Made by a program: the position numbers and the translations under genes. This document shows, in pieces, positions 1 to 64,000 of a DNA stretch of 64,000 nucleotides. How positions within the stretch are numbered: the stretch's first letter is position 1; each line of letters begins with the position of its first letter. The notes beneath the pieces were generated by a model that did no database searches, had not been told where the DNA came from, and saw only the letters and a list, made by a program, of their open reading frames with translations. The DNA is from an uncultured Pontibacter sp. (lineage in GTDB: Bacteria; Bacteroidota; Bacteroidia; Cytophagales; Hymenobacteraceae), in the NCBI RefSeq assembly GCF_947495565.1, contig NZ_CANLZM010000002.1, positions 372,001-436,000 of the forward strand, in the 5' to 3' direction.

Positions 1-1
1 C

Positions 2-100
2 GAATTAGGCTGGCGCGTGCACACAAAACTGGTAGGTGAAACCGGTATCACGATCATGCATAAAAACCTTGCTATAGCTTCCGATAAACCTGCCCGTTAA
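2..100 (+). CDS. C-terminal end of an unidentified protein (partial)
   Basis: An open frame runs from the window edge to a TAA at 98-100 and encodes the last 32 residues of a protein whose start lies outside the window. The tail is mixed and soluble-looking (it contains GWRVHTKLVGETG and ends DKPAR), with no membrane segment and no motif I can name. It could be a chance open frame, but the stop is followed by a 120-base spacer and then a convergent gene, which fits a real gene end. Family unknown. Confidence 0.5.
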   Translation, partial: ELGWRVHTKLVGETGITIMHKNLAIASDKPAR

Positions 101-222
101 TTTATTTTGATACTTCTTGCCTATCACTTCTAAGCATTACCTTGTAACAGGTGTAGTCTTTTCCAGCAGCAGCAAACTCCCCCCTAGCCCCTCACGGGAG
201 GCAGGGTCGTTCCCCTGCCGCT

Positions 223-822
223 TTACTTTTTCCTGCTAACCCACTTATTTCCCTTCACCCAAAACCGCCAAGGCAGCAAAGCATCTTCGCCTGCATAATC
301 TATACCGATGCGGGGGCCGGTGGCTATACTTTCGGTAGGCAGCGTCAGGCCTTTATCTTCTATCCAGATTGTGTCGCCGGTCAGGTTGGCACCGTAAAGC
401 TTTTTGTTGATGCCTAAGGCAATACTTAGCACGCCAGGGCCAGCAGTTAAATTTGGCTTTATACTTTGGAAGCCGCGCCGAAGCACCATTTCCTCTACTC
501 CCACCTCCGGCTCAATGGCCCGCACCAGTACGGCGTCAGCTTTGTCTTTCTCATTCGTGATGATGTTAAACAGGTGATAAATGCCGTACACTAAGTATAC
601 ATACGCCACGCCTCCCTCCTGATACATAATCTCGGTGCGTGTGGTGCGGCGGTTCAGGTGTGCATGGCAGGCTTTATCATTCTCTCCAGAATACGCTTCT
701 GTCTCCACAATCATGCCGCCGGTCAGCATTCCGTCTATAGAAGTATACAGGTACTTGCCTAGCAGCTCCTGCGCCAGATGCACCACATTGGGTCGGGTAT
801 AAAATTCTTTGGGAAGTTTCAA
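223..822 (-). CDS. mpg: DNA-3-methyladenine glycosylase, AAG/MPG family
   Basis: Base-excision repair glycosylase that flips out and removes alkylated purines such as 3-methyladenine. The 199 residues match the usual length of bacterial AAG-type enzymes. The hallmark segment IVETEAYSG lies at residues 38-46; by comparison with human AAG, E42 would be the catalytic general base and Y44 and H53 the residues stacking on the flipped base. The later YVYLVYGIYHLFNI segment is also typical. The ATG at 822 starts directly with the conserved N-terminal part, so the start is secure. It is transcribed divergently from the B12 uptake locus and appears to be monocistronic. It has no similarity to AlkA or Tag glycosylases. 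Confidence 0.93.
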   Translation of the reverse strand: MKLPKEFYTRPNVVHLAQELLGKYLYTSIDGMLTGGMIVETEAYSGENDKACHAHLNRRTTRTEIMYQEGGVAYVYLVYGIYHLFNIITNEKDKADAVLVRAIEPEVGVEEMVLRRGFQSIKPNLTAGPGVLSIALGINKKLYGANLTGDTIWIEDKGLTLPTESIATGPRIGIDYAGEDALLPWRFWVKGNKWVSRKK

Positions 823-903
823 GTTTCCTTATTTGTTATCAGTTAATCGTTATCGTGTCTACGCACATCCTACCGCTCTCTCCTAATTCCTGACTAATAA
901 TTC

Positions 904-931
904 TTAATTCGTAATTATTAATTCGTAATTT
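904..931 (+). repeat. Tandem 14-bp repeat in the btuB promoter region
   Basis: TTAATTCGTAATT(A/T) occurs twice head to tail (904-917 and 918-931) directly upstream of the cobalamin riboswitch. The end of the second copy reads TAATTTCG (926-933), one base from the Bacteroidota -7 box TAnnTTTG, so the repeat may carry the promoter of the riboswitch transcript. The promoter role is inferred. Confidence 0.5.
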
Positions 932-942
932 CGCCCCCAGAT

Positions 943-1125
943 TGGTGGCTGTAACTACTTCCGTGGTTATGGCCTTAAAAGGGAAGCAGGTGTGAATCCT
1001 GCGCTGTTCCCGCAACTGTCATCTTCTTAAAAAGGGTTAGCCAACACCTTAGCCACTGTGCCGCAAACGCTGCATGGGAAGGCGCGCTAACTGAAGAGAG
1101 CCAGGAGACCTGCCAGTCCGACACA
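943..1125 (+). promoter_or_regulatory. Cobalamin riboswitch (adenosylcobalamin/B12 aptamer)
   Basis: The region holds the conserved B12-box pieces in order: GGTGGCTGTAAC near 944, then GGGAAGCAGGTGTGAATC and the following CTGCGCTGTTCCCGCAACTGT (981-1019), and GAGCCAGGAGACCTGCC (about 1098-1114). These form the aptamer core and its kissing-loop side. It lies on the same strand and about 110 bases upstream of btuB, with a following gene also for B12 capture, so it should repress uptake when cobalamin is plentiful. The expression platform (about 1126-1231) has no obvious U-tract terminator, which suggests control of translation rather than termination. The exact ends are approximate. Confidence 0.93.
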
Positions 1126-1175
1126 AAATTTGTCGTATGCTTTCGGGTAAAAAGCTGGACGGCCACCGCCATATC

Positions 1176-1235
1176 ATGCGTTTGCTGTTTCTGCCTTTCT
1201 GCCTTTGGCATGCTTCGGGATGTAAGCAACCTTGA
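1176..1235 (+). CDS. Putative 19-codon leader ORF overlapping the btuB start
   Basis: ATG at 1176 opens a 19-residue frame beginning MRLLFLPFCLWHASGC and ending with TGA at 1233-1235. The stop overlaps the TTG (1232-1234) that starts the btuB frame, as TTGA. Such start-stop overlap is typical of translational coupling. The peptide is hydrophobic and signal-peptide-like, so an alternative is that it is the true N-terminus of BtuB separated by a frameshift. No family is known. Confidence 0.35.
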   Translation: MRLLFLPFCLWHASGCKQP

Positions 1236-3154
1236 TTTTGGCAAAATTCTCTTTTCTGAAAGTATGGCTTTGCGCCTGCTTAAGCAGCCTGGCTCCTATG
1301 GCCGCCGCACAGCAGGACACTACACAGCACCAGCTACGTACCGTGCAGGTATTCGGCAAACCCGCCGAAGTATATGCCGCCGGTAGCCGCGTGGTGCAGG
1401 TAGATAGTGCCTACCTGAGCACCTACAGCTCCGGCACACTAGCTGAAGCGCTGCAGGCCCGTACCCCAATTTACTTTAAAAGCTATGGCGCCAGCGGCAC
1501 CTCTACAGTAGCCTTTCGGGGCACCAACGCATCACAAACGGCTGTACTCTGGAATGGCCTGAACATTGCGCCCGCTACTTTAGGCCAATCAGACTTCTCA
1601 ACTTTACCTTTAAGCGGCATTGGTGAGGTGGCGGTGCAGCATGGTGCTGCAGCGGCTACTTACGGTAGCGGAGCCATTGGTGGAGCAGTGCTTCTTAATT
1701 CTGCCAAGTATAAAACTGCTAGGTTAAGCGGCGATGTAAAGCTGGAGGCCGGTAGTTTTGGCAGGTACTTTGGCAGCGGCAGCGCAGGTTACAGCACCAA
1801 AAAGTTTAGCTTCGGAGTGAGTGCATACGGGCAGCTGGCAAAAAACGATTTCAAGTACAAAGACCTGACCCGCTTTGGCACCCCAGAAGTCCGGCAGGAT
1901 AACGCACAGGTGGAGCAGCATGGCTTTACCAAAGACCTGAGTTGGCAAATTTCACCTCAAACACAGCTGGCTGTACATGGCTGGTACACGTTTTCGGACC
2001 GGGAACTGCAGCCTGCCATGGGCTCCGCTTATGCCGATGCACGGCAGCGGGACGAAAGCCTGCGCCTGATGGCCGAACTGCAGCACCAAAGCCGCTTTGG
2101 CCAGACCGACATTAAGTTGGCTTACTTCAACGAGTACCTGCATTACACCGACCTCAGCAACGATTCTAAATCCGAAGTAGATACCTACCAGCTGCAGGCG
2201 GAGCAGACATTTACCAGAGGCGAACGCTGGAGCCTGCGCGGCGGGCTTAACATGCAGCATTTTGTGGCAGATAATGATGGTTACGCCGCACAGCAGGATG
2301 AGAACCGCGCCTCTCTTTTCGCCCTTTTTCGCTACAACCCGGTGCAACCGCTGCAGCTCTCGCTGAACCTGCGGCAGGCATTGGTAGAGGGCTTCAACCC
2401 GCCGCCTACACCGGCACTGGGCTTTAACTGGAAATTCTTCAACAGCAATCAGCACCAGGTTTCTTTAAAAGGCAACGCCAGCGGCAGCTACAGGGTGCCC
2501 ACGCTCAACGATCGGTTTTGGGCAGGCACCGGCAACCCGGACCTGAAGCCCGAGCAAGGCTGGAGCTATGAACTGGGCCTGCGCCACGTGCTGGTCCAAG
2601 GCAATACCTTCTTACTCGAAACGGAAGCCACGGCCTACCACATGCTTGTTGATGACTGGATTCAGTGGAGCCCGGGCAATACAGGTGCGTGGCGCCCGGT
2701 GAACCTGCAAAAGGTAGAAAGCAAAGGAATAGAACTCAGCACCACCGCCACCTCCACTTTAAGGGAGGTAAAGCTCAGCAGCACGGCTGGCTATACTTAT
2801 ACTTCGTCGGAGCAGGTGGAAGTGTACGAAGGAAACGGCGACGAAGGGAAGCAACTGATGTATGTGCCGCGCCACAAAGCTATACTTTCAGCAGAGGCAA
2901 ACTATAGAAACTGGCGACTGCTGGGCAATCTTAACTACACCGGCCTGCGCTATACTTCCAACTCCGAAACCAACAACCTCGACAGCTTTATACTTCTAAA
3001 CCTTGCCTTGAGCCGGAAACTGCAGTTGGGCCAGCACTCGCTGCTCCTCACGCTCCGCTCCGATAACATGACCAATGCCGCTTACCAGACAATGGCTTAC
3101 CGGGCCATGCCGCCGCGCGGCTATACGTTCAGCTTACGCTTTATTATCCCTTAA
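1232..3154 (+). CDS. btuB: TonB-dependent vitamin B12 receptor (BtuB-like)
   Basis: Outer-membrane TonB-dependent receptor of 640 residues. An N-terminal signal peptide (hydrophobic stretch ending MAAAQQ) is followed by a plug domain (about residues 40-155, with VAFRGTNASQTAVLWNGLNI and later GSGAIGGAVLLN) and a long beta-barrel ending in an aromatic-rich strand, SLRFIIP. The substrate is assigned from context: a cobalamin riboswitch lies directly upstream and a BtuG-like lipoprotein 22 bases downstream. The frame has no ATG before the signal peptide. TTG at 1232 (or TTG 1238) is the only workable start, because an in-frame TAA lies at 1223-1225. The short leader ORF overlapping this start may couple translation to the riboswitch. 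The length is typical of BtuB. Confidence 0.88.
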   Translation: MILAKFSFLKVWLCACLSSLAPMAAAQQDTTQHQLRTVQVFGKPAEVYAAGSRVVQVDSAYLSTYSSGTLAEALQARTPIYFKSYGASGTSTVAFRGTNASQTAVLWNGLNIAPATLGQSDFSTLPLSGIGEVAVQHGAAAATYGSGAIGGAVLLNSAKYKTARLSGDVKLEAGSFGRYFGSGSAGYSTKKFSFGVSAYGQLAKNDFKYKDLTRFGTPEVRQDNAQVEQHGFTKDLSWQISPQTQLAVHGWYTFSDRELQPAMGSAYADARQRDESLRLMAELQHQSRFGQTDIKLAYFNEYLHYTDLSNDSKSEVDTYQLQAEQTFTRGERWSLRGGLNMQHFVADNDGYAAQQDENRASLFALFRYNPVQPLQLSLNLRQALVEGFNPPPTPALGFNWKFFNSNQHQVSLKGNASGSYRVPTLNDRFWAGTGNPDLKPEQGWSYELGLRHVLVQGNTFLLETEATAYHMLVDDWIQWSPGNTGAWRPVNLQKVESKGIELSTTATSTLREVKLSSTAGYTYTSSEQVEVYEGNGDEGKQLMYVPRHKAILSAEANYRNWRLLGNLNYTGLRYTSNSETNNLDSFILLNLALSRKLQLGQHSLLLTLRSDNMTNAAYQTMAYRAMPPRGYTFSLRFIIP

Positions 3155-3176
3155 TTATATCCATACTTAAACCATA

Positions 3177-4259
3177 ATGAGAAAACTTAACTATTTCCGC
3201 AGTTTCTTTTTGGCTGCTACATTAGCCATTACCTCACTAGGCTTTACCAGCTGCGATGACGACAACGACGGCCCTACCGGTGCTTATGCCGAAGAAGGCG
3301 TGTTTGTAGTAAACGAGGGTAACTTCCAAACGCCTAACGGGTCAGTCTCTTATTACAATACTAACACCAAAGAGGTACAGAATAACATCTTTGGCCGCTC
3401 GAACAACAACCGGCCACTTGGCGACGTGGTGCAGAGTATGGTCATCCACGGCGATCGCGCTTTTATAGTTGTTAACAACAGCAACAAGATAGAAGTAGTA
3501 AATGCGGGCACTTTTGCGTCAGTGGGTGTGGTAGAGGGCTTGGCGCTGCCCCGTTACTTTGTGGCGCTTAACAACGACAAAGGCTATGTAACGGAGTATG
3601 TAAACTTCGGGATAGGCCGTGTGTCTGTTATCGACCTGAACACTTATACGGTAACTAAAACGATACCTGTAGGGAAGCTGCCGGAGCAGATAGCACTTGC
3701 AGGCGGAAAGCTTTATGTAACCAACAGCGGCGATAACACGGTTTCGGTTATAAACACAGCGACCGATGCCGTGGAAACTTCTATTACGGTGGCAGACGCG
3801 CCAAACAGCTTGGCTATTGACCGCAACAATGTTCTTTGGGTACTGAGCAGCGGCAACAAATCTTACGATCCATACCCTGAGGTAGACGAAGCCAATAGCA
3901 CTGCTGCCAGCCTTACAAAAATAAACACATCAAACAATACTGTAACGGGCACTATTACATTTCCCGAGGTAGCCGCTTCGGCAGGTAAGCTGGTTATGAA
4001 TGGCAACAGAGATAAGCTTTATTTTATCTACAACGGCGGTGTTCATCAACTTGGCATTACAGCAAGCACCGTCAACTCTTCTCCCCTTATCAACCGTAGC
4101 TTCTACGGCCTGGGCGTAGACCCTGAGACCAGTTATATCTATGGCGGCGATGATAATGGCTTTGATGGCGACGGAACAGTATATGTTTACAACCCGGATG
4201 GCACACAGATAAGCACCTTTAAAGCAGGTATAGCCCCGAACGGGTTTCTATTCAACTAA
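3177..4259 (+). CDS. btuG: Surface beta-propeller lipoprotein, BtuG/DUF5074-like
   Basis: 360-residue lipoprotein. The signal peptide ends in the lipobox LGFTSC with Cys26, followed by DDDND, the acidic pattern that in Bacteroidota marks lipoproteins exported to the cell surface. The mature part is a YncE/NHL-type beta-propeller made of repeats such as GDRAFIVVNNSNKIEVVNA and GGKLYVTNSGDNTVSVIN. In Bacteroides thetaiotaomicron, BtuG of this family caps BtuB and binds cobalamin extremely tightly. The 22-base spacing from btuB and the shared riboswitch support the same role here. A generic DUF5074 propeller of other function cannot be excluded without comparison to BtuG residues. A strong terminator follows. 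Confidence 0.82.
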   Translation: MRKLNYFRSFFLAATLAITSLGFTSCDDDNDGPTGAYAEEGVFVVNEGNFQTPNGSVSYYNTNTKEVQNNIFGRSNNNRPLGDVVQSMVIHGDRAFIVVNNSNKIEVVNAGTFASVGVVEGLALPRYFVALNNDKGYVTEYVNFGIGRVSVIDLNTYTVTKTIPVGKLPEQIALAGGKLYVTNSGDNTVSVINTATDAVETSITVADAPNSLAIDRNNVLWVLSSGNKSYDPYPEVDEANSTAASLTKINTSNNTVTGTITFPEVAASAGKLVMNGNRDKLYFIYNGGVHQLGITASTVNSSPLINRSFYGLGVDPETSYIYGGDDNGFDGDGTVYVYNPDGTQISTFKAGIAPNGFLFN

Positions 4260-4276
4260 GCTTCTGTAAAAACTGT

Positions 4277-4320
4277 AAACAGCAAAGCCTGCCTCGTAAC
4301 CGAAGCAGGCTTTGCTGTTT
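4277..4320. terminator. Bidirectional terminator after btuG
   Basis: A perfect 16-bp inverted repeat (AAACAGCAAAGCCTGC at 4277-4292 against 4305-4320) with a 12-base loop lies between the converging btuG and the lipoprotein gene at 4339. A/T-rich arms provide U-tracts in both directions. Confidence 0.88.
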
Positions 4321-4338
4321 ATAAGTGTTTTAACTTTA

Positions 4339-4635
4339 CTACTGCTGCTCTTCCTGCACATCTTCACGGTCTATGCCATCACCTGTGCCGTCTCCGGCAT
4401 GTACGGCAGAGCCTTCTTCGTTACCGTCATAGTACTGCTCCATTGAGTCGCGCGCTGCTTCGTTGCTGTTCAGATCGCCTTCTTCCCCTACCATCTCGCC
4501 TTCATCCCGGATGTCGCTTCGCTCGGTGTTCGTCTCGCCAGGGTCGGTGCCGGTGCTACATGCCGCCATGCCAAAAGTTGCCGTTATGGCAGCAGCCAGT
4601 GCAAAAACTGTTGTTCTTATGTTTCGCCTATTCAT
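4339..4635 (-). CDS. Small acidic lipoprotein, unknown function
   Basis: 98 residues. The signal peptide (FALAAAITATFGMAAC) ends at a lipobox Cys26. The mature part is short, very acidic and of low complexity (GETNTERSDIRDEGEMVGEEG and later EDVQEEQQ), with no predicted fold I recognise. Acidic residues follow the Cys only after a few positions, so surface export is uncertain. It faces btuG across a shared terminator. Similar small disordered lipoproteins are common in Hymenobacteraceae, but no function is known. Confidence 0.7.
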   Translation of the reverse strand: MNRRNIRTTVFALAAAITATFGMAACSTGTDPGETNTERSDIRDEGEMVGEEGDLNSNEAARDSMEQYYDGNEEGSAVHAGDGTGDGIDREDVQEEQQ

Positions 4636-4788
4636 TGTTCAATTTATTTCCAGTTAAACATGCATTATGATATACATTGCAGCTTACTCAAGCTACTAAA
4701 TGTACGGCACGGCGCAGTTTATAGTTAAAAAGCACATCAGAAGGCAGGCATAACCGTACATCAGCATACAACTAAACTAAAACGTGCT

Positions 4789-4956
4789 ATGGAAGAGAAC
4801 ACACAGAAACAACCCCCTAAAGAGAATACAAAAGATGATTCCTCGGATGTAGAGAAAGTGCGGAAAGATAGGCAAATGCCGCCTCCTGAACCGAAGCCAG
4901 AAAACGAGGGGCAACACTCTGAGCAGGAGCGTGAGGCGGAAAAAGGCCATGCCTGA
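4789..4956 (+). CDS. Small highly charged protein (55 aa), unknown
   Basis: ATG at 4789 opens a 55-residue frame ending at TGA 4954-4956. The product is almost entirely polar (Glu, Lys, Gln, Pro, Asp), including KVRKDRQMPPPEPKPENEG, and is probably intrinsically disordered, with no membrane segment. The codon pattern looks coding and the next gene follows after 52 bases on the same strand. Nothing in it points to a function. Confidence 0.55.
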   Translation: MEENTQKQPPKENTKDDSSDVEKVRKDRQMPPPEPKPENEGQHSEQEREAEKGHA

Positions 4957-5008
4957 TTTTTAAATGTGCCTGCTACCGCCCTATCTTTGGCCGTAAGAAA
5001 ATAATTTT

Positions 5009-5236
5009 ATGCCGAAGCCGATTATAAAACCACAATTGCGCCGCCAACTGCTACTGCTTGCCGCTATTTGCCTGCTGCTGGCGCTGGCCCTGGAGTTGTA
5101 TACTTTTGGCTTAAACTCAGACCTGCCGCTACGCTGGCTCCGTAGCTCCTTCGTAATTTTTATACTTGTATCGCTCACAGCGCTTGCCATAGTGCCAGGC
5201 GTAAACAAAGCTGTTGACAAGGTCCTGAAAAGATAG
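5009..5236 (+). CDS. DUF2798-like two-helix membrane protein
   Basis: 75 residues with two transmembrane helices (about residues 13-31, LLLLAAICLLLALALELYT, and 45-63, SSFVIFILVSLTALAIVP) joined by a short loop with a conserved-looking WLRSSFV. This order (a short basic N-terminus, a helix, a loop before helix two, then a V-x-x-V-D tail) resembles DUF2798 small membrane proteins, whose role is unknown. A terminator hairpin follows. Confidence 0.65.
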   Translation: MPKPIIKPQLRRQLLLLAAICLLLALALELYTFGLNSDLPLRWLRSSFVIFILVSLTALAIVPGVNKAVDKVLKR

Positions 5237-5263
5237 TGCTTAAGGTAAGCATACAGAAAATAA

Positions 5264-5296
5264 GAAAGCCTGCGGTTAATACACGCAGGCTTTTGC
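5264..5296 (+). terminator. Rho-independent terminator
   Basis: AAAGCCTGCG and CGCAGGCTTT form a 10-bp stem with an 8-9 base loop, followed by TTGCTTTTCT. It lies 28 bases after the DUF2798-like gene. Confidence 0.75.
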
Positions 5297-5326
5297 TTTT
5301 CTAGGGTGTTAGTTGGAAGTGGGAAG

Positions 5327-5626
5327 TTATAGATGAGTTACCGCCATATGATTGGCAGAGTCATGCTCCGCTAACAGCAGCAAATTGCTTTGTAAAGCCT
5401 GAGCCATTTGCAAAGGGTTATACTTACTTCTTTCTGTAGCCTGTAAAGCATGCTGTAGACAACAGTTTGTATTTGCTGCACGACTTGTGGGAACTACCTC
5501 TTCCTGCGGCTCTGCAGAAGAGATTATCATTTTCAGATTAGCGTTTTCCTGCCAATCCAGCGCAAAAATTGCAAGTATCAACAGGAGTGTGGTTAGCACC
5601 ATCTGCAGGTTTTTCCGTGTGTTCAT
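5327..5626 (-). CDS. Small membrane-anchored hypothetical protein
   Basis: 99 residues from ATG 5626. An upstream in-frame start would add 23 atypical residues and is not preferred. After a basic start (MNTRKNLQ) there is one hydrophobic helix (about residues 8-25, MVLTTLLLILAIFAL), and the rest is polar with a CC pair (NTNCCLQHALQ). It could be a single-pass inner-membrane protein or a secreted peptide. No family is recognised. It is convergent with the DUF2798-like gene and divergent from the radical SAM gene. Confidence 0.5.
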   Translation of the reverse strand: MNTRKNLQMVLTTLLLILAIFALDWQENANLKMIISSAEPQEEVVPTSRAANTNCCLQHALQATERSKYNPLQMAQALQSNLLLLAEHDSANHMAVTHL

Positions 5627-5924
5627 AGTACAGGGCGTTTGTGTGGTAGTGTAGAAGGGTAAACCCCTCAGTAGCAGTTGTATTTCAGTATTCAAATATA
5701 AATGCCCGAATTGTAAATAGCAAATATTTAATATTAATTATATTTTAAGTGTAATAATATTTTCTTCCAGGTTGATAAACATACAGGTAATGTAAGCTTC
5801 AGATGAACCCGCATCCCTGCCTGGGCTGTTGCATAGGCGGCGGCTCTTAAAGTCTGCGCCATTATCTGTACTTTTGTGCAGTGGCCTTGCTGCCGCCTAT
5901 ATATACTTTAAGCTGAATTATACT

Positions 5925-8132
5925 TTGGAGAAGAAGCCTACTATACTGCTCATTACGCCACCGCTCACACAATTAAACACTCCCTATCCTGCCACAGCCT
6001 ACCTCAAAGGTTTTTTGAAAAGCCGCGGCTACAGCGTTACACAGGCCGATTTAGGCATTGAACTGGTGCTGCGGATGTTCTCACGCAAAGGCCTTCAGCG
6101 TATTTTTGATGCCGTGGAGCAAGGCAACTACGAGCTTTCTGACAACAGCCTGCGCATCCTGCACCTGAAGCGCGACTACCTCAATACCATTGAGCCCGTC
6201 ATCCGGTTTCTGCAGAACAAAGACCACACACTGGCGCAGCAGATCAGCTACAGTCGCTTTCTGCCCGAGGCCTCGCGCTTTGATCAGGTAGAGGATATCG
6301 ACTGGGCTTTCGGTAGTATGGGCATCACTGACAGAGCCCGGTACCTGGCCACTTTATACTTGGAAGACCTCGGGGATTTGATTAAAGAAACCATATCGCC
6401 ATACTTTGCCTTCAGCCGCTACGCTGATAAACTGGCCATGTCAGCCACCTCGTTCGACCCGCTGGAGGAGGCGCTGCAGGAGGAGCCGAGCCTGATAGAT
6501 TTGATGTTGTTGGAGCTGCTGGAGGAGCACCTACAAAAAGCACAGCCAGATGTGGTGGGCTTTTCCATACCTTTTCCGGGCAACTTATATGGCGGCCTCC
6601 GGATGGCGAAATACATCAAAACACATTCTCCAAGTATAAAAACAGCTATGGGAGGCGGCTACCCGAACACCGAGCTGCGCAGTTTGCGTGAGCCGCGCCT
6701 GTTTAAGTACATAGATTTTGTAACGCTGGATGACGGCGAAGGCCCTTGGCTAAAGCTGCTGGAGCACCTGCAGGGCCAGCGGGAGGCGGAGCAGCTGCAG
6801 CGCACTTTTATGCTTGCCCATGGCGAGGTAAAGTATATAAATGGCAGCACAGATGCTGACATTCCGCACACGGAGGTAGGCACGCCCGACTATAGCGACC
6901 TGAAACTGCCTGATTATCTCTCGGTGATTGATGTGATAAACCCGATGCACCGCCTCTGGAGCGATGGCCGCTGGAACAAACTTACCATTGCCCACGGCTG
7001 CTACTGGAAGCGCTGCTCCTTCTGCGACATCACTCTGGATTATATAAACCGCTACGATGTGGCACCGGCCACTTTACTGGTAGACCGCATTGAGCAGATA
7101 ATAGCCCAAACCGGCCAGACTGGATTCCATTTTGTAGACGAAGCCGCTCCTCCTGCCCCACTCCGCGACATGGCTATTGAGCTGATTCGCCGAGGTGTGA
7201 AAATCAGTTGGTGGGGCAACATCCGTTTTGAGAAAACCTTTACGCCGGACCTTTGCCGCCTACTGGCCGCTTCAGGCTGCATTGCTGTGTCGGGTGGTTT
7301 GGAAGTGGCGTCAGATAGGCTGCTGCAGCTCATGGCCAAGGGTGTAAGTATAGCCCAGGTGGCCCGCGTTACCGACAGTTTTACCCAGGCCGGTATTATG
7401 GTGCACGCCTACCTCATGTATGGCTTCCCGACACAAACCGCCCAGGAGACAATAGATTCGTTGGAGGTGGTGCGGCAGCTGTTTCTGAATAACGTGATCC
7501 AATCAGGTTACTGGCACCGTTTCAGCATGACGGCGCACAGCCCAGTGGGCAAGGAGCCGGAGAAGTATGGCGTAGTAAAGGTTGGCCCTCTAGAAGGCGA
7601 CTTTGCAAATAACGACCTGTGGCACGAAGACCCGAAAGGCACCGACCATAGTTTGTTTGGCGAAGGGCTGGCCAAGGCGCTCTATAATTACATGCACGGC
7701 ATCGGCCTGGAGGAGAAACTCTCGTTCTGGTTTGATTTTAAAGTGCCGCGCACCACAGAGAAACCTAACTCGATTGCCGAGGCTATCTCTGCCCCGCACC
7801 GCCCCGACGGCTCCCGCCCTAATGCGCGCGTGCTCTGGCTGGGCAACACCCCGGCCATCGATTTTACTATAATTGCCCAGAAAGGCCAGACCATTGAGCG
7901 CTGCCTGCTCACATTCTTTGAGAAAGGCGAGGACTTTGAGGTAAAAACTACCGCTATTATTGGTCAGTGGCTGTTTGATGTGCTGCAGAAAATTACGCCA
8001 GATAACCCGGAAGCTGTTACGCTGAAGCAGCTGGAGGCGAGTTTTCCGACGGAGGCGCACCTAAACTTTGCTGAGTTTCTGAGTTCGCCGAGCTGGTTTG
8101 AGCTAAGGGAGAAAGGACTGTTGTTGCTGTAA
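5925..8132 (+). CDS. B12-binding domain radical SAM protein
   Basis: About 735 residues. The N-terminal part (about 1-260, from KPTILLITPPLTQLNTPYPA) is a Rossmann-like B12-binding domain of the kind that binds cobalamin in class B radical SAM enzymes. The radical SAM core follows, with its iron-sulfur Cys at C359, C364 and C367 in HGCYWKRCSFCD. This spacing is CX4CX2C instead of the usual CX3CX2C. The core continues with HFVDEAAPP and the SGGLEVASDRLL region. The C-terminal 170 residues are not assigned. Reaction and substrate are unknown. The frame is open upstream to TTG 5829, but that extension is a basic-hydrophobic segment unlike the family, so I place the start at TTG 5925. The B12 uptake genes nearby fit a cobalamin-dependent enzyme. 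Confidence 0.85.
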   Translation: MEKKPTILLITPPLTQLNTPYPATAYLKGFLKSRGYSVTQADLGIELVLRMFSRKGLQRIFDAVEQGNYELSDNSLRILHLKRDYLNTIEPVIRFLQNKDHTLAQQISYSRFLPEASRFDQVEDIDWAFGSMGITDRARYLATLYLEDLGDLIKETISPYFAFSRYADKLAMSATSFDPLEEALQEEPSLIDLMLLELLEEHLQKAQPDVVGFSIPFPGNLYGGLRMAKYIKTHSPSIKTAMGGGYPNTELRSLREPRLFKYIDFVTLDDGEGPWLKLLEHLQGQREAEQLQRTFMLAHGEVKYINGSTDADIPHTEVGTPDYSDLKLPDYLSVIDVINPMHRLWSDGRWNKLTIAHGCYWKRCSFCDITLDYINRYDVAPATLLVDRIEQIIAQTGQTGFHFVDEAAPPAPLRDMAIELIRRGVKISWWGNIRFEKTFTPDLCRLLAASGCIAVSGGLEVASDRLLQLMAKGVSIAQVARVTDSFTQAGIMVHAYLMYGFPTQTAQETIDSLEVVRQLFLNNVIQSGYWHRFSMTAHSPVGKEPEKYGVVKVGPLEGDFANNDLWHEDPKGTDHSLFGEGLAKALYNYMHGIGLEEKLSFWFDFKVPRTTEKPNSIAEAISAPHRPDGSRPNARVLWLGNTPAIDFTIIAQKGQTIERCLLTFFEKGEDFEVKTTAIIGQWLFDVLQKITPDNPEAVTLKQLEASFPTEAHLNFAEFLSSPSWFELREKGLLLL

Positions 8133-8174
8133 AGTATAAACCCGAAGCCTTTCCAGGCTTCGGGTTTATACTTT
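8131..8174. terminator. Bidirectional terminator
   Basis: A perfect 20-bp inverted repeat (8131-8150 and 8155-8174) has a 4-base loop TTCC and lies between converging genes. Its arms contain the window-wide heptamer as AAGTATA and TATACTT. Confidence 0.88.
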
Positions 8175-8178
8175 ATAC

Positions 8179-9099
8179 TTACTTGCCAGAGTTTGCCTGA
8201 GGCACTTTGTATTCAATGCCAAATCTTTTCATGTAATCCGCCAGGGGTTCCAATCCCATTTCCTCCCGGCGCTTGTCTACATTGGCTTCGTCTTCTATAG
8301 TATGAAGTTCGTACTGCCCCGTCTCATTGTTCATCTTTAGCTGACTACCATAAAGTTGAGGCTGGCCGTTGTTCATGCGCACCCTGTCCTCCATCAGCGC
8401 CACCTGGCTTTTTGCGGCCTCGCCTTTGTCTGCTGCCTCTCGCAACATGGGCAGGTATTTTTCCATTGTTTCTTTATCTGAGTGCTGGATAACAAGAAAG
8501 GCAGCCGAGCTAGCTTCTGACCCTACCAGACTTTTACCAGGCCATCCGTGCTCCTCAAGTATGGCAACCACCGCTTTTTTGTTCTCTAAATCTATTGTTC
8601 GCATCTCCTTCCACAGCGCCTGCATTTCCGGCGAGTCTGGACTGTACTTCTCCTGAGCAGGGCCGATCTTTCTCCTTATCCCTTGGTCAGTTTCATAAAT
8701 TTGTTCTAGCTGCGCTTTTAACGGCTTGTTATAGTTGGCCTCAAGTACAGCCACTTTCTTCTCCAGGTCTTGAACCAATGCGTCCCACCTTTTATCTCCG
8801 TGGAGGCTGTTCAGATCAGTGTCTTGCTTTAGATGGCTTAAATTAATGTAGCCTTTATCTACCGCTTGTTCTAAGTTGGCAAAAGCCTTGTTTTTGTTTC
8901 CGGCCAAAGCCCAGGAGCAGGCAGCATTGTAGTAATCCGTAGTACTGCCTTTACCTTTTGCAAAAGCTTTCTCATACATTTCGCCAGAGGCTTTGTACTC
9001 TTCTGCATCATACTTGGCACTAGCCTCGCCAATACTTTGGGCAGATCCGGCTACAGCCATACTGGCAATTAAAAGCGCAGTTAAGAAAGTTGTCTTCAT
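8179..9099 (-). CDS. Secreted TPR-like protein with DUF6624 domain
   Basis: 306 residues. A signal peptide (MKTTFLTALLIASMAVAGSA) precedes TPR-like helices (about 25-110, with YYNAACSWALAGNKNKAFANL) and a C-terminal DUF6624 domain (about 125-280). The domain shows the family's sequence run: DQGIRRKIG, then GWPGKSLVGSEAS, LVIQHSD, and MEDRVRMNNGQPQLYGSQ. The conserved Asp, Gln-His and Asp-Arg positions look like an enzymatic site, but the domain's activity is not known. The protein probably sits in the periplasm. It is monocistronic. Confidence 0.8.
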   Translation of the reverse strand: MKTTFLTALLIASMAVAGSAQSIGEASAKYDAEEYKASGEMYEKAFAKGKGSTTDYYNAACSWALAGNKNKAFANLEQAVDKGYINLSHLKQDTDLNSLHGDKRWDALVQDLEKKVAVLEANYNKPLKAQLEQIYETDQGIRRKIGPAQEKYSPDSPEMQALWKEMRTIDLENKKAVVAILEEHGWPGKSLVGSEASSAAFLVIQHSDKETMEKYLPMLREAADKGEAAKSQVALMEDRVRMNNGQPQLYGSQLKMNNETGQYELHTIEDEANVDKRREEMGLEPLADYMKRFGIEYKVPQANSGK

Positions 9100-9393
9100 A
9101 GCATTATACTTTTGATGAGTTTGAATATAGCAATTTCATACTTTAAAAACTAAAAGTATAGTTGCTAAATTTTTCAACTTTTATACCTGTAGCTTTTGCC
9201 TGCCTTTAAGAAAACACGATGCCTCTTTTAAAATGAATGGGCGCCGCTGCGGCAGTAAGGACATACAAAATTCTTCAAAAATAATTTCCCCTTGATGCAA
9301 CCTCAGCGTCTGTTTCGGCATCTTATTATCGGAAGCCGGCACTACAACTGCCAGCTTTCAGACTACTACCACTATCTACTACTTAGTAAAACT

Positions 9394-9468
9394 ATGAAGA
9401 GAACCTGGCCCTGCTCCTGCCTCCTTGTGAGGCAGCGGCAGGAAAACCAGGAACAGCAAAGTACCTAA
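9394..9468 (+). CDS. Possible 24-aa peptide or small RNA upstream of a terminator
   Basis: The 660-base space between the DUF6624 gene and uvrB has no long gene. It contains a 24-codon frame (MKRTWPCSC... ending TAA 9466-9468) followed 20 bases later by a strong terminator that has no other plus-strand gene to serve. That arrangement suggests either a tiny peptide or a small RNA covering about 9300-9530. No convincing promoter was found. Confidence 0.25.
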   Translation: MKRTWPCSCLLVRQRQENQEQQST

Positions 9469-9487
9469 TACCCTATTTCTACATAAA

Positions 9488-9529
9488 AGACAGGCACCTC
9501 AGCAAAAGCCAAGGTGCCTGTCTTGTTTT
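9488..9529 (+). terminator. Terminator of an unidentified plus-strand transcript
   Basis: AAGACAGGCACCT and AGGTGCCTGTCTT form a 13-bp stem followed by GTTTTTAG. The nearest upstream plus-strand feature is the 24-aa frame at 9394. Confidence 0.75.
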
Positions 9530-9717
9530 TAGGCGGTTTTGTATCTATACAGGACTCTGTGGCATCTGCCCATATGTGAGTTTGTGGCCTTGCTGCCCGT
9601 GGAGGTATCTGCAGTAGCAGCCGGTTTGCCAAAGTTACAGGCTGTGATATGTATAAAAACTTTTCAGCATGAGGTTGTAGTTTAAATATGAATGAGCAGA
9701 TATGTGTAAATTAACGA

Positions 9718-9750
9718 AAAGGCAGCTACTTTACAGTAACTGCCTTTTTA
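9718..9750 (-). terminator. Terminator after uvrB
   Basis: AAAGGCAGCTACT and AGTAACTGCCTTT pair with one mismatch around a TTAC loop, 11 bases beyond the uvrB stop codon. Confidence 0.75.
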
Positions 9751-9760
9751 TTTGAGCAAG

Positions 9761-11788
9761 TTAATCTCTCTTTGTTTTTAATAGCTTCCGAAGATCGGCC
9801 AGTTCATCCCTATACTTGGCGGCCTGCAGGAAGTCGAGGTCTTTGGCGGCGGCTTCCATCTGCTTCTCTGTTTTCTTGATCAGCTTCTCCAGCTCGTCGC
9901 GCTTCATGGTCTGGATAATCGGCTCGGCAGCGATAGACACTTCTTCAGGCCCGGCATACATCTTCACTTCCTTCTTCTTGGAATCAGCAACAGAGGTCTG
10001 CCCATGGATTTCGTCACTCGTTTTAAGGATAGTACGCGGGGTAATGCCGTGCTCTTCGTTATAGGCCATCTGCGTGGCGCGGCGGCGGTTTGTCTCGTCA
10101 ATGGCGCGCTGCATGGAACCGGTCATACGGTCGGCGTACATAATTACCTTGCCCTTTTCGTTACGTGCGGCGCGGCCCATGGTCTGTATCAGGGAGCGCT
10201 GGTCGCGCAGGAAGCCTTCTTTATCGGCGTCAAGTATAGCTACCAGGCTTACCTCCGGCAAATCGAGCCCCTCCCGCAGCAGGTTCACCCCGATCAGGAC
10301 ATCAATTATACCTAAGCGCAATTCACGCAGTATCTCCACCCTGTCCAGCGATTTTACTTCGGAGTGCAGGTACTTTACTTTAATGTTGAGTCGCTCCAGG
10401 TACTTGGTCAGTTCCTCAGACATACGCTTTGTCAGGGTAGTTACCAGTACACGTGCTCCTTCTTTTACGCGCTCATCTATTTCATCCAGCAGGTCGTCTA
10501 CCTGGTTTGTACTTGGCCTCACCTCAATTACCGGATCCAGCAAGCCTGTTGGGCGGATGATCTGCTCTACTATTACACCCTCTGATTTCTGTATCTCATA
10601 ATCGCCGGGCGTGGCGCTCACAAATACTACCTGGTGCATCAGGCTCTCGAATTCATTAAACGTGAGTGGCCGGTTATCCATGGCGGCAGGCAAACGGAAG
10701 CCATACTCCACCAAGGCCACTTTCCTGGATCTGTCGCCGCCCCACATGGCCCGCACCTGCGGCACCGTTACGTGGCTCTCGTCTATCACCATCATAAAAT
10801 CATCCGGGAAATAATCGAGCAGACAGAAAGGACGCGCACCTGGGGAGCGCCGGTCGAAGTAGCGGGAGTAGTTCTCGATGCCGGAGCAGTAACCAAGCTC
10901 GCGTATCATTTCCAGGTCAAACTCTGTTCGCTCTTTAATGCGCTTCGCCTCTGCCGGCCGGTCTTCTTTCAGGAAATAATCGTGCTGCGCCACCATGTCA
11001 TACTGTATCTCCGAGATAGCCTGCTGCAGCGTATCCTTACCCGTCACAAAGAGGTTGGCCGGGTAAAGTGTCACGGCTTTCTCGTCTGAGAGTTTTTTGC
11101 CGGATTGCGGGTCTATGCGGTGTATCTGCTCCAACTCATCGCCGAAGAAGTATAAACGGTAGGCGAAGTCTGCGTAAGCCGGATAAATATCTACTGTATC
11201 GCCTTTTACCCGGAATGTTCCACGTGTGAACTCGGCTTCGGTGCGGCTGTAAAGTATCTGCACAAAAGTATAAAGCAGGTTATTGCGGCTGTAGCGCTGC
11301 CCCGGCGCCAAGTGGATCACATTTTTGCCAAACTCCTCCGGGTTACCGATACCATAGATACATGACACTGATGCCACCACAATTACATCGCGACGCCCTG
11401 AGAGCAGCGCCGATGTGGTATGCAGGCGCAGTTTCTCGATTTCCTCGTTAATTTGCAGGTCTTTTTCGATGAACACATCCGAAGAGGCGATGTAGGCTTC
11501 GGGCTGGTAATAGTCGTAGTAGGAGATAAAGTACTCCACTGCGTTTTCCGGAAAAAACTGCTTAAATTCACCGTACAGCTGCGCGGCAAGTGTTTTATTG
11601 TGGCAAAGCACCAATGTAGGCTTGCCTGTATTTTTGATAACGTTAGCCATGGTAAACGTTTTGCCGGTGCCTGTAGCTCCCAGCAAAACCTGTACAGGCT
11701 CTCCTTTATTTATGCCTTCTGTAAGTTGTGCAATTGCCTTGGGCTGGTCGCCGGTCGGCTGAAACTCTGATGTCAGTTTGAAATCCAT
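9761..11788 (-). CDS. uvrB: Excinuclease ABC subunit B
   Basis: 675-residue UvrB, the damage-verifying helicase-like subunit of nucleotide excision repair that receives DNA from UvrA and recruits UvrC. Walker A is GATGTGKT (residues 38-45). The beta-hairpin region that clamps DNA contains YDYYQPEAYI, the DEAD-type box is VIDESH, and the helicase C-terminal part has QTMGRAARN. The C-terminal UVR motif (about 635-670, LEKLIKKTEKQMEAAAKDLDF) binds UvrC. Length and start (MDFKLTSEFQPTGDQP) are standard. It stands alone with its own terminator. Confidence 0.97.
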   Translation of the reverse strand: MDFKLTSEFQPTGDQPKAIAQLTEGINKGEPVQVLLGATGTGKTFTMANVIKNTGKPTLVLCHNKTLAAQLYGEFKQFFPENAVEYFISYYDYYQPEAYIASSDVFIEKDLQINEEIEKLRLHTTSALLSGRRDVIVVASVSCIYGIGNPEEFGKNVIHLAPGQRYSRNNLLYTFVQILYSRTEAEFTRGTFRVKGDTVDIYPAYADFAYRLYFFGDELEQIHRIDPQSGKKLSDEKAVTLYPANLFVTGKDTLQQAISEIQYDMVAQHDYFLKEDRPAEAKRIKERTEFDLEMIRELGYCSGIENYSRYFDRRSPGARPFCLLDYFPDDFMMVIDESHVTVPQVRAMWGGDRSRKVALVEYGFRLPAAMDNRPLTFNEFESLMHQVVFVSATPGDYEIQKSEGVIVEQIIRPTGLLDPVIEVRPSTNQVDDLLDEIDERVKEGARVLVTTLTKRMSEELTKYLERLNIKVKYLHSEVKSLDRVEILRELRLGIIDVLIGVNLLREGLDLPEVSLVAILDADKEGFLRDQRSLIQTMGRAARNEKGKVIMYADRMTGSMQRAIDETNRRRATQMAYNEEHGITPRTILKTSDEIHGQTSVADSKKKEVKMYAGPEEVSIAAEPIIQTMKRDELEKLIKKTEKQMEAAAKDLDFLQAAKYRDELADLRKLLKTKRD

Positions 11789-11909
11789 TCGCTTAATTTA
11801 CGGATGAGTAAAGATAAACTATAACATGTAAAATACATGGTAAGTTTGCCTTCTGGCCAATTTATACCTGCTGTACGGTGGCCGTTTTAAAAAGCTAAAA
11901 ACAAAGAAA

Positions 11910-11934
11910 AAGCCTGCTGCAGAACAACAGGCTT
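11910..11934 (-). terminator. Hairpin upstream of uvrB, possible terminator
   Basis: AAGCCTGCTG and CAACAGGCTT pair with one mismatch over a short loop. An A-rich run before it gives a U-tract on the minus strand. It may stop residual transcription from the kelch operon before it enters uvrB. Confidence 0.45.
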
Positions 11935-12075
11935 AGTGCTTATATTACAGAAAATCTTTTACGTGTTGGGTGCTCTGATTACAGGCAATCCCAGGCTGCC
12001 GCATTCAGATCACACCACAGGTAAAACCTGTTAAAGCATAACACTTTTTAAGCGCTGTTGGTTACTTGTAAGTAT

Positions 12076-12107
12076 AAAAAAAACAGCCCGGCTGAAAGGC
12101 CAGGCTG
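12076..12107 (-). terminator. Terminator of the DUF4270-kelch operon
   Basis: CAGCCCGGC and GCCAGGCTG (12084-12092 and 12099-12107) form the stem. The eight A at 12076-12083 give a U-tract on the minus strand, 27 bases after the kelch gene stop. Confidence 0.8.
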
Positions 12108-12133
12108 CTCTGATACTAGGTTTATTTAACCCG

Positions 12134-13138
12134 CTATTCGTTCACTATAGTTGGGTTTAGCTGCCAAATGTCGTCATAGTGCAGGGAGCCGCTGTTGCCG
12201 AGGCCAACATAGCCGTAGTCGCCGATGCCGAAGCCTATTGCTCCCACTCTTATGCCTCCTTTAAAACTGCCAAGCTGTGTCCAGGTGTCGCTGGCCGGGT
12301 CAAATTTCCAGACGTCATTTAACGATGCGCCGTTGGTGCCGCCCACTACATAGCCATTGTTTTGGATAGAAAAAGTAGCCGCATACGTGCGAGGCGCTGG
12401 ATAATCTTCATCCGGGCGCTGCTCATTTGTCAGCGTTTTCAGTGTTCTCCATTGGCTTGTTGCCGGATCAAACTCCAGCAGGTCCGTCTGGTATACATTG
12501 TTGTTCTGGCCACCGCCTACATAGCCTTTGCCGTTTACGGTGAAGGCGAAACCATTCAGACGCTTAGCTCCTATCAAGCCTACTTGCTCTGTCCAGGTGG
12601 CAGTGGCAGGATCATACTTCCAGAAATCTTTCTGATAATTACCGTCAAAGCCGGCACCTATGTAACCTGCGTTGCTGAACGACATGGCGATAGCACCGTA
12701 ACGGGCAGTGGCCGGAAAATCTGCTATCTGTGTCCAGGTGTTGGCTGCAGGGTCATACTCGTAAAAATCGTTCAGGTAGCCAGTGCCGTCATAGCCGGTC
12801 CCAATGTAGCCTTTGCCGTTGGCGGAAAAGCCTACTGCCGCACTACGGGCCGCTCCCGGAAAGTCTGCTTTTTTTACCCAGTTGTTTGTGGCGGCATCAA
12901 ACATCCAAAAGTCGTTCAGGCGTTTGGAGCCGTCGTGGCCGGTACCCACGTATGCCTTTCCGTCTATTACAAATGATACTGAACTGCTGCGGGCTACTCC
13001 GGCGAAGTCTGACTGTTTCTGCCACTCTCCCAGCAGTACCTCATCATCACTGTCGCTTTCGCAGGAAGACAGTATGCCCACCGATAGCAGCAAAGCCATC
13101 AGCATAAACAGGCGTGTGTTTTTAAAAGGGATTTTCAT
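12134..13138 (-). CDS. Kelch-repeat surface lipoprotein
   Basis: 334 residues. The signal peptide ends in lipobox LSSC (Cys26), followed by ESDSDDE, an acidic run consistent with surface export. The mature protein consists of about six kelch repeats of some 50 residues with the pattern GKAYVGTG-D--LNDFWMFDAATNNWVKKADFPG-ARS, which predicts a beta-propeller. The start is 9 bases after the DUF4270 gene, so they are co-transcribed. This pairing of DUF4270 and kelch lipoproteins recurs in Cytophagales. The ligand is unknown. Confidence 0.88.
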   Translation of the reverse strand: MKIPFKNTRLFMLMALLLSVGILSSCESDSDDEVLLGEWQKQSDFAGVARSSSVSFVIDGKAYVGTGHDGSKRLNDFWMFDAATNNWVKKADFPGAARSAAVGFSANGKGYIGTGYDGTGYLNDFYEYDPAANTWTQIADFPATARYGAIAMSFSNAGYIGAGFDGNYQKDFWKYDPATATWTEQVGLIGAKRLNGFAFTVNGKGYVGGGQNNNVYQTDLLEFDPATSQWRTLKTLTNEQRPDEDYPAPRTYAATFSIQNNGYVVGGTNGASLNDVWKFDPASDTWTQLGSFKGGIRVGAIGFGIGDYGYVGLGNSGSLHYDDIWQLNPTIVNE

Positions 13139-13147
13139 AGTTGTAGA

Positions 13148-14542
13148 TTATTGGATAGTAGTATAATAGATGCGGAGACTGATATTCTTTATGTTTTTGT
13201 TCTGCGCTCCCACCACCAAGCGACTGGCACCGTTTCTAAAATCTGTCTCAGCCGGCGCCAAGTATAAAGGCTGATCTATGCGACCCTCTCTTGTCAACTT
13301 ATCGATCAGGTACTCGGTAATAGAGAATTCATAACGTCCGTCTGTGGCTGTTTCGCTAGATTTGATAAAGCTTGAGGTAAGAGGAATTCCATCTGTGTTA
13401 TACTCTATAACCAGCGGTGAGTAAAGTACATTGCTGGTGCTTGTTTCGTATAAGCCAACCGAAGACGGCACCGGGAAAGGATATGTGGTAGTTGTGCCTC
13501 TGAATGGCTCTACCACTAGGGTTACTTTGTTGATGAACTCCGGCTTCAGTTTTTCCTTCAGTTTCTCCAGGTAAGGTATTTCCAGCTTAATCACCAGGCC
13601 TGTTCCTGACTGCGCCACGCTTATGTCGTTGGTAGCAGTTGCTGGCAGCTCTCCACTATCTTTTAGCCCTTGCAGCGGTGAACCTGTAAAGTCGCCTTCT
13701 ACCTTATTGTATTGCAGACTTGAGTTGATCAGCGGGAAATCATAGCTTTTCACTGTTCTGGTGCCGCCAGATGCAGCAGGCTCAGAATAATAAAGGCGCA
13801 CCATAGCACCAGCTGTAGAGAAACCTAGCACGGCGTTGCCGGCTGTAGCTTCAATACCCAGGCCTTTGAAGTATGCGACAAAGTTCTGGGTATCTTTTAT
13901 TTTATCGTCGCTCGCTTTTTTCAGGTCGAACCACTGCTGCCCCAGCGCATTGCTGAGGTCAATAGCCAGTGTGTCTTTTCTAACCGGCCTTGGCGCAAAC
14001 GTATACGTTCCTACTGCTTCAGGCTTAACAGTAGCCTTACTTACATTGTAAAATCCTGAATTCTGATAAAAGAATGAATACGGCTCCTCGTTTGGCATAG
14101 TAGGCGGCAAACCGCGCGCTGTCAGCGTAGAGCTAAGCTCATTTACACGAAGCGTTATGTTTTGTGTAGTATCGCCGTAGTAGTAACCTGATGTTGGCAA
14201 GATCAGCTTCAGCGAATCGTAAGTAGCGCCCTCTGCAGGAGCAGCCAGTGAGCTACCTGGGCCTACCTGAAAATAAGTAGAAGCGTGCAGCATTCCGGTT
14301 TGCGGCGTAGTATACTGGCCTACCAGCATGTTGCTTCTACCGGAGTTAGCCACCGAATCCACCATCACGGTAGATACATTAATAGTAAGCGTGTCGGTAA
14401 ACGTGCCGGACACGTTATCCTCTACCAACTCCAGCCCCAGCTCATTCGGGTCCTCACAAGAGGCCAGCATGAACACGGTGCCTAAGCAGCAAAGTAGTTT
14501 AAGAAATCTTTTTCTGGAAGTTGATTTTGTTGGGAATGACAT
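13148..14542 (-). CDS. DUF4270 family lipoprotein
   Basis: 464 residues. A basic N-terminus (MSFPTKSTSRKRFLKLL) leads into a signal with lipobox LASC (Cys29), followed by EDPNELGLELVED, which is the typical DUF4270 opening. The mature part is beta-rich, with repeated blocks like TYDSLKLILPTSGYYYGDT and VRLYYSE and a C-terminal NISLRIYYT strand. DUF4270 proteins are surface or outer-membrane lipoproteins of unknown role. It is the first gene of an operon with the kelch lipoprotein. A -7 box lies 140 bases upstream. Confidence 0.88.
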   Translation of the reverse strand: MSFPTKSTSRKRFLKLLCCLGTVFMLASCEDPNELGLELVEDNVSGTFTDTLTINVSTVMVDSVANSGRSNMLVGQYTTPQTGMLHASTYFQVGPGSSLAAPAEGATYDSLKLILPTSGYYYGDTTQNITLRVNELSSTLTARGLPPTMPNEEPYSFFYQNSGFYNVSKATVKPEAVGTYTFAPRPVRKDTLAIDLSNALGQQWFDLKKASDDKIKDTQNFVAYFKGLGIEATAGNAVLGFSTAGAMVRLYYSEPAASGGTRTVKSYDFPLINSSLQYNKVEGDFTGSPLQGLKDSGELPATATNDISVAQSGTGLVIKLEIPYLEKLKEKLKPEFINKVTLVVEPFRGTTTTYPFPVPSSVGLYETSTSNVLYSPLVIEYNTDGIPLTSSFIKSSETATDGRYEFSITEYLIDKLTREGRIDQPLYLAPAETDFRNGASRLVVGAQNKNIKNISLRIYYTTIQ

Positions 14543-14901
14543 ATAATGACCTTAAAAACAGGTTTTCTTCAAATTAACTGCGATGCTTCTGTAGATTTTG
14601 CCTCACCTGATTTTGAAGAGAAACAGTGTGTATATATTCTTTACTAAATTATAGCCACAAAGCCACAATTTATTCAGCCTCAAATATAACACTATATTTT
14701 CTTCAACAGAAAGATATTACCTTCTGTAAACTCTTAACCGCTCCGATTATTGCACAACCAGCGGCCTAGATCACCTCATTTAAAAATATTTTTAGAGAAG
14801 GTTTCTTCGGCACATTAAGGTATACAAAAAGCCTGCCTGGCAGACCTCCTGCATTCACTCACCTTAACAGGTAATCACAGTATACTTAATTGGAAATTCT
14901 T
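14543..14901. other. AT-rich spacer upstream of the DUF4270 gene
   Basis: This 359-base stretch has no gene I can support. Apart from the DUF4270 promoter box near 14681, I see only AT-rich DNA and a weak GC hairpin near 14828. Confidence 0.5.
14681..14688 (-). promoter_or_regulatory. Promoter -7 box of the DUF4270-kelch operon
   Basis: On the minus strand this reads TATATTTG, a perfect Bacteroidota TAnnTTTG -7 element. The surrounding CTCAAATATAACnCTAT is shared at 16 of 17 positions with the susC promoter at 36179-36195. A well-spaced -33 TTG was not clear. Confidence 0.55.
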
Positions 14902-15279
14902 TTATAGTTCTGCCTCAGAACCTCCGCACACAGACATCACTTTTACCACCGGGTACATCATAAAATTGGCTGTGCAGCGTGGGCCATCGGAGCCGTTCAG
15001 TTGCAGGCGCAGGCTCACCTTCATGCCTACCTGTTTATACTTGTCGGGCAGGTTGTTTGTGGTAACGTAGCCTCCGTGCAGCTGCCCCACGTATGTCCCG
15101 GTTTTACCCGCCACTTCCTCAGAATCATCCTTCAGCTTAAGTATATACCAGCCCGGCTGGCAGTCCTGAGCCACTACCTCAGCGGTGGTGCAGGTTGGCA
15201 TGGGCGCCGTTTTGGCACAACCTGATGCCAGCAGTGCCAGGCAAAGGTATAGCAGGGTTAGGTAGCTTAGGCTTTTCAT
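14902..15279 (-). CDS. Cysteine-containing lipoprotein, unknown function
   Basis: 125 residues. The signal peptide ends in lipobox LASGC (Cys21). The mature part (about 104 residues) has five further Cys (PTCTTAEVVAQDCQPGW, GPRCTANF, MSVCGGSE), suggesting disulfides, and beta-rich segments like GWYILKLKDDS and VSLRLQLNG. No named family is recognised. A 34-residue membrane peptide gene lies 95 bases upstream on the same strand. Confidence 0.65.
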   Translation of the reverse strand: MKSLSYLTLLYLCLALLASGCAKTAPMPTCTTAEVVAQDCQPGWYILKLKDDSEEVAGKTGTYVGQLHGGYVTTNNLPDKYKQVGMKVSLRLQLNGSDGPRCTANFMMYPVVKVMSVCGGSEAEL

Positions 15280-15374
15280 AAGGGTTGCGCTGTTGGTAAA
15301 GTGTTTTCAATTGCCTGGCAGGTTAGCTTTGCTTTCTGCAGGCATGTTTCATAGCTCAGAATATGGCACCAGAA

Positions 15375-15479
15375 TTAAAGTATGGCCAAGAGTAGAACGG
15401 CCAGCAACAGATACCAACCGTACAGGTTTTCGCGCGCAGCGAAGGCGCATAACTCCAACAGGTTCAACAGTGGTTTCAT
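15375..15479 (-). CDS. Putative 34-aa single-pass membrane peptide
   Basis: ATG at 15479 opens a 34-codon frame ending TAA 15375-15377. A leucine-rich amphipathic start (MKPLLNLLELCAF) and a polar middle (AARENLYGW) are followed by a transmembrane helix (YLLLAVLLLAIL) at the C-terminus. This is the typical build of small membrane proteins. It lies between the barrel-domain gene and the small lipoprotein, all on the minus strand. No family is known. Confidence 0.45.
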   Translation of the reverse strand: MKPLLNLLELCAFAARENLYGWYLLLAVLLLAIL

Positions 15480-15558
15480 AGTACCAGGCTTTTATCTTCT
15501 ACACTTTTATGACCCCAAAGTATACCTGCGCGTTGCAAGTCCGTCTAAAATAAAAATC

Positions 15559-17256
15559 TTATTTGCGGCCGGAGCCTAAGTCATAGTTCAGGGCCATGTT
15601 GATGCCCATTGTATAAGGCTTGCCCTGTGGTGCTTGCGCCTTCTCCGGCGAGGAAAGCATGGTATCAAAATACGCCCTGTATTCCGGACCTACAGTTACC
15701 GATACATTGTTGGAAAGACGCTTGCCTACGCCGGCAGTTACGTTGCCAGACCACTGCAGCTTGCGGAACGGCGAGTTCTCGTCGCCAAGCTCGTAGTCTA
15801 TGTCGCGCACTTCTGCGGAGGATGCAAGTATGGATGTTTGCAGCAGAATATTGGCTGCCACGCCGCCGCCTGCAAACCAAAACCAATCTTTGCCCATTTT
15901 ACCTTCGTACTGTACCCCTACCGGAACAGTAAGGTGGCGGTAGCGGTAAGTTACATCAAACTCGTTGGTTCTGGCTACGCTGAGTGAGTCAGAGGCGTAG
16001 TTGCTGCTAAGAGACGGAACAAAGATGGTAGTTGCCCCCGGTGTCTCGGCTTTCTGGGCCCCTGGTTTACGCCAGAACTGCTGAATCACATAGCTTGATT
16101 TAGAACGGGCAGTATTCTGTGTAAAGCCCAGGCCACTCAGCAGCTTCCACTTCTTACCCAGCTTTAAACCGGCTTTTGCTTCTACCCCGAAAGAGAACCC
16201 CGGCTCCACTTCCTCTTTGTGCTCCTCAGTGGCCTCATCCATCATTCTGGCCGACTGCTGCATGGCAGTAGGGGGTGCAAACGAGGCAAAGCTGCTAACC
16301 GGGCCCATACGCTGGGTTGGCATGCCGATATTCTGTTCAAAATAGCTCGGGGCGTAAGCCATCCCCACAGACCACCTGCCGGCAGCTGCCTCTTTATGAT
16401 CAGACTCTATGGCACCAGCGGAAGCCAATGCATTTTGCTCAGATCTATACATTTGCTGCACCGCATCCTGCTCCGCCTTCAGCTGCTTCATACGGCTCAT
16501 CACAATCTCGTTCAGCTTCCTGAAATCGTCCGTGACTTCTGGGGCTGTTTGGGCAAAAGCAGGTGTGCCGGCAGATACAAAGCCCGAGGAGTTAACCGAC
16601 CTATCTGTAAAGGCACGGTGCATACTTTCGAGTCTGGAAAACATACTTCGCACGTTCATTGCCTCTCTGCTGGCCTGGTTGTTTTTAGTCGCGGCTCCAT
16701 ACTTAGCAGCCGGTAAACTGTGCCAAGCACTTGGGTCTGAAGTGGCCGTAACGCTGGCAACAACCGGCACCTCTAGCTGCACCTGGTTTGCCATACTGTT
16801 GGCTTCTGGCACTGTTTTGCTGCTCTTGGCTGCTCTGGCTATACTTGCACGGATTGGCTCCTGCTGCTCTGCCGCCTCCAGTTTTAGTGGCTGCACCGCT
16901 TCTTGCATGGCTTCGGCAATGGCCTTGTCATTAGTTGAGGCTTCGTGAGGTGTTACTGCCTGGGGTGTGGCGGCAATAGCTTCGTTTTGCTGCTGTACTT
17001 GCGCCATCGGTGCTGCGGCAGGCCCGCTGAAATAGTAAGCTGCAAAACCACCGGCTACCAGCAGCAGCGTTACGCAGGCCGCGGCCAACTGTTTGTAAAA
17101 CAGCATTCCCCGTTTGTACTGCCCGTTTTCCTGCACTGTCAGGCTATGGTCTATGCGGGCCCAAAGATCTGCGGACGGTGAAGCCTCAGCGTCCTGCATG
17201 CGGCGGCGGAACTCATCTTCCAGGCCTCCGCGCTTATTATTAGTTGCTGATGACAT
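15559..17256 (-). CDS. Membrane-anchored barrel-domain protein, likely anti-sigma partner
   Basis: 565 residues from ATG 17256 (MSSATNNKRGG). An upstream start at 17313 would lie entirely within the sigma gene and is rejected. The layout is a charged cytoplasmic N-terminus (about 1-48, GLEDEFRRRMQDAEASPSAD), one transmembrane helix (about 55-75), a long low-complexity Ala/Gln/Glu linker with a coiled stretch (to about 320), then a C-terminal beta-rich domain (about 360-565) like the outer-membrane beta-barrel/porin family (LGKKWKLLSGLGFTQN, VPVGVQYEG, GVGKRLSNNVSVTVGPEY). It overlaps the upstream ECF sigma gene by 17 bases. That overlap and the N-terminus suggest it controls the sigma factor. 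There is no zinc-finger anti-sigma motif. Confidence 0.72.
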   Translation of the reverse strand: MSSATNNKRGGLEDEFRRRMQDAEASPSADLWARIDHSLTVQENGQYKRGMLFYKQLAAACVTLLLVAGGFAAYYFSGPAAAPMAQVQQQNEAIAATPQAVTPHEASTNDKAIAEAMQEAVQPLKLEAAEQQEPIRASIARAAKSSKTVPEANSMANQVQLEVPVVASVTATSDPSAWHSLPAAKYGAATKNNQASREAMNVRSMFSRLESMHRAFTDRSVNSSGFVSAGTPAFAQTAPEVTDDFRKLNEIVMSRMKQLKAEQDAVQQMYRSEQNALASAGAIESDHKEAAAGRWSVGMAYAPSYFEQNIGMPTQRMGPVSSFASFAPPTAMQQSARMMDEATEEHKEEVEPGFSFGVEAKAGLKLGKKWKLLSGLGFTQNTARSKSSYVIQQFWRKPGAQKAETPGATTIFVPSLSSNYASDSLSVARTNEFDVTYRYRHLTVPVGVQYEGKMGKDWFWFAGGGVAANILLQTSILASSAEVRDIDYELGDENSPFRKLQWSGNVTAGVGKRLSNNVSVTVGPEYRAYFDTMLSSPEKAQAPQGKPYTMGINMALNYDLGSGRK

Positions 17257-17818
17257 GTTCCTTAAGTTTTTTTTCCTGGCGCAGCAGCATACTTTGCAGT
17301 ATAGCTCTTGCACGCGAATATTGTGATTTTGAGGTCCCTTCTGATATGCCCAGCATCTCGCCGATTTCTTTGTGGTTGTAGCCCTCTATGGCGTAGAGGT
17401 TAAAAACCATACGATAGCGGGGCGCCAGGCTCTGGATCATTCCCAAAAGCTCGTCCATCGTGTAGCCGCTCAGATTAACGTCATCAGAGCTAAGATTGGC
17501 CACCTCTTCCGCCTCGTGCGATACGGTCAGCAATTGTTTGCTGCGCAGGTGCTTCAGGGCTGTGTTGATCATGATGCGGCGAACCCAGAACTCCAGTGGG
17601 CAATCCTTTTTAAAGTTTTGGATATTGTTGAATACTTTTATGAAAGCATCCTGCATAATATCCTCCGCCTCAAAGGTTGTGGGGGCATAACGCAGGCAGA
17701 CCACCATCATCTTTTTAGAGTACAGGTCATAGAGCAGGCGCTGCATATCGCGTTTCCCCGCGATGCACCCTTCTATGAGCTTATCCTCCTCTGACTTTGA
17801 TTTTGTAAAAAGCTTCAA
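17240..17818 (-). CDS. ECF RNA polymerase sigma factor (sigma-70 family)
   Basis: 192 residues. Region 2 is at about 22-85 (YDLYSKKMMVVCLRYAPT, then AEDIMQDAFIKVFNNI, the -10 recognition helix). Region 4 is at about 125-180 (LAPRYRMVFNLYAIEGYNHKEIGEML, then SEGTSKSQYSRARAIL, the helix-turn-helix). Regions 1 and 3 are absent, as in ECF sigmas. Its 3' end overlaps the membrane-anchored barrel protein gene by 17 bases, which indicates translational coupling and a regulator-partner pair. The target genes are unknown. Confidence 0.92.
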   Translation of the reverse strand: MKLFTKSKSEEDKLIEGCIAGKRDMQRLLYDLYSKKMMVVCLRYAPTTFEAEDIMQDAFIKVFNNIQNFKKDCPLEFWVRRIMINTALKHLRSKQLLTVSHEAEEVANLSSDDVNLSGYTMDELLGMIQSLAPRYRMVFNLYAIEGYNHKEIGEMLGISEGTSKSQYSRARAILQSMLLRQEKKLKEHVISN

Positions 17819-18235
17819 ATATGGCCTGCTTTACGTTTGTTTTCTTCTATGATTCCTGGCAGGCACTTAAGGTTGCAAGCAGGTTGAAATATTTTTGTGG
17901 AACGATGGTTTGCACCTCGTGCGCATTTCCCCAAACCTATCCTCTTATTGGTAAAGGTATAAAATTACAATGATCAATGCTGCAGCAAAGGCAACTGCTT
18001 TTATTACAGGTGCACCCACTTGCTATGGCAACTGCTGCAGCCAGGAGAAAAGCTTTACAAAGAGATAAGTATGGTGGAGTTACCTGATAATTTTCTAGGG
18101 AAGAAAACAGGCAAATTATATCGACAGCGGCAAAGCTAGAAGCATGAAATGGGTTTGTTGAGGGAATGATACTCAGCCCAAATAAGGAGCTTAGTTATAG
18201 CTAGCCAGTTTGGCACATTTGGCACAGGAGATTTA
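17819..18235. other. Spacer upstream of the sigma gene; weak 32-aa frame only
   Basis: No gene can be firmly supported. A 32-codon frame at 17970-18068 (plus strand, with TCYGNCC in the middle) is the only candidate and looks marginal. The region should contain the sigma-gene promoter, but I found no clean TAnnTTTG box. Confidence 0.35.
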
Positions 18236-18270
18236 TAAAAAGGAAAGCCTCCCAGGGATGAGAGGCTTTC
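18236..18270 (-). terminator. Terminator of the reverse-strand aroE operon
   Basis: GAAAGCCTC and GAGGCTTTC (18243-18251 and 18262-18270) form a 9-bp stem. The A-run at 18237-18241 gives a U-tract on the minus strand, about 220 bases after the aroE stop. I see nothing else in 18271-18492. Confidence 0.65.
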
Positions 18271-18492
18271 TTCTTTCGCAGCAAGCTTGTAGTGTTGTAA
18301 ATCATCTTAAACCTCGCTCAAAAGATCTTTATACTGTAATATAGTTGAGTCAAGTAGGTATCGTCTGCCATTGCTTCCGCGTGTATAAGCACGACATCTA
18401 GGTAAAGCAAACGTGCTATACTCCTTAAACGCATATAACACAAGGCAAAGTTGCACTACAACAGGCTTTTTTCGCTTAAACAATTGTATAGA

Positions 18493-19233
18493 TTAATATT
18501 CTAAATTCCAAATATTCCAGGAAGCCTCTGCTTGTGCGCGAAGCATAGGAATACCATTCATAGCTTTGGCGCCCTGAGCGGCACATTGCTGCAAAAACAG
18601 CGTCTGCTCCGGATTGTATACTAGATCGTAACAGTAATGCCGCTGATTTATACTTTTATACGGCAGCTCCGGCGCCTCTTGCACTTGCGGGTACATACCC
18701 AAAGGTGTAGTATTGATGATCAGGTTATACGCTTGCAGCAGTTCCGGTGTCAGCTGGGCATAACTCACCTGCCCTTCGGCCGCTGACCTGGATACCCGCA
18801 GGTACGGGATGTGCAAAGCATCCAGTGCAGCCCAAACAGCTTTGGCTGCACCGCCTGTGCCCAGCACTAGCGCCTGCCCGTGTTCCTGCTGCGGGTAAAA
18901 CTCTTCCAGCGTACTTTTAAACCCAATATAATCTGTGTTGTAGCCTTTGGTTTTTCCGTCACTGATTTTAATGGTGTTAACAGCTCCGATTGTAGCAGCC
19001 GCTTTATCCAGATCATCTAACAGCGCCACTACCTGCTCTTTATAGGGCACGGTTACGTTCAGGCCCACCAGTTCCGGCTCCTGCTGCAGTAGCTTTGGAA
19101 CCCCCTGCACTTTGGGTAGCTCATACAGCTCATAACCAGCATCGGCTATTCCCTCTCGCTCAAATTTTTCTGTGAAGTATTTTTTGGAGAAGGAGTGCCC
19201 AAGTTTTTTACCGATGAGTCCGAATTTGCGCAT
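18493..19233 (-). CDS. aroE: Shikimate dehydrogenase
   Basis: 246 residues. It reduces 3-dehydroshikimate to shikimate with NADPH in aromatic amino acid synthesis. The N-terminal substrate domain has GKKLGHSFSKKYF and GLNVTVPYKEQV, whose Lys is the catalytic residue. The dinucleotide-binding domain starts with LVLGTGGAAKAVW. NTTPLGMYP is the conserved segment near the active site, and AMNGIPMLRAQAEASW closes the protein. It is slightly shorter than E. coli AroE, as is usual in Bacteroidota. It is the last gene of a reverse-strand run following the DUF368 gene by 19 bases. Confidence 0.95.
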   Translation of the reverse strand: MRKFGLIGKKLGHSFSKKYFTEKFEREGIADAGYELYELPKVQGVPKLLQQEPELVGLNVTVPYKEQVVALLDDLDKAAATIGAVNTIKISDGKTKGYNTDYIGFKSTLEEFYPQQEHGQALVLGTGGAAKAVWAALDALHIPYLRVSRSAAEGQVSYAQLTPELLQAYNLIINTTPLGMYPQVQEAPELPYKSINQRHYCYDLVYNPEQTLFLQQCAAQGAKAMNGIPMLRAQAEASWNIWNLEY

Positions 19234-19252
19234 GGTCAGAAAAGCGTAGAAT

Positions 19253-20197
19253 CTATACTTGTGTTGTGCTATCGTCAGTGAAACGGTCTATCAAATACAC
19301 GAGCAGAAAGCCGAAAATAGCCAGCACTACACCATATAGCAAGTATGGCTCCTGCCCTGTTATAGCCTCGTAGTTGCCTGGCAACACGTTTTCCTGCACC
19401 AGTGGCTTTACCTCTCCGTGGCGGTCGGTGTAGGTCTCGATAGTTTCTTTCCAGGGCCATACTTTATTTAGAGACCCAACCATGAAGCCTGTAAGCAGCG
19501 CGACAGTTACGTTGTGAAACCGCTTCAGCATAAAATTCAGCACATGCGAAAAAGCCAGAATACCGGTTACGCAGCCTAACCCGAACACGGCAATCACATC
19601 CAAGCGCAGCTCTTTAAGCGAAAGCATGATAAACTCATACTTCGCCAACAGCACAAGTATAAAACTGCCTGATATTCCGGGCAAAATCATGGCACAAATA
19701 GCTATTGCCCCAGACATAAATATAAACCAGTAAGCCTCCGGGGTAAAGCCAGGAGTAGCCACTGTTATGTAAAAGGCGATAGCTACACCGGCCAAACCAG
19801 CCAGCAGCACCCCCAACGTCCAGCGGCTAATTTTTTTTCCAACCACCAACGCCGACGCTACGATTAAGCCAAAAAAGAAGGACCAAAGCATCTCCGGGAA
19901 ATTTGCCAGCAGATACAGGATCAGCCTGGACAGCGATGCGAAAGACAAGCCTATGCCTGCCAACAGCACCACCAGGAAGTTGCCGTTGATGTGCCTCCAA
20001 AAGCCTTTCAGGTTAAAGCGCAGCAACAGTTTCAGGGCCTCGCCGTTTACCGAGCGGATAGAGCCCAATAGCTCTTCATAAATTCCGGTGATAAAAGCGA
20101 TGGTGCCACCCGACACACCCGGCACCACATCTGCGGCGCCCATGCCCACGCCTTTAGAAAACAGCAGCAGGTACTCTCGTAAAGTTCTTCTTTTCAT
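19253..20197 (-). CDS. DUF368 polyprenyl-phosphate transporter (PopT-like)
   Basis: 314 residues from ATG 20197 (MKRRTLREYLL). The open frame extends 25 residues upstream without conservation. It has eight or more transmembrane helices. The family signature is GMGAADVVPGVSGGTIAFITGIYEEL near the N-terminus, with a second inverted copy near the middle (AICAMILPGISGSFILVLLAKYEFIM). DUF368 proteins (PopT) were shown to return undecaprenyl phosphate across the cytoplasmic membrane for reuse in envelope synthesis. It sits between comA-like and aroE genes on the same strand. Confidence 0.88.
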   Translation of the reverse strand: MKRRTLREYLLLFSKGVGMGAADVVPGVSGGTIAFITGIYEELLGSIRSVNGEALKLLLRFNLKGFWRHINGNFLVVLLAGIGLSFASLSRLILYLLANFPEMLWSFFFGLIVASALVVGKKISRWTLGVLLAGLAGVAIAFYITVATPGFTPEAYWFIFMSGAIAICAMILPGISGSFILVLLAKYEFIMLSLKELRLDVIAVFGLGCVTGILAFSHVLNFMLKRFHNVTVALLTGFMVGSLNKVWPWKETIETYTDRHGEVKPLVQENVLPGNYEAITGQEPYLLYGVVLAIFGFLLVYLIDRFTDDSTTQV

Positions 20198-20302
20198 AAA
20201 AAATGATACAGCTATACGTATGCGGCTACGGCTGAAAAACAAAATTGCCCGTGCGGCCACACCGACGGGCAATTTATACTTTTGTGTTTATACTTTAACC
20301 TT

Positions 20303-21076
20303 CTAGCAAGGTTTTTCCATGTTCAGGAAGGAGTCAAATGTATCGCCGCGCAATCCCAGACGGATTGTTTCCAGCGGAATGACTTCGTTTGGCGCAATAT
20401 TCCCTAAGTTTACATTTGTGCCCAGCAGCTTGATAAACCATACTTGCTGCGCTTTCTGAGGAGCTTCCCAAAGGATTTTCTCAAACGGAATCTGGGTCAG
20501 GATCTCTTCCACCAGACCGCTACGCACCTCGCCGGTAGAGCGGAACAGGCCCACATTACCGCCTTCGCGGGCTTCACCGATTACTTTCCAAGCGCCGGCT
20601 TCCAGCTCTGCCTTCATTAGCTTGATCCACATGTAAGGCGGGATGATTTTCTCGGCATCCTTAGACCCCACCTCCGACAGCACCGTTACCTGCTCTGCCA
20701 GTTGGGAGATATATTCGCACTTTTTGTCGTGAGGCATCTCCAGCGATCCGTCAGATACTTCCGCGAAAGTCATTTCATACTTATCCAGCACACGGCGGTA
20801 GTCATCGAACTGGTTGCGCACAATAAAGGCCTCAAACAAGGTACCCCCAAAATAAGTAGGGATGCCAGCGGCCTTGTATACTTGCAGCTTCTCTTTCAGG
20901 TTAGGCGTCACGTAAGACGTGCCCCAGCCCAGCTTTACAATGTCAACATAATCTCCGGCTACTTCCAGAAAATCCTCCACCTCACGAATGCTGAGGCCTT
21001 TGTCCATGGCCATAGTAAAGCCTCGTTCGCGCGGTTTTGCGTCACGCTCCGGGATGCTATTAAGGGTATAGTTCAT
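20303..21076 (-). CDS. comA: Phosphosulfolactate synthase (ComA family)
   Basis: 257 residues matching the ComA family across its length: PRERGFTMAMDKGLS, then VDIVKLGWGTSYVTPNLKEK, PTYFGGTLFEAF and FAEVSDGSLEMP, the TIM-barrel strands of (2R)-phospho-3-sulfolactate synthase. In methanogens it joins sulfite to phosphoenolpyruvate for coenzyme M. In a bacterium the product more likely leads to sulfolactate, or to cysteate for sulfonolipids, which many Bacteroidota make; that link is inference. The upstream TPR gene ends 6 bases before this start, so they are co-transcribed. Confidence 0.88.
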   Translation of the reverse strand: MNYTLNSIPERDAKPRERGFTMAMDKGLSIREVEDFLEVAGDYVDIVKLGWGTSYVTPNLKEKLQVYKAAGIPTYFGGTLFEAFIVRNQFDDYRRVLDKYEMTFAEVSDGSLEMPHDKKCEYISQLAEQVTVLSEVGSKDAEKIIPPYMWIKLMKAELEAGAWKVIGEAREGGNVGLFRSTGEVRSGLVEEILTQIPFEKILWEAPQKAQQVWFIKLLGTNVNLGNIAPNEVIPLETIRLGLRGDTFDSFLNMEKPC

Positions 21077-21082
21077 CTGATT

Positions 21083-22480
21083 TTATTTGCGGTACTGATC
21101 AATTAATCGGGCTAATGCACGCTGCGATTCCAGCTCAGGAAAGAACTCAAACAGCAGCTTGTGCTTGTCGAAGTCCAAAATTAATGCATTTTCCAGATAA
21201 TTATAAGCCTCGCGGTATTTTCCTGCAGAAAGCATGTAAGCACAGGCCCTATAATATAGCTCTGCCTCCTTAGGCTGCAGTTCTATGGCGTTTAAAATAA
21301 TATCTGTGGCCTGCTCAAAATTGCCCTGCTCAAAAAGTATGATAGACCAGTTGAGGTAAATATTCTTATCGTCCGGGCGGATTTCAGAGGCACGCTCGTA
21401 GCTTTCCAGCGCCGACACCACATGCCCCACCTGATATTCTGCCGCTGCCAATGCCACCCAGTAATCCGCTCCATCATCGTAAAGCTCCACCGCTTTTTTA
21501 AAAAAGTGCACCGCCTCGTACCATTTGCCCTGGGCATCAAGTATAACGCCAATGCCAAACCAGGCTTCATCCATTTCAGGGTCCAGGTCCACAGATTTTT
21601 GGTAGTAGCGCCGCGACAGGTCCCACTGCTGCAGTTTCTCGTAGCACTCACCAATGTTGCAGTAGATCTCTGCATTCGGCTCCCCATGCTCAATCATGGC
21701 ATTGAAAGCCTCAATGGCTTTGGTATACTCGCCCATGTACACCAGCGCGTTAGCCATGTTATTGTAGGCTGTAATAAAATCAGGGCGGATAATAGTGGCA
21801 TAGTCGTAGGCCGAGATAGCTTTGTCGTAGGCGCCCATCTTATTATACACGTTGCCCAGGTTAAACCAAGCTACATAAGAATAAGGGTCATCGTCTACGA
21901 ACTTGTGGAAGAACGGCACAATCTCGCTCACAGTATTCGTGATATCGAGGCAGTAAAGGATCTCCTGCATCGCCGCCTCGTTCTCCGGGTTCAGCTCCAC
22001 GCACTTTTTATAGTATTTAACTGCCGAGGCAAGCTTGCCCCAGGTTTGGTAAGCTAAGGCGATGTTAAAGTAGATATCGTCGCGGTCATCGGCGTAGGCC
22101 AGGGCTTTTTTAAAGTAATCAATGGCATCCCGAAACTCGCCGCGCTGGGTATAAATTATGCCGCGAGTCAGCTGCACGTCAGCGTTCTCTGGCTCTACCT
22201 CTGCCACTTTGTTGATTATTTCGAGGGCTTCCTCGAAGCTGCCGGACATGGCCAACAGCTGCGCCTTGTCTATCTGCAGCTCTGTGGAAAAAGGATACTG
22301 CACCAACGCAGAGTTGCAAGCGGCTAAAGCCTTCTTATACTCAAAGTTTGCAGTATAATGATCTATGATATACTCAAAATCTGTGAGGTCAAAAAAAGCG
22401 GTTTCATTGCTCCCGAGCATGCGCTCGAAACGCTGTATAAGTTCCAGCTCTTCGCTGTGTTCATCAAAGTTCTCTTTCAT
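21083..22480 (-). CDS. Tetratricopeptide repeat protein
   Basis: 465 residues with no signal peptide or membrane helix. It is built of about a dozen 34-residue TPR units (AEVYCNIGECYEKLQQWDLSRRYY-like, AWFNLGNVYNKMGAYDKAISAYDYA, AVKYYKKCVELNPENEAA). It is likely a cytoplasmic scaffold for protein-protein contacts. It sits 66 bases after an SDR gene and 6 bases before comA on the same strand. Partners are unknown. Confidence 0.9.
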   Translation of the reverse strand: MKENFDEHSEELELIQRFERMLGSNETAFFDLTDFEYIIDHYTANFEYKKALAACNSALVQYPFSTELQIDKAQLLAMSGSFEEALEIINKVAEVEPENADVQLTRGIIYTQRGEFRDAIDYFKKALAYADDRDDIYFNIALAYQTWGKLASAVKYYKKCVELNPENEAAMQEILYCLDITNTVSEIVPFFHKFVDDDPYSYVAWFNLGNVYNKMGAYDKAISAYDYATIIRPDFITAYNNMANALVYMGEYTKAIEAFNAMIEHGEPNAEIYCNIGECYEKLQQWDLSRRYYQKSVDLDPEMDEAWFGIGVILDAQGKWYEAVHFFKKAVELYDDGADYWVALAAAEYQVGHVVSALESYERASEIRPDDKNIYLNWSIILFEQGNFEQATDIILNAIELQPKEAELYYRACAYMLSAGKYREAYNYLENALILDFDKHKLLFEFFPELESQRALARLIDQYRK

Positions 22481-22546
22481 CTCCAGTATCCAACAAGCCG
22501 TATCAAAACAGCCTTTTCCTTACTACATTTTAACCCTGCAAATAGT

Positions 22547-23539
22547 TTATTTAACCCGCTGCAGGCTATTATTGGCCATCTGTTGCAGCAACTCTCGGCA
22601 AACCCAATCCACTGATTCAGAAACAGGCCTGAACTCAAACCCTATTGCCTTCCGAATTTTATCGTTGCTGAAGAAGTGTGTTTTTTTGGATACCCGCGCC
22701 GTGTCTTTGGTGATAAGCGGCCGACGGCCGGTAAGCCAAGAGCGCACATGCTCCAGCCGCCACACCACCTCCGCCAATAGCGCCGGCACCCTTACGCTGG
22801 GAGCTTTCTTGCTGAAGCAGTTTGCCGTATTCTCAAAAAACGATTTATAGCTCATCTGCTCGGCATTCAAAATAAACCTTTCTCCTGATATTTCCGAGAA
22901 GGTGAGCTGCAGCATAGCCTCTACCACATCGCGCACATCCACAAAGTTGGCTTCGCCACCAGTATAGAAAGGCCGCTCGTTATAAACATACTTGAAAAGC
23001 TGCGTGCTGCTGCGGCTCCAGTCGGCGGGGCCAAGTATAATTGAGGGATTCACAATAACGGCATTTAGTCCTTCGGCTACCCCGCGCCATACTTCCAACT
23101 CTCCAAAGTATTTAGAGCTGGCATAGGCAGACAGGTCCGCGGCAGGGTCCCACTTGGCCTTTTCTGTCAGCTGCTCCACATTTTTTGGCCGCCCGACGGC
23201 TGCTATGGAGCTGACGTGGCACAGTTTTATACTTCCGGCCTCCAGACAGGCATCCACTATGTTGGCCGTGCCTTCAATATTTATCTGCTTCAGCAGTTCC
23301 TCATCCTGCGGCGCATAAGAAACGAGGCCGGCACTATGGAAAACATACTTCACATCGGTCAGAGCATCGCGCAGCAGTGCCGGGTCTAAAATATCGCCCT
23401 GTAGCCACTGCACTTTTTCGGCACCGGCTACGGCAGGAATTTCGTTGCGGTAAAGCGCCTTTACCTGGTGCCCTTGCCGCAAAAGTTCCGGAATCAGAAA
23501 ACTGCCGATCAGGCCACTGCCGCCCGTTACAAATACCAT
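22547..23539 (-). CDS. NAD-dependent epimerase/dehydratase (extended SDR)
   Basis: 330 residues. The N-terminal Rossmann motif is MVFVTGGSGLIGSFLIPELL. The catalytic YxxxK is in YASSKYFGEL, preceded by the serine segment CHVSSIAAVGRP. A NPSIILGPADWSRSST stretch and a C-terminal substrate-binding half follow the extended-SDR pattern. The substrate (nucleotide sugar, dihydroflavonol-like or lipid) cannot be told from sequence. It is followed by the TPR gene and preceded, 30 bases away, by the CpsB-like gene. Confidence 0.88.
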   Translation of the reverse strand: MVFVTGGSGLIGSFLIPELLRQGHQVKALYRNEIPAVAGAEKVQWLQGDILDPALLRDALTDVKYVFHSAGLVSYAPQDEELLKQINIEGTANIVDACLEAGSIKLCHVSSIAAVGRPKNVEQLTEKAKWDPAADLSAYASSKYFGELEVWRGVAEGLNAVIVNPSIILGPADWSRSSTQLFKYVYNERPFYTGGEANFVDVRDVVEAMLQLTFSEISGERFILNAEQMSYKSFFENTANCFSKKAPSVRVPALLAEVVWRLEHVRSWLTGRRPLITKDTARVSKKTHFFSNDKIRKAIGFEFRPVSESVDWVCRELLQQMANNSLQRVK

Positions 23540-23569
23540 GGTTTGTGGAAGTATAAAGTATGAAGTGAA

Positions 23570-24319
23570 TTATAATTGCCTGTTGCGCAGCGGCAAGGCC
23601 AGTGCTTTAACCAGGTGCTTTGAGCTAAGGACCTTATGTAACGAGGCAATGTGCTTCAGCCCGTGTGTGTCAGTTCCCAAAAAATCCACGAAGCCTTGCT
23701 CTATCAGCCGCTCCGCCACCTCTTTTGCCCCCGACGAATAATAGCCTACCAATGAGTTGAGGTTGGGCTGAAACATTACGCCTAGCTCCCGCAACGCAAT
23801 TAGCTCCTCATACTTGCCATAAAAGTAAGTATAGCGCTCAGGGTGCGCCAGCACCGGTTGGTACCCTTTAGAGCGCATCTTAAAAATAGTTTCGCGCAGG
23901 TTTAGGGGCTCGTTGAGGAAAGATGTTTCAAACAGCAGATAGTTTTGACCGAACGTAAGCAGTTCCTCATCTCTGTCCAGCTTATCTAGCAGGCCTTCGT
24001 CCAGATAATATTCTGCCGCGCACTCCAGTTCCATTTCTATACCTGCCTCTTCTACCGCCTGTCGGAGCAAAGCAAGCTTTCCTCGTATAATTTCAGGCGT
24101 GTTTTTGTAGAAGTCGCTCATGATGTGCGGCGTCATGACCAGCTTGCGGTAACCCAGCTCTTTCATGCCCCTCACCAGTTCCAGTGATTGCTCCAGGCTA
24201 TCGGACCCATCGTCTATGCCCGGCAGGATATGCGAGTGCATATCTACGCCGAGTTCGCTCAACGAGACCTCCAGCACGGGATCACTCCCCCCAAACAGGT
24301 TCTTCAAAAACTGTATCAT
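23570..24319 (-). CDS. PHP-domain tyrosine phosphatase, CpsB/YwqE-like
   Basis: 249 residues with PHP metal-binding motifs: DMHSHILPGIDDGS near residue 27, VMTPHI, then ECAAEYYLDE, LAHPERY and a C-terminal FLGTDTHGLKH. These supply His, Asp and Glu ligands of a trinuclear metal site. CpsB/Wzb-type relatives dephosphorylate the tyrosine kinase controlling capsule or exopolysaccharide export. No kinase or polysaccharide genes are adjacent, so the partner must be elsewhere. It is the first gene of the reverse-strand block. Confidence 0.88.
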   Translation of the reverse strand: MIQFLKNLFGGSDPVLEVSLSELGVDMHSHILPGIDDGSDSLEQSLELVRGMKELGYRKLVMTPHIMSDFYKNTPEIIRGKLALLRQAVEEAGIEMELECAAEYYLDEGLLDKLDRDEELLTFGQNYLLFETSFLNEPLNLRETIFKMRSKGYQPVLAHPERYTYFYGKYEELIALRELGVMFQPNLNSLVGYYSSGAKEVAERLIEQGFVDFLGTDTHGLKHIASLHKVLSSKHLVKALALPLRNRQL

Positions 24320-24464
24320 CTAACCAACATTGATTCCTGTGGCCCTGCTGCAAAGGGCAGCACAGCAAACAAACTTCAAAATAACAGAAATTAAAATCAG
24401 TGTCAAAATAAAGCTGCCCTGTCGCATCCCCCTCTTTTACATACGCTTAAAACTATATTACTGA

Positions 24465-24495
24465 TTGGTGCTTTGCCCTTATTTATATAGCTTTG
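24465..24495 (+). promoter_or_regulatory. Promoter of the acyl-CoA dehydrogenase gene
   Basis: TTG at 24465-24467 and TAGCTTTG at 24488-24495 are separated by 20 bases, matching the Bacteroidota -33/-7 consensus. This predicts a transcript starting near 24502 and a leader of about 60 bases. Confidence 0.65.
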
Positions 24496-24561
24496 TAAAC
24501 AACCGATAATGCAATATCGTTACAGAAGCTACATATCACCTTAATTGAACCCAGACTATAC

Positions 24562-25701
24562 ATGGAATTAAAAACAACTGAAAACCAGCGCATGATTGCG
24601 GACATGGTCCGTGATTTCGGCGCAAAGCACATTAAACCCAAGATGATGGAGTGGGACGAGTCACAGGAGTTTCCGGTGGAGGTCTTCAAAAAGCTTGGAG
24701 AACTAGGCCTGATGGGTGTGCTCGTGCCTACAGAGTATGGCGGCTCAGGCTTTGGTTATCTGGAGTACGTTACCGCTATCGCAGAGCTTTCTAAAATTGA
24801 TGGCTCTATTGGCCTTTCTATGGCGGCGCACAACTCGCTTTGCACAGGCCACATCCTGCAATTCGGCAACGAAGAGCAGAAAAAGAAATACCTGCCTAAG
24901 CTAGCTACTGCCGAGTGGATAGGTGCCTGGGGACTGACGGAGCCAAACACAGGCTCGGATGCTGGCAACATGCGCACTGTAGCTGTACAGGACGGCGATT
25001 ACTGGGTAATCAACGGAGCCAAAAACTTTATCACACACGGTAAATCCGGAAACGTGGCTGTTGTGATTGTACGCACCGGCGAGGTAGGCGACTCCCACGG
25101 TATGACGGCTTTCGTGATAGAGAAAGGCACTGAAGGCTTTAGCGCCGGCCGCAAAGAAGACAAACTGGGCATGCGTGCCTCTGAGACTACAGAACTTATC
25201 TTCCAGGACTGCCGTGTGCACAAAGACCAGATTCTGGGCGAGGTAGGTGAAGGATTCGTGCAGGCTATGAAAGTATTGGACGGCGGCCGTATTTCTATCG
25301 CAGCCTTATCCTTAGGTATTGCACAAGGAGCTTTCGAGGCAGCTTTGGCCTACTCTAAAGAGCGCCACCAGTTTAACAAACCAATCTCTGCTTTTCAAGG
25401 TATTGCCTTTAAGCTAGCAGACATGGCTACAGAGATCGAAGCGGCATCGCTGCTTACTTACCAGGCTGCTGATATGAAGAACCGTGGCCTGAACGTAAAT
25501 AAAGAATCTGCCATGGCGAAGCTTTATGCCTCAGAAGTATCGGTAAGAGTGGCTAATGAGGGGGTACAGATTTTTGGCGGCTACGGCTTTACCAAAGACT
25601 ACCCTGCCGAAAAATATTACCGCGATGCCAAGCTTTGCACCATAGGCGAGGGAACAAGTGAGATACAGAAGCTTGTTATCTCAAGAGCTATGTTAAAGTA
25701 A
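24562..25701 (+). CDS. Acyl-CoA dehydrogenase (short/medium-chain type)
   Basis: 379 residues. It is an FAD enzyme that introduces the alpha-beta double bond in acyl-CoA and passes electrons to ETF. The N-terminal helical part is followed by AWGLTEPNTGSDAG (flavin and substrate contacts), the middle beta domain, then GGRISIAALSLGIAQGAFEAALAYS and IFGGYGFTKDYPAE. The end has TIGEGTSEIQKL, whose first Glu is the catalytic base in this subfamily. The start coincides with MELKTTENQRMIADMVRDF. Codon use resembles that of highly expressed genes. Length is standard. Confidence 0.94.
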   Translation: MELKTTENQRMIADMVRDFGAKHIKPKMMEWDESQEFPVEVFKKLGELGLMGVLVPTEYGGSGFGYLEYVTAIAELSKIDGSIGLSMAAHNSLCTGHILQFGNEEQKKKYLPKLATAEWIGAWGLTEPNTGSDAGNMRTVAVQDGDYWVINGAKNFITHGKSGNVAVVIVRTGEVGDSHGMTAFVIEKGTEGFSAGRKEDKLGMRASETTELIFQDCRVHKDQILGEVGEGFVQAMKVLDGGRISIAALSLGIAQGAFEAALAYSKERHQFNKPISAFQGIAFKLADMATEIEAASLLTYQAADMKNRGLNVNKESAMAKLYASEVSVRVANEGVQIFGGYGFTKDYPAEKYYRDAKLCTIGEGTSEIQKLVISRAMLK

Positions 25702-25707
25702 AAGTGT

Positions 25708-25746
25708 GCGGGAGAGGCTAAAAAGCGGCTTCTCCCCTACTTTTTA
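25708..25746 (+). terminator. Terminator after the acyl-CoA dehydrogenase gene
   Basis: GGGAGAGGCT and GGCTTCTCCC pair imperfectly over AAAAAGC and are followed by TACTTTTT. Confidence 0.6.
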
Positions 25747-25796
25747 AAATAAAACACCCTTGGCTGATAAATAATTAGCCAATAAGTTGATTTTTA

Positions 25797-25818
25797 AGTG
25801 TAAGGTTGCTTAAATTTG
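25797..25818 (+). promoter_or_regulatory. Promoter of rpsU
   Basis: TTG (25797-25799) and TAAATTTG (25811-25818) are both present, but the gap is only 11 bases; the -7 box itself is a perfect TAnnTTTG. It predicts a start near 25825 and a 27-base leader ahead of the rpsU ATG. A TTGGCT...AGCCAA inverted repeat lies just upstream at about 25760-25782. Confidence 0.6.
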
Positions 25819-25851
25819 CAACCCTAAATCCAAAGAGAAGCGAGGAATAAT

Positions 25852-26046
25852 ATGATCATTGTAAACGTAAAAGATAACGAGTCTGTAGACCGTGCTCTGA
25901 AGAGATTCAAGAAGAAATTTGAGAGAACTGGAGTTTTGAAAGAACTGCGCTCAAGAGCTTATTTTGAGAAGCCATCTATTTCAAAAAGAAAGCAAAAAGA
26001 GAGAGCTGTGTACAAGCAGCAGATGTTTGCTGACCAAAACTACTAG
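25852..26046 (+). CDS. rpsU: 30S ribosomal protein S21
   Basis: 64 residues, the usual bS21 length in Bacteroidota. The sequence opens with MIIVNVKDNESVDRALKRFKK, then has the basic helix RSRAYFEKPSISKRKQKERA. S21 binds the 3' end region of 16S rRNA on the small subunit platform. The context with a XerC-like recombinase and the hibernation factor downstream is a common Bacteroidota order. Confidence 0.96.
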   Translation: MIIVNVKDNESVDRALKRFKKKFERTGVLKELRSRAYFEKPSISKRKQKERAVYKQQMFADQNY

Positions 26047-26117
26047 TATATCTAGCAAGATATTTTATTTTTCCATAAATTAGGGTACCTGACTGAATAA
26101 ATCGGGCACCTTAATTT

Positions 26118-26996
26118 ATGGATTTATTTTTTAAGTACTTACAGTACGAAAAGCGGTATAGCCCGCATACCCTTACCTCTTATCATACCGATCTGGGGCA
26201 GTTTGCCGATTACCTGAAAGAGGTATACCAGATTACCGATGCCGCCGAGGCAGACCATACCATTATCCGCTCCTGGATACTTACCCTCGTGCAGAATAAC
26301 ATCAAGCCGCGTTCTATAAACCGGAAGATTGCCTGCCTGCGCTCCTACTATAAATTCTTACTGGCACAAGAGCGCGTAAAAGCGAACCCTATGCTGCGCA
26401 TTAAAGCACCTAAGGCTACTAAAAAGCTTCCGGGCTTTGTGCAGGAGGAGCCATTTAATAACCTGCTCGATAGCTTCACTTTTGAGGATAATTTTGAGGG
26501 CCAGCGCGACAGGCTGATTTTGGAGTTTCTGTACGGCACCGGCATAAGGCTTGCTGAACTGGTAAATATTGCGCCCTCAGACATTGAAACCAGAGCCAAA
26601 ACTGTTCGTGTGTTAGGCAAAGGCAACAAGGAGCGCATAGTGCCGCTAAACGACTCACTGCTGCTGGCGCTGGATGCTTACCAAACTGAAAAAAAGCGTT
26701 TTTTTGGCGATAACAATTCCGTAAAGTTGCTCGTTACTAATAAAGAACGGCCCCTTTACCCGAAGTTTGTTTATCGTGTCGTAAAAAAATACATCAGTTT
26801 GATAACCACTTCCGAACACAATAGCCCTCACGTGCTGCGACACTCCTTCGCGACCCACTTACTTAATAAGGGGGCAGACCTTAACGCTATAAAAGACTTA
26901 CTTGGGCATGCCAGTCTGGCAGCCACACAAGTATACACACACAATTCCATTGAGCAACTCAAGTCAATCTTCGAGAAAGCTCACCCAAAAGCATAA
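26118..26996 (+). CDS. xerC: Tyrosine recombinase XerC-like
   Basis: 292 residues. An N-terminal SAM-like core-binding domain (about 1-85, LQYEKRYSPHTLTSYHTDL) precedes the catalytic domain. Catalytic residues are visible: Arg in YGTGIRLAELVNI, Lys in VLGKGNKERIVPL, His-x-x-Arg in PHVLRHSFATHLL, His in LLGHASLAATQ and Tyr in VYTHNS. The length matches XerC/XerD, which resolve chromosome dimers at dif. It lies between rpsU and the hibernation factor gene, so it is a housekeeping copy and not a phage integrase. Confidence 0.92.
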   Translation: MDLFFKYLQYEKRYSPHTLTSYHTDLGQFADYLKEVYQITDAAEADHTIIRSWILTLVQNNIKPRSINRKIACLRSYYKFLLAQERVKANPMLRIKAPKATKKLPGFVQEEPFNNLLDSFTFEDNFEGQRDRLILEFLYGTGIRLAELVNIAPSDIETRAKTVRVLGKGNKERIVPLNDSLLLALDAYQTEKKRFFGDNNSVKLLVTNKERPLYPKFVYRVVKKYISLITTSEHNSPHVLRHSFATHLLNKGADLNAIKDLLGHASLAATQVYTHNSIEQLKSIFEKAHPKA

Positions 26997-27023
26997 TAAG
27001 TTCAACTTTAAATTGTAAAGCGT

Positions 27024-27323
27024 ATGAAGCTACAGATGCATTCCATCCATTTCGAGGCAGACCAACAATTGGCAGACTTCGTTCAGCAGAAGGTAGACAA
27101 ACTCGAAACATTTTATGATCGCATAGTGGAAGGCGAAGTGTTTCTCAAACATAACAACAAGGACGGTATAGATAACAAAACCGTTGAGATTAAGCTGTTT
27201 GTGCCAGGGTCTACGCTATTCTCCCAGGAGGATGCCGCATCTTTTGAAGCCGCCGCCGACGCTGCCGTAGAGGCTATGCGCCGCCAGCTGAAGCGCTTTA
27301 AAGAGAAGCAAATGGCTCATTAA
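27024..27323 (+). CDS. hpf: Ribosome hibernation promoting factor (HPF/RaiA short form)
   Basis: 99 residues, the short HPF type without the long C-terminal dimerisation domain. The fold pattern beta-alpha-beta-beta-beta-alpha is visible, with MKLQMHSIHFEADQQLADFVQQKVDKLE, then VEIKLFVPG and AADAAVEAMRRQLKRFKEK. It binds the decoding region of idle ribosomes. It follows the recombinase by 27 bases on the same strand. Confidence 0.92.
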   Translation: MKLQMHSIHFEADQQLADFVQQKVDKLETFYDRIVEGEVFLKHNNKDGIDNKTVEIKLFVPGSTLFSQEDAASFEAAADAAVEAMRRQLKRFKEKQMAH

Positions 27324-27353
27324 CTTATACTTTATACTTACTTACTGCTTGTA

Positions 27354-27417
27354 TGAAGCACAAAAACAGCGCAGCCTGCTAAACTTAATTAGCAGGCTGC
27401 GCTGTTTTTGTGCTTCA
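27354..27417. terminator. Exceptionally long bidirectional terminator between hpf and metK
   Basis: A perfect 28-bp inverted repeat (27354-27381 and 27390-27417) encloses an 8-base loop AACTTAAT. Runs CAAAAA and GTTTTTG inside the arms give U-tracts both ways for the converging genes. Confidence 0.9.
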
Positions 27418-27433
27418 TCAAGTCGACTTATAC

Positions 27434-28738
27434 TTATAAACCAAACTCAGCTTTAATTTTATCAACGTAATCGAGCTTCTCCCAAGTAAAAGTTTCAAAC
27501 TCTTTTACTTCTTTATGGCCATTCTTGGAAATCTCTACAGACTTCACACCCGGTGTTCTGCCCATGTGTCCGTAAGCGGCTGTTTCAGAGAAAATAGGAT
27601 TCTGCAGGCCGAAGCGCTGCACGATAGCGTAAGGTCGCATATCAAACAGCTTATTTACCTTCTCAGCAATTTCTCCATCGCTCATCAGGTTGCCGCTCGC
27701 GTCTTTTACTTTGGTAGAGCCGTAAGTAGTAACATATAGGCCAACTGGTTTGGCTACACCAATCGCATAAGCTACCTGCACCAGCGCCTGGCTGGCAACA
27801 CCTGCAGCTACAAGGTTTTTGGCAATATGGCGTGCCGCATAAGCCGCTGAGCGGTCTACTTTAGAGGAATCCTTTCCGGAGAAAGCACCCCCGCCGTGAG
27901 CTCCTTTACCACCATAGGTATCTACTATGATTTTACGCCCAGTTAAGCCAGTGTCGCCGTGTGGGCCTCCTATCACAAATTTACCGGTAGGGTTAATGTG
28001 ATAGATAATATCCGAGTTGAACAGTTTCTGAGTACGCTCCGGTAGCTGCTTCAGCACCCGTGGCATCAGGATATTGCTCACATCCTCTTTAATCATGTCT
28101 ACCATCCGGCGCTCGGCTTCGTTCTTAGCCTCATTGCTGTCGCTTTCCGCCTTCACAAACTCATCATGCTGCGTAGAGATTACGATAGTATCTATCTTCT
28201 CCGGCACGTGATTGTCGCTGTAGCGGATGGTAACCTGAGACTTTGCATCCGGGCGCAGGTAGGTCATCTCTTTGCCCTCTTTGCGGATGGCGGCAAGCTC
28301 CTGCAGCAGCAGGTGCGAAATGCTCAGTGCCAACGGCATGTAGTTGTCTGTCTCGTCTGTAGCATAGCCAAACATCATCCCCTGGTCGCCTGCACCCTGA
28401 TCCTCTGGATTGGCACGCTCAACGCCCTGGTTGATATCGGCAGATTGCTCATGGATGGCCGAGATAACTCCGCAGGCATCCGCATCAAACATATATTCTG
28501 ACTTTGTATACCCAATACGCTTGATCACCTCGCGGGCAACTTTCTGCACGTCTACGTAAGCTTCAGTCTTCACTTCTCCGCTCAGCACCACCAAACCTGT
28601 GGTTACTAGTGTTTCGCAGGCTACTTTTGATTGTGGGTCTTGCTTCAGGAACTCGTCTAGAAGCGCATCCGAAATCTGGTCTGCTACTTTATCTGGGTGC
28701 CCTTCTGACACAGACTCAGATGTAAATAAATAAGGCAT
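27434..28738 (-). CDS. metK: S-adenosylmethionine synthetase
   Basis: 434 residues from ATG 28738 ([17 protein letters not shown]). The open frame reaches 63 residues further upstream, but that part is not conserved and would cover the promoter. It makes SAM from methionine and ATP. Motifs are [30 protein letters not shown] (the signature hexapeptide GAGDQG), [14 protein letters not shown] and [19 protein letters not shown] (phosphate loop). It is somewhat longer than E. coli MetK, as usual for Bacteroidota. Confidence 0.96.
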
Positions 28739-28770
28739 TTTTTCTGTGGGTTTAGGTACAAAGTATAAAC

Positions 28771-28803
28771 CGGTTGCCCCCCTTGGCAACGGGTACAAAG
28801 CTA
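28771..28803 (-). promoter_or_regulatory. metK promoter box and 5' leader hairpin
   Basis: On the minus strand TAGCTTTG (28796-28803) matches the -7 box. The predicted transcript would start just downstream, at the hairpin GTTGCC...GGCAAC (28785-28790 paired with 28773-28778). The leader before metK is then about 50 bases. It does not match the SAM-I or SAM-II riboswitch cores I know. Confidence 0.4.
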
Positions 28804-28986
28804 AGACAAATCTGCCATACTTGAAACTGAATATCAGGCTTGCACAAAGGTGTGTAGTGATTTGTACACAAAAGGTTGCGGCTGCAAGGCCCTGCCAGAG
28901 ATAAGAGACGCACCAAAGGCAACACAACCTTTTAAAATTATGCTCCGTTCATCTACAAAAAATTGTAACTTTTGATATAACCCTTT

Positions 28987-29790
28987 ATGAAACGCATACT
29001 ATCTATACTTTGCCTTTTAACTTTTCTAACAGGCAGCACCTACGCACAGGATGACTCCCCTTACAAAACTAGCTTTAAAGTTGATGCCCCTATTATTGCC
29101 GCAGGCATGGGCTTAAGCGCTTATGGCCTATCTCTGATGCAGGATAAAAGCGGACTTTCGGAAGAGCAGATCATAGCCCTCTCGAAAAATGACGTGAATG
29201 GATTTGACAGGTTTTCAGCGGGATACGACTCAGAAAATGCTAAGAAGATAAGCGATTTTCCGTTTTATGGTTCTTTCGCCACGCCATTTCTGATGCTACT
29301 CAATGACAATGTAGGCAATAAGGCCGGACAGGTTTTGGTGCTGTATGTAGAGACAATGGCCGTAACAGGTGCGCTCTTTACCATGACTAACGGTAATGTG
29401 GAGCGCACACGTCCGCTTGTTTACAGCAGCGAAGTTGATATTTCGGAAAAAAATGACGCCAACGCCCGTAACTCTTTTTACGCTGGCCATACAGCCGCCA
29501 CTGCAAGTGCCACTTTCTTTGCAGCCAAAATCTTTCACGATTTCAACCCTGACTCAAGAGCCAGACCTTATGTGTGGGCGGCCGCAGCAGCTGTACCGGC
29601 AGCCGTAGGATACCTGCGCCTGAAAGCCGGCAAGCACTTCCTGAGCGATAACCTGTTAGGCTATGCTATGGGTGCTGCCGCTGGTATACTGGTGCCGCAG
29701 CTCCACAAAAAGGCAAACAAGCGCAATATTAGCCTGGTGCCGGTATCCGGCAAGTATTTTAACGGAGCGTTGATGACCTATACATTCTAA
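28987..29790 (+). CDS. PAP2-family phosphatase-like membrane protein, copy 1
   Basis: 267 residues. A signal peptide (MKRILSILCLLTFLTGSTYAQ) precedes several membrane helices. The C-terminal half has PAP2 motifs: ERTRP (motif 1), SFYAGHTAATASA (motif 2, central His) and RLKAGKHFLSDNLLG (motif 3, Arg, His, Asp). The usual Lys seven residues before the Arg-Pro of motif 1 is Asn, and PSGH has become YAGH. Such enzymes remove phosphate from lipid pyrophosphates or phosphatidic acid. The altered motif makes activity uncertain. Copy 2 begins 3 bases after its stop. Confidence 0.85.
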   Translation: MKRILSILCLLTFLTGSTYAQDDSPYKTSFKVDAPIIAAGMGLSAYGLSLMQDKSGLSEEQIIALSKNDVNGFDRFSAGYDSENAKKISDFPFYGSFATPFLMLLNDNVGNKAGQVLVLYVETMAVTGALFTMTNGNVERTRPLVYSSEVDISEKNDANARNSFYAGHTAATASATFFAAKIFHDFNPDSRARPYVWAAAAAVPAAVGYLRLKAGKHFLSDNLLGYAMGAAAGILVPQLHKKANKRNISLVPVSGKYFNGALMTYTF

Positions 29791-29792
29791 AC

Positions 29793-30593
29793 ATGAGACT
29801 GCTGCTTTGGCTACTGTTATTACCATGTGCTGTATGGGGGCAGGCTTCAACAAGTTCCTCCCCTTACAGTACAAACTGGCTCCGCGACGGCGGCATTGCA
29901 GTGGGTGCGATTGGAGCTACAGTGGCAGGCAACATATTGATTGAAAACAAAGATAGGTTAACGGAGGCTGATTTAATGGGTTTAAGCCAGTCTGATGTAA
30001 ATAGCTTTGACCGGTTCGCGGCTGGCAATTACAGCACCAGCGCCGAGACAATAAGTGACTTTCCTTTTTACGGTTCTTTCCTGGCGCCTCTCCTCTTACT
30101 TATGGACCCAGACATTAAGAAAAATGCCCCACAAGTATACTTGCTGTACGGGCAGGCTTTATCTTTAGCAGGTGGCATGTATAGCATGACAGCAGGGTTG
30201 TCTAGGCGTAAGCGCCCATATGTTTATGCTCCTGATGCCCCTGTCGAAATTAAAACAGATAAACAGGCCACTAATTCTTTTTACGCAGGCCATACAGCCG
30301 CCACAGCTACAGCCACTTTCTTTCTTGCCAAAGTATACCACGATTTTAATCCTGATTCGCCTGCTCGCCCATACATTTGGGCCGCTGCCGCCGCTGTGCC
30401 AGCTGCTGTAGGTTTCTTGCGTTTAAAGGCTGGCAAGCACTTCCTCAGCGATAATATTGTTGGCTATGCTGTGGGCACAACTATTGGCATTCTGGTGCCG
30501 GAGCTGCATAGGAGAGCTAAAAACAAAAATATTGGACTGGTGCCAGTATCGAGCAGATACTTTAATGGGGCACAGCTTACTTATAATTTCTGA
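29793..30593 (+). CDS. PAP2-family phosphatase-like membrane protein, copy 2
   Basis: 266 residues and a clear tandem duplicate of the preceding gene, sharing the stretches ISDFPFYGSF, SFYAGHTAAT, FNPDSPARPYIWAAAAAVPA and LRLKAGKHFLSDN. Motif 1 reads GLSRRKRP, with Ala in place of the usual Lys. A signal peptide (LLLLPCAVWGQA) is present. Two bases separate the stop of copy 1 from this ATG, so they are translationally close and co-transcribed. A dead IS element lies 51 bases downstream. Confidence 0.85.
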   Translation: MRLLLWLLLLPCAVWGQASTSSSPYSTNWLRDGGIAVGAIGATVAGNILIENKDRLTEADLMGLSQSDVNSFDRFAAGNYSTSAETISDFPFYGSFLAPLLLLMDPDIKKNAPQVYLLYGQALSLAGGMYSMTAGLSRRKRPYVYAPDAPVEIKTDKQATNSFYAGHTAATATATFFLAKVYHDFNPDSPARPYIWAAAAAVPAAVGFLRLKAGKHFLSDNIVGYAVGTTIGILVPELHRRAKNKNIGLVPVSSRYFNGAQLTYNF

Positions 30594-30644
30594 AATGAGC
30601 TGTCATTTTGTTAATCAACTTTTCAGTTTATGGTGCTTAAGGTG

Positions 30645-30668
30645 TGTCTCGTCCTGAAGTAAGTTGAC
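30645..30668. repeat. IS element inverted repeat, orfB-side end
   Basis: TGTCTCGTCCTGAAGTAAGT followed by TGAC. It pairs with the orfA-side end at 20 of 24 positions. Confidence 0.88.
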
Positions 30669-30683
30669 GATTTTGAGACGAAG

Positions 30684-31257
30684 TTACTTTTTAATTAAAG
30701 ACCTCCAATGCCTAGTGTTGGAGGTCTTCTTTTTCCACGGTTTCACCTCGAGTTCCTGCTGCCGGTGCATCTGCTCGGGCGTCAGGTAATGGCACGAAAG
30801 GTGGGGCCTGAGGTTGTTATAAATGCCCACCGACTCCCGGATCACCTGCACAGCCTCCAGGTGGTGGGCAAAGCCCCTTTCCAACTCAAACTCATACTTC
30901 AGAGTGCCATTGACCCGTCGGCCGCCGCGTTCTGGTATGGGTCGTACTTCTCCGTCATGCTCGGCTTTATCTGCGCTGCAGCCAGCAGTTGCTGGTACTC
31001 CTGTGAGCAGTACTGCAGCCCCCGCTCCCGAAGGATGGAGAAGAGCCTGTCCCGTCCCATCCCGAGCTGCCCCTGCAGCAGGTAAAACAGTTTACGGGTG
31101 CCCAGGCGCGGCATCTGAAGGCGGATCTGCTGCACCAGTTCCACGGCCCGGCCAGCCAACTCCTTTTGTTCCAGGGCCCTTGCCTGCCGCTGGTAATAGG
31201 CTTGTCTGCTGTGGCCAAGCAGCCGGCAGGCTAGTGAAAAGCTTATCTGCCCTTGCT
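30684..31257 (-). pseudogene. IS3-family orfB transposase, deleted and frameshifted
   Basis: The N-terminal part is normal (SLACRLLGHSRQAYYQRQ, then PRLGTRKLFYLLQGQLGMGR and DRLFSILRERGL). At about 31018 it jumps directly to QYCSQEYQQLLAAAQIKPSM, which belongs near the end of the catalytic domain, so the first two Asp of the DDE triad are deleted. At about 30918 one base is missing: NAAA is followed in another frame by RVNGTLKYEFELERG and the normal tail YNNLRPHLSCHYLTPEQMH. The enzyme cannot be functional. Confidence 0.88.
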
Positions 31258-31644
31258 GGCGGAGCTGCTCGACGGCTTGGCCGCAGGCTTTTTTCGGATC
31301 TGGATTCCCATCTGCCCCTCGGCCACGTCGATGATGGTGTCCAGCAGCCTGACCTTGAGCTCGGCCTCGCTGGCTCTTTTCTCAGCTGCGGCCAGTAAGG
31401 CCTCGAGCTCCTTGATGCGTTGGTTGGGTGTCTGGAGCATAGCGACTGGGTTGAAGTCCCAAGATAGTCTGCCGTGCTTTCGGAGCCAAACCAAAACGGT
31501 GCTTTTCCCCTGGATGCCGTACTTTTTATGGACCTGTTTGTAGGTCAAATCCCCCTGCTCGACCTCGGCTACCACGGCCAATTAAAAGCCAGGGGTGTAG
31601 TCACACTGGGTGCGGCTGCTTTTTTTCTCTGTCGCGTTTTCCAT
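31243..31644 (-). pseudogene. IS3-family orfA, interrupted by a stop codon
   Basis: ATG at 31644 starts MENATEKKSSRTQCDYTPGF, then TAA (31582-31584) interrupts before LAVVAEVEQGDLTYKQVHKK. An AAA-to-TAA change would restore a normal orfA of about 133 residues with a helix-turn-helix and a leucine-zipper-like coiled coil (IKELEALLAAAEKRASEAEL). Restart at TTG 31581 is possible but would lose part of the DNA-binding domain. Confidence 0.82.
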
Positions 31645-31662
31645 ATAAAGGTTGTTTTTAGT

Positions 31663-31686
31663 GTCAACCAATTTCAGGACGGGACA
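31663..31686. repeat. IS element inverted repeat, orfA-side end
   Basis: GTCAACCAATTTCAGGACGG followed by GACA; read on the other strand it begins TGTCCCGTCCTGAA. The orfA start codon is 19 bases inside. Confidence 0.88.
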
Positions 31687-31738
31687 GTGAAAATAAAAAA
31701 GGCGGCGCAGAAATTCTGCGCCGCCTTTTTTATTTCAC
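31687..31738 (-). terminator. Terminator of the susC-susD operon
   Basis: A 23-bp stem with one bulged A (31687-31710 against 31716-31738) has the core GGCGGCGCAG/CTGCGCCGCC. It carries A and T runs on both sides. Its outermost GTG was used as the IS target duplication. Confidence 0.9.
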
Positions 31739-31747
31739 CTTTACTGA

Positions 31748-33115
31748 TTAATAACCTGGGTTGTTAGGCAGTAAAAGCTCATTTCTGTCAATTGCACTTT
31801 GAGGGATTGGGTACAACTGGTCATTAGCAGTTCTACCTTTAGCCTCTAAGAATACAGTCGCCAAAGACTTCTGAGGGTTTGTCTCAGATGGAGTTCTCTT
31901 CATGTCAGTCCATCTAGTTCCTTCAAAAGCAAGCTCCACTCTTCTTTCTTGAATAATGTCATAAAGATCTACTGAAGTCAGGGCACCCAGACCTCTGTTA
32001 GTTCTTACAGCATTTATTCTTTCCAGCACAACTGGGTCAGCAGTGTTGCCAGAGATCTGGAATTGCGCCTCAGCAGAAATCAAGTACATTTCAGCAATTC
32101 TCAGGATATACATTGGCACAGCTCCATTACCGGTTGGGTCTTGAAACTTCTTAGTATAGAACCCTGAGGCAGCTGTAGGAGCAGGTATCTCTACAATAGA
32201 GGCAGCCTTTCTTTCATCGCCTTCCTCGTAAGCTTCTACTAACGATGGGTCAACTGGAAGCTCCGCTCGGCCTGAGCCTGGCATTGTTGGGTGCTGCAGG
32301 AAATAATCCAGAGAGTTCTCAGCCTCTGTAGCTGTATAGTTCAGCTTGAAGATATGCTCTGAAGACTCATACGGTGCCGTAAACATCGATGCGTAATCAG
32401 ACGTCAACGCAAATTCTCCTGAGTTAATTACTTCATCAGCATACTGCTTTGCCAACGCCCACTCACCTCTAATTAGGTACACACGCGCTAACAGGGCCTT
32501 CGCTGCCTGAATAGAGGCAAACTTGCTGTTAGTGAATTCAGCTCCATTGGCAAGGCTAGCTTCAAGATCGCTAATGATCTGGGCATATACCTCATCTTGG
32601 CTGTTTCTTGGAACCTTGGTGATATCTCTGTCATTCACGATTGGAACGCCTCCGAAAAGAGTCACCAAACGATAGTAGCCATAGGCACGCAGGAAGTACG
32701 CCTGACCTAAAAGAGGCTGCTTAACATTATCAGGAATGCTAGTGTTATTATTTAGGATCTCAAGCAGATCGTTGGCACGCTGAATAACAACATAAGGACC
32801 GTTAAAATACCTTGATACCAGTACATTGTTAGTTAAGATAGTATTGTCATTAACCTCACCGTGCTGAAAGAAGGTAGCTCTGTAACGTAGGTTGTCAGCA
32901 GATAAGTCTTCTGTGGCATAGCTAAGGTAATAGAAGCTTGTATTACCATTTTGCAGCGCATCGTAGATGCCTCGCAGTAATTTTGGAGCATCCTCAGCTC
33001 CCACCACCTCAGGCGATAGCTGAGCTACTGGCTCTACATTTAGCTTTTCTTCGCAGGAAGATGCTAACGTCAGCGTAGCTCCTAATAAAATAGATGTTAA
33101 AAATTTATAGTTCAT
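31748..33115 (-). CDS. susD: SusD/RagB family nutrient-binding lipoprotein
   Basis: 455 residues from ATG 33115 (MNYKFLTSILLG), 13 bases after the SusC stop. An upstream ATG at 33139 would overlap susC and is less likely. Lipobox LASSC is followed by EEKLNVEP. SusD-type helical repeats include DAPKLLRGIYDALQNGN and AYFLRAYGYYRLVTLFGGVPIV, and the C-terminal LYDIIQERRVELAFEGTRWTDM is highly typical. It forms the lid on the partner SusC barrel and captures the nutrient, probably a glycan or peptide. No hydrolase or regulator is adjacent, so the substrate is unknown. Confidence 0.93.
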   Translation of the reverse strand: MNYKFLTSILLGATLTLASSCEEKLNVEPVAQLSPEVVGAEDAPKLLRGIYDALQNGNTSFYYLSYATEDLSADNLRYRATFFQHGEVNDNTILTNNVLVSRYFNGPYVVIQRANDLLEILNNNTSIPDNVKQPLLGQAYFLRAYGYYRLVTLFGGVPIVNDRDITKVPRNSQDEVYAQIISDLEASLANGAEFTNSKFASIQAAKALLARVYLIRGEWALAKQYADEVINSGEFALTSDYASMFTAPYESSEHIFKLNYTATEAENSLDYFLQHPTMPGSGRAELPVDPSLVEAYEEGDERKAASIVEIPAPTAASGFYTKKFQDPTGNGAVPMYILRIAEMYLISAEAQFQISGNTADPVVLERINAVRTNRGLGALTSVDLYDIIQERRVELAFEGTRWTDMKRTPSETNPQKSLATVFLEAKGRTANDQLYPIPQSAIDRNELLLPNNPGY

Positions 33116-33128
33116 TGTCTGAATTATC

Positions 33129-36100
33129 TTATAAGCCAATATTTACACCAACAGTATAGGTTTTGAACTGAGGAATAGCTCCCTGATCCACACCAGCGTT
33201 GCTAACATCAAAAGATGTAGATGCCTCAGGATCAAAACCGCTATAATCAGTAAAGGTCAGTATGTTCTGGCCTGTTACATATATTCTGGCGCTGCTAAGT
33301 TTTACTTTAGAAACCAAGTTTGTAGGCAAGTTGTAGCCTAACGTGATGTTCTTTAACCTTAAGTAGCTACCATCTTCTAGGTATCTAGAAGAACGTTGAT
33401 TGTTAGTGATACCAGCTGATCCGGCTACAATTCTTGGATAGTCTGCATTAGGGTTCTCAGGCGTCCATCTTCCCTCGTATGCATCTCTGAACACATTGGT
33501 AGGAGCACCTGCAGCTGAAGCATTCGCACCTAAGCTGGTAGCACCACCTGTGCCCTCTGCATTCATGTTGTACACATCGTTACCATATGAGTACTGGAAG
33601 AACACATTCAGGTCAAAGTTTTTATAGCTCAGGTTGTTGGTGATACCACCGTAAAAGTCTGCCAGAGGGTTACCTAAGAACTGTCTGTCTAAACTGTTGA
33701 TTTTACCGTCTTCGTTGATGTCTTCATACATCATGTCTCCCGTCTCTGGATCTACTCCTAGGGATTTGATAAGGAAGAATGCACCTAAAGGCTGTCCAAC
33801 TGCTGTTCTTGTTACAAAGCTACCGTCAATTGGCTGATCTTCGAACAGGTTTTTAACTTCGTTCTTGTAAGTAGACAAGTTCAAAGTAGTATTCCATATA
33901 AAGTCGCCTTTGAAGTTGTGAGTAGTTAAAGCAAAGTCGAAGCCTCTGCCTTCTATATTACCAATGTTCTCCAAAATTGAGTTAAAGCCAGTTGTAGTTG
34001 GGATTGGTCTGAACAACAGCAGGTCTTTTGTCTTTTTCTGGTAGTAATCAGCAGAAAGATCGATTCTGTTGTTGAACAAAGACACCTCAAATCCAGCGTC
34101 GAACTGTGCTGTAGTTTCCCACTTCAGGTTAGGGCTACCGATTACGCTAAGCGCAAATCCAGGCTGATCGTTGTAGTTAAAGCCACCTCCGATTAGTCTT
34201 CTAGATTGGAAGTTACCGATACCCTCTTGGTTACCTGTTTCACCGTAGCTAGATCTGATTTTCAAGAAGCTAATTACATCGTTGTTGCTCAAGAAGTCTT
34301 CTTCAGAAACAATCCATCCTGCTGAAACAGCTGGGAAGTAACCAAATCTGCCATCCACTGGAATTTTAGAAGATCCATCTCTTCTAATGGAAGCACCTAA
34401 CAGGTACTTGTTCTCCCAAGCCATGTTTACTCTGGCAAGCATAGATTCGATTCTGAATACAGTGCGGCTTGCAGTACCACCAGATATTTGAGCAGCAGAA
34501 GTAATGTAAGGTGTTAAGTCAGATGGGAAGTTGTTGCCATCTACACGGTTGTTCTCTCTGTTGTTCCACTGGAACTCGTACACTGCAGTCGCATCTACGT
34601 TTAATCTCTCGTCAAAGAAGTCCTTGCCGTAAGATAGTGTTTGCGTTGTCAGGATGTTTTGCGTCTGAACATATCCTGAAGAAGCTGAGCCGTTAGAACC
34701 CTGACCTGAAAGAGAGTTTGTTGGGTTGTAAGTTCTTTGGTCAAGGTAGGTAAGGTCCACACCCACTGATGAACGGAACTTCAAGCCTGGCAGCACTTTG
34801 ACTTCAGCGAAAGAGCTGTTGAAAAGGTTTGTCAGGTTAACATAGTTGTCAGACAGGAACATCTGAACAGGGTTGTTGAAGTCATTGATAGCGTAAGTAC
34901 CATCCTCATTGAAGATAGGCTGGTCTGGTCTTGCCATCGTAGCTCTCGGGAACGGAGAGAAAATGCTGTTATCCACAGGCGTCTCATCTCGCTGAGTTCT
35001 AGAAATCGCAAGGTTAGAGCCAATTTTGATGTTATCTGTAACATCATGTGTTACGTTTGTTCTTACAGAGTAACGCTCGAACTCACCTCTCTTCAATGCA
35101 CCATCCTGCTGGAAGTAGTTCAGGGAAGTATAGAACTGAGTTTTCTGGTTGCCCGCTGAGGCAATAGACAGGTTTATACTGTTTACTCTAGAGTTGTCAT
35201 TCAGAACCTCGTCAACCCAATCCACATCATGCTCTGGGTTATTGATTTGCTCCTGAGTGAACAGAGGAGTTAAGCCGATGCTTTGGCGAGCTTCGTTATA
35301 CATAGATCTGTATTCAGAAGCGTTAAGCACGTCTTTCTTCTTTGTAAGCGACTGGAAACCAGTGTAAGTCGACAAGTTAATTCTAGACTTGTTACCCTTA
35401 CCTGATTTAGTAGTAATGATTACAACACCGTTTGAACCTCTTGAACCGTAGATAGCGGCGGCAGCGGCATCTTTCAATACCTCCACAGATTCGATATCCT
35501 CTGGGTTAAGGTTAGCAAGCGGAGAGATACCGGCACCTACAGTGCTTGGTGTCACGTTGTTGTTGCTAGGCAAAATCACACCATCCACTACGTACAGTGG
35601 ATCGTTTCCGGCCTCAAGAGATGCTCTACCTCTTACGTTTACTGAAATAGGAGCACCAGGACGGCCAGAGCCAGACGTAATTTGCACACCAGCTACACGG
35701 CCTTGCAGAGCCTGCGCAACGTTAGGAACTGGTTGCTCAGCAATTTCTTTTGACTCTACACGCGAAATAGCAGATGTAACTCTTGCCTTGCTTTGAGTAC
35801 CATAGCCCACCACTACTACCTCTTCAAGAAGCTTAGTATCGCTCTCAAGGGCAACATTGATTTCTGCGGCATTGCCAATTGGCTTCTCAACAGACAAATA
35901 GCCAATGAAACGGTAAACTAATGTAGTAGCATTGCTAGGAACATTAATCGTGTAACTGCCATCAAAGCTTGTAGTGGTACCTACCGTAGTTCCTTTTACA
36001 AGGACGGCTACGCCAGGCAACCCTTCTCCGTTGCTCTGATCAGTTACCTTACCTGAAATAGTTTGATTCTGCGCCCATGCTTGGCTAACAAGCGTTAGGA

Positions 36101-36134
36101 ACATCACCAAACCAAATAATAGAACTTTTCTCAT
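33129..36134 (-). CDS. susC: SusC/RagA family TonB-linked outer-membrane receptor
   Basis: 1001 residues. The signal peptide ends AWAQ, then come a carboxypeptidase-regulatory-like beta-sandwich (about 22-105, ISGKVTDQSNGEGLPGVAVL), the TonB-box region EEVVVVGYGTQSK, a plug domain (VAGVQITSGSGRPGAPISVNVRGRAS split by the family's DPLYVVDGV) and a large barrel ending in a YTVGVNIGL strand. It lacks an N-terminal DUF4974/STN signalling extension, so it probably does not signal to an anti-sigma factor. Codon use differs from its neighbours (many AGA, TCT and GTT codons), and the window-wide AAGTATA motif is almost missing. Strong expression is a likely reason. Confidence 0.94.
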   Translation of the reverse strand: MRKVLLFGLVMFLTLVSQAWAQNQTISGKVTDQSNGEGLPGVAVLVKGTTVGTTTSFDGSYTINVPSNATTLVYRFIGYLSVEKPIGNAAEINVALESDTKLLEEVVVVGYGTQSKARVTSAISRVESKEIAEQPVPNVAQALQGRVAGVQITSGSGRPGAPISVNVRGRASLEAGNDPLYVVDGVILPSNNNVTPSTVGAGISPLANLNPEDIESVEVLKDAAAAAIYGSRGSNGVVIITTKSGKGNKSRINLSTYTGFQSLTKKKDVLNASEYRSMYNEARQSIGLTPLFTQEQINNPEHDVDWVDEVLNDNSRVNSINLSIASAGNQKTQFYTSLNYFQQDGALKRGEFERYSVRTNVTHDVTDNIKIGSNLAISRTQRDETPVDNSIFSPFPRATMARPDQPIFNEDGTYAINDFNNPVQMFLSDNYVNLTNLFNSSFAEVKVLPGLKFRSSVGVDLTYLDQRTYNPTNSLSGQGSNGSASSGYVQTQNILTTQTLSYGKDFFDERLNVDATAVYEFQWNNRENNRVDGNNFPSDLTPYITSAAQISGGTASRTVFRIESMLARVNMAWENKYLLGASIRRDGSSKIPVDGRFGYFPAVSAGWIVSEEDFLSNNDVISFLKIRSSYGETGNQEGIGNFQSRRLIGGGFNYNDQPGFALSVIGSPNLKWETTAQFDAGFEVSLFNNRIDLSADYYQKKTKDLLLFRPIPTTTGFNSILENIGNIEGRGFDFALTTHNFKGDFIWNTTLNLSTYKNEVKNLFEDQPIDGSFVTRTAVGQPLGAFFLIKSLGVDPETGDMMYEDINEDGKINSLDRQFLGNPLADFYGGITNNLSYKNFDLNVFFQYSYGNDVYNMNAEGTGGATSLGANASAAGAPTNVFRDAYEGRWTPENPNADYPRIVAGSAGITNNQRSSRYLEDGSYLRLKNITLGYNLPTNLVSKVKLSSARIYVTGQNILTFTDYSGFDPEASTSFDVSNAGVDQGAIPQFKTYTVGVNIGL

Positions 36135-36179
36135 AAAGTTAGATTAGATTGATTGGTAAAATAGTTATTAGTTGTTTCT

Positions 36180-36187
36180 CAAATATA
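36180..36187 (-). promoter_or_regulatory. Promoter -7 box of the susC-susD operon
   Basis: On the minus strand this reads TATATTTG, a perfect TAnnTTTG. It predicts a start near 36173 and a leader of about 38 bases. The surrounding 17 bases match the DUF4270 promoter at 16 positions. Confidence 0.6.
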
Positions 36188-36518
36188 ACTCTATGTCATA
36201 ACACATTCCCTATATGTCAAAAAAAAAATGCCCGAATGGTTAAACTAAGATCATTTTTGAACGTAAAAACAGGATTCGGCAAACTTTAAATCCTTATTTT
36301 ATAACATCTTACAAACAAAACCACTCTTCTTATATTTTTTCAATTTTGTTGTGAAACAGCCAGAAATACATGCTAACAAGTAGCACCCATCTAGTTAAAG
36401 CCTTCTGCTGGAACTGGCGTACAGCAGAATTGCCCACTCCTGTAAATTGCTGCAAATTTTTAGACGAAACAAATATTTAGTTTACAATATACTTATACTT
36501 TTGCACTTGCCTAAAAGC
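36188..36518. other. AT-rich spacer upstream of susC
   Basis: No gene is supported. It contains a TTCTGCTG...CAGCAGAA hairpin near 36402-36428 and a run of nine A at about 36220. It should hold upstream regulatory sequence of susC, but no operator pattern is evident. Confidence 0.4.
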
Positions 36519-36556
36519 AAGAAGGCGTGTAGCACTTTCGCACCACACGCCTTCTT
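36519..36556 (-). terminator. Terminator after the S9 peptidase gene
   Basis: AAGAAGGCGTGT and ACACGCCTTCTT form a perfect 12-bp stem with a 14-base loop, 20 bases after the stop codon. Confidence 0.8.
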
Positions 36557-36576
36557 CACAAAGAAAAGCCTATGCC

Positions 36577-38985
36577 TTATTTCTTCTCTTTCAGGTTCTC
36601 CTCAAACAGTTTGTATATCCGCTTATACTCATCTGTCCAGCTGGTTGGCTCTGTAAAACCGTGATCCTCTACAGGGTAAACAGCCAACTCCCAGTTATCC
36701 TTACCCAACTCTATCAGGCGCTGTGTGAGGCGCACCACATCCTGGAAGTGCACATTGGTATCTACCATACCATGGCAGATTAGCAAAGCCCCCTGCAGCC
36801 CTTCTGCATAGTAGATAGGTGAGCTCTTTGCATAGGCTGTGCTGTCCGTATATGGAGTGTTAAGAATGTTGGAAGTATAGCCGTGGTTGTAATGTGCCCA
36901 ATCCGTTACCGAGCGTAAGGCTGCACCCGCCGCAAACACATCCGGCTCGGTAAACATGGCCATCAAGGTGATGAAGCCGCCGTAAGAACCGCCGTAAATA
37001 CCTATACGCTTTGGGTCTATGTTATACTTCTCTACCAGGTGCTTCGCTCCGTCCACATGGTCGCTAAGGTCTTTGCCGCCCATAAACTGGTAGATGCCAG
37101 TACGCACATCGCGGCCATAGCCTGCGCTGCCACGGTAATCAATATCCAATACGGTATAGCCCTGGTCTGCCAGGAAGTTGTGGAACATGTACTCGCGGAA
37201 GTAGGAGCTCCACCACTTATGCGCGTTTTGCAGGTAACCAGCACCATGCACAAATATAACAGCAGGTCCGTTTTGCTGCGGGTTTTCAGGCTGATACAAG
37301 CGGGCATACACATCTGCGCCGTCTTCCGCCCTAAAGGTAATTACCTCCGGCTCACGCCAGTCATAAGACTTAAACTCTTCGGTTAGGGAGTTGGTGACCT
37401 GCTTTGGTTTAGCATTCTTCTTGTTGTCCATCACAAACAGTTCCCATGGCCTGTTGCTGTAGGAAGACCGTATGGCCAGGTGCTTTTCGTCTGGTGACAG
37501 TTCCACCTCGTGGGCTCCAGATGTGCTTGTTAGCTGAACCAGCTCGCCACCGTTTACCGGCATGCGGTAGAAGTACTTCTCGCCCGGATGCACCTTATTG
37601 GCTGTGAAGTAGAAGTTTTTCTTGTCGTCAGACATGCGTACATCAGACACCTCAAACTTACCGCTGGTAAGGGCCTTCTTTTTACCGCCTTTTATATTAA
37701 CTGCATACAGATGCGAGTACCCGCTTTCTTCAGAATGAAACCAAACGCTCTCGTTGTCTGGCATCCAGCCGATGTCGCCGGGGCCGTAGCTAATGCCGGG
37801 GCCGTTAATCCAAGCCTCATCTCGCTGGCGGTCCAGCAGCGTAAGCTTGGCAGTGACCGGGTCCAGCTTTAAAATCCAACGGTCTTTGTTATCGGCAGAG
37901 CGGGCAACCACCACAGCGTGCTTGCCATTATCTGACCAGTAAGGCCCAAACAGAGCTGTAGCGCGCAGCTCAGGCTTTTTGGTTTTGCTATCTGCTGCAC
38001 TGGCTGCGGCACTTGCCTTCGCCTCCTGCTGCAGCAGGTAAGCCGGCTGGTCGTAAATACCTTCCACGTCGTTCATCAGCACGGCATAAGCAGTATCGCG
38101 CTGCGTATCGTAGACAAAGAACTCGTAGCTGTTCTGCGCGTCGCCTACTTTGGTTCTGGTCTTAATGTCCTCTGTGTAACCCGACTCGGTTACAAAGTCT
38201 GGGACGATGGTGACGTTAGCATTTTTAGGGCGAGAGATGAGCTGGTAAGTAATAAAGCGCTCGTTGGGCCCCAACGTGGCGTTATTCACTATCTTCTCCT
38301 CCACATAGATTTCCTTCGGGCGGTTAGGGCTGTCCAGTTTCTGCTGCTTTTCGGCGGCCTCTTTGTCTTCTTTGCGCTCGCGCATGATCTGGAGCAATGT
38401 CAGCTGCTGCTCCTTCAGCCAGTCGCGTTGTGCGTTTTTACCTTCTTCTGCCTGCTTGCGGCCTTTTTTAAAGTCTGTCAGCTGCATTGTCTGTCCGCTA
38501 CCGATGCTCCAGGCAAAAAGGTTGCTGTCTTTCGTGTATACTATCTTCTGCTCGTTGTGGCTAAAAGTCGGGCTGCTTTCGCGCTCCACGGTATTGGTTA
38601 CCTGCTGCGCCTTGCCAGATTTTGTATCATACAGATAAATATCGCCGTTCTTCTCATACACCTTTTTAGTTTCCGCACGGTTATACACGCCGCGCTGGGC
38701 AGGCAAGTTGCGGCGCTCCTTGGCGGTTACTTTCTGCAGGTTTTTACCGTCTGCATTTACACTGTACAGCGAGTCCTGGCGGTTTCCGTCCGGGTTCCAG
38801 TTAAAGTATATCTTCTTACCGTCTTCAGACCAAAATACATTACTTGGAGAAGTGCCGATCCATTTCGGGTCGCGCATGATTTTCTCCACGCTCAGGTCTG
38901 TTTTATCGTTTTGCGCTACCAGGGCGTTACTACCCCCCAGCAGCAGGAAAGCCATAAGGGCTACGGCCTTTTGTTTCAATTGCAT
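36577..38985 (-). CDS. S9 family prolyl oligopeptidase (DPP-IV-like)
   Basis: 802 residues. A signal peptide (AVALMAFLLLGGSNALVAQ) indicates export to the periplasm. A beta-propeller of WD/PD40-like blades (about 60-540, with SPTFSHNEQKIVYTKDSNLF and ELSPDEKHLAI) is followed by an alpha/beta-hydrolase domain. The nucleophile Ser is in GIYGGSYGGFITLM, Asp in HGMVDTNVHFQD and His in PVEDHGFTEPTSW. Such enzymes cleave after proline or alanine in peptides. The amidase gene upstream on the same strand is separated by a terminator, so it is monocistronic. Confidence 0.93.
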   Translation of the reverse strand: MQLKQKAVALMAFLLLGGSNALVAQNDKTDLSVEKIMRDPKWIGTSPSNVFWSEDGKKIYFNWNPDGNRQDSLYSVNADGKNLQKVTAKERRNLPAQRGVYNRAETKKVYEKNGDIYLYDTKSGKAQQVTNTVERESSPTFSHNEQKIVYTKDSNLFAWSIGSGQTMQLTDFKKGRKQAEEGKNAQRDWLKEQQLTLLQIMRERKEDKEAAEKQQKLDSPNRPKEIYVEEKIVNNATLGPNERFITYQLISRPKNANVTIVPDFVTESGYTEDIKTRTKVGDAQNSYEFFVYDTQRDTAYAVLMNDVEGIYDQPAYLLQQEAKASAAASAADSKTKKPELRATALFGPYWSDNGKHAVVVARSADNKDRWILKLDPVTAKLTLLDRQRDEAWINGPGISYGPGDIGWMPDNESVWFHSEESGYSHLYAVNIKGGKKKALTSGKFEVSDVRMSDDKKNFYFTANKVHPGEKYFYRMPVNGGELVQLTSTSGAHEVELSPDEKHLAIRSSYSNRPWELFVMDNKKNAKPKQVTNSLTEEFKSYDWREPEVITFRAEDGADVYARLYQPENPQQNGPAVIFVHGAGYLQNAHKWWSSYFREYMFHNFLADQGYTVLDIDYRGSAGYGRDVRTGIYQFMGGKDLSDHVDGAKHLVEKYNIDPKRIGIYGGSYGGFITLMAMFTEPDVFAAGAALRSVTDWAHYNHGYTSNILNTPYTDSTAYAKSSPIYYAEGLQGALLICHGMVDTNVHFQDVVRLTQRLIELGKDNWELAVYPVEDHGFTEPTSWTDEYKRIYKLFEENLKEKK

Positions 38986-39062
38986 GGTTAATGTATTAGG
39001 TTTAGATAGATTAGTTAAGGATTAGCTTCCAAATTAAAGTATAAACATGAAGTTAACAAAAA

Positions 39063-39095
39063 GCCTCCCCTAAGAACTTGTATCTTAGGGGAGGC
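39063..39095 (-). terminator. Terminator after the amidase gene
   Basis: GCCTCCCCTAAGA and TCTTAGGGGAGGC form a perfect 13-bp stem with a 7-base loop. AAAAA at 39058-39062 supplies the U-tract on the minus strand. Confidence 0.85.
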
Positions 39096-39113
39096 AGACT
39101 GGATCTTAATACT

Positions 39114-40787
39114 TTAAGATTTCTTCTTTTTGCCGAAATCCATACTTGGGTGCTGCTCGTCGTGCGGGGTTATACTTTGATAAAACTTGGCAAAGCTCAG
39201 CAGCTCCGCCTCCCCAAACAGTTTACCCATAAACGTGATGGTTGTTGGCATACCGTTCTTCTGAAAGCCGTTTGGCACCACCACGCACGGATGGCCCGTC
39301 AAGTTGGTTACCACCAGGTTTTTGCTAGCGAAGGAAGGGCTGATGTAAACATCCACATCCTTCAGTGTCTCCTGCATCTGCTGCACTAGCAAAGTCCTCA
39401 CGCGTTGTGCCTGCAGGTACTCCACGGCAGGTATAAAACGGGCGGAACGGAAGGTGTTAGGCCAGGCGTTTTTGTGCTGCGCCACCAGCAGGCTGTCGCG
39501 GCCGCTGCGGGTAAGCTCATCAAAAGCGACGGCTCCCTCCACAGAGATCGTCATTGTCAGTTCACGGGCTGGCAGGTCTGGCAGTGAGATCGGCACCAGC
39601 TCCACACCTGCTTTTTGCAGGGCATCGAGTGTAGCCTTATCATTTTCTGCAAAGCCGTATTCTTTCGCAAAATCATCCTTCAGATACCCCACACGGAGCT
39701 TCTTCGGATTTATACTTTGGTTGTAGTTAAATGGCGCATCATACACCGACTGGTCTTTTCCGTCCGGGCCATAAATGGCGTTAAATACGATAGCGCAGTC
39801 TTCTGCGGAGCGGGCAATCGGGCCAATCTTATCCATAGACCAGCTTAGAGCCATAGCACCGTGGCGGCTTACGCGGCCGAAGGTTGGGCGCAGGCCTGTT
39901 GTTCCGGTAGCCGTAGACGGCGACACGATAGATCCAAGGGTTTCGGTGCCGATGGCATAAGGCAGCAAGCCCGCCGCCACTGCCGCCGCCGACCCCGCTG
40001 ACGAACCGCTGGAGCCTTTGGTTATATCCCAGGGAGAGCGTGTTTTACCACCATACCAGACATCGCCCATAGCCAGGGCACCTAAGGTAGTTTTAGCTAC
40101 CAATACGCCGCCGGCATCCTGCAGGCGCTTCACTACAGTGGCATCTTCGTCTATCACTTGATCTTTGTAAGGCATGGCGCCCCATGTGGTTTTATACTTG
40201 CGCGTTGATAGCAGGTCTTTTACACCGAACGGTATGCCGTGCAGCACGCCTTTATACTTGCCAGCCTTTATCTCTTTGTCTGCCTGCCTTGCCTGCTGCA
40301 GCGCAAGCTCCTCGGTTAAGGAGGTGATGCACTCCAGCGTAGGCCCATACTTCTTCAGGCGCTCCAGGTAGAATTTGGTGAGCTCCTCCGAAGTTATCTG
40401 TTGCGTACGCACCAGTTCTGCCAGTTGCGTAACAGTATAAAATGCCAGTTCTTCGCGTTTTCTCGGCATCTTTACATTCTGCGGACGCTCCGCCTCAAAA
40501 GCTGCTTTTTGTGTCTCAAAAGTATAGCCTACCGGAATCGGGTTGAACACCAGCGCCGGCGGCACATGGTTGGGCAGTTTTTGCTGCCGTATTACCTCAT
40601 AGTTCTGCTTTAGCTCTTCCAGCTCCGAAATAGTGGAGTCTAGCTGCGCATCCGTAAAATTGAGCCCGATAAGCTTCTGCGCATCCTGCAGCACCTCTAC
40701 AGTAATCTTATCATCTGCCATTTTGGAGACAAAAGCTCCGGAGACAAAGCATGCTGCCCCAAGCAGGGCTATAGTTTTGTTTTTCAT
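39114..40787 (-). CDS. Amidase signature family hydrolase, exported
   Basis: 557 residues. A short signal-like N-terminus (MKNKTIALLGAACFVSGAF) suggests export. A helical region of about 150 residues precedes the amidase signature core. The Ser-cisSer-Lys triad is visible as Lys in GIPFGVKDLLST, cis-Ser in TKGSSGSSAGSAAAVAAG and the nucleophile Ser in GTETLGSIVSPS. The family hydrolyses amide bonds of varied substrates. This exported subgroup is often labelled aspartyl/glutamyl-tRNA amidotransferase A-like, but no gatB or gatC is adjacent, so a catabolic amidase is more likely. Confidence 0.9.
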   Translation of the reverse strand: MKNKTIALLGAACFVSGAFVSKMADDKITVEVLQDAQKLIGLNFTDAQLDSTISELEELKQNYEVIRQQKLPNHVPPALVFNPIPVGYTFETQKAAFEAERPQNVKMPRKREELAFYTVTQLAELVRTQQITSEELTKFYLERLKKYGPTLECITSLTEELALQQARQADKEIKAGKYKGVLHGIPFGVKDLLSTRKYKTTWGAMPYKDQVIDEDATVVKRLQDAGGVLVAKTTLGALAMGDVWYGGKTRSPWDITKGSSGSSAGSAAAVAAGLLPYAIGTETLGSIVSPSTATGTTGLRPTFGRVSRHGAMALSWSMDKIGPIARSAEDCAIVFNAIYGPDGKDQSVYDAPFNYNQSINPKKLRVGYLKDDFAKEYGFAENDKATLDALQKAGVELVPISLPDLPARELTMTISVEGAVAFDELTRSGRDSLLVAQHKNAWPNTFRSARFIPAVEYLQAQRVRTLLVQQMQETLKDVDVYISPSFASKNLVVTNLTGHPCVVVPNGFQKNGMPTTITFMGKLFGEAELLSFAKFYQSITPHDEQHPSMDFGKKKKS

Positions 40788-40881
40788 TTATAAGTTAGTT
40801 TTGAGCTTTCTAAGATAGGGATTTTATGGCACCTTCTCCAACTGATTTTGCTCAAAGGATGCTTATGAAAACATAGTGCAA

Positions 40882-40912
40882 AAAGGCTCCTGTAAATTTT
40901 ACAGGAGCCTTT
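40882..40912 (-). terminator. Terminator-like palindrome
   Basis: AAAGGCTCCTGTAAA and TTTACAGGAGCCTTT are perfect inverted repeats separated by one base. It lies between the pseudogene at 40953 and the amidase promoter region. Confidence 0.75.
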
Positions 40913-40952
40913 CTTACTGATACTTTATAGGCAATAATAGCCCATTTTATAC

Positions 40953-41930
40953 TTAGTGGAATGGCAATACTGCCGAGGAGGTTTTATTCTCAACAAGCAC
41001 CTTGTTAAGGTTTACATCTATAACTACTGTTTTTGCAGCTGTATTATATGTAAACTGATCTATCACTTCATCTTTAGGAATGAATGCAGGAACAAAGGCT
41101 TGCGTTTGCTCAGGTGTAATTTGAGAGTTACTCAATGCCTCAATCTCAGAGACAGGAAACTTTATACCTAATTCCACCATTCTCCTTCCTTCCGCAATAA
41201 ATATTTCCTGCCGCATGAGGTACAGGGTTTCAAGGGCTGCATCCTCAGTAGAAAGCGTATCTACCCCAGCCGCTGTAACCGATGTACCAGAAACAGAAGG
41301 AACGGTTACTGCTCCAGCCTGGCGATTAAGCATCAAATTGAATTATCCTCAAGTAATTTGGATTGAGTGCAACAGCATCATCGGCATATTTTTGGGCGTC
41401 ACCACTGTCGCCTAGCCTATAGTAAGCACGTGCCAAGGCAATACTGTAACTTGCTTTTCTGTCGTTAATCGTTGTAAAGACAGAACTTTTCTTGAAATCC
41501 TCAATCGTCAAGTTTACACCGGCTTCCGGCGTCAAGGCAGGCCCATTCGGTTCAGCAGGCAGCGCCACGAACAGTTCTCCTGCTAGAAGCTCTGCGTAAC
41601 CTTTAAAGAAGTATAGCTCCGCCTCTTGGTCTGCAGTAGTGTTTTCGTCTGCTGGCAAAACTCTGATAAGTCCGTAAACGGCAGACTCTCTTAAATTTGC
41701 TATGGCAAACTGCGCTGCATTTATGTCAGAGTCTTTGAACTGAATATCTAGTTTATCGAGGCTTTGGTTAAAGAAGGCTTTAGTGTTGCCATAATTATCA
41801 GAGGCTATTTCTGAACCACCTGATCTAATCTCACAGTTGGAATTTTTCGCAGCTCCTCAGCCATAATTACATCAACTGTGGTCGAGTCGCTTCTTTTGGA
41901 AACCTCCTGCGTGACTAATTTATGTGTCAT
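40953..41930 (-). pseudogene. Decayed SusD-like outer-membrane protein gene with two frameshifts
   Basis: Three consecutive minus-strand frames fit together. ATG 41930 opens MTHKLVTQEVSKRSDSTTVD and continues to VRLDQ near 41822. The next frame continues GGSEIASDNYGNTKAFF through YFFKGYAELLAGELFVALP to LNPNYLRIIQFD (about 41341). The third continues LNRQAGAVTVPS through LYLMRQEIFIAEGRRMVELG to the TAA at 40953. The content resembles SusD-like lipoproteins whose FFKGYAELL and RQE...EGRRMVEL segments are typical. Each junction needs a single-base change. No signal peptide precedes it, so the 5' end is probably lost as well. Confidence 0.72.
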
Positions 41931-42010
41931 AACATTCGCCTGTGGCTATAAACAGGTAGCACCAGATGAAAAAACGAGTAACTTGCGCTAACATTTAATA
42001 TACTCCTCAC

Positions 42011-42895
42011 ATGAACAGAAAACTATACTTATTACTGGCACTACTGCTGGTATTTACACAATTACAACCAGCACAGGCTGGCGGCCCGAAAGATGAAAAC
42101 GCACTGCTGTGGAAGATATCGGGCAAAGGCTTGAAAAAGCCATCCTACATTTATGGCACTATTCACGCTGTTTGCCCAGACAAAATGATGATTTCTGAGG
42201 CGTTGCAAAGCACCGTAACCCAGACAGAGCAGCTATCGCTGGAGCTGGACATGGACGACCCAAACATGATGACGCAGATTATGCAAAGCGCCATGCTGCC
42301 GGAGGGCCAGTCGCTGAAAGCTATGCTGGATGAGGAGGAATACTCAGCTCTTGCCACCTATTTTAAAGCAAGCTATGGCATAGACCTGATACAGCTGGAC
42401 AACATGAAGCCTTTTATGCTGTACACGATGCTCCTGCCAATGCTGACCGAGTGCAAACCGGAGTCTTATGAGCAGAAGCTGATGGAACTGGCCCACGCTC
42501 AACAGAAGGAAGTTTTAGGTATAGAAACCGTTAAGGAGCAAATGTCAGCTGTGGATAAGCTGCCGAACGAGTTATACATTGATATGCTGGTGCGTACCGT
42601 AGGCGACATTACAAAGTCCAAAGCTGATTACCGCGAGATGGTGGAGCTGTACATGGACCAGGATATAAAAGGACTGCAGGAGCTGATGAAGCGTGATTAC
42701 ACCAAAGACGATTACAAGAAATTTAACGATGCGTTTTTGGTTCAGCGCAACAAAAACTGGATACCTGTAATGGAGCAGATGGCTAAAACAAAATCGACTC
42801 TATTTGCGGTTGGCGCAGCGCACCTGGCAGGAGAGCACGGTGTGGTAGCGCTGCTGCGCAAGCAAGGCTATAAGGTAACGCCTGTTGCAAAGTAG
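42011..42895 (+). CDS. TraB/GumN family protein
   Basis: 294 residues. A signal peptide (KLYLLLALLLVFTQLQPAQA) is followed by the TraB/GumN fold with two glycine-histidine motifs: SYIYGTIHAVCPD near residue 45, and the C-terminal FAVGAAHLAGEHGVVALLRKQGY. The family is related to the Tiki metalloproteases, and the GTxH and GxxH residues would bind the metal. Substrates in bacteria are unknown. It is probably periplasmic. It is monocistronic with its own terminator. Confidence 0.9.
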   Translation: MNRKLYLLLALLLVFTQLQPAQAGGPKDENALLWKISGKGLKKPSYIYGTIHAVCPDKMMISEALQSTVTQTEQLSLELDMDDPNMMTQIMQSAMLPEGQSLKAMLDEEEYSALATYFKASYGIDLIQLDNMKPFMLYTMLLPMLTECKPESYEQKLMELAHAQQKEVLGIETVKEQMSAVDKLPNELYIDMLVRTVGDITKSKADYREMVELYMDQDIKGLQELMKRDYTKDDYKKFNDAFLVQRNKNWIPVMEQMAKTKSTLFAVGAAHLAGEHGVVALLRKQGYKVTPVAK

Positions 42896-42929
42896 CAGCC
42901 CCTGATCAAGAGCAAGTATAAACAAGTAT

Positions 42930-42970
42930 AAAAGGGAGGTGCCTCAGATGTGGCGCCTCCCTTTTATTTT
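42930..42970 (+). terminator. Terminator after the TraB gene
   Basis: AAAAGGGAGGTGCC and GGCGCCTCCCTTTT form a stem with one G-T pair, followed by ATTTTTG. Confidence 0.85.
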
Positions 42971-43035
42971 TGATAAAGTATAAGTATGGCTTTTAGTAAG
43001 CCAAAGCGCCTAGTAAGTATAAAACTCAGCCGTTT

Positions 43036-43389
43036 TTACCTGCCGTAGCGTAGCATTGCCATTACTTTGTCTGCTTCCTTTACGTTGTATTCATATGCAA
43101 GCCGCTTGTGGTTTATTAGGTCCACGATAGTACCGACCAGGCACAAGCCTCCTGTAAAGAAATATAGCAACCCCAACCCGATCTGCCCGGTAAGGAACCG
43201 CTGAATACCAGCCACACCGAAGAAGCCAACTATAGTAGTAACGAGAATCATCATGGGCTCTCTGCGCCGGGAGCGGTAAACGCTTGCAAACTGCTGCGCC
43301 TCGCCCTCCGTCATCGGCTGAACCAGCGTCTGCACATATCCCATTTCGTCCGGCTCCAGGTCCGGCATCAGGTGAAGTATACTTGCCAT
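43036..43389 (-). CDS. TM2 domain protein
   Basis: 117 residues. An N-terminal cytoplasmic part (MPDLEPDEMGYVQTLVQPMT, ending with RSRRREP) is followed by a TM2 domain: two helices joined by a short turn (ILVTTIVGFFGVAGIQRFLT and LGLLYFFTGGLCLVGTIVDL). The family's DR-like turn is replaced by GIQRF. Function is unknown. It starts 6 bases after the DUF2752 gene, so the two are co-transcribed. Confidence 0.88.
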   Translation of the reverse strand: MASILHLMPDLEPDEMGYVQTLVQPMTEGEAQQFASVYRSRRREPMMILVTTIVGFFGVAGIQRFLTGQIGLGLLYFFTGGLCLVGTIVDLINHKRLAYEYNVKEADKVMAMLRYGR

Positions 43390-43395
43390 ATAGTT

Positions 43396-43731
43396 TTATT
43401 TTGTTGAGTTTGATACACGATGTGAGTTGTGAAAGTATAAAAGCTGGCCGCAACGCCACAGCAGCAGCAGTATAGCAGGAACTGCCAATGGGTGCGCCGC
43501 CCAGGATGCCTGCCACTCGCACCGTACCAAATAGGCTATGCTATGCCCCAACCCGCAGCCTGGGCACCCTGCTTCCAGCATCCAGCTAAACGGACAGAAA
43601 CTAAAAAGATGCTCTTTGTGCGGATCCATGAGCGCTAACAGCAGGAGCCCCGTCATCCATAGCAGCACCTCTAGCGGCAACCTAGCTTGTACCTGCCGCC
43701 AATAGGCTCTAATGTTGAGATTGTTGCTCAT
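43396..43731 (-). CDS. DUF2752 small membrane protein
   Basis: 111 residues with two or three transmembrane helices and the family signature CPFSWMLEAGCPGCGLGHSIAYLV, a Cys-rich motif at the membrane face. DUF2752 function is unknown. It forms a two-gene unit with the TM2 domain gene, an association frequent in Bacteroidota. Confidence 0.87.
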   Translation of the reverse strand: MSNNLNIRAYWRQVQARLPLEVLLWMTGLLLLALMDPHKEHLFSFCPFSWMLEAGCPGCGLGHSIAYLVRCEWQASWAAHPLAVPAILLLLWRCGQLLYFHNSHRVSNSTK

Positions 43732-43901
43732 GTTAACTTTGCTCTCTATAGCCGCACTACTCTATTAGAGATTAAAATAAGACAAAAATCTGATAATCAA
43801 AAGCTATGGGCAAAATTACTGACTCCTCCCCTCACTATATTTTAAAGAATTGCGCACAACTAAAAGAAGAAAGCCTTGACTTTGCTAAAATATGAGGCAT
43901 A

Positions 43902-43932
43902 AAAAAAAGCCCCACAGAATGGAGCTTTTTTA
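43902..43932 (-). terminator. Terminator of the small secreted protein gene at 43956
   Basis: AAAAAAGCCCCA and TGGAGCTTTTTT pair with one mismatch around CAGAA. The A-run gives the minus-strand U-tract. Confidence 0.75.
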
Positions 43933-43955
43933 AGCTTACTATATGACGTTCACAG

Positions 43956-44300
43956 TTATTCTTGTTCTGATTCGGCGGCTCCGCCTTTTTCATTCATTCT
44001 TACCACACCTTCCTGTCCTTCTGCGTTGGTTAATTTAACCTCGTATACCACTTCGGTGTTGGCAGCGCCCTCTTCCGGGGCAACTTTATAAATTTCGCCT
44101 ACAGTCCAGTCTTTGTACACATCGCTTTTAAGTGCGTTTTGTACTGCTTCTGGCAGTTGGTCCTGAGTTACTAACTCGCGGTTGCCCTGCTCCTGTACTT
44201 GCTCTGTCTGCTGACCCTGGTTTTGAGTCTGAGCGTTGGCGTTGATTGAAGTTAATCCTAGTATGGCTATTGCGGCTGCAAAAAATGTTGCTTTTTTCAT
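43956..44300 (-). CDS. Small secreted protein, PepSY-like
   Basis: 114 residues. The signal peptide ends SINANAQ. A Gln-rich linker (TQNQGQQTEQVQEQGNREL) is followed by a region resembling PepSY/BLIP-like small periplasmic domains: DQLPEAVQNALKSDVYKDW, then VGEIYKVAPEEG and VVYEVKLTNAEGQEGVVRM. Such proteins may inhibit proteases or hydrolases, but no target is known. The tail is acidic. Family assignment is moderate. Confidence 0.7.
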   Translation of the reverse strand: MKKATFFAAAIAILGLTSINANAQTQNQGQQTEQVQEQGNRELVTQDQLPEAVQNALKSDVYKDWTVGEIYKVAPEEGAANTEVVYEVKLTNAEGQEGVVRMNEKGGAAESEQE

Positions 44301-44601
44301 GTTCTATTATTAGTGTTCTAATGTCTAAGTTGATTAACCCTAGTAACAGAACCGTGCCAAAGTCATAAAACCGCTTAAAACGCACACTGCAAGCACCTTA
44401 TCAATAACTGCATAAATATGCAAGTTGTAGAATGTTTCTGGCAAACTGTACCCACAATCTACATTTTGTAGAAAAACTCCACACCACACATTGCTACTCC
44501 TTAGAGTTTTAAATATAAGGCTGTTTTCTGAACTACCTGCCATACTAACCAAACCGGTTGCTTAAAGTATAATAGAGACGACCACATAAACTTCTTTAAA
44601 A

Positions 44602-44808
44602 ATGGAATGCAACGTAGGATTAGTTGAGCAAAAAGCGCGCGTACTGGCAGGATTGGCAATGGTAGGTGTAGGCGCTTATTACAATTTCAAGCCGCTGGCA
44701 GTTATAGGTATGGTTCCGATTCTGACAGGTATGCTGCGCTGGTGCCCTATTAATGCAGCTACAGGTTACAACGGTTGTAAAAATACATCTGACGAGTATG
44801 GCAAGTAG
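44602..44808 (+). CDS. DUF2892 inner-membrane protein
   Basis: 68 residues. The family pattern is complete: MECNVGLVEQKARVLAGLAMVGVG, a second helix AVIGMVPILTGMLRWCPINAATG, and a Cys at the C-terminal side (GYNGCKN). Homologues are found next to rhodanese and redox genes. It overlaps the following DCC-family gene by 11 bases, consistent with coupled translation and a shared redox-related role. Confidence 0.87.
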   Translation: MECNVGLVEQKARVLAGLAMVGVGAYYNFKPLAVIGMVPILTGMLRWCPINAATGYNGCKNTSDEYGK

Positions 44809-45190
44809 AGCTGCCGCAACGCTGCAAAAACCGGTGCTGGTATATGATGGCAACTGCAGCTTCTGCAGGTATTGGGTAGATAGATGGAAGGATAAAACGG
44901 GTAATAAGATAAAGTATGTTCCTTTTCAGGCAGTTCCTGACAGCTTTTATGGCGTTACCCATGCAGAATTCAGCAAGTCAGTCTATCTAATTACTCAGTA
45001 CGGCCAGCGCCTGCACGGGGCTAAAGCAGTGGCCGTACTCCTGCAACTAAGTGGCTTCAGCACCTGGAGCTGGCTTTACCACCGTGTGCCGCTGGCAGGC
45101 TTCGCTGCAGAAGCAGGATACCGCTTGGTGGCTGACCATCGCGACTTATTCTACAGAATAACTAAACTGGTTTTTAAGAGCGAGAACTGA
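44798..45190 (+). CDS. DCC family thiol-disulfide oxidoreductase (DUF393)
   Basis: 130 residues from ATG 44798, which overlaps the DUF2892 stop. An upstream frame extension would lie within that gene. The DCC signature is VLVYDGNCSFCRYWVD, with CxxC in a thioredoxin-like setting. The middle (AEFSKSVYLITQYGQRLHGAKAVA) and the LVADHRDLFYRI tail are typical. The exact function of the family is unclear. Confidence 0.88.
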   Translation: MASRAAATLQKPVLVYDGNCSFCRYWVDRWKDKTGNKIKYVPFQAVPDSFYGVTHAEFSKSVYLITQYGQRLHGAKAVAVLLQLSGFSTWSWLYHRVPLAGFAAEAGYRLVADHRDLFYRITKLVFKSEN

Positions 45191-45236
45191 TAAAGCTTCT
45201 TATTAACCAGCTATTAAGCATGAAGATGACCAGACT

Positions 45237-45760
45237 ATGCGCAAGATCGTTTTATACATAGCCGCCAGCTTAGACGGATACATTGCCCGCCCCAATGGCG
45301 ACACAAGCTGGCTTGAAGAAGAGAAGTATACTTTAGAAGGCGAAGACTTTGGCTACAGCGATTTTCTGAAAAGTATAGACACCACGCTTATGGGCCACAG
45401 CACTTATCAGGTTATACTTGCCTTCGGTACGCCTTTCCCCTATGCCGGCAAAAAAAACTACGTTTTTAGCCGCACCAGCCACCTCGACACCGAGCATGTA
45501 AAGTTTATACAGAAAGACGTTGTTTCCTTTGTGCAGCAGCTGAAGCAACAGCAGGGCCAAAATATATGGCTTATTGGCGGTAGCCAGATTAACACGCTCC
45601 TGCATAATGCGGGCTTGATTGATGAGGTACTGCTTACTTATATTCCGGTTATACTTGGCAGCGGCATTCCGCGGCTGGCGCCCAGGAGAGGCCATTAACA
45701 TTAATGAATAGCAAAAGCTTTGATAACGGTTTTGTGCGGCTGAGACTGAAAGCGGTGTAG
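45237..45760 (+). pseudogene. RibD C-terminal/DHFR-like reductase, frameshifted near the end
   Basis: The first 145 residues are a normal RibD-C family protein: RKIVLYIAASLDGYIARPNGD, TTLMGHSTYQVILAFG, NIWLIGGSQINTLLH, LLTYIPVILGSGIP. After GSGIP the frame ends early (RLAPRRGH, TAA 45696-45698). In a second frame the expected C-terminus continues as GAQERPLTLMNSKSFDNGF, ending VRLRLKAV at TAG 45758-45760. A deletion of about 4 bases near 45670-45680 explains this. The truncated product lacks the last beta-strand of the fold, so it may be inactive. Confidence 0.78.
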
Positions 45761-45764
45761 CACA

Positions 45765-45820
45765 AAAAAAACAGCCGCCGCCGCTACATACTTTTATGTG
45801 CGGCCGCTGCTGCTGTTCAT
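45765..45820. terminator. GC-rich hairpin, probable terminator
   Basis: AACAGCCGCCGCCGC and GCGGCCGCTGCTGCTGTT pair imperfectly about a loop near 45790. A-run and T-rich flanks are present. It lies between converging genes. Confidence 0.5.
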
Positions 45821-45862
45821 ATTGTTCCAGGTGAACGTCTTCTGCTTTTGTGAGGTAATTAC

Positions 45863-46090
45863 TTAACCTGCAATAGGTCTGTCGTTAAGATCGCAGCTTG
45901 GGTAAACTATACTTTGGTTCTGCTGCTTCTCCAGCCTGTGCTTCCGAAGTATACGCTCTTCGTCTAACATCTCCTGGTTTACTGCATCAGTAAACTGTCT
46001 GGTAAATCCCAGGCTATCGTCTACTGAACTTAAATTGTAGTTCCAAGTATCTGAAATTGATCCTGTAGAACTTCTTCTATGCCGTTTCAT
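45863..46090 (-). CDS. Small basic/polar protein with Shine-Dalgarno-like site
   Basis: 75 residues from ATG 46090 (MKRHRRSSTGSISD). The frame is open to TTG 46108, but GAAAGGAG lies 8 bases before the chosen ATG. Such a Shine-Dalgarno sequence is rare in this window and decides the start. The content is charged and mostly helical (LGFTRQFTDAVNQEMLDEERILRKHR), with no membrane segment. No family is recognised. Confidence 0.5.
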   Translation of the reverse strand: MKRHRRSSTGSISDTWNYNLSSVDDSLGFTRQFTDAVNQEMLDEERILRKHRLEKQQNQSIVYPSCDLNDRPIAG

Positions 46091-46108
46091 ATCATACGCT
46101 CCTTTCAA

Positions 46109-46379
46109 TTAATGCTCCCGTAAAACCCGGTCACTAGTTATAAAAAATTCAATAAAATACTTTTAATGTATAATTAAGTATACGTTAAAACAGCCAAAAA
46201 GTGCTAAAGCAGCTAATATTTTAATGCAATTTTTTCAAGCAAGCAGTATAATATCACGAAATGAAAAAGTGGTTTTAAAACATTAAAAACAAACCATTTA
46301 TCAACTATCCACAGAGGCTACACGACAAATAAAGGAATAACATCTACAAACTAGCGGATTATCTCTGTACAATTTAAAA
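46109..46379. other. AT-rich spacer
   Basis: No gene is seen. The sequence is strongly AT-rich (runs like TTTTAATGTATAATTAAG) with no convincing promoter box. Confidence 0.4.
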
Positions 46380-46409
46380 GGCCCGTCTGGAACAACATCC
46401 GGACGGGCC
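46380..46409 (-). terminator. Terminator after the DEAD-box helicase gene
   Basis: GGCCCGTCTGGA and TCCGGACGGGCC form a 12-bp stem with one G-T pair and a 6-base loop, 27 bases after the stop. Confidence 0.8.
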
Positions 46410-46435
46410 ATCTACTATTTGCTAATAAGCGTAAA

Positions 46436-47701
46436 TTATTTCTTTTTCTTGGCTTTGGATTTTGCCTTCTTAGCTTTGGCAGCCTTTATTTTTTCATCTG
46501 TTTCCTCGGCCTCCTTTATCAGAGCCTTCCAGTCATACTTGGCGGCGGCACTAAAATCAAGGGTTGCTTCATAATCTTCCTTCTCTACCTCCATCACCTT
46601 AATATCTTTAGTAAGGTATTTCTGGATCTCGTCAAGTATAGGTTTCTCTTCAGGTGCGCAGAAACTAACGGCAATACCTTTTTCTGTGCCACGGCCCGTA
46701 CGGCCCACACGGTGCACGTAATTCTCCGGCTGCTCTGGCAGGTCGTAATTCACCACGTACTCCACTTGCGGTATGTCTATGCCGCGGGCGCTTACGTCAG
46801 TTGCAATCAGCAGCTTCACCTCCCCGCTCTTAAACTTGCGCATCACATCAATCCGGTCCTTCTGCTCTTTGCCGCCATGTATGCTGATGGCCTCGATGCC
46901 CACGCGCTCCATAGCCGCTACCACACGCTCGGCACGTACTTTAGTGCGCACAAAGGCTAATATCTTCTTATCTGCATTCTGCTTTACCACCCGCTCCAGG
47001 AAGAAACGCTTGTCGTCCATCTCCACAAACATCACGGAGTGGTCTACATTCTTGGCTACAGGGTCTTTAGGCGAAATCTGGATACGCACCGGCTTGTTTA
47101 CCAGCGAATAGGCCAGTTCTTTGATTTTCTCGTTGATGGTGGCGGAGAAAAAGAGCGTCTGGCGCTGCCGCGGCAGTTTGGTGATCAGCTGGCGGATGTC
47201 ATGTATAAAGCCCAGGTCCAGCATGTGGTCGGCCTCATCCAGAATCAGGGTCTCTACACGGTGCAGGTGAATATGCCCTTGGCTAACCAGGTCGAACAGG
47301 CGGCCAGGCGTTGCCACAAGTATGTCAATCCCGTCTTCCAGCTTGGCAATCTGCGGCCCCTGCTCCACGCCTCCGTACACGCAAAACGTTTGCACACGCG
47401 TCCCACGGCCAATCTCGTTAAAAACAGTGGTTATCTGCAGCGCCAGCTCCCGCGTCGGCACCATCACCACGCACTTAATGCCATCGCCACGCTTGCGGTT
47501 TTTGCTAAACTGCAGCCTGTCGAGCACCGGAATAGCGAAAGCCGCTGTCTTACCTGTGCCCGTTTGGGCAATCGCCAGCACATCCTCTCCTTTCATAATC
47601 GGCGGAATGGCTTTAAATTGGATATCGGTAGGCTTCTTGAAGCCCAACTTGCTCAGGCTTTTCTTTATCTCGTCGGATATGCGGTAATCTTCAAACTTCA
47701 T
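46436..47701 (-). CDS. DEAD-box ATP-dependent RNA helicase (RhlE-like)
   Basis: 421 residues. Q motif (FKKPTDIQFKAIPPIM), Walker A AQTGTGKT, PTRELALQ, DEAD in ILDEADHMLDLGF, SAT, then helicase C motifs LIATDVSARGIDIPQVEYVVNYD and HRVGRTGRG. A Lys/Ala-rich C-terminal tail (AKAKKAKSKAKKKK) likely binds RNA. RhlE-type helicases act in ribosome assembly and RNA decay, often at low temperature. It is monocistronic. Confidence 0.95.
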   Translation of the reverse strand: MKFEDYRISDEIKKSLSKLGFKKPTDIQFKAIPPIMKGEDVLAIAQTGTGKTAAFAIPVLDRLQFSKNRKRGDGIKCVVMVPTRELALQITTVFNEIGRGTRVQTFCVYGGVEQGPQIAKLEDGIDILVATPGRLFDLVSQGHIHLHRVETLILDEADHMLDLGFIHDIRQLITKLPRQRQTLFFSATINEKIKELAYSLVNKPVRIQISPKDPVAKNVDHSVMFVEMDDKRFFLERVVKQNADKKILAFVRTKVRAERVVAAMERVGIEAISIHGGKEQKDRIDVMRKFKSGEVKLLIATDVSARGIDIPQVEYVVNYDLPEQPENYVHRVGRTGRGTEKGIAVSFCAPEEKPILDEIQKYLTKDIKVMEVEKEDYEATLDFSAAAKYDWKALIKEAEETDEKIKAAKAKKAKSKAKKKK

Positions 47702-48105
47702 GGTGATGCGGGTTATACTTGGTTACTGCCTATACTTACGGTCTAACCAATAGGCAAAGGTAAGCTTAATTGTTGATTGTTCCTTTGTGTAAAACCTGAA
47801 GGTCTCTTAAGCAGCTTTGCCCTTATTATTCAGTTTATACTTCTGCACTTATTTTCGTCAGTTTAAAAAAAAATAAAAGTATTATAAACATTTTTGATAG
47901 TATTGCTATTGTAAATGAAAGTTGATGTATTTTTGCTGACTTACCTGAATAGAGAGTAGGCAAATGATAACAGGAACATAATTCTAAATGCCAGGCACCA
48001 TGATCAACTTAAAGATCAAACTGAAGCACAAGCTACCGGCTTTTCTTATATTGCGGCACTGGGTCTGTCTATGTTCTTCGGCTCTCTTGCAGCCCCGCAA
48101 CCTGC
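47702..48105. other. Spacer with promoter and decayed-looking coding sequence before the ABC exporter
   Basis: A promoter box lies at 47928. Between 47960 and 48105 the three plus frames are open in places (for example a hydrophobic GFSYIAALGLSMFFGSLAAP in one frame), but none gives a clean gene. It may be an untranslated leader, or the degraded front of the small gene that follows. Confidence 0.35.
47928..47935 (+). promoter_or_regulatory. Promoter -7 box of the exporter operon
   Basis: TATTTTTG is a perfect TAnnTTTG. A TTG at 47903-47905 lies 22 bases before it. It predicts a start near 47942 and a leader of over 160 bases before the small ORF. Confidence 0.5.
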
Positions 48106-48258
48106 ATGCCTTGCGCATGCATTGTGCTGGAGGCACTTCCATGGCAACAAACTTTAACACTTCGTTTGCTAACTGAAGTGAAGGATGAGCAGTACATAGA
48201 GACTGCAGCCTTGCTGAGGCAGACGATTTTTACAGCAGTAAACCAAGACAACAAGTAA
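48106..48258 (+). CDS. Putative 50-aa protein upstream of the ABC exporter
   Basis: ATG 48106 (or GTG 48124) to TAA 48256-48258, in the same frame as the exporter gene that starts 18 bases later. The C-terminal 40 residues look like real protein: ALPWQQTLTLRLLTEVKDEQ followed by YIETAALLRQTIF, an amphipathic helical stretch. The N-terminus is Cys-rich and unusual (MPCACIVLE), so the true start may be lost or further upstream. Function unknown; possibly an accessory subunit or a remnant. Confidence 0.45.
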   Translation: MPCACIVLEALPWQQTLTLRLLTEVKDEQYIETAALLRQTIFTAVNQDNK

Positions 48259-48276
48259 AAACAATACTTATTCTTT

Positions 48277-50016
48277 ATGGGCTCTTCTTCAAGAGATACT
48301 AAACTTACCCCCGTGCAGCGCTTCCTGAACCTTCTGTCGATAGAGCGCCGGGAGATTCTGTATATGTATGTGTATGCCATTGCCGCTGGCCTTATAAGCC
48401 TGATGCTCCCTTTGGGAATTCAGAGCATCATCGGCTTTGTGTCGAGCGGGCAAGTAACTACATCGGTGGTTGTACTGATAAGCCTGATCGTGCTAGCGCT
48501 GCTGATAGTGGGCGGACTGCAGGTGATGCAGCTGTGGCTGGTAGAGTTTATTCAGCAGCGCCTGTTTGCGCGCACAGCTTCTGAGTTTGCCTACCGTATT
48601 CCGCGCTTCCAGCCGGAGGCACTGCTCCAGTATAACCCGCCGGAGCTCATGAACCGATTTTTTGATGTGGTAACGCTGCAGAAGGGCTTAGCCAAATTAC
48701 TTGTTGATTTCTCCACCGCCGTTATACAAATCGTTTTCGGCTTGATTCTGCTGTCCTTTTACCATCCATACTTTATCGTGTTTGGCTTTATACTGGTGCT
48801 GGTGCTGATATTTATCATCTGGGCAACAGCCGGCAAAGGGATCGACACAAGTATAAGGGAGTCTAAGTATAAGTATAAGCTGGTGGCGTGGCTGGAGGAA
48901 ATGGCCCGCTCCCTGAGCACCTTTAAACTGGTAGGCCATACTAATTTGCCCATGGACCGCACCAACAACTATGTAAAGAGCTACCTGGATGTGCGCCGGC
49001 AGCACTTTAAAGTTTTAATGACGCAGTACTACAGCTTCGTGGGTTTTAAAACAGTTATTACCGGTGGCTTGCTGGTGCTGGGCTGTATTCTGGTGGTGCA
49101 GCGGGAGATTAACATTGGCCAGTTTGTCGCCTCCGAAATCGTCATTATCCTTATCATGACGGCTGTTGAAAAGATCATCATCAAACTGGACACGGTGTAT
49201 GATGTAATGACCAGCCTTGATAAAATCGGCCAGGTAACTGATTTACCGATAGAGGAGGTAAAAGGCATTAAACTGGATGAGATGCCGCTTGTCGGCGGAC
49301 TCGGCATACAGGCTCAAAACCTTAGCTATAGATTTCGGGATACTGAAAAGGTAGCGCTGCAGGGCCTCAGCTTCACCATTCAGCCTTCGGAGCGTGTTTG
49401 CCTGGCGGGCTTCAACAGCTCAGGCAAAAGCTCGCTTATAAGTCTGCTTCTCGGGCTACTGCCGTCTTACAGCGGCAGCTTGTCCTACAACGGCATTTCG
49501 ATGCACGACCTGCACAAGGGCAGCCTGCGCAGTTTAATCGGCGATAACATTTCTACAGAGCAGGTATTTGATGGCACCTTGCTGGAAAATATTACGCTGG
49601 GCCGCGACCTGCCGATGCAGGACATCCTGTGGGCCATAGAGCTGACCGGCCTCACACAGTTTGTCCATACTTTGCCGGATGGCATGCATGCCTACCTTAC
49701 CGGCGGCAGCATGCGCCTGCCGGGCAGCGTAGCCCGCAAAATAGTGCTGGCGCGCAGCCTGGTGCAGCGCCCTAAGTTTTTAATTATTGATAATTTGTGG
49801 GCAGGTATGGCCAAGAAAGACAAGATGAACTTCCTGCACTTACTAACTAGCCCGCAGTTTGACTGGACCATGCTCATTGTATCGAACGACAGGGAAGTAA
49901 TGCAGCTTTGCGACCGCACGCTCCTGCTGCAGGACGGGCAACTGGTGGCAAATGGCAGCTATGACCAGCTAAAGAACCTGGAGATAATGCAGGAATTAAC
50001 AGAAGTAATCAGCTAA
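48277..50016 (+). CDS. ABC exporter half-transporter with degenerate ATPase motifs
   Basis: 579 residues. An ABC membrane domain with six helices (about 25-300; no C39 peptidase domain) precedes the ATPase (about 340-579). Walker A is intact (GFNSSGKSS, 378-386), but the Q-loop region reads IGDNISTEQ without the Gln. The signature LSGGQ is LPGSV (481-485), Walker B is FLIIDN with N506 instead of the catalytic Glu, and the switch His is N537 (IVSND). ATP binding is likely but hydrolysis doubtful. It is followed after 3 bases by an HlyD adaptor and then TolC, so it is the inner-membrane part of a type I-like exporter. The cargo is unknown. Confidence 0.9.
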   Translation: MGSSSRDTKLTPVQRFLNLLSIERREILYMYVYAIAAGLISLMLPLGIQSIIGFVSSGQVTTSVVVLISLIVLALLIVGGLQVMQLWLVEFIQQRLFARTASEFAYRIPRFQPEALLQYNPPELMNRFFDVVTLQKGLAKLLVDFSTAVIQIVFGLILLSFYHPYFIVFGFILVLVLIFIIWATAGKGIDTSIRESKYKYKLVAWLEEMARSLSTFKLVGHTNLPMDRTNNYVKSYLDVRRQHFKVLMTQYYSFVGFKTVITGGLLVLGCILVVQREINIGQFVASEIVIILIMTAVEKIIIKLDTVYDVMTSLDKIGQVTDLPIEEVKGIKLDEMPLVGGLGIQAQNLSYRFRDTEKVALQGLSFTIQPSERVCLAGFNSSGKSSLISLLLGLLPSYSGSLSYNGISMHDLHKGSLRSLIGDNISTEQVFDGTLLENITLGRDLPMQDILWAIELTGLTQFVHTLPDGMHAYLTGGSMRLPGSVARKIVLARSLVQRPKFLIIDNLWAGMAKKDKMNFLHLLTSPQFDWTMLIVSNDREVMQLCDRTLLLQDGQLVANGSYDQLKNLEIMQELTEVIS

Positions 50017-50019
50017 AGT

Positions 50020-51381
50020 ATGGCTACCGAATTAAAAGTTTTTGATAACACAGAGAAGCAGCAACTGGATGTAATGTCGGAGGTGCGGACGCCAAGGCTT
50101 GGCCGCGCACTTACCTACTGGATCGGGGCCATTTTCCTGATTATGGCGCTGTCCCTGTTCCTCCCCTGGACCCAGAACATCCGCTCACAAGGTGTACTGA
50201 CGGCACTCACCCCGCAGGACAGGCCGCAGACGGTAGAGGCAACTATAGCCGGCCGCATAGAGGAGTGGCACGTGATGGAAGGGGCTGTTGTAAAGAAGGG
50301 AGACACCATTGCAAGCCTTTCCGAGATCAAAGAGAAATACATGGACCCTAACCTGCTGGCCCGCCTTGAGGAGCAGGTGGAAGCCAAACAGGGTGCCGTG
50401 GCGGCAAACGAAGCAAAAGCTCAGGCTATGCAAGAGCAAATACAAGCTTTGCGTGAGGGGCTTGCCTTCAGCCTGCAGAAGGCTCGCAACAAAGTACAGC
50501 AAATGCGCCTGAAGCTCCAAAGCGACAGCATGGATTTGGTGGCGCAGCGCACAGAGCTTGCCATTGCAGCATCGCAGTTTGAGCGTCAGGAAAACCTGTA
50601 TGAGCAGGGACTAAAATCGCTGACGGAGCTGGAGCAGCGCAGGTTAAAGCTACAGGAGGCGCAGGCAAAGCTTATATCCTTGCAAAACAAAGTAGGCGCT
50701 ACCCGCGCCGAGCTTCAGAATGCACGCACTGAGCTAAACTCGCTACAGGCAGAATATGCCGATAAAATTGCCAAGGCAGAGGCCGAGTTAAGCGCCACCC
50801 GCTCTTATATTTATACTACTCAGGCCGATGTTTCCAAGCTGCAAAACGAGTACACCAGCACGCAGGTCAGGAGCCAGTACTATCAGATTGTGGCGCCACA
50901 GGACGGTTATCTGGTACAGACACTAAAAGCAGGTATAGGTGAGACGATAAAAGAAGGCGAACCTCTGGCCACTATTATGCCCCAAAACCCAGACCTGGCT
51001 GCTGAGCTGTATATCGATGCCCTTGACTTGCCGCTGATTCAGGCTGGAGATGAGGTACGTCTGGAGTTTGAGGGATGGCCAACGCTGGTGTTCTCTGGCT
51101 GGCCGGGCGCTAGCTTTGGCACATTTGGCGGCAAGGTTGCTGTAATAGATAACACAGGCACGAACGGCAAATACCGCATGTTGGTGGTGCCAGACCCGGA
51201 AAAGGAACCTTGGCCAGATGCCTTGCGGGTTGGGTCTGGTGTGTACGGCTGGGCCATGCTGAACACAGTGCCGATCTGGTATGAGCTGTGGCGCCAGCTT
51301 AACAATTTCCCGCCAGACTATACAGAAGAAGAAAAAAACGCAACAACAGACACTAAAAAGACAGCAAAAGCCTCTTACTAG
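50020..51381 (+). CDS. HlyD-family periplasmic adaptor (membrane fusion protein)
   Basis: 453 residues. One N-terminal transmembrane helix (about 31-50, LTYWIGAIFLIMALSLFLPW) is followed by a lipoyl half-motif (GRIEEWHVMEGAVVKKGDTIA), a long coiled-coil hairpin (about 110-290, rich in Gln, Glu and Lys), the second lipoyl half (IVAPQDGYLVQTLKAGIGETIKEGE) and a beta-barrel domain. It bridges the ABC exporter and TolC in type I-like systems. The spacing of 3 bases from the ABC gene and 14 to TolC shows an operon. Confidence 0.92.
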   Translation: MATELKVFDNTEKQQLDVMSEVRTPRLGRALTYWIGAIFLIMALSLFLPWTQNIRSQGVLTALTPQDRPQTVEATIAGRIEEWHVMEGAVVKKGDTIASLSEIKEKYMDPNLLARLEEQVEAKQGAVAANEAKAQAMQEQIQALREGLAFSLQKARNKVQQMRLKLQSDSMDLVAQRTELAIAASQFERQENLYEQGLKSLTELEQRRLKLQEAQAKLISLQNKVGATRAELQNARTELNSLQAEYADKIAKAEAELSATRSYIYTTQADVSKLQNEYTSTQVRSQYYQIVAPQDGYLVQTLKAGIGETIKEGEPLATIMPQNPDLAAELYIDALDLPLIQAGDEVRLEFEGWPTLVFSGWPGASFGTFGGKVAVIDNTGTNGKYRMLVVPDPEKEPWPDALRVGSGVYGWAMLNTVPIWYELWRQLNNFPPDYTEEEKNATTDTKKTAKASY

Positions 51382-51395
51382 GGTTACTAAAACTA

Positions 51396-52838
51396 ATGCG
51401 CATCAAAATCAACATAAGATCATTTACAGTTTTCTTCGCCCTATTTATACTTGGTACGCTACGTGCAGGTGCTCAGGGGCAGGATACTGTACAGAAAGTG
51501 CTGACGCTGCAGGAGTTTCATAGTATAGTGCTGCAGCACCACCCAGTGGCCTCGCAGGCGGCGCTGCTTACGGAACAGGCGCGGCAGGAGCTGCGCATTG
51601 CCCGCGGCTCCCTCGACCCGGTTATCTCCAGCAAAGTATATCGCAAGGAGTTTGGCGGCAAAGAATACTATAACCTCTGGAGCAACACGCTGCGTGTGCC
51701 GCTGTGGTTTGGCCCCGAGCTGCGGGCTGGGTTTGACAAAAACCAAGGCACTTACCTAAACCCGGCAGATAAAACACCTTCCGATGGCCTGAGCTCCGTA
51801 GGCATCTCGGTGCCGCTGGGGCAAGGTTTGTTTATAGATGCGCGCCGCGCCACTATACGGCAGGCACGCCTGATGCAGGACATTGCCGAGGCAGAACGCA
51901 TTAAATTAATCAACAAGCTGCTGCTACAGGCCACTAAAGATTACTGGGACTGGCTGCTATACTTCCGCCAGGTGCAGCTTTACGAGGAGTCACTGGAGCT
52001 GGCCAATTTTCGGCTGCAGGCGGTTCGTATCCGTGTGCGGGAAGGCGACCTGGCCGCCATTGACACCGTGGAGGCTTTAACGGAAGTACAATCGCGACAG
52101 GTACTGCTGCAGGAGGCGTTGCTGGGCTACAACAATGCCCGCCTGATGGTGGCCACACACTTATGGGCCGAGGATGAAACGCCACTGGAGCTGCAGGAGC
52201 AAACTATACCCGCCCTCACCGGCAGCGAAATTGTCTCGCTGGCTCAGGACGAGCTGCAGCAGCTACTGCAAATGGCTAAAGCAAACCACCCCGAACTGCG
52301 CAAACTAAGCCTAAAGGGAGAACAGCTGCAAATTGAACAGCGCCTGGCTGCAGATAAGCTCAAACCAAAACTCAACGCAGAGTATAACCTGCTGCAAAGC
52401 GATTTTTATATGAGGCCGGAGGCGATAGACCGGGACTTTATGGGCGAAAACTATAAACTGGGCCTCAGCTTTAGCCTGCCGCTTTTCCTGCGGCAGGAAC
52501 GGGGCAAACTACAGCTTACGAAGGCAAAGCAGCAGGCAAACAGCCTGGAACTGACCCAGACGGCACGGGAGGTGGAGAACAGCATTTTAGCGGCGTACAA
52601 CGAGTGGCTGGCGCTGGAAGAACAGATACGGCTACAGCAGCAGATGGTGGAGAACGCAAATACGCTCCGAAACGGGGAAGTTGTTCGTTTCCAAAACGGT
52701 GAGAGCTCGCTGTTCCTGGTAAACTCCCGCGAAATGAAGCTAATGGAGGCACAGGTAAAGCTGTATAATTTACGGGCAAAGTATGCCAAGGCCCGCACTT
52801 TCCTCTACTGGTCGGCAGGAAGTATAGAGACGGAGTAA
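51396..52838 (+). CDS. TolC-family outer-membrane efflux protein
   Basis: 480 residues. The signal peptide ends TLRAGAQ. Two OEP-type helical repeats are visible (LTLQEFHSIVLQHHPVASQAALLTEQ, and later LLQMAKANHPELRKLSLKGEQLQIEQR). These form the trimeric tunnel spanning the periplasm and outer membrane. It is the last gene of the ABC-HlyD-TolC operon. The C-terminus (TFLYWSAGSIETE) lacks an obvious sorting signal. Confidence 0.9.
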   Translation: MRIKINIRSFTVFFALFILGTLRAGAQGQDTVQKVLTLQEFHSIVLQHHPVASQAALLTEQARQELRIARGSLDPVISSKVYRKEFGGKEYYNLWSNTLRVPLWFGPELRAGFDKNQGTYLNPADKTPSDGLSSVGISVPLGQGLFIDARRATIRQARLMQDIAEAERIKLINKLLLQATKDYWDWLLYFRQVQLYEESLELANFRLQAVRIRVREGDLAAIDTVEALTEVQSRQVLLQEALLGYNNARLMVATHLWAEDETPLELQEQTIPALTGSEIVSLAQDELQQLLQMAKANHPELRKLSLKGEQLQIEQRLAADKLKPKLNAEYNLLQSDFYMRPEAIDRDFMGENYKLGLSFSLPLFLRQERGKLQLTKAKQQANSLELTQTAREVENSILAAYNEWLALEEQIRLQQQMVENANTLRNGEVVRFQNGESSLFLVNSREMKLMEAQVKLYNLRAKYAKARTFLYWSAGSIETE

Positions 52839-53071
52839 GTATAGCTGCTCATATAATTTCAGAAGCGTTTGGTCATTCAGTTGGTTATACTTCCGGAGTC
52901 ATAGAAAGCTGCCGACGGCCTCGTCTTTTGAAGCAGATAAAGATATGATAAAACAGATATATGCTTATCTTTACTCTATGATGCCAGAGTACGTGAAGCT
53001 GTAAACAGTTTTACCTATCCCGGTTCTGGAGTCAATCAACGCGCTTTTTATACTTCTATACTTTAACTTAC

Positions 53072-53518
53072 ATGAAACGATTTTACATTTTTGTGCTTGC
53101 GCTGCTGGTAAGCTGCACATCGGTTTTCGCTCAGGATAACGCCAAAACTAAAGATATTAAGGCGCTGCTAAGCCTTACAAAAGCCGGGGAGCTTGGCCTT
53201 TCTGCCATCAAAACCAACCTGGATGCTATGCGCAAAACAAACAGCTCCCTGCCTGCCGAAGTATGGGATGAGTTTGAAAAAGCTTTCACCGTGGAAGACA
53301 TTGTAAACCTGGCGACACCTGTATACGACAAGCACTTTACACACCAGGAAATCAAGGACATGATTGCCCTGTACAAAACTCCGCTCGGCCAGAAAATGCT
53401 CGAAAAAACTCCTTTGGTTATGCAAGAGTCGATGCAAAAAGGCCAGCAGTATGGCCAGGAAGTAGCTATGCGTGTATTACAGCGGATGCAGGCAGAAGGC
53501 AAACTCCCGCAAAACTAA
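53072..53518 (+). CDS. DUF2059 secreted protein
   Basis: 148 residues. The signal peptide ends VFAQ. The mature helical protein contains the DUF2059 pattern DIKALLSLTKAGE and a C-terminal VYDKHFTHQEIKDMIALYKTPLGQKML stretch, which is strongly typical, followed by MQESMQKGQQYGQ. The function of these small periplasmic proteins is unknown. It is separated by 230 bases from the exporter operon, so it is probably independent. Confidence 0.88.
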   Translation: MKRFYIFVLALLVSCTSVFAQDNAKTKDIKALLSLTKAGELGLSAIKTNLDAMRKTNSSLPAEVWDEFEKAFTVEDIVNLATPVYDKHFTHQEIKDMIALYKTPLGQKMLEKTPLVMQESMQKGQQYGQEVAMRVLQRMQAEGKLPQN

Positions 53519-53531
53519 TCTTTACAATCAG

Positions 53532-53584
53532 AAACAGATCAGGCGCTAACTTCTATACTCTAGAGATTGGCGCCTGATCTGTTT
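53532..53584. terminator. Bidirectional terminator
   Basis: AAACAGATCAGGCGC and GCGCCTGATCTGTTT form a perfect 15-bp stem with a 23-base loop between converging genes. Confidence 0.82.
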
Positions 53585-53599
53585 TAAGTCTAAAGCCGA

Positions 53600-54421
53600 T
53601 TAGCCCTTTCTGCCAAACAGCTGCTGCACCGATGCTGCTATCTCTGTAAAACCGCTGCCACCGGTGCCGTAAGTATCGTAGGCGAACTTGAGGATGATGC
53701 CGCTTACCACCACTAAAAACAGCACCCGCACAAATCCTACACCGCGCTTCAGGGCTGTGCGCGTACCCAGCTGAGAGCCTAGTATACTGCACACCGCCAT
53801 CGGCACGGCTACCTCGTATAGCACATGCCCGCTCCAGGCAAAGTATAGCAGCGCCGATAAGTTGGTGGCCACATTCACTACTTTTGCCGCCGCCGAGGCT
53901 GCCAGAAAATTAAAGCCGAAAAGGCCGATGAAGATAAATATGAGAAAGCTGCCCGTTCCCGGTCCAAAAAAGCCATCGTAAAAGCCGATTGCCGCCCCAA
54001 TAGCCAAACCGTACAGCCGTTCCTTCGACTCGGTAAGTTTAGGCGCGTGCAGCGAGCCAAAGTCTTTTTTGATGAACGTATAAATGGCCACCAGCACCAG
54101 CAGCAACAGTATAAGCGGCTTCAGCAAACTGGCATCGAGGTGGCTCAGGGCGCGGGCTCCCAGAAAAGAAAACACAAAAGCCATTAGCGCCGCCGGAAGT
54201 ATGGCCATGTAATTAATCCTGACGCTGCGCACATACTTTACCATCGCGGCTGTAGTGCCTGCAATGCCGGCAAACTTGCCTGTGCCGAATATGGTAGGCA
54301 GCGGCACACCCGGCAAAAAGATCAGCAGGGCCGGCAACTGTATCAGCCCGCCCCCTCCTACCACCGAATCTATAAAGCCCGCCATAAACGCAAACAGGCA
54401 CAGGTAAAAGATGTCTTCCAT
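53600..54421 (-). CDS. TSUP/TauE-SafE family permease
   Basis: 273 residues with about eight helices and the two TauE/SafE half-repeats. The first is FMAGFIDSVVGGGGLIQLPALLIF with FGTGKFAGIAGT. The second is IGAAIGFYDGFFGPGTGSFLIF. TSUP members export or import sulfite, sulfoacetate, thiosulfate or related anions. A link with the ComA-type sulfonate enzyme 33 kb away is possible but unproven. Confidence 0.9.
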   Translation of the reverse strand: MEDIFYLCLFAFMAGFIDSVVGGGGLIQLPALLIFLPGVPLPTIFGTGKFAGIAGTTAAMVKYVRSVRINYMAILPAALMAFVFSFLGARALSHLDASLLKPLILLLLVLVAIYTFIKKDFGSLHAPKLTESKERLYGLAIGAAIGFYDGFFGPGTGSFLIFIFIGLFGFNFLAASAAAKVVNVATNLSALLYFAWSGHVLYEVAVPMAVCSILGSQLGTRTALKRGVGFVRVLFLVVVSGIILKFAYDTYGTGGSGFTEIAASVQQLFGRKG

Positions 54422-54598
54422 GAAGGTATAGAGCCTTTAAAGTATAATTCTAACCTTAAAAAGTGGCGCAAGATACACTGCAGACACCTTACCTGATTCG
54501 CAGAGGCTAAAAATTAATCTTGTTGATTTTTCGAAGCCTGATGGCACTTCTGAGCGCCAGGTGCTGTTTCATTCTTGCACATCCATAAGACCTCACCC

Positions 54599-55807
54599 GT
54601 GATTCAAAAATTTTTAGTTTATACTTTACTGCTCGGCACTCTGCTGGGCCACACCTCCTGCGAGAAAGAAGCCACTGCCGCTACACCTGCCACAACAGAG
54701 GCACCGGCTGCCAAAGATCTGTATGTGTCTTCGGAGTTACTTCTGAGCGTGCCGCAGGAGATGCTACAGCAAATTGCCGCCTCAGAGGGCTACAGCAGCT
54801 ATGGCAATCAGATTAAGTATGGCGTTTCTGTTTACAGGCTCATTTATACAACAACCTACCAAGGCCGCGATATCCAGGCTTCCGGATTGGTGTGCGTGCC
54901 GCAGAATATGGAAGTGCCCGCCCCGGTTATAAGCGCCCAGCACGGTACCATTTTTACGGAAAAAGAAGCGCCTTCTAATTTTGAAGGGATGTCTGGCTTT
55001 GAGCTTTTTGCCTCGGCAGGTTATGTTACGCTTATACCCGATTATATTGGCTTTGGAGCCTCTAAAGACCTGTTTCACCCTTATTACGACCAGAAGCACT
55101 CTGCCCTTGCCGTAGTGGACTTAATCAAAGCGGCTAAATCGTTTTACAAGCAGCAGCAGGTGCCGGTTAGCGACAAGCTGTTTTTGGTGGGCTACTCTGA
55201 AGGCGGCTATGTAACACTGGCTGCACAGAAAGAAATCGAGACAAACCCGGAGCACGGACTGCAGGTTACGGCCTCGGCGGCAGGCGCAGGTGGCTACGAC
55301 CTGGTGGAGATGCTCGGCGGCATTAAAACAGGGCAATCTTACGCTTACCCGGCTTACCTGGCCTATGTGCTGCAGTCTTACAACATTACCAACGGGTGGA
55401 ACAGAGCGCTTTCAGAATTTTTTCAGGAGCCATACGCCAGCAGGTTGCCCGGCTTGTTCGACGGTAACAAAAGCGGAAGCGCCATTAACCGTGAGCTTAC
55501 CACAAATCCTAACAATCTTTTCAACCAGAAGTTTTATGCTGATCTGCAGCAAGACGAAGCAGAGCAGGTGCTAAAGCAGGCACTGTATGCCAACAGCTTT
55601 TATGACTGGGCACCGCAAAGCCCGACCCGTCTCTACCACGGCACCACCGATAACATTGTGCCACTCAACAACTCACAGAAAACCTATGAGCGCTTTAAGG
55701 CGGGCGGCGCCAAGCAGCTTGAGTTTATACCTATAGCGGGCAAAGGACACGGCTCCGCTTTTGTACCTATGCTGCACTCGCTGGTGCCTTGGCTTCAGGA
55801 GTTCTAG
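54599..55807 (+). CDS. Alpha/beta-hydrolase lipoprotein (lipase/esterase-like)
   Basis: 402 residues from GTG 54599. A TTG start at 54575 would add eight residues (MHIHKTSP) and is less likely because the GTG begins a clean signal peptide with lipobox LGHTSC. The fold is alpha/beta hydrolase: the nucleophile Ser is in GYSEGGYV, Asp in YHGTTDNIVPL and His in AGKGHGSAFV. GFGASKDLFHPY and SAQHGTIF resemble secretory-lipase-type enzymes. It is probably anchored in the outer membrane or surface and acts on esters. Confidence 0.87.
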   Translation: MIQKFLVYTLLLGTLLGHTSCEKEATAATPATTEAPAAKDLYVSSELLLSVPQEMLQQIAASEGYSSYGNQIKYGVSVYRLIYTTTYQGRDIQASGLVCVPQNMEVPAPVISAQHGTIFTEKEAPSNFEGMSGFELFASAGYVTLIPDYIGFGASKDLFHPYYDQKHSALAVVDLIKAAKSFYKQQQVPVSDKLFLVGYSEGGYVTLAAQKEIETNPEHGLQVTASAAGAGGYDLVEMLGGIKTGQSYAYPAYLAYVLQSYNITNGWNRALSEFFQEPYASRLPGLFDGNKSGSAINRELTTNPNNLFNQKFYADLQQDEAEQVLKQALYANSFYDWAPQSPTRLYHGTTDNIVPLNNSQKTYERFKAGGAKQLEFIPIAGKGHGSAFVPMLHSLVPWLQEF

Positions 55808-56007
55808 AGAAAATTTCGCAGCTGGTTAAGCTTGAACTGTAGGCTTGAGACAAAAGCTATTTCCTTATACTTCGTGATGCTCTTAGAAAGATTCTGCGGC
55901 TTTTACAACAGTGTAAGTACGAAAACTGTGGATAACCTCGCTTATCAACAAAGTTGCTAACATTTTTAGCCGGTTTTCTAAATAATTTAGCGCGACATCC
56001 TCATAAA

Positions 56008-58590
56008 TCAGAACCTGCCGCTTACTACTACTTTCTCCTTGTGCTCGCTTTTTTCTCCGTTCAGCCCAAATAACTCTATGTAGAAGAGGTAGTAACCGAT
56101 ATTGGCCTTTGTACCGTCTTCGCGGAGGCCGTCCCAGCGGAAAAAGCCGTTTGCTTCCAGCAACTCGTTTCTGACTAATTTGCGTATTTCGCGGCCCTGC
56201 GCATCGTAAACGGTTATGTTGGCAACGAGGCCGGTTTTATCGGTGTGGTAGTTAATGGTGGCATAGTCTTCATAACCGTCGCCGTCCGGAGAAAATGCTT
56301 TTGGAGCAACCTCAAACACCTGCTGCGCCGCCACCCCCACCTGCGACTGCGAGTTTCTGTACCCTGGCGTAGCAAAAACCGTGGTGGCCGCCGAGTGGAA
56401 ATTACCGGCTATACTTGGCCCCTCCAGCCGCAGCCGCTCCAAAGAAACGCCATTTACATCGTCTATCAACTCAAAGTGCATGTCCTCATCATAACTAAAT
56501 TTGTCTGCCACCACACCATCTGGCTGCAGCACCACCACTGTTCCGGCATCATCGGGGTAGCTGGGTAGGCTGCTCATCTTTATAAAAGTCTCCTGCCGGG
56601 CTATCGGGTAATTCTGCTTGATATTGTCCGGGTCGGAGGTGAGGACAACGTATTGCCCCGTTGCCAGCACATAATTGGCTGTGGTTATACTTCGGATGTT
56701 GCTGATGGAATCGCTGGAGGTGTTGGCTAGTTTCCAGTCTTTCAGGTTGAGGTATTTTTCGCTTCGGTTTACCAGCTCTACAAAGTCTGCGCCGCCGGTG
56801 CGCGGGTTAAACAGCACCTCGTTAATTACCACATCGCCGGGTGCAGGCGCAGATGGCAGGGCAAAAGTATACGTTAAGGGTTGTGGATTGCTGTTGCCGC
56901 TGCAGTCTGTTATACTTGCGGCGCTTAAAGTATACTCCTGCCGCTCCTGCAGCTGGCCGTTAAGTATAAGTATGGCTTCTGTAAAAAGCGGTCCCTGCAC
57001 CTGCACGCTATTTATACTTATACTTGGGCTGATGCTGTAGTTTGCCATACTGGCGGCCTGTATGCTATCGAGGCGCTCGTTAAAGCGGAGCAAAATCCTG
57101 TCCGGGGCAATGGCAGTGGCTTCTGTAAGTATGGGCGGCGTATTATCTGGGTTGGCAGCGGCTACAGCGTTTGGCTGGGCAGGCGTTCCGCCGCGCGGGT
57201 CTACAGAGGCTGTCCAGTTGTCCGTACCTGCGCAGGGGTTGTTTACGTCAATCATCTCCAGACTCCAGCCACCGTCTTTTTTGCTGCTGTTTTTGTACCA
57301 GGCATCACTGTAATTTAGGGCGTAAATAAGTTTGCCATTAGGCTGGTGCAGCTGCAGCAGCTCGCCGCTGTTGTTCAGGCTCGGAAAGTTGCTGATGCCA
57401 ATTATTTTGCCGTATTCGCTAAAGTTTGCTACCTGGCTGTTAGGCACCACCACGGCATACTCCTGCGGCAGCAGTTGCACATCCGGGAAGGTGGCGATGG
57501 AGGTGGCATCGGAGTAGCGGATACCCTGCAGCTTCAGCACTTTGCTAGTAGGGTTGTAGAGCTCGATGTACTCCTGCGCCGGCAAGCCTACAGCCGGACT
57601 CTCATCGGCCATGATCTCGGTGATGAGCAGTTCGTTATAGTTGGGCAGCACGGCAGGCGGCGTAAAGGTAAAACTGCGCACAATTGGGTTTAGCTGGCTG
57701 TTACCGAAAAGATCCTGCACATTGGTTATACGTAACTCATTGCCGCCACTCCTGAAACTCTGGCTAAACACCAGCCGCACCCTATCCGGCTCCACCAGCT
57801 CGGCAATAAGCGGATTTATACTTCCGTTTAAAGTATAATTGCCGAGTGTTTGCGCCTGTTCCGGCTGCAGCGGCTCGTTAAACTGCAGCGTCAGTTCCTG
57901 CGGGTTTACAGTCAGCAGCTCCTGCAGCACCGGCGGCTGCGCATCTTGTATGCTGAAGTCATCGAAGTAGAATTTCTGGCTGTTGGCCGAGCTATACTTT
58001 AGCAACACGCCAAAATATGCTGAGCGGGTATAAGTGGCGTCGGTGGCAGTGCCTTGGCTCACGTAGTTTTGCCCAGTGCCGCTCAGGTCTATGCTGAGCT
58101 CCCACTCGTGGTTTATACTTCGGGTTACCCGCACGCGCACTAGGTTATTGCTGGTTGCCACAGTTTTGTCTTGTCCGTTGATGAGTATGGTGCCGCTTTT
58201 TCCGGAGTCCTTGCGGTAGAGGCTCACCTCGTCGGCGGTATTACCGATGCGCACAAAGTAGCCGCTGGTGTTTATACTTTTCAGGTCTTCGGAGTTCGAG
58301 ACAAGGTATACATCAGCGTAGTTGCTGGATGAGGTTGCCAGTTTCAGGTTAGCCCAGAACTCCCAAGTGGTGCCCACTGCTGCCTGCGAGGGCGTAACCA
58401 ATTGTAAAGTAGTACCCGTTACGGCCGGGCCGCTGCTCTGCAGCTGGCTCTGCGGATTAACAACAAAGCTTTGTGTATCGCCGGACCAAGCGGGGTTTTG
58501 GGTGAAGTTGCCGTCAGAGAAACTTTCGTTGAGTTGGCTTTGAGCCATGAACGGAACCAGCAGCAGAAGAAGGAGTAAAGTTTGTTTCAT
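56008..58590 (-). CDS. Secreted lamin-tail-domain protein with FlgD-like C-terminus
   Basis: 860 residues. Signal peptide (MKQTLLLLLLLVPFMAQS), a concanavalin-like N-terminal domain (to about 215), Ig-like domain, lamin tail domain 1 (about 320-480, with the typical GGWSLEMIDVNNPCAGTDNW and DPRGGTP), another Ig-like domain, lamin tail domain 2 (about 585-745), and a C-terminal FlgD-like Ig domain (FSPDGDGYEDYATINYHTD and RWDGLREDGTKANIGYYL). Such proteins are surface or secreted in Bacteroidota. The end resembles a gliding/T9SS-type sorting tail, but it is not the classical CTD. Role unknown. Confidence 0.86.
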   Translation of the reverse strand: MKQTLLLLLLLVPFMAQSQLNESFSDGNFTQNPAWSGDTQSFVVNPQSQLQSSGPAVTGTTLQLVTPSQAAVGTTWEFWANLKLATSSSNYADVYLVSNSEDLKSINTSGYFVRIGNTADEVSLYRKDSGKSGTILINGQDKTVATSNNLVRVRVTRSINHEWELSIDLSGTGQNYVSQGTATDATYTRSAYFGVLLKYSSANSQKFYFDDFSIQDAQPPVLQELLTVNPQELTLQFNEPLQPEQAQTLGNYTLNGSINPLIAELVEPDRVRLVFSQSFRSGGNELRITNVQDLFGNSQLNPIVRSFTFTPPAVLPNYNELLITEIMADESPAVGLPAQEYIELYNPTSKVLKLQGIRYSDATSIATFPDVQLLPQEYAVVVPNSQVANFSEYGKIIGISNFPSLNNSGELLQLHQPNGKLIYALNYSDAWYKNSSKKDGGWSLEMIDVNNPCAGTDNWTASVDPRGGTPAQPNAVAAANPDNTPPILTEATAIAPDRILLRFNERLDSIQAASMANYSISPSISINSVQVQGPLFTEAILILNGQLQERQEYTLSAASITDCSGNSNPQPLTYTFALPSAPAPGDVVINEVLFNPRTGGADFVELVNRSEKYLNLKDWKLANTSSDSISNIRSITTANYVLATGQYVVLTSDPDNIKQNYPIARQETFIKMSSLPSYPDDAGTVVVLQPDGVVADKFSYDEDMHFELIDDVNGVSLERLRLEGPSIAGNFHSAATTVFATPGYRNSQSQVGVAAQQVFEVAPKAFSPDGDGYEDYATINYHTDKTGLVANITVYDAQGREIRKLVRNELLEANGFFRWDGLREDGTKANIGYYLFYIELFGLNGEKSEHKEKVVVSGRF

Positions 58591-58898
58591 AGGATGAATT
58601 GTGGTGAAAACTTACGAAATTGCAACCGTATGCCGGATAGTGCCAGCAGCGAGAAGTACAGGCAAAAGTCTCCGGTTTCGGCTAAGTGCGCACATTTTAA
58701 AATCTAATCCCAATGCAGCCTCTTTGTAAATTTTAGAACTTTTACGGGAGCAGGAGGCGTTAGTTAGGCACTTGGGGCGGGTGAATGATTGATTGGGCGA
58801 ATGAGTGAGCCTTATACTTTGTCTAATTCTGAAAACTGTCATCCCAAACGATTAACAATTTAACAATCAGCCATTAAACAATTAAAATAAACCCTTAA
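58591..58898. other. Spacer between divergent genes
   Basis: The 308-base region upstream of both the lamin-tail gene and asd has no supported gene. Near 58850-58893 it contains AT-rich repeats of the kind TTAACAATTTAACAATC that may include the asd promoter. Confidence 0.4.
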
Positions 58899-59888
58899 AT
58901 GAAAGTAGCAGTTGTAGGCGCCACCGGATTGGTAGGCGGCGAGATTTTGAAAGTACTGGCGGAGCGCGACTTCCCGGTAACAGAGTTATTGTTGGTTGCT
59001 TCTGAGCGGTCTGTTGGCAAACAGATGGCGTTTAAGGATAAACAGATAAAAGTTATCGGGATGCAGGACGCGATTGCGGCTGCCCCGCAAATTGCCATTT
59101 TCTCGGCCGGCGGAAGCACTGCTACGGAGTGGGCTCCCAAGTTTGCCGAAGTAGGCACAGTGGTGGTAGATAACTCCTCGGCCTGGCGCATGGACCCAAC
59201 CAAAAAGCTGGTGGTGCCAGAGATTAACGCCAAAGAACTGACGAAGGAGGATAAGATTATTGCTAACCCGAACTGCTCTACCATCCAAATGGTAGTGGCC
59301 CTGAACAAGCTGCACGAGCAGCTGCGCATAAAGCGCATTGTGGTGAGCACCTACCAATCGGTAACGGGCACGGGCAAAAACGCGGTGGACCAACTTATGA
59401 ACGAGCGTGCCGGCAAAGAAGGCGACATGGCTTACCCTTACCCTATCGACTTGAACGTGCTGCCGCACATTGATGTGTTCCAGGATAACGGCTATACGAA
59501 AGAGGAGATGAAGATGATCTTGGAGACCAAGAAGATCATGAGCGACGACTCGATTCGGGTAACGGCTACGGCGGTGCGCATACCTGTGATGGGCGGCCAC
59601 TCGGAGTCGGTGAACGTGGAGTTTGAGAAAGACTTTACCCTGGACGAAGTATACCGCATCCTGAACGAAACGGAAGGCGTGCTAGTGGTTGATGACGTTA
59701 AAAACCTGCAATACCCAATGCCGAAGGATGCCCACGGCAAGGACGAGGTACTGGTTGGCCGCGTGCGTTTAGACGAAACTCAGCCACGCACCCTGAACAT
59801 GTGGATCGTAGCCGATAACTTGCGCAAAGGCGCTGCCACCAATGCCGTGCAAATTGCCGAGTACCTGGTGAAGCACGAGCTGGTGTAG
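58899..59888 (+). CDS. asd: Aspartate-semialdehyde dehydrogenase
   Basis: 329 residues. It reduces aspartyl phosphate to aspartate semialdehyde with NADPH for lysine, threonine, methionine and diaminopimelate. The N-terminal VAVVGATGLVGGEILKVL binds NADPH. FSAGGSTATEWAPKFAE and VVVDNSSAWRMD are family hallmarks. The catalytic Cys126 is in NPNCSTIQMV, and GGHSESVNVEFE is the C-terminal phosphate-binding part. Length and start are standard. Confidence 0.96.
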   Translation: MKVAVVGATGLVGGEILKVLAERDFPVTELLLVASERSVGKQMAFKDKQIKVIGMQDAIAAAPQIAIFSAGGSTATEWAPKFAEVGTVVVDNSSAWRMDPTKKLVVPEINAKELTKEDKIIANPNCSTIQMVVALNKLHEQLRIKRIVVSTYQSVTGTGKNAVDQLMNERAGKEGDMAYPYPIDLNVLPHIDVFQDNGYTKEEMKMILETKKIMSDDSIRVTATAVRIPVMGGHSESVNVEFEKDFTLDEVYRILNETEGVLVVDDVKNLQYPMPKDAHGKDEVLVGRVRLDETQPRTLNMWIVADNLRKGAATNAVQIAEYLVKHELV

Positions 59889-59940
59889 GTTTTTTTGCGA
59901 CATACGAAGCACGTAGCACGACAAAGTATAACTTGTTACT

Positions 59941-59964
59941 CTTCCGGTCTTCCCAGTCCGGAAG
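59941..59964. repeat. REP-like hairpin
   Basis: CTTCCGG and CCGGAAG with the inner TCTTCCCAGT form a short palindrome whose pattern (CCAGTCCGGAA) resembles the hairpin at 60827-60845 beyond the GIY-YIG gene. Confidence 0.6.
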
Positions 59965-59971
59965 CTATTTG

Positions 59972-59998
59972 ACGGGGACTTTTTAGTCCCCGTTTTTT
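59972..59998 (+). terminator. Terminator after asd, REP-like
   Basis: ACGGGGACT and AGTCCCCGT form a perfect 9-bp stem with a TTTT loop, followed by six T. Confidence 0.82.
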
Positions 59999-60145
59999 AT
60001 TTGCGGGGAGCGATAATTAGGAAGTTTTCTTATGGTTAGTTTTGGACTAGATAGTGTGAAACGGTGGAATACCTTTAGAAAGTATAATCTATCTTAAACA
60101 TTAGTATCAAATGTTTATCTTGTAGAATAGATAACCTTAACCTCT

Positions 60146-60721
60146 ATGGCTAAAAACCCATTTTATGTTTATGCTTTAAAAGACCCAAGATGTAAGCCTG
60201 CTAGGCCATTTTATATTGGTAAGGGTACGGGGAACAGAGCATGGGAACATCAGCTTAACATTGATGATTCTGAAAAAGGTCGGTTGATCAGTGATATCCA
60301 GAGTTCGGGTTATAAGGTGATTCACACTATCATTTCAGATGATTTAACAGAGGAGCAGGCTTTAAAAATAGAAGCTGAACTTATAGCTGCATTTGGAATT
60401 ATAAGTCAAGGAGGTTTGCTAACCAATAGAATTAAGCCAAACCCTGATAATATTTCTTCCAGAGTTAAATTAAATATTCCTGGTGGCTGCTATGAACGAG
60501 CCCAAATGGGTTTAAATCTATTAAAATCAGCTATAGTTGAGTTCGCCAAGGCCAACCCTGAAGGAATAAAGAACTCAGATGCTGCAAAGTATCTTGGTTT
60601 ACAGTCTGACTATGGTGGAGGATCCAAAGACTACTTAAGCTATAGCATTTTAGGTTTACTTATGAAAGAAGGTAAACTTGAACGTACAGGTAGGGGAAAA
60701 CACAAATCAATAACGGACTAA
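60146..60721 (+). CDS. GIY-YIG nuclease-like protein with C-terminal winged-helix-like domain
   Basis: 191 residues. The N-terminal domain (about 1-100) is GIY-YIG-like. The first motif is FYVYAL (YVY in place of GIY), the second PFYIGKGTGNRAWEH with the catalytic-type Arg, then Glu in QALKIEAELI and Asn in LLTNRIKP. This subtype resembles LEM-3-like GIY-YIG domains. The C-terminal 65 residues (LLKSAIVEFAKANPEGIKNS, then SYSILGLLMKEGKLERTGRG) look like a winged helix. It is AT-richer than its surroundings and lacks the window-wide heptamer, which suggests acquisition. REP-like hairpins flank it. Confidence 0.8.
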   Translation: MAKNPFYVYALKDPRCKPARPFYIGKGTGNRAWEHQLNIDDSEKGRLISDIQSSGYKVIHTIISDDLTEEQALKIEAELIAAFGIISQGGLLTNRIKPNPDNISSRVKLNIPGGCYERAQMGLNLLKSAIVEFAKANPEGIKNSDAAKYLGLQSDYGGGSKDYLSYSILGLLMKEGKLERTGRGKHKSITD

Positions 60722-60745
60722 AGATGAAGTAGCAAAAAGCCCGCT

Positions 60746-60845
60746 CCTTCGGATTTGTAAGCCGAAGGTTAATAACAAGCGGATTTGCAATCCGCGTTTT
60801 GCAGCGAGAATACCTTTCATCAAACCTTCGGAATGCCAGTCCGAA
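60746..60845. repeat. Cluster of three REP-like palindromes
   Basis: Three hairpins sit within 100 bases. The first is CCTTCGG...CCGAAGG at 60746-60768. The second is GCGGATTTGCAATCCGC at 60779-60795, perfect 7-bp stem with a TGC loop. The third is TTCGGA...TCCGAA at 60827-60845. All share a CGGAnnnn...TCCG plan. They resemble the GGATT/AATCC extragenic palindromes associated in Bacteroidota with RAYT-type Y1 transposases. No such transposase is in the window. Confidence 0.7.
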
Positions 60846-60863
60846 ACTGCAGCTCTACTAACC

Positions 60864-61391
60864 ATGCTCATCCATACTGAAAGGCTTATACTTATACCCT
60901 TCACCTTAGAAGTTACCAACACGCTACTATCCGGCGACACAAGTATACTTATAAAGCTTGGCTTGCATCTTACGCCCTACTGGCCCGATCAGGAGGCAAT
61001 CGACACATTCCCGAAAATCATCACTAACCTGAACCTGGTGCAGGAGCCAACTGGGTTTGAGTCGTATATGGTGGTGCACCGCGAAAGTATGACGGTAATT
61101 GGAGATGCGGGCTTTAAAGGTTTGCCCAATGCCGAGGGCGAAGTGGATATCGGATACGCCATTATAGCGCAGGCGCAAAACAGAGGCTACGCCCAGGAAA
61201 CTGCCAAGGGCCTTATAAATTGGGCATTCCAGCAGCCAGCAGTAAAAGCAGTTACAGCAAGATGCTTGTTAGATAATGCGCCATCTGCCAGGGTGCTCGT
61301 AAAACTAGGGATGCAGCAGGTTAGCACCACGGAAGAATTTATCCGCTGGAAACTACTTAACCCAAACTTACAGCCAAGTATAAGCAGCTAA
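60864..61391 (+). CDS. GNAT family N-acetyltransferase
   Basis: 175 residues. RimJ/RimL-like layout: MLIHTERLILIPFTLE at the start, then IGDAGFKGLPNAEGEVDIGYAI and the acetyl-CoA segment QNRGYAQETAKGLINWAF, ending KLGMQQVSTTEEFIRWKL. It transfers acetyl from acetyl-CoA to an amino group; the substrate is unknown. The start lies just after the REP-like cluster. Confidence 0.88.
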   Translation: MLIHTERLILIPFTLEVTNTLLSGDTSILIKLGLHLTPYWPDQEAIDTFPKIITNLNLVQEPTGFESYMVVHRESMTVIGDAGFKGLPNAEGEVDIGYAIIAQAQNRGYAQETAKGLINWAFQQPAVKAVTARCLLDNAPSARVLVKLGMQQVSTTEEFIRWKLLNPNLQPSISS

Positions 61392-61402
61392 ATAAAATGC
61401 GA

Positions 61403-61423
61403 AAGCCGGCGTTTAACCGGCTT
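61403..61423. terminator. Terminator between converging genes
   Basis: AAGCCGG and CCGGCTT form a 7-bp stem with loop CGTTTAA. Confidence 0.65.
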
Positions 61424-61427
61424 ATAC

Positions 61428-61937
61428 TTATTCTGCGTCTCCTGCAGGGCACTTGTACTCCATCAGCAACCGGATATTTTCCACGCACTGCACAGGTATG
61501 AAAGTATAAATCTCCTGATCATCGTTGCAGTACTTAAAGCTGGCGAACTCTGAGCGGCTCTTCGGGTAAATCCATTTATCGCCCTCACAACCGTACACAA
61601 ACAGCGGAAAATCGTTGTAAGAGTAGTCCGTGTAAGATACTACTTCCTCGCCCTTTACAAACAGCAGGCGGCGGTAATTTTCCGGCACTTCATCTCCCTC
61701 CCACTTAAAACCAATCACATCGCTGATGGCTTTCTCGTCTTCGTTGGGCTGAAAATAATACATGATGTCCCAGTCAAACTCAGTCAGGCTAGCCATTTGT
61801 ACGGTTTTAAAACCACCGGCTCCGGTTTCTCCCTCTGTTACAGCGGCTTTCAGTTTCTCGTTCAGGGCAGTGTTGCTGCCATTGCAGCCAGCCAGCCAGA
61901 GCAGCGCCAGCAATGGCCAGATATATCGTTTCATCAA
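61428..61937 (-). CDS. Lipoprotein, unknown function
   Basis: 169 residues. The signal peptide ends in lipobox LAGC (Cys18). The mature protein has a soluble beta-rich part (FKTVQMASLTEFDWDIMYYF, LFVKGEEVVSYTDYSY) with Cys residues in YGCEGDKW, FKYCND, VQCVEN and EYKCPAG. The start could be ATG 61934 as well, since two Met codons lie in tandem. No family is recognised; it may be a periplasmic lipoprotein. Confidence 0.65.
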   Translation of the reverse strand: MMKRYIWPLLALLWLAGCNGSNTALNEKLKAAVTEGETGAGGFKTVQMASLTEFDWDIMYYFQPNEDEKAISDVIGFKWEGDEVPENYRRLLFVKGEEVVSYTDYSYNDFPLFVYGCEGDKWIYPKSRSEFASFKYCNDDQEIYTFIPVQCVENIRLLMEYKCPAGDAE

Positions 61938-62045
61938 ATCAATTGTACTTATACTTTATACAGCTTAATATACAGCTTTAGGCTATACCTTACAAACCCG
62001 AATGGCCTTAGCAATGCTAAAAAGCCAGCTGCCATACTTTGGTAG

Positions 62046-63119
62046 CTAGCGCTTGTAATCTTCCGCCAGCTCCTCCTCCCTCGACTGCCGCCCAAAAACT
62101 TTGGCCAGCCACTTAGGCAGAAAAACAGAACCCAGCACCAGGTACGGATAGTACGTGATCAATCGGTACAGCACCACTACCACGCTTGCAAAGCCTCCCA
62201 AAAACAACCCGAAGAAACTCGGGAAGGCCATTTCCACAATACCCGCCCCGCCCGGCGTAATAGCTATCAGCATCACAATCCAGAAGATAAGGTTGCGGGA
62301 AATGATCAGCAGGTGCTCGCTAAACGTTACGTCCACAAAGGCGGCGATAAGGCAGTTGAGCAAAAAGTAGCGGGCGCTCCAGACAAACATGGTAGAGAGT
62401 GTGGCGCGGGCCCAATAATTAAAATCCTTGCCCCTGAGCTGCTCTGATGCCCACACAATCTCGTTGCCATGCTGAAACGCGTTGACGCGCCACTTCCGCA
62501 GAAAACCGATAGAGGTTATCCGCAGCAACAGCCACTTGAAAGCGCGCGGACGCACGAACAGCGCATAAATCATCACGAAAGTATAAACCGCTATTAGCCC
62601 GTAGCTGATGTAAAACGCCGACTGCAGCTTGGCCACGTCCGACGGTTCGAGATTGAAAGTAGGGAAAACCTGCCCCTGCGAAAGCAAAAGGGCGATGGGC
62701 GCGGCCACAATAAAGAACATATTATCCAGCACGGCCGTCAGCATAACATAAGCCAGCGACTTACCCAGCGGTATGCCTTCTTTGTTTAGGATGATAGTGG
62801 CTACGGTAGTGCCTCCCACCACAGACGGCGTAACGGCTGAGGCAAACTCCCAAAGCATAATGACATCCAGGCTGTTGCGCCAAGTCAGAAATTTATCGGT
62901 AAGTGAGCGGATGCGGTACATATATCCTGCATCCCGGATCACCAGCACGACCAAAGCCGCTGCCAGCCACCAGACATTAGCCTGGGCTATGCCTTTCAAC
63001 TCGCTCAGCTTATCGTCTTTAACAAAAAGCCAGGCAGTGGCGGCTAAGCCCAGCAGCACTGGAATCAGCACCTTTACCGGGCTAAAGCTCTTAAGTATAG
63101 TTTTTTTGTTCTGATCCAT
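62046..63119 (-). CDS. Lysylphosphatidylglycerol synthase/YbhN-like membrane protein (UPF0104)
   Basis: 357 residues with about eight helices. The family signature is MLWEFASAVTPSVVGGTTVATIILNKEGIPLGKSLAYVM, with a later MLIAITPGGAGIVEMAF. YbhN/AglD-like proteins share the flippase domain of MprF, and many act in lipid or polyprenol-sugar transport. It lacks the cytoplasmic synthase half of MprF. Substrate unknown. Confidence 0.87.
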   Translation of the reverse strand: MDQNKKTILKSFSPVKVLIPVLLGLAATAWLFVKDDKLSELKGIAQANVWWLAAALVVLVIRDAGYMYRIRSLTDKFLTWRNSLDVIMLWEFASAVTPSVVGGTTVATIILNKEGIPLGKSLAYVMLTAVLDNMFFIVAAPIALLLSQGQVFPTFNLEPSDVAKLQSAFYISYGLIAVYTFVMIYALFVRPRAFKWLLLRITSIGFLRKWRVNAFQHGNEIVWASEQLRGKDFNYWARATLSTMFVWSARYFLLNCLIAAFVDVTFSEHLLIISRNLIFWIVMLIAITPGGAGIVEMAFPSFFGLFLGGFASVVVVLYRLITYYPYLVLGSVFLPKWLAKVFGRQSREEELAEDYKR

Positions 63120-63213
63120 CTAAAGGGTGGTGATGCACCCTGCGGAGGGTACACGTAAAGCTATGAACAATTTCAGGAACTACGCCTATAATCTAAACGA
63201 GTTGATCATGCAG

Positions 63214-63984
63214 CTACTCTACCAGCAGCTGTGTGACCTGGGTGGCCTGTCCCTCTGCCTCTAAAATAAAAAAGTCGTTGAAACCGTCGCCCACTTCCAA
63301 CCCGATCAGGTTGAGCTGCAGCATGTCCAGAATTGCCAAGAAGTTAAAGATCATACCGATCTTATCCGGAAACTCCTCAATCAGTTTAGAGAAAGCCAGG
63401 CGGTTGCGCTGCTGCACCATGTTTAGGATAATATCGCGCTGCCCGTCTATGGTGTACGGATACTGGATAACCGTATGCTTTGGCTTGTTCTGCTCTTGCT
63501 CAAAGCGGGTCATTACCTTCTCAAATACACGCATGATTTTGTAAAGGCTTAGGTCCTGCAGCTCGTACTCGAAGTGGTTGGCATTGGCTATCTGCTGCAG
63601 TTCGTGGTGTATGTTACCGCGGCTCTCCTGCGCCAGGCGCTGGTCTTCCATTAACGACAGGTCCGGCACAGCGCTTTTATACTTTTTATACTCCAGCAGG
63701 TGCTGCACCAGCTCCTCGCGCGGGTCTATCTCGTTGCCCTCCTCGTCCTTTTCCACACGCGGCAGCAGCATTTTAGCCTTAATGCGCATCAAAGTGGCGG
63801 CGGTAAGTATAAAATCGCTGGCTACCTCTATGTTCAGCTGCTCCAGCTCCTGCAGGTAGCCCACAAACTCAGTTGTAATCCGGAAAATCGGAATGTCATG
63901 TATGTCAAGCTCATCACGCTCAATAAAGAAAAGCAGCAGGTCAAACGGACCCTCAAACAACGGTAATCTTATCTCGAAACTCAC
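63214..63984 (-). CDS. scpA: Segregation and condensation protein A
   Basis: 256 residues. It begins FEIRLPLFEGPFDLLLFFIERDELDI, the conserved ScpA start that contacts SMC, and the middle has LTAATLMRIKAKMLLPR. The C-terminal winged helix reads IGMIFNFLAILDMLQLNLIGLEV. It bridges the SMC heads and ScpB in chromosome condensation. scpB and smc are not in the window. ATG at 63984 is only 16 bases from the window end, so the start is complete but upstream context is missing. Confidence 0.95.
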   Translation of the reverse strand: MSFEIRLPLFEGPFDLLLFFIERDELDIHDIPIFRITTEFVGYLQELEQLNIEVASDFILTAATLMRIKAKMLLPRVEKDEEGNEIDPREELVQHLLEYKKYKSAVPDLSLMEDQRLAQESRGNIHHELQQIANANHFEYELQDLSLYKIMRVFEKVMTRFEQEQNKPKHTVIQYPYTIDGQRDIILNMVQQRNRLAFSKLIEEFPDKIGMIFNFLAILDMLQLNLIGLEVGDGFNDFFILEAEGQATQVTQLLVE

Positions 63985-64000
63985 CTTATCAACTCATTTA

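Follow-up and report, generated by a model that had tools for sequence, protein, structure and literature searches.

Short words that mark DNA for uptake have been described for the Neisseriaceae and the Pasteurellaceae. The DNA uptake sequence (DUS) of the Neisseriaceae is 10 to 12 letters long, numbers 5,918 copies in 2.4 Mb and, as described in PMC3630211, comes in dialects that share a fixed CTG core and follow the tree, with two dialects occurring together in Simonsiella. Its Pasteurellaceae counterpart, USS (AAGTGCGGT), is often paired in terminators according to PMC5217627, and the account given in PMC1939737 explains it by uptake bias and mutation, with no other function. For the cyanobacterial word HIP1, Elhai proposes a methyltransferase-linked repair drive (PMC4390886). 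Within the Bacteroidota, PMC8459023 describes transformation of Riemerella as needing ComEC and a periplasmic HhH protein, and a DUF5689 surface protein as essential for it in Riemerella anatipestifer; the text of PMC8383284 makes no mention of an uptake word for Riemerella.

The window, by which we mean the whole 64,000-nt stretch of Pontibacter DNA analyzed here, holds 134 copies of AAGTATA/TATACTT (64 AAGTATA and 70 TATACTT), compared with 7.8 expected from its dinucleotides. AAGTATA is the most enriched 7-mer of the window, and the 7-mers ranked second to fourth all overlap it. The 105 arrangements of its letters have a median count of 9, and the four most frequent after AAGTATA itself (92, 78, 65, and 45 copies) are shifted, overlapping forms. 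Across the genome of 4,524,119 bp we counted 3,975 + 4,120 copies, or 8,095 on both strands (about one per 560 bases), while the reversed word, our control, occurs 217 + 219 = 436 times. The excess reported in the initial annotation is thus real, and it is larger than was claimed.

AAGTATA starts on the plus strand at 593, 741, 1368, 1706, 6632, 6831, 7346, 8132, 9154, 10232, 11148, 11266, 12070, 13260, 15139, 15518, 19655, 21539, 23033, 23549, 23827, 26929, 28761, 30133, 30331, 35126, 36873, 38804, 39037, 40520, 41609, 42914, 42924, 42976, 43015, 43375, 43433, 44565, 45324, 45371, 45947, 46176, 46634, 48849, 48865, 48871, 51634, 52820, 52837, 53841, 54440, 56865, 56928, 56962, 57831, 59647, 59924, 60080, 60941, 61376, 61502, 62579, 63093, and 63805. 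TATACTT, which places the word on the minus strand, starts at 325, 460, 2792, 2798, 2881, 2951, 2989, 5099, 5161, 5419, 5902, 5919, 6355, 8167, 8174, 9105, 9811, 14881, 15036, 16840, 18649, 19254, 20275, 20289, 20877, 23228, 27326, 27333, 27429, 29004, 30136, 36488, 36494, 37023, 39171, 39711, 40193, 40253, 40948, 42024, 43378, 45327, 45413, 45650, 45908, 47714, 47731, 47836, 51446, 51958, 52886, 53049, 53057, 54620, 55866, 56410, 56686, 56911, 57013, 57019, 57817, 57993, 58114, 58273, 58813, 60887, 60944, 61423, 61950, and 63678.

Within the first 3.2 kb, the 11 positions given by the annotation (325..2995) are exact and account for every copy, and its count of five copies within 56881-57060 was also correct; this cluster (56911..57025) sits within an ORF at 56008-58590 on the minus strand that has lamin-tail domains and a C-terminal T9SS signal. 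The annotation had described a SusC-SusD region with one copy and a GIY-YIG gene with none, and the exact copy positions agree: the region at 31748-36134 has a single copy, at 35126, and the GIY-YIG gene (60146-60721, plus strand; PF22945, E 6.1e-10) is word-free. The longest copy-free interval, 4,795 bases (30331..35126), takes in the SusD-like gene and the larger part of the SusC-like one. The annotation had also named a word-free IS3 element, and no IS3-type ORF was found among the 50 window ORFs scanned with Pfam, out of 94 that reach 100 aa. Its suggestion that the word is lost from foreign DNA did not hold in the small sample we took from one syntenic region with mechanically called ORFs, where ORFs found in zero to four of the other genomes carried 2.02 words per kb and core ORFs 1.77.

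We compared 50 Pontibacter genomes, using uvrB (9761..11788, minus strand; Pfam UvrB domains; present in 50 of 50 genomes) as the marker for the genus tree, for named relatives, and for placing the syntenic stretches compared between dialects. AAGTATA is the word of 20 genomes, 6 mainly use AACTATA, and 12 use AGGTATA; the rest comprise one mixed AAG and AAC genome, one with nTATATA, and 10 with no word or relics, where "none" is our own class for genomes in which all three words fall below six times control. The labels of two genomes, G140 and G417, are based on 40 and 12 kb. TATA is kept in every spelling, and the dialects form clades that fit the tree, the AGG dialect being a single clade (in a uvrB tree with 15 of 50 inner branches open).

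Comparing word sites across 13 gene families and 16,863 alignment columns (36 to 61 word sites per comparison), we left out clusters with fewer than three genomes in either group and 7-mers in fewer than two genomes. Within a dialect, words were retained more often than matched controls (AAG, 0.319 vs 0.219; AGG, 0.589 vs 0.364), self-comparisons of genomes being counted in both the word and the control figures. Between dialects, the other dialect's spelling stood at the same site at 3 to 12 times the control rate (AAG to AGG, 0.155 vs 0.046; AGG to AAG, 0.131 vs 0.041; AAG to AAC, 0.062 vs 0.007; AAC to AAG, 0.061 vs 0.005), and none of 5,000 control draws reached any of these four values when sites were treated as independent. 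The sites with any respelling are few (13/60, 14/36, 7/54, and 9/40 in the four comparisons). The old spelling was retained below matched controls between dialects, a loss that is not significant in every direction (control draws with retention no higher than the word's: 1, 114, 268, and 1 of 5,000). Since sister species respell it at the same places, the word looks like one of self-recognition.

We put at about even the chance that NNNTATA(R) serves as a word by which the cell recognizes its own kind of DNA during uptake. On this model, a surface or periplasmic reader would favor word-bearing DNA, and the fragments brought in would recombine into the chromosome. Molecular drive would then spread the alleles with the word, leading to thousands of copies wherever the code permits. 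If the specificity of the reader shifted at positions 1 to 3 (AAG, AAC, or AGG), the old words would be near-matches and could be respelled in place, and if that specificity were lost, the words would decay. We infer the reader, its action in DNA uptake, and the drive from these patterns. Among described systems the word most resembles the Neisseriaceae DNA uptake sequences, which makes it a candidate for that class: it is likewise short and non-palindromic, occurs in thousands of copies in both orientations, has a fixed core (TATA rather than CTG) with dialects along the tree, combines two dialects in some genomes (G306, G362, and G202, as in Simonsiella), and reaches a density of the same order (at its highest count, 13,168 copies in a 4.34-Mb contig). 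Unlike DUS, it is only 7 to 8 letters long, belongs to another phylum, shows no hairpin pairs, and stands in genomes in which no full-length pilus ATPase was found among the candidates scored. It shares with the Pasteurellaceae USS a non-palindromic form in thousands of copies, although not the inverted or hairpin pairing of the Haemophilus word.

Codon use, mutation bias, or a dispersed repeat might be suspected of producing the word as a side effect, given that it is AT-rich and that overlapping 7-mers are also high, but we regard this as very improbable. Shuffling synonymous codons 30 times in 237 sampled ORFs left 59.7 ± 7.2 copies compared with 337 observed, AAGTATA was again the most extreme of all 7-mers, and a 5.6- to 13-fold excess remained in three genomes; codon use is thereby ruled out as the cause, and the excess lies beyond codon- and dinucleotide-preserving expectation without being matched by unrelated 7-mers. 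Most single-letter variants of positions 1 to 6 are enriched less than 4-fold, whereas the words themselves are enriched 33- to 44-fold. Flanking bases are near background beyond three bases on each side, which rules out a dispersed repeat, and inside genes the word occurs in every one of the six reading frames, apart from one that would give a stop in the AAC dialect, which rules out a promoter site. The annotation had also placed the word inside terminator arms. Among the pairs examined, inverted copies showed no excess at stem-loop spacing, so a special place in terminators was not confirmed; the pair form in excess is an overlapping palindromic double such as AACTATAGTT, and only a minority of copies form such doubles (G000, 11 pairs in 532 copies; G407, 128 pairs in 1,493 copies).

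The main rival to uptake is a methylation or repair drive of the HIP1 type, in which a sequence-specific methyltransferase and mismatch repair create and keep the word and a change of specificity gives a new dialect, with no uptake involved. Such a drive would likewise yield in-place respelling, and the density among word-bearing Pontibacter, one per 330-560 bp, is of HIP1's order. The word also resembles HIP1 in being highly iterated within genes, in its lineage variants, and in its loss from some lineages, and HIP1 and its alternates in cyanobacteria are described as accompanying matching methyltransferases (PMC4390886). However, HIP words are palindromic and methyltransferase-tied, while AAGTATA has TATACTT as its complement, and HIP alternates are sporadic where the Pontibacter dialects are clade-wise. 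We therefore consider this drive unlikely, and with its non-palindromic form and fixed-core dialects the word is better matched by the uptake-word model. A binding site for a chromosome protein (a nucleoid organizer, a segregation factor, or a repair factor of the Chi/KOPS type), kept as a dense, co-evolving array by selection, seems to us somewhat less likely still. Conservation within dialects above controls and coordinated respelling would suit any specific binding protein, and word density is higher outside ORFs than inside. Against this, the copies are clumped and unevenly spaced (gap CV, 1.19 to 1.46), and 13,168 copies is far above the number used by Chi, KOPS, or nucleoid-type systems. 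Strong orientation is typical of KOPS and of most known Chi sites, whereas 712 of 1,348 copies (52.8%; p 0.04) ran with the leading strand and 636 against it over 400 kb from a single closed chromosome, with replichores set by GC skew. The word has almost no replication polarity, and a KOPS or Chi role was rejected on this ground.

Pontibacter has counterparts of the ComEC and HhH proteins of Riemerella anatipestifer, a fellow member of the Bacteroidota. A ComEC domain was found in all 50 genomes (comEC is broken in G336 and G403 and has a shorter frame in G415), and a ComEA-like protein of 304 to 346 aa with two HhH motifs has an open frame in 49 of 50. Both are also intact in the ten word-poor genomes, so neither explains the presence or absence of the word, and HhH_3 proteins, found in word-bearing and word-poor genomes alike, were set aside as a discriminating factor. 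G403, in which the comEC and HhH genes are both broken, has 5,476 words compared with 8,844 and 10,614 in its tree neighbors; in G336 comEC is broken, yet 9,303 words are present. No full-length type IV pilus ATPase (PF00437) was found among the candidates scored (at most 31 per genome) in the 50 genomes, all of which have a partial match (about 50 to 60 of 370 positions), above the cut-off in three. A ComP-type reader is thus not indicated, and the way across the outer membrane probably does not depend on a standard type IV pilus. Unlike in R. anatipestifer, DUF5689 (PF18942) counterparts occur in just 22 of 50 genomes. The 12 short frames among them (413 to 450 aa) come exclusively from word-bearing genomes, and 5 of the 10 long ones (1,099 to 1,299 aa) come from word-poor genomes. 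Because it is missing from 28 genomes, mostly word-bearing, DUF5689 cannot be a general reader on the Riemerella model; in the source genome it lies between SusD-like and calcineurin-like genes, by our reading of that one locus. For the ComEC neighborhoods, compared in 20 genomes, the gene tables of three revealed no gene that separates word-bearing from word-poor genomes.

The annotation's idea of a lineage-specific word like HIP1 or an uptake word stands insofar as the excess survives codon shuffles, is strong in only one genus of the drawn genomes, and has sister-clade spellings; sharing across the Hymenobacteraceae is absent. In 390 genomes drawn from the order, the AAGTATA excess was strong in Pontibacter only, and no drawn genome outside it exceeded 2.6 times the reversed-word control. 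Rhabdobacter has a word of its own, AAGTACC, with 15,982 copies. No AAGTACC count in the same draw came near this, and strong bearers were traced via named loci. The large AAGTACC ratios in the draw stem from a rare control word.

We tentatively suggest, with a little less than even confidence, that several Cytophagales lineages (Pontibacter, Rhabdobacter and its relatives, and perhaps also Larkinella together with some Hymenobacter) each have a sequence-specific uptake system with its own dialect and a receptor independent of type IV pili. The words would then limit gene exchange between species and be respelled genome-wide when the receptor changes. With its 50 sequenced species, three or more spellings, mixed genomes, and repeated losses, the genus amounts to a natural experiment in which the origin, switching, and decay of such words can be followed. 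Should uptake be the cause, the word points to a novel sequence-reading receptor in the Bacteroidota; if it is a methylase or a chromosome protein, the word bears on the open question of HIP1. Whichever the cause, the word would guide the design of DNA for transforming Pontibacter-type bacteria.

The window contains 64 copies of AAGTATA and 70 of TATACTT, or 134 in total, compared with 7.8 expected from dinucleotide content, and its genome (4,524,119 bp) carries 3,975 and 4,120 copies versus 217 and 219 of the reversed word, our control for counts, a spacing of one copy per 559 bp. The initial annotation's coordinates for the first 3.2 kb were exact upon recount, as were its cluster at 56881-57060 and the single copy it placed in the SusC-SusD stretch; the GIY-YIG gene, which it described as lacking the word, indeed held zero copies. 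The window also includes, at 28987-30593, two adjacent PAP2 phosphatase genes (267 and 266 aa).

The excess went beyond codon use, a check the annotation had proposed: shuffling synonymous codons in 237 ORFs left 59.7 ± 7.2 words, compared with 337 observed. Genomes using the alternative spellings AACTATA (G407; 732 versus 100.3 ± 6.0) and AGGTATA (G336; 82 versus 6.3 ± 2.2) behaved similarly. The word occupies all six reading frames, and the single frame left empty by AACTATA in G407 is the one that would create a stop. Density per kb was higher outside ORFs than inside in G000, an AAGTATA genome (3.2 versus 1.38), in G407 (7.92 versus 2.19) and in AGGTATA genomes (3.3 versus 1.54).

Words of eight letters reached 33-44 fold over composition expectation, with A or G favored at position 8 and flanks near background more than 3 bases away. 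Single-letter variants at positions 1-6 mostly stayed below 4 fold, the exceptions being AGCTATAG in the AACTATA group (9.3 fold) and CGGTATAG and GGGTATAG in the AGGTATA group (5.7 and 6.9 fold); A-to-G variants at position 7 reached 7.4, 3.3 and 11.9 fold in the three word groups. Within 400 kb spread across a closed 4.34-Mb chromosome contig, where GC skew served to define the leading strand, 712 words shared its orientation and 636 had the opposite one (p 0.04). Copies were clumped in G000 (17% of gaps under 50 bases versus 9% expected), and inverted pairs were not enriched at hairpin spacing. Overlapping doubles were enriched, both AACTATAGTT in G407 (128 pairs among 1,493 copies) and AAGTATACTT in G000 (11 among 532), as were some same-strand pairs 6-8 bases apart. 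Samples L041-L060 of G407 contained 30 same-strand AACTATA pairs at a distance of exactly 20 bases, possibly a small repeat family.

The window's UvrB shared 92-95% identity with ten named Pontibacter loci, compared with 86% for Rufibacter and 81-82% for Hymenobacter. Among 390 genomes drawn from the order, 18 belonged to the genus, and AAGTATA never exceeded 2.6x control in the remaining 372. Whole-genome counts divided 50 genus genomes into dialects: AAGTATA in 20 (4,114 to 11,818 copies), AACTATA in six (8,118 to 13,168) and AGGTATA in 12 (5,748 to 9,303), with one joint genome, G362 (9,116 AAGTATA and 6,094 AACTATA). Two genomes filed under AACTATA were also mixed: G306 (8,118 plus 7,552 AAGTATA) and G202 (11,674 plus 5,110). 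AGGTATA was raised in some AAGTATA genomes as well, up to 6.7 fold (G411), so the boundary between these classes is not sharp. In 40 kb of G140, TTATATA (54 versus 1.8) and ATATATA (63 versus 1.5) stood out. Ten genomes were word-poor, with none or relics (highest value 5.7 fold, AGGTATA in G417); they measure 4.9-6.5 Mb, versus 4.5 Mb for the window's genome.

We masked the words in uvrB DNA and built a tree from it (support as SH-aLRT), in which all 12 AGGTATA genomes formed a single clade (99), five of six AACTATA genomes grouped with G362 (92) while G306 stood apart, and AAGTATA genomes were scattered around both. Nine word-poor genomes fell into three clades of three (99, 87 and 92); the tenth, G417, was sister to G140 (96), and this pair joined one word-poor clade (96).

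We compared dialects site by site across 13 gene families around uvrB, using 7-mers of similar composition as controls. At 60 AAGTATA sites, AGGTATA genomes kept the word in 2.2% of cases (controls 9.3%) and read AGGTATA in 15.5% (controls 4.6%); in reverse, 8.0% were unchanged (controls 13.8%) and 13.1% respelled (controls 4.1%). The transversion from AAGTATA to AACTATA gave 11.3% unchanged (controls 16.8%) and 6.2% respelled (controls 0.7%), and its reverse 5.0% (controls 13.4%) and 6.1% (controls 0.5%). None of 5,000 equal-sized control draws matched the words' respelling in any of the four directions, and the draws at or below the word for old-word loss numbered 1, 114, 268 and 1, respectively. 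Retention within a dialect exceeded controls (AAGTATA, 0.319 versus 0.219; AGGTATA, 0.589 versus 0.364); toward word-poor clades it fell below controls in most comparisons (ratios 0.05-0.92, from pairwise counts that are not independent).

Our best reading, to which we give even chances, is biased DNA uptake with recombination. A word-recognizing receptor, or reader, would change specificity, and near-matches to the new specificity would then be converted, i.e., respelled in place, which accounts for the respelling pattern better than inheritance alone. The Neisseriaceae offer close parallels (PMC3630211), and words of this kind have been argued to need nothing beyond uptake bias and mutation (PMC1939737). 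The main rival holds that a drive by methylation and repair generates the word, as proposed for HIP1 (PMC4390886).

Riemerella anatipestifer requires ComEC, DprA, ComF, RecA and four further proteins for transformation, one of them a periplasmic helix-hairpin-helix (HhH) protein (PMC8459023). A ComEC domain was present in 50/50 genomes (broken in G336 and G403, in a shorter frame in G415), and a 304-346 aa protein with two HhH_3 matches was open in 49 among the matches listed, its start in G407 reading as a putative membrane segment. In G403 both comEC (L241) and the HhH gene (C1:2078296-2078647) are broken; its 5,476 words, compared with 8,844 in G237 and 10,614 in G315, fit the prediction of uptake. 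G336, despite stops and a frame change in comEC (L225), has 9,303 AGGTATA words, so the uptake reading requires a recent loss there. All ten word-poor genomes retain both genes, and what they lack would thus be the reader's specificity. No pilus motor was found, because PF00437 matches were only partial in 50/50 genomes (about 50-60 of 370 positions); matches exceeded the cut-off in three, with at most 31 candidates scored per genome. Across 20 ComEC loci (L223-L242), ComEC diverged faster than its neighbors (e.g., 52% between G000 and G407 versus 74-95%).

We also surveyed 80 named loci by eye, 72 of them longer than 12 kb, and saw an own word in 9 of the 62 of these from outside Pontibacter. 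AAGTACC appeared in Rhabdobacter roseus (L117; 77 versus 8.2, favored form (A)AAGTACC(C/T)) and in a Persicitalea locus (27 versus 6.0). Single 20-kb samples gave candidate words in two Larkinella (AAACCGC and AAACCGT; L120 and L127) and in Hymenobacter (L092, L095 and L096; AGCTAGG in H. crusticola, CTACCCC in two others), and CTATAGC and AAGTATA in Ohtaekwangia and one MAG (L123 and L114). Genome counts of AAGTACC were 15,982 versus 1,323 in Rhabdobacter, 5,106 versus 1,371 in Persicitalea and 3,554 versus 1,201 in Telluribacter, with no excess in the remaining six of nine genomes counted. The Rhabdobacter word fills six frames, with 6.93 copies/kb outside ORFs versus 2.83 inside; the Persicitalea and L. 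rosea words are no denser outside than inside. Hymenobacter words occupy fewer frames, and codon use may partly account for them.

In a search of open-access literature, we found no earlier report of such words in Pontibacter, Bacteroidetes or Bacteroidota. Because two features of DNA uptake sequences (DUS), when tested, were not seen, we do not class the word with DUS proper; instead, we file the Pontibacter word with iterated DNA words that have dialects.
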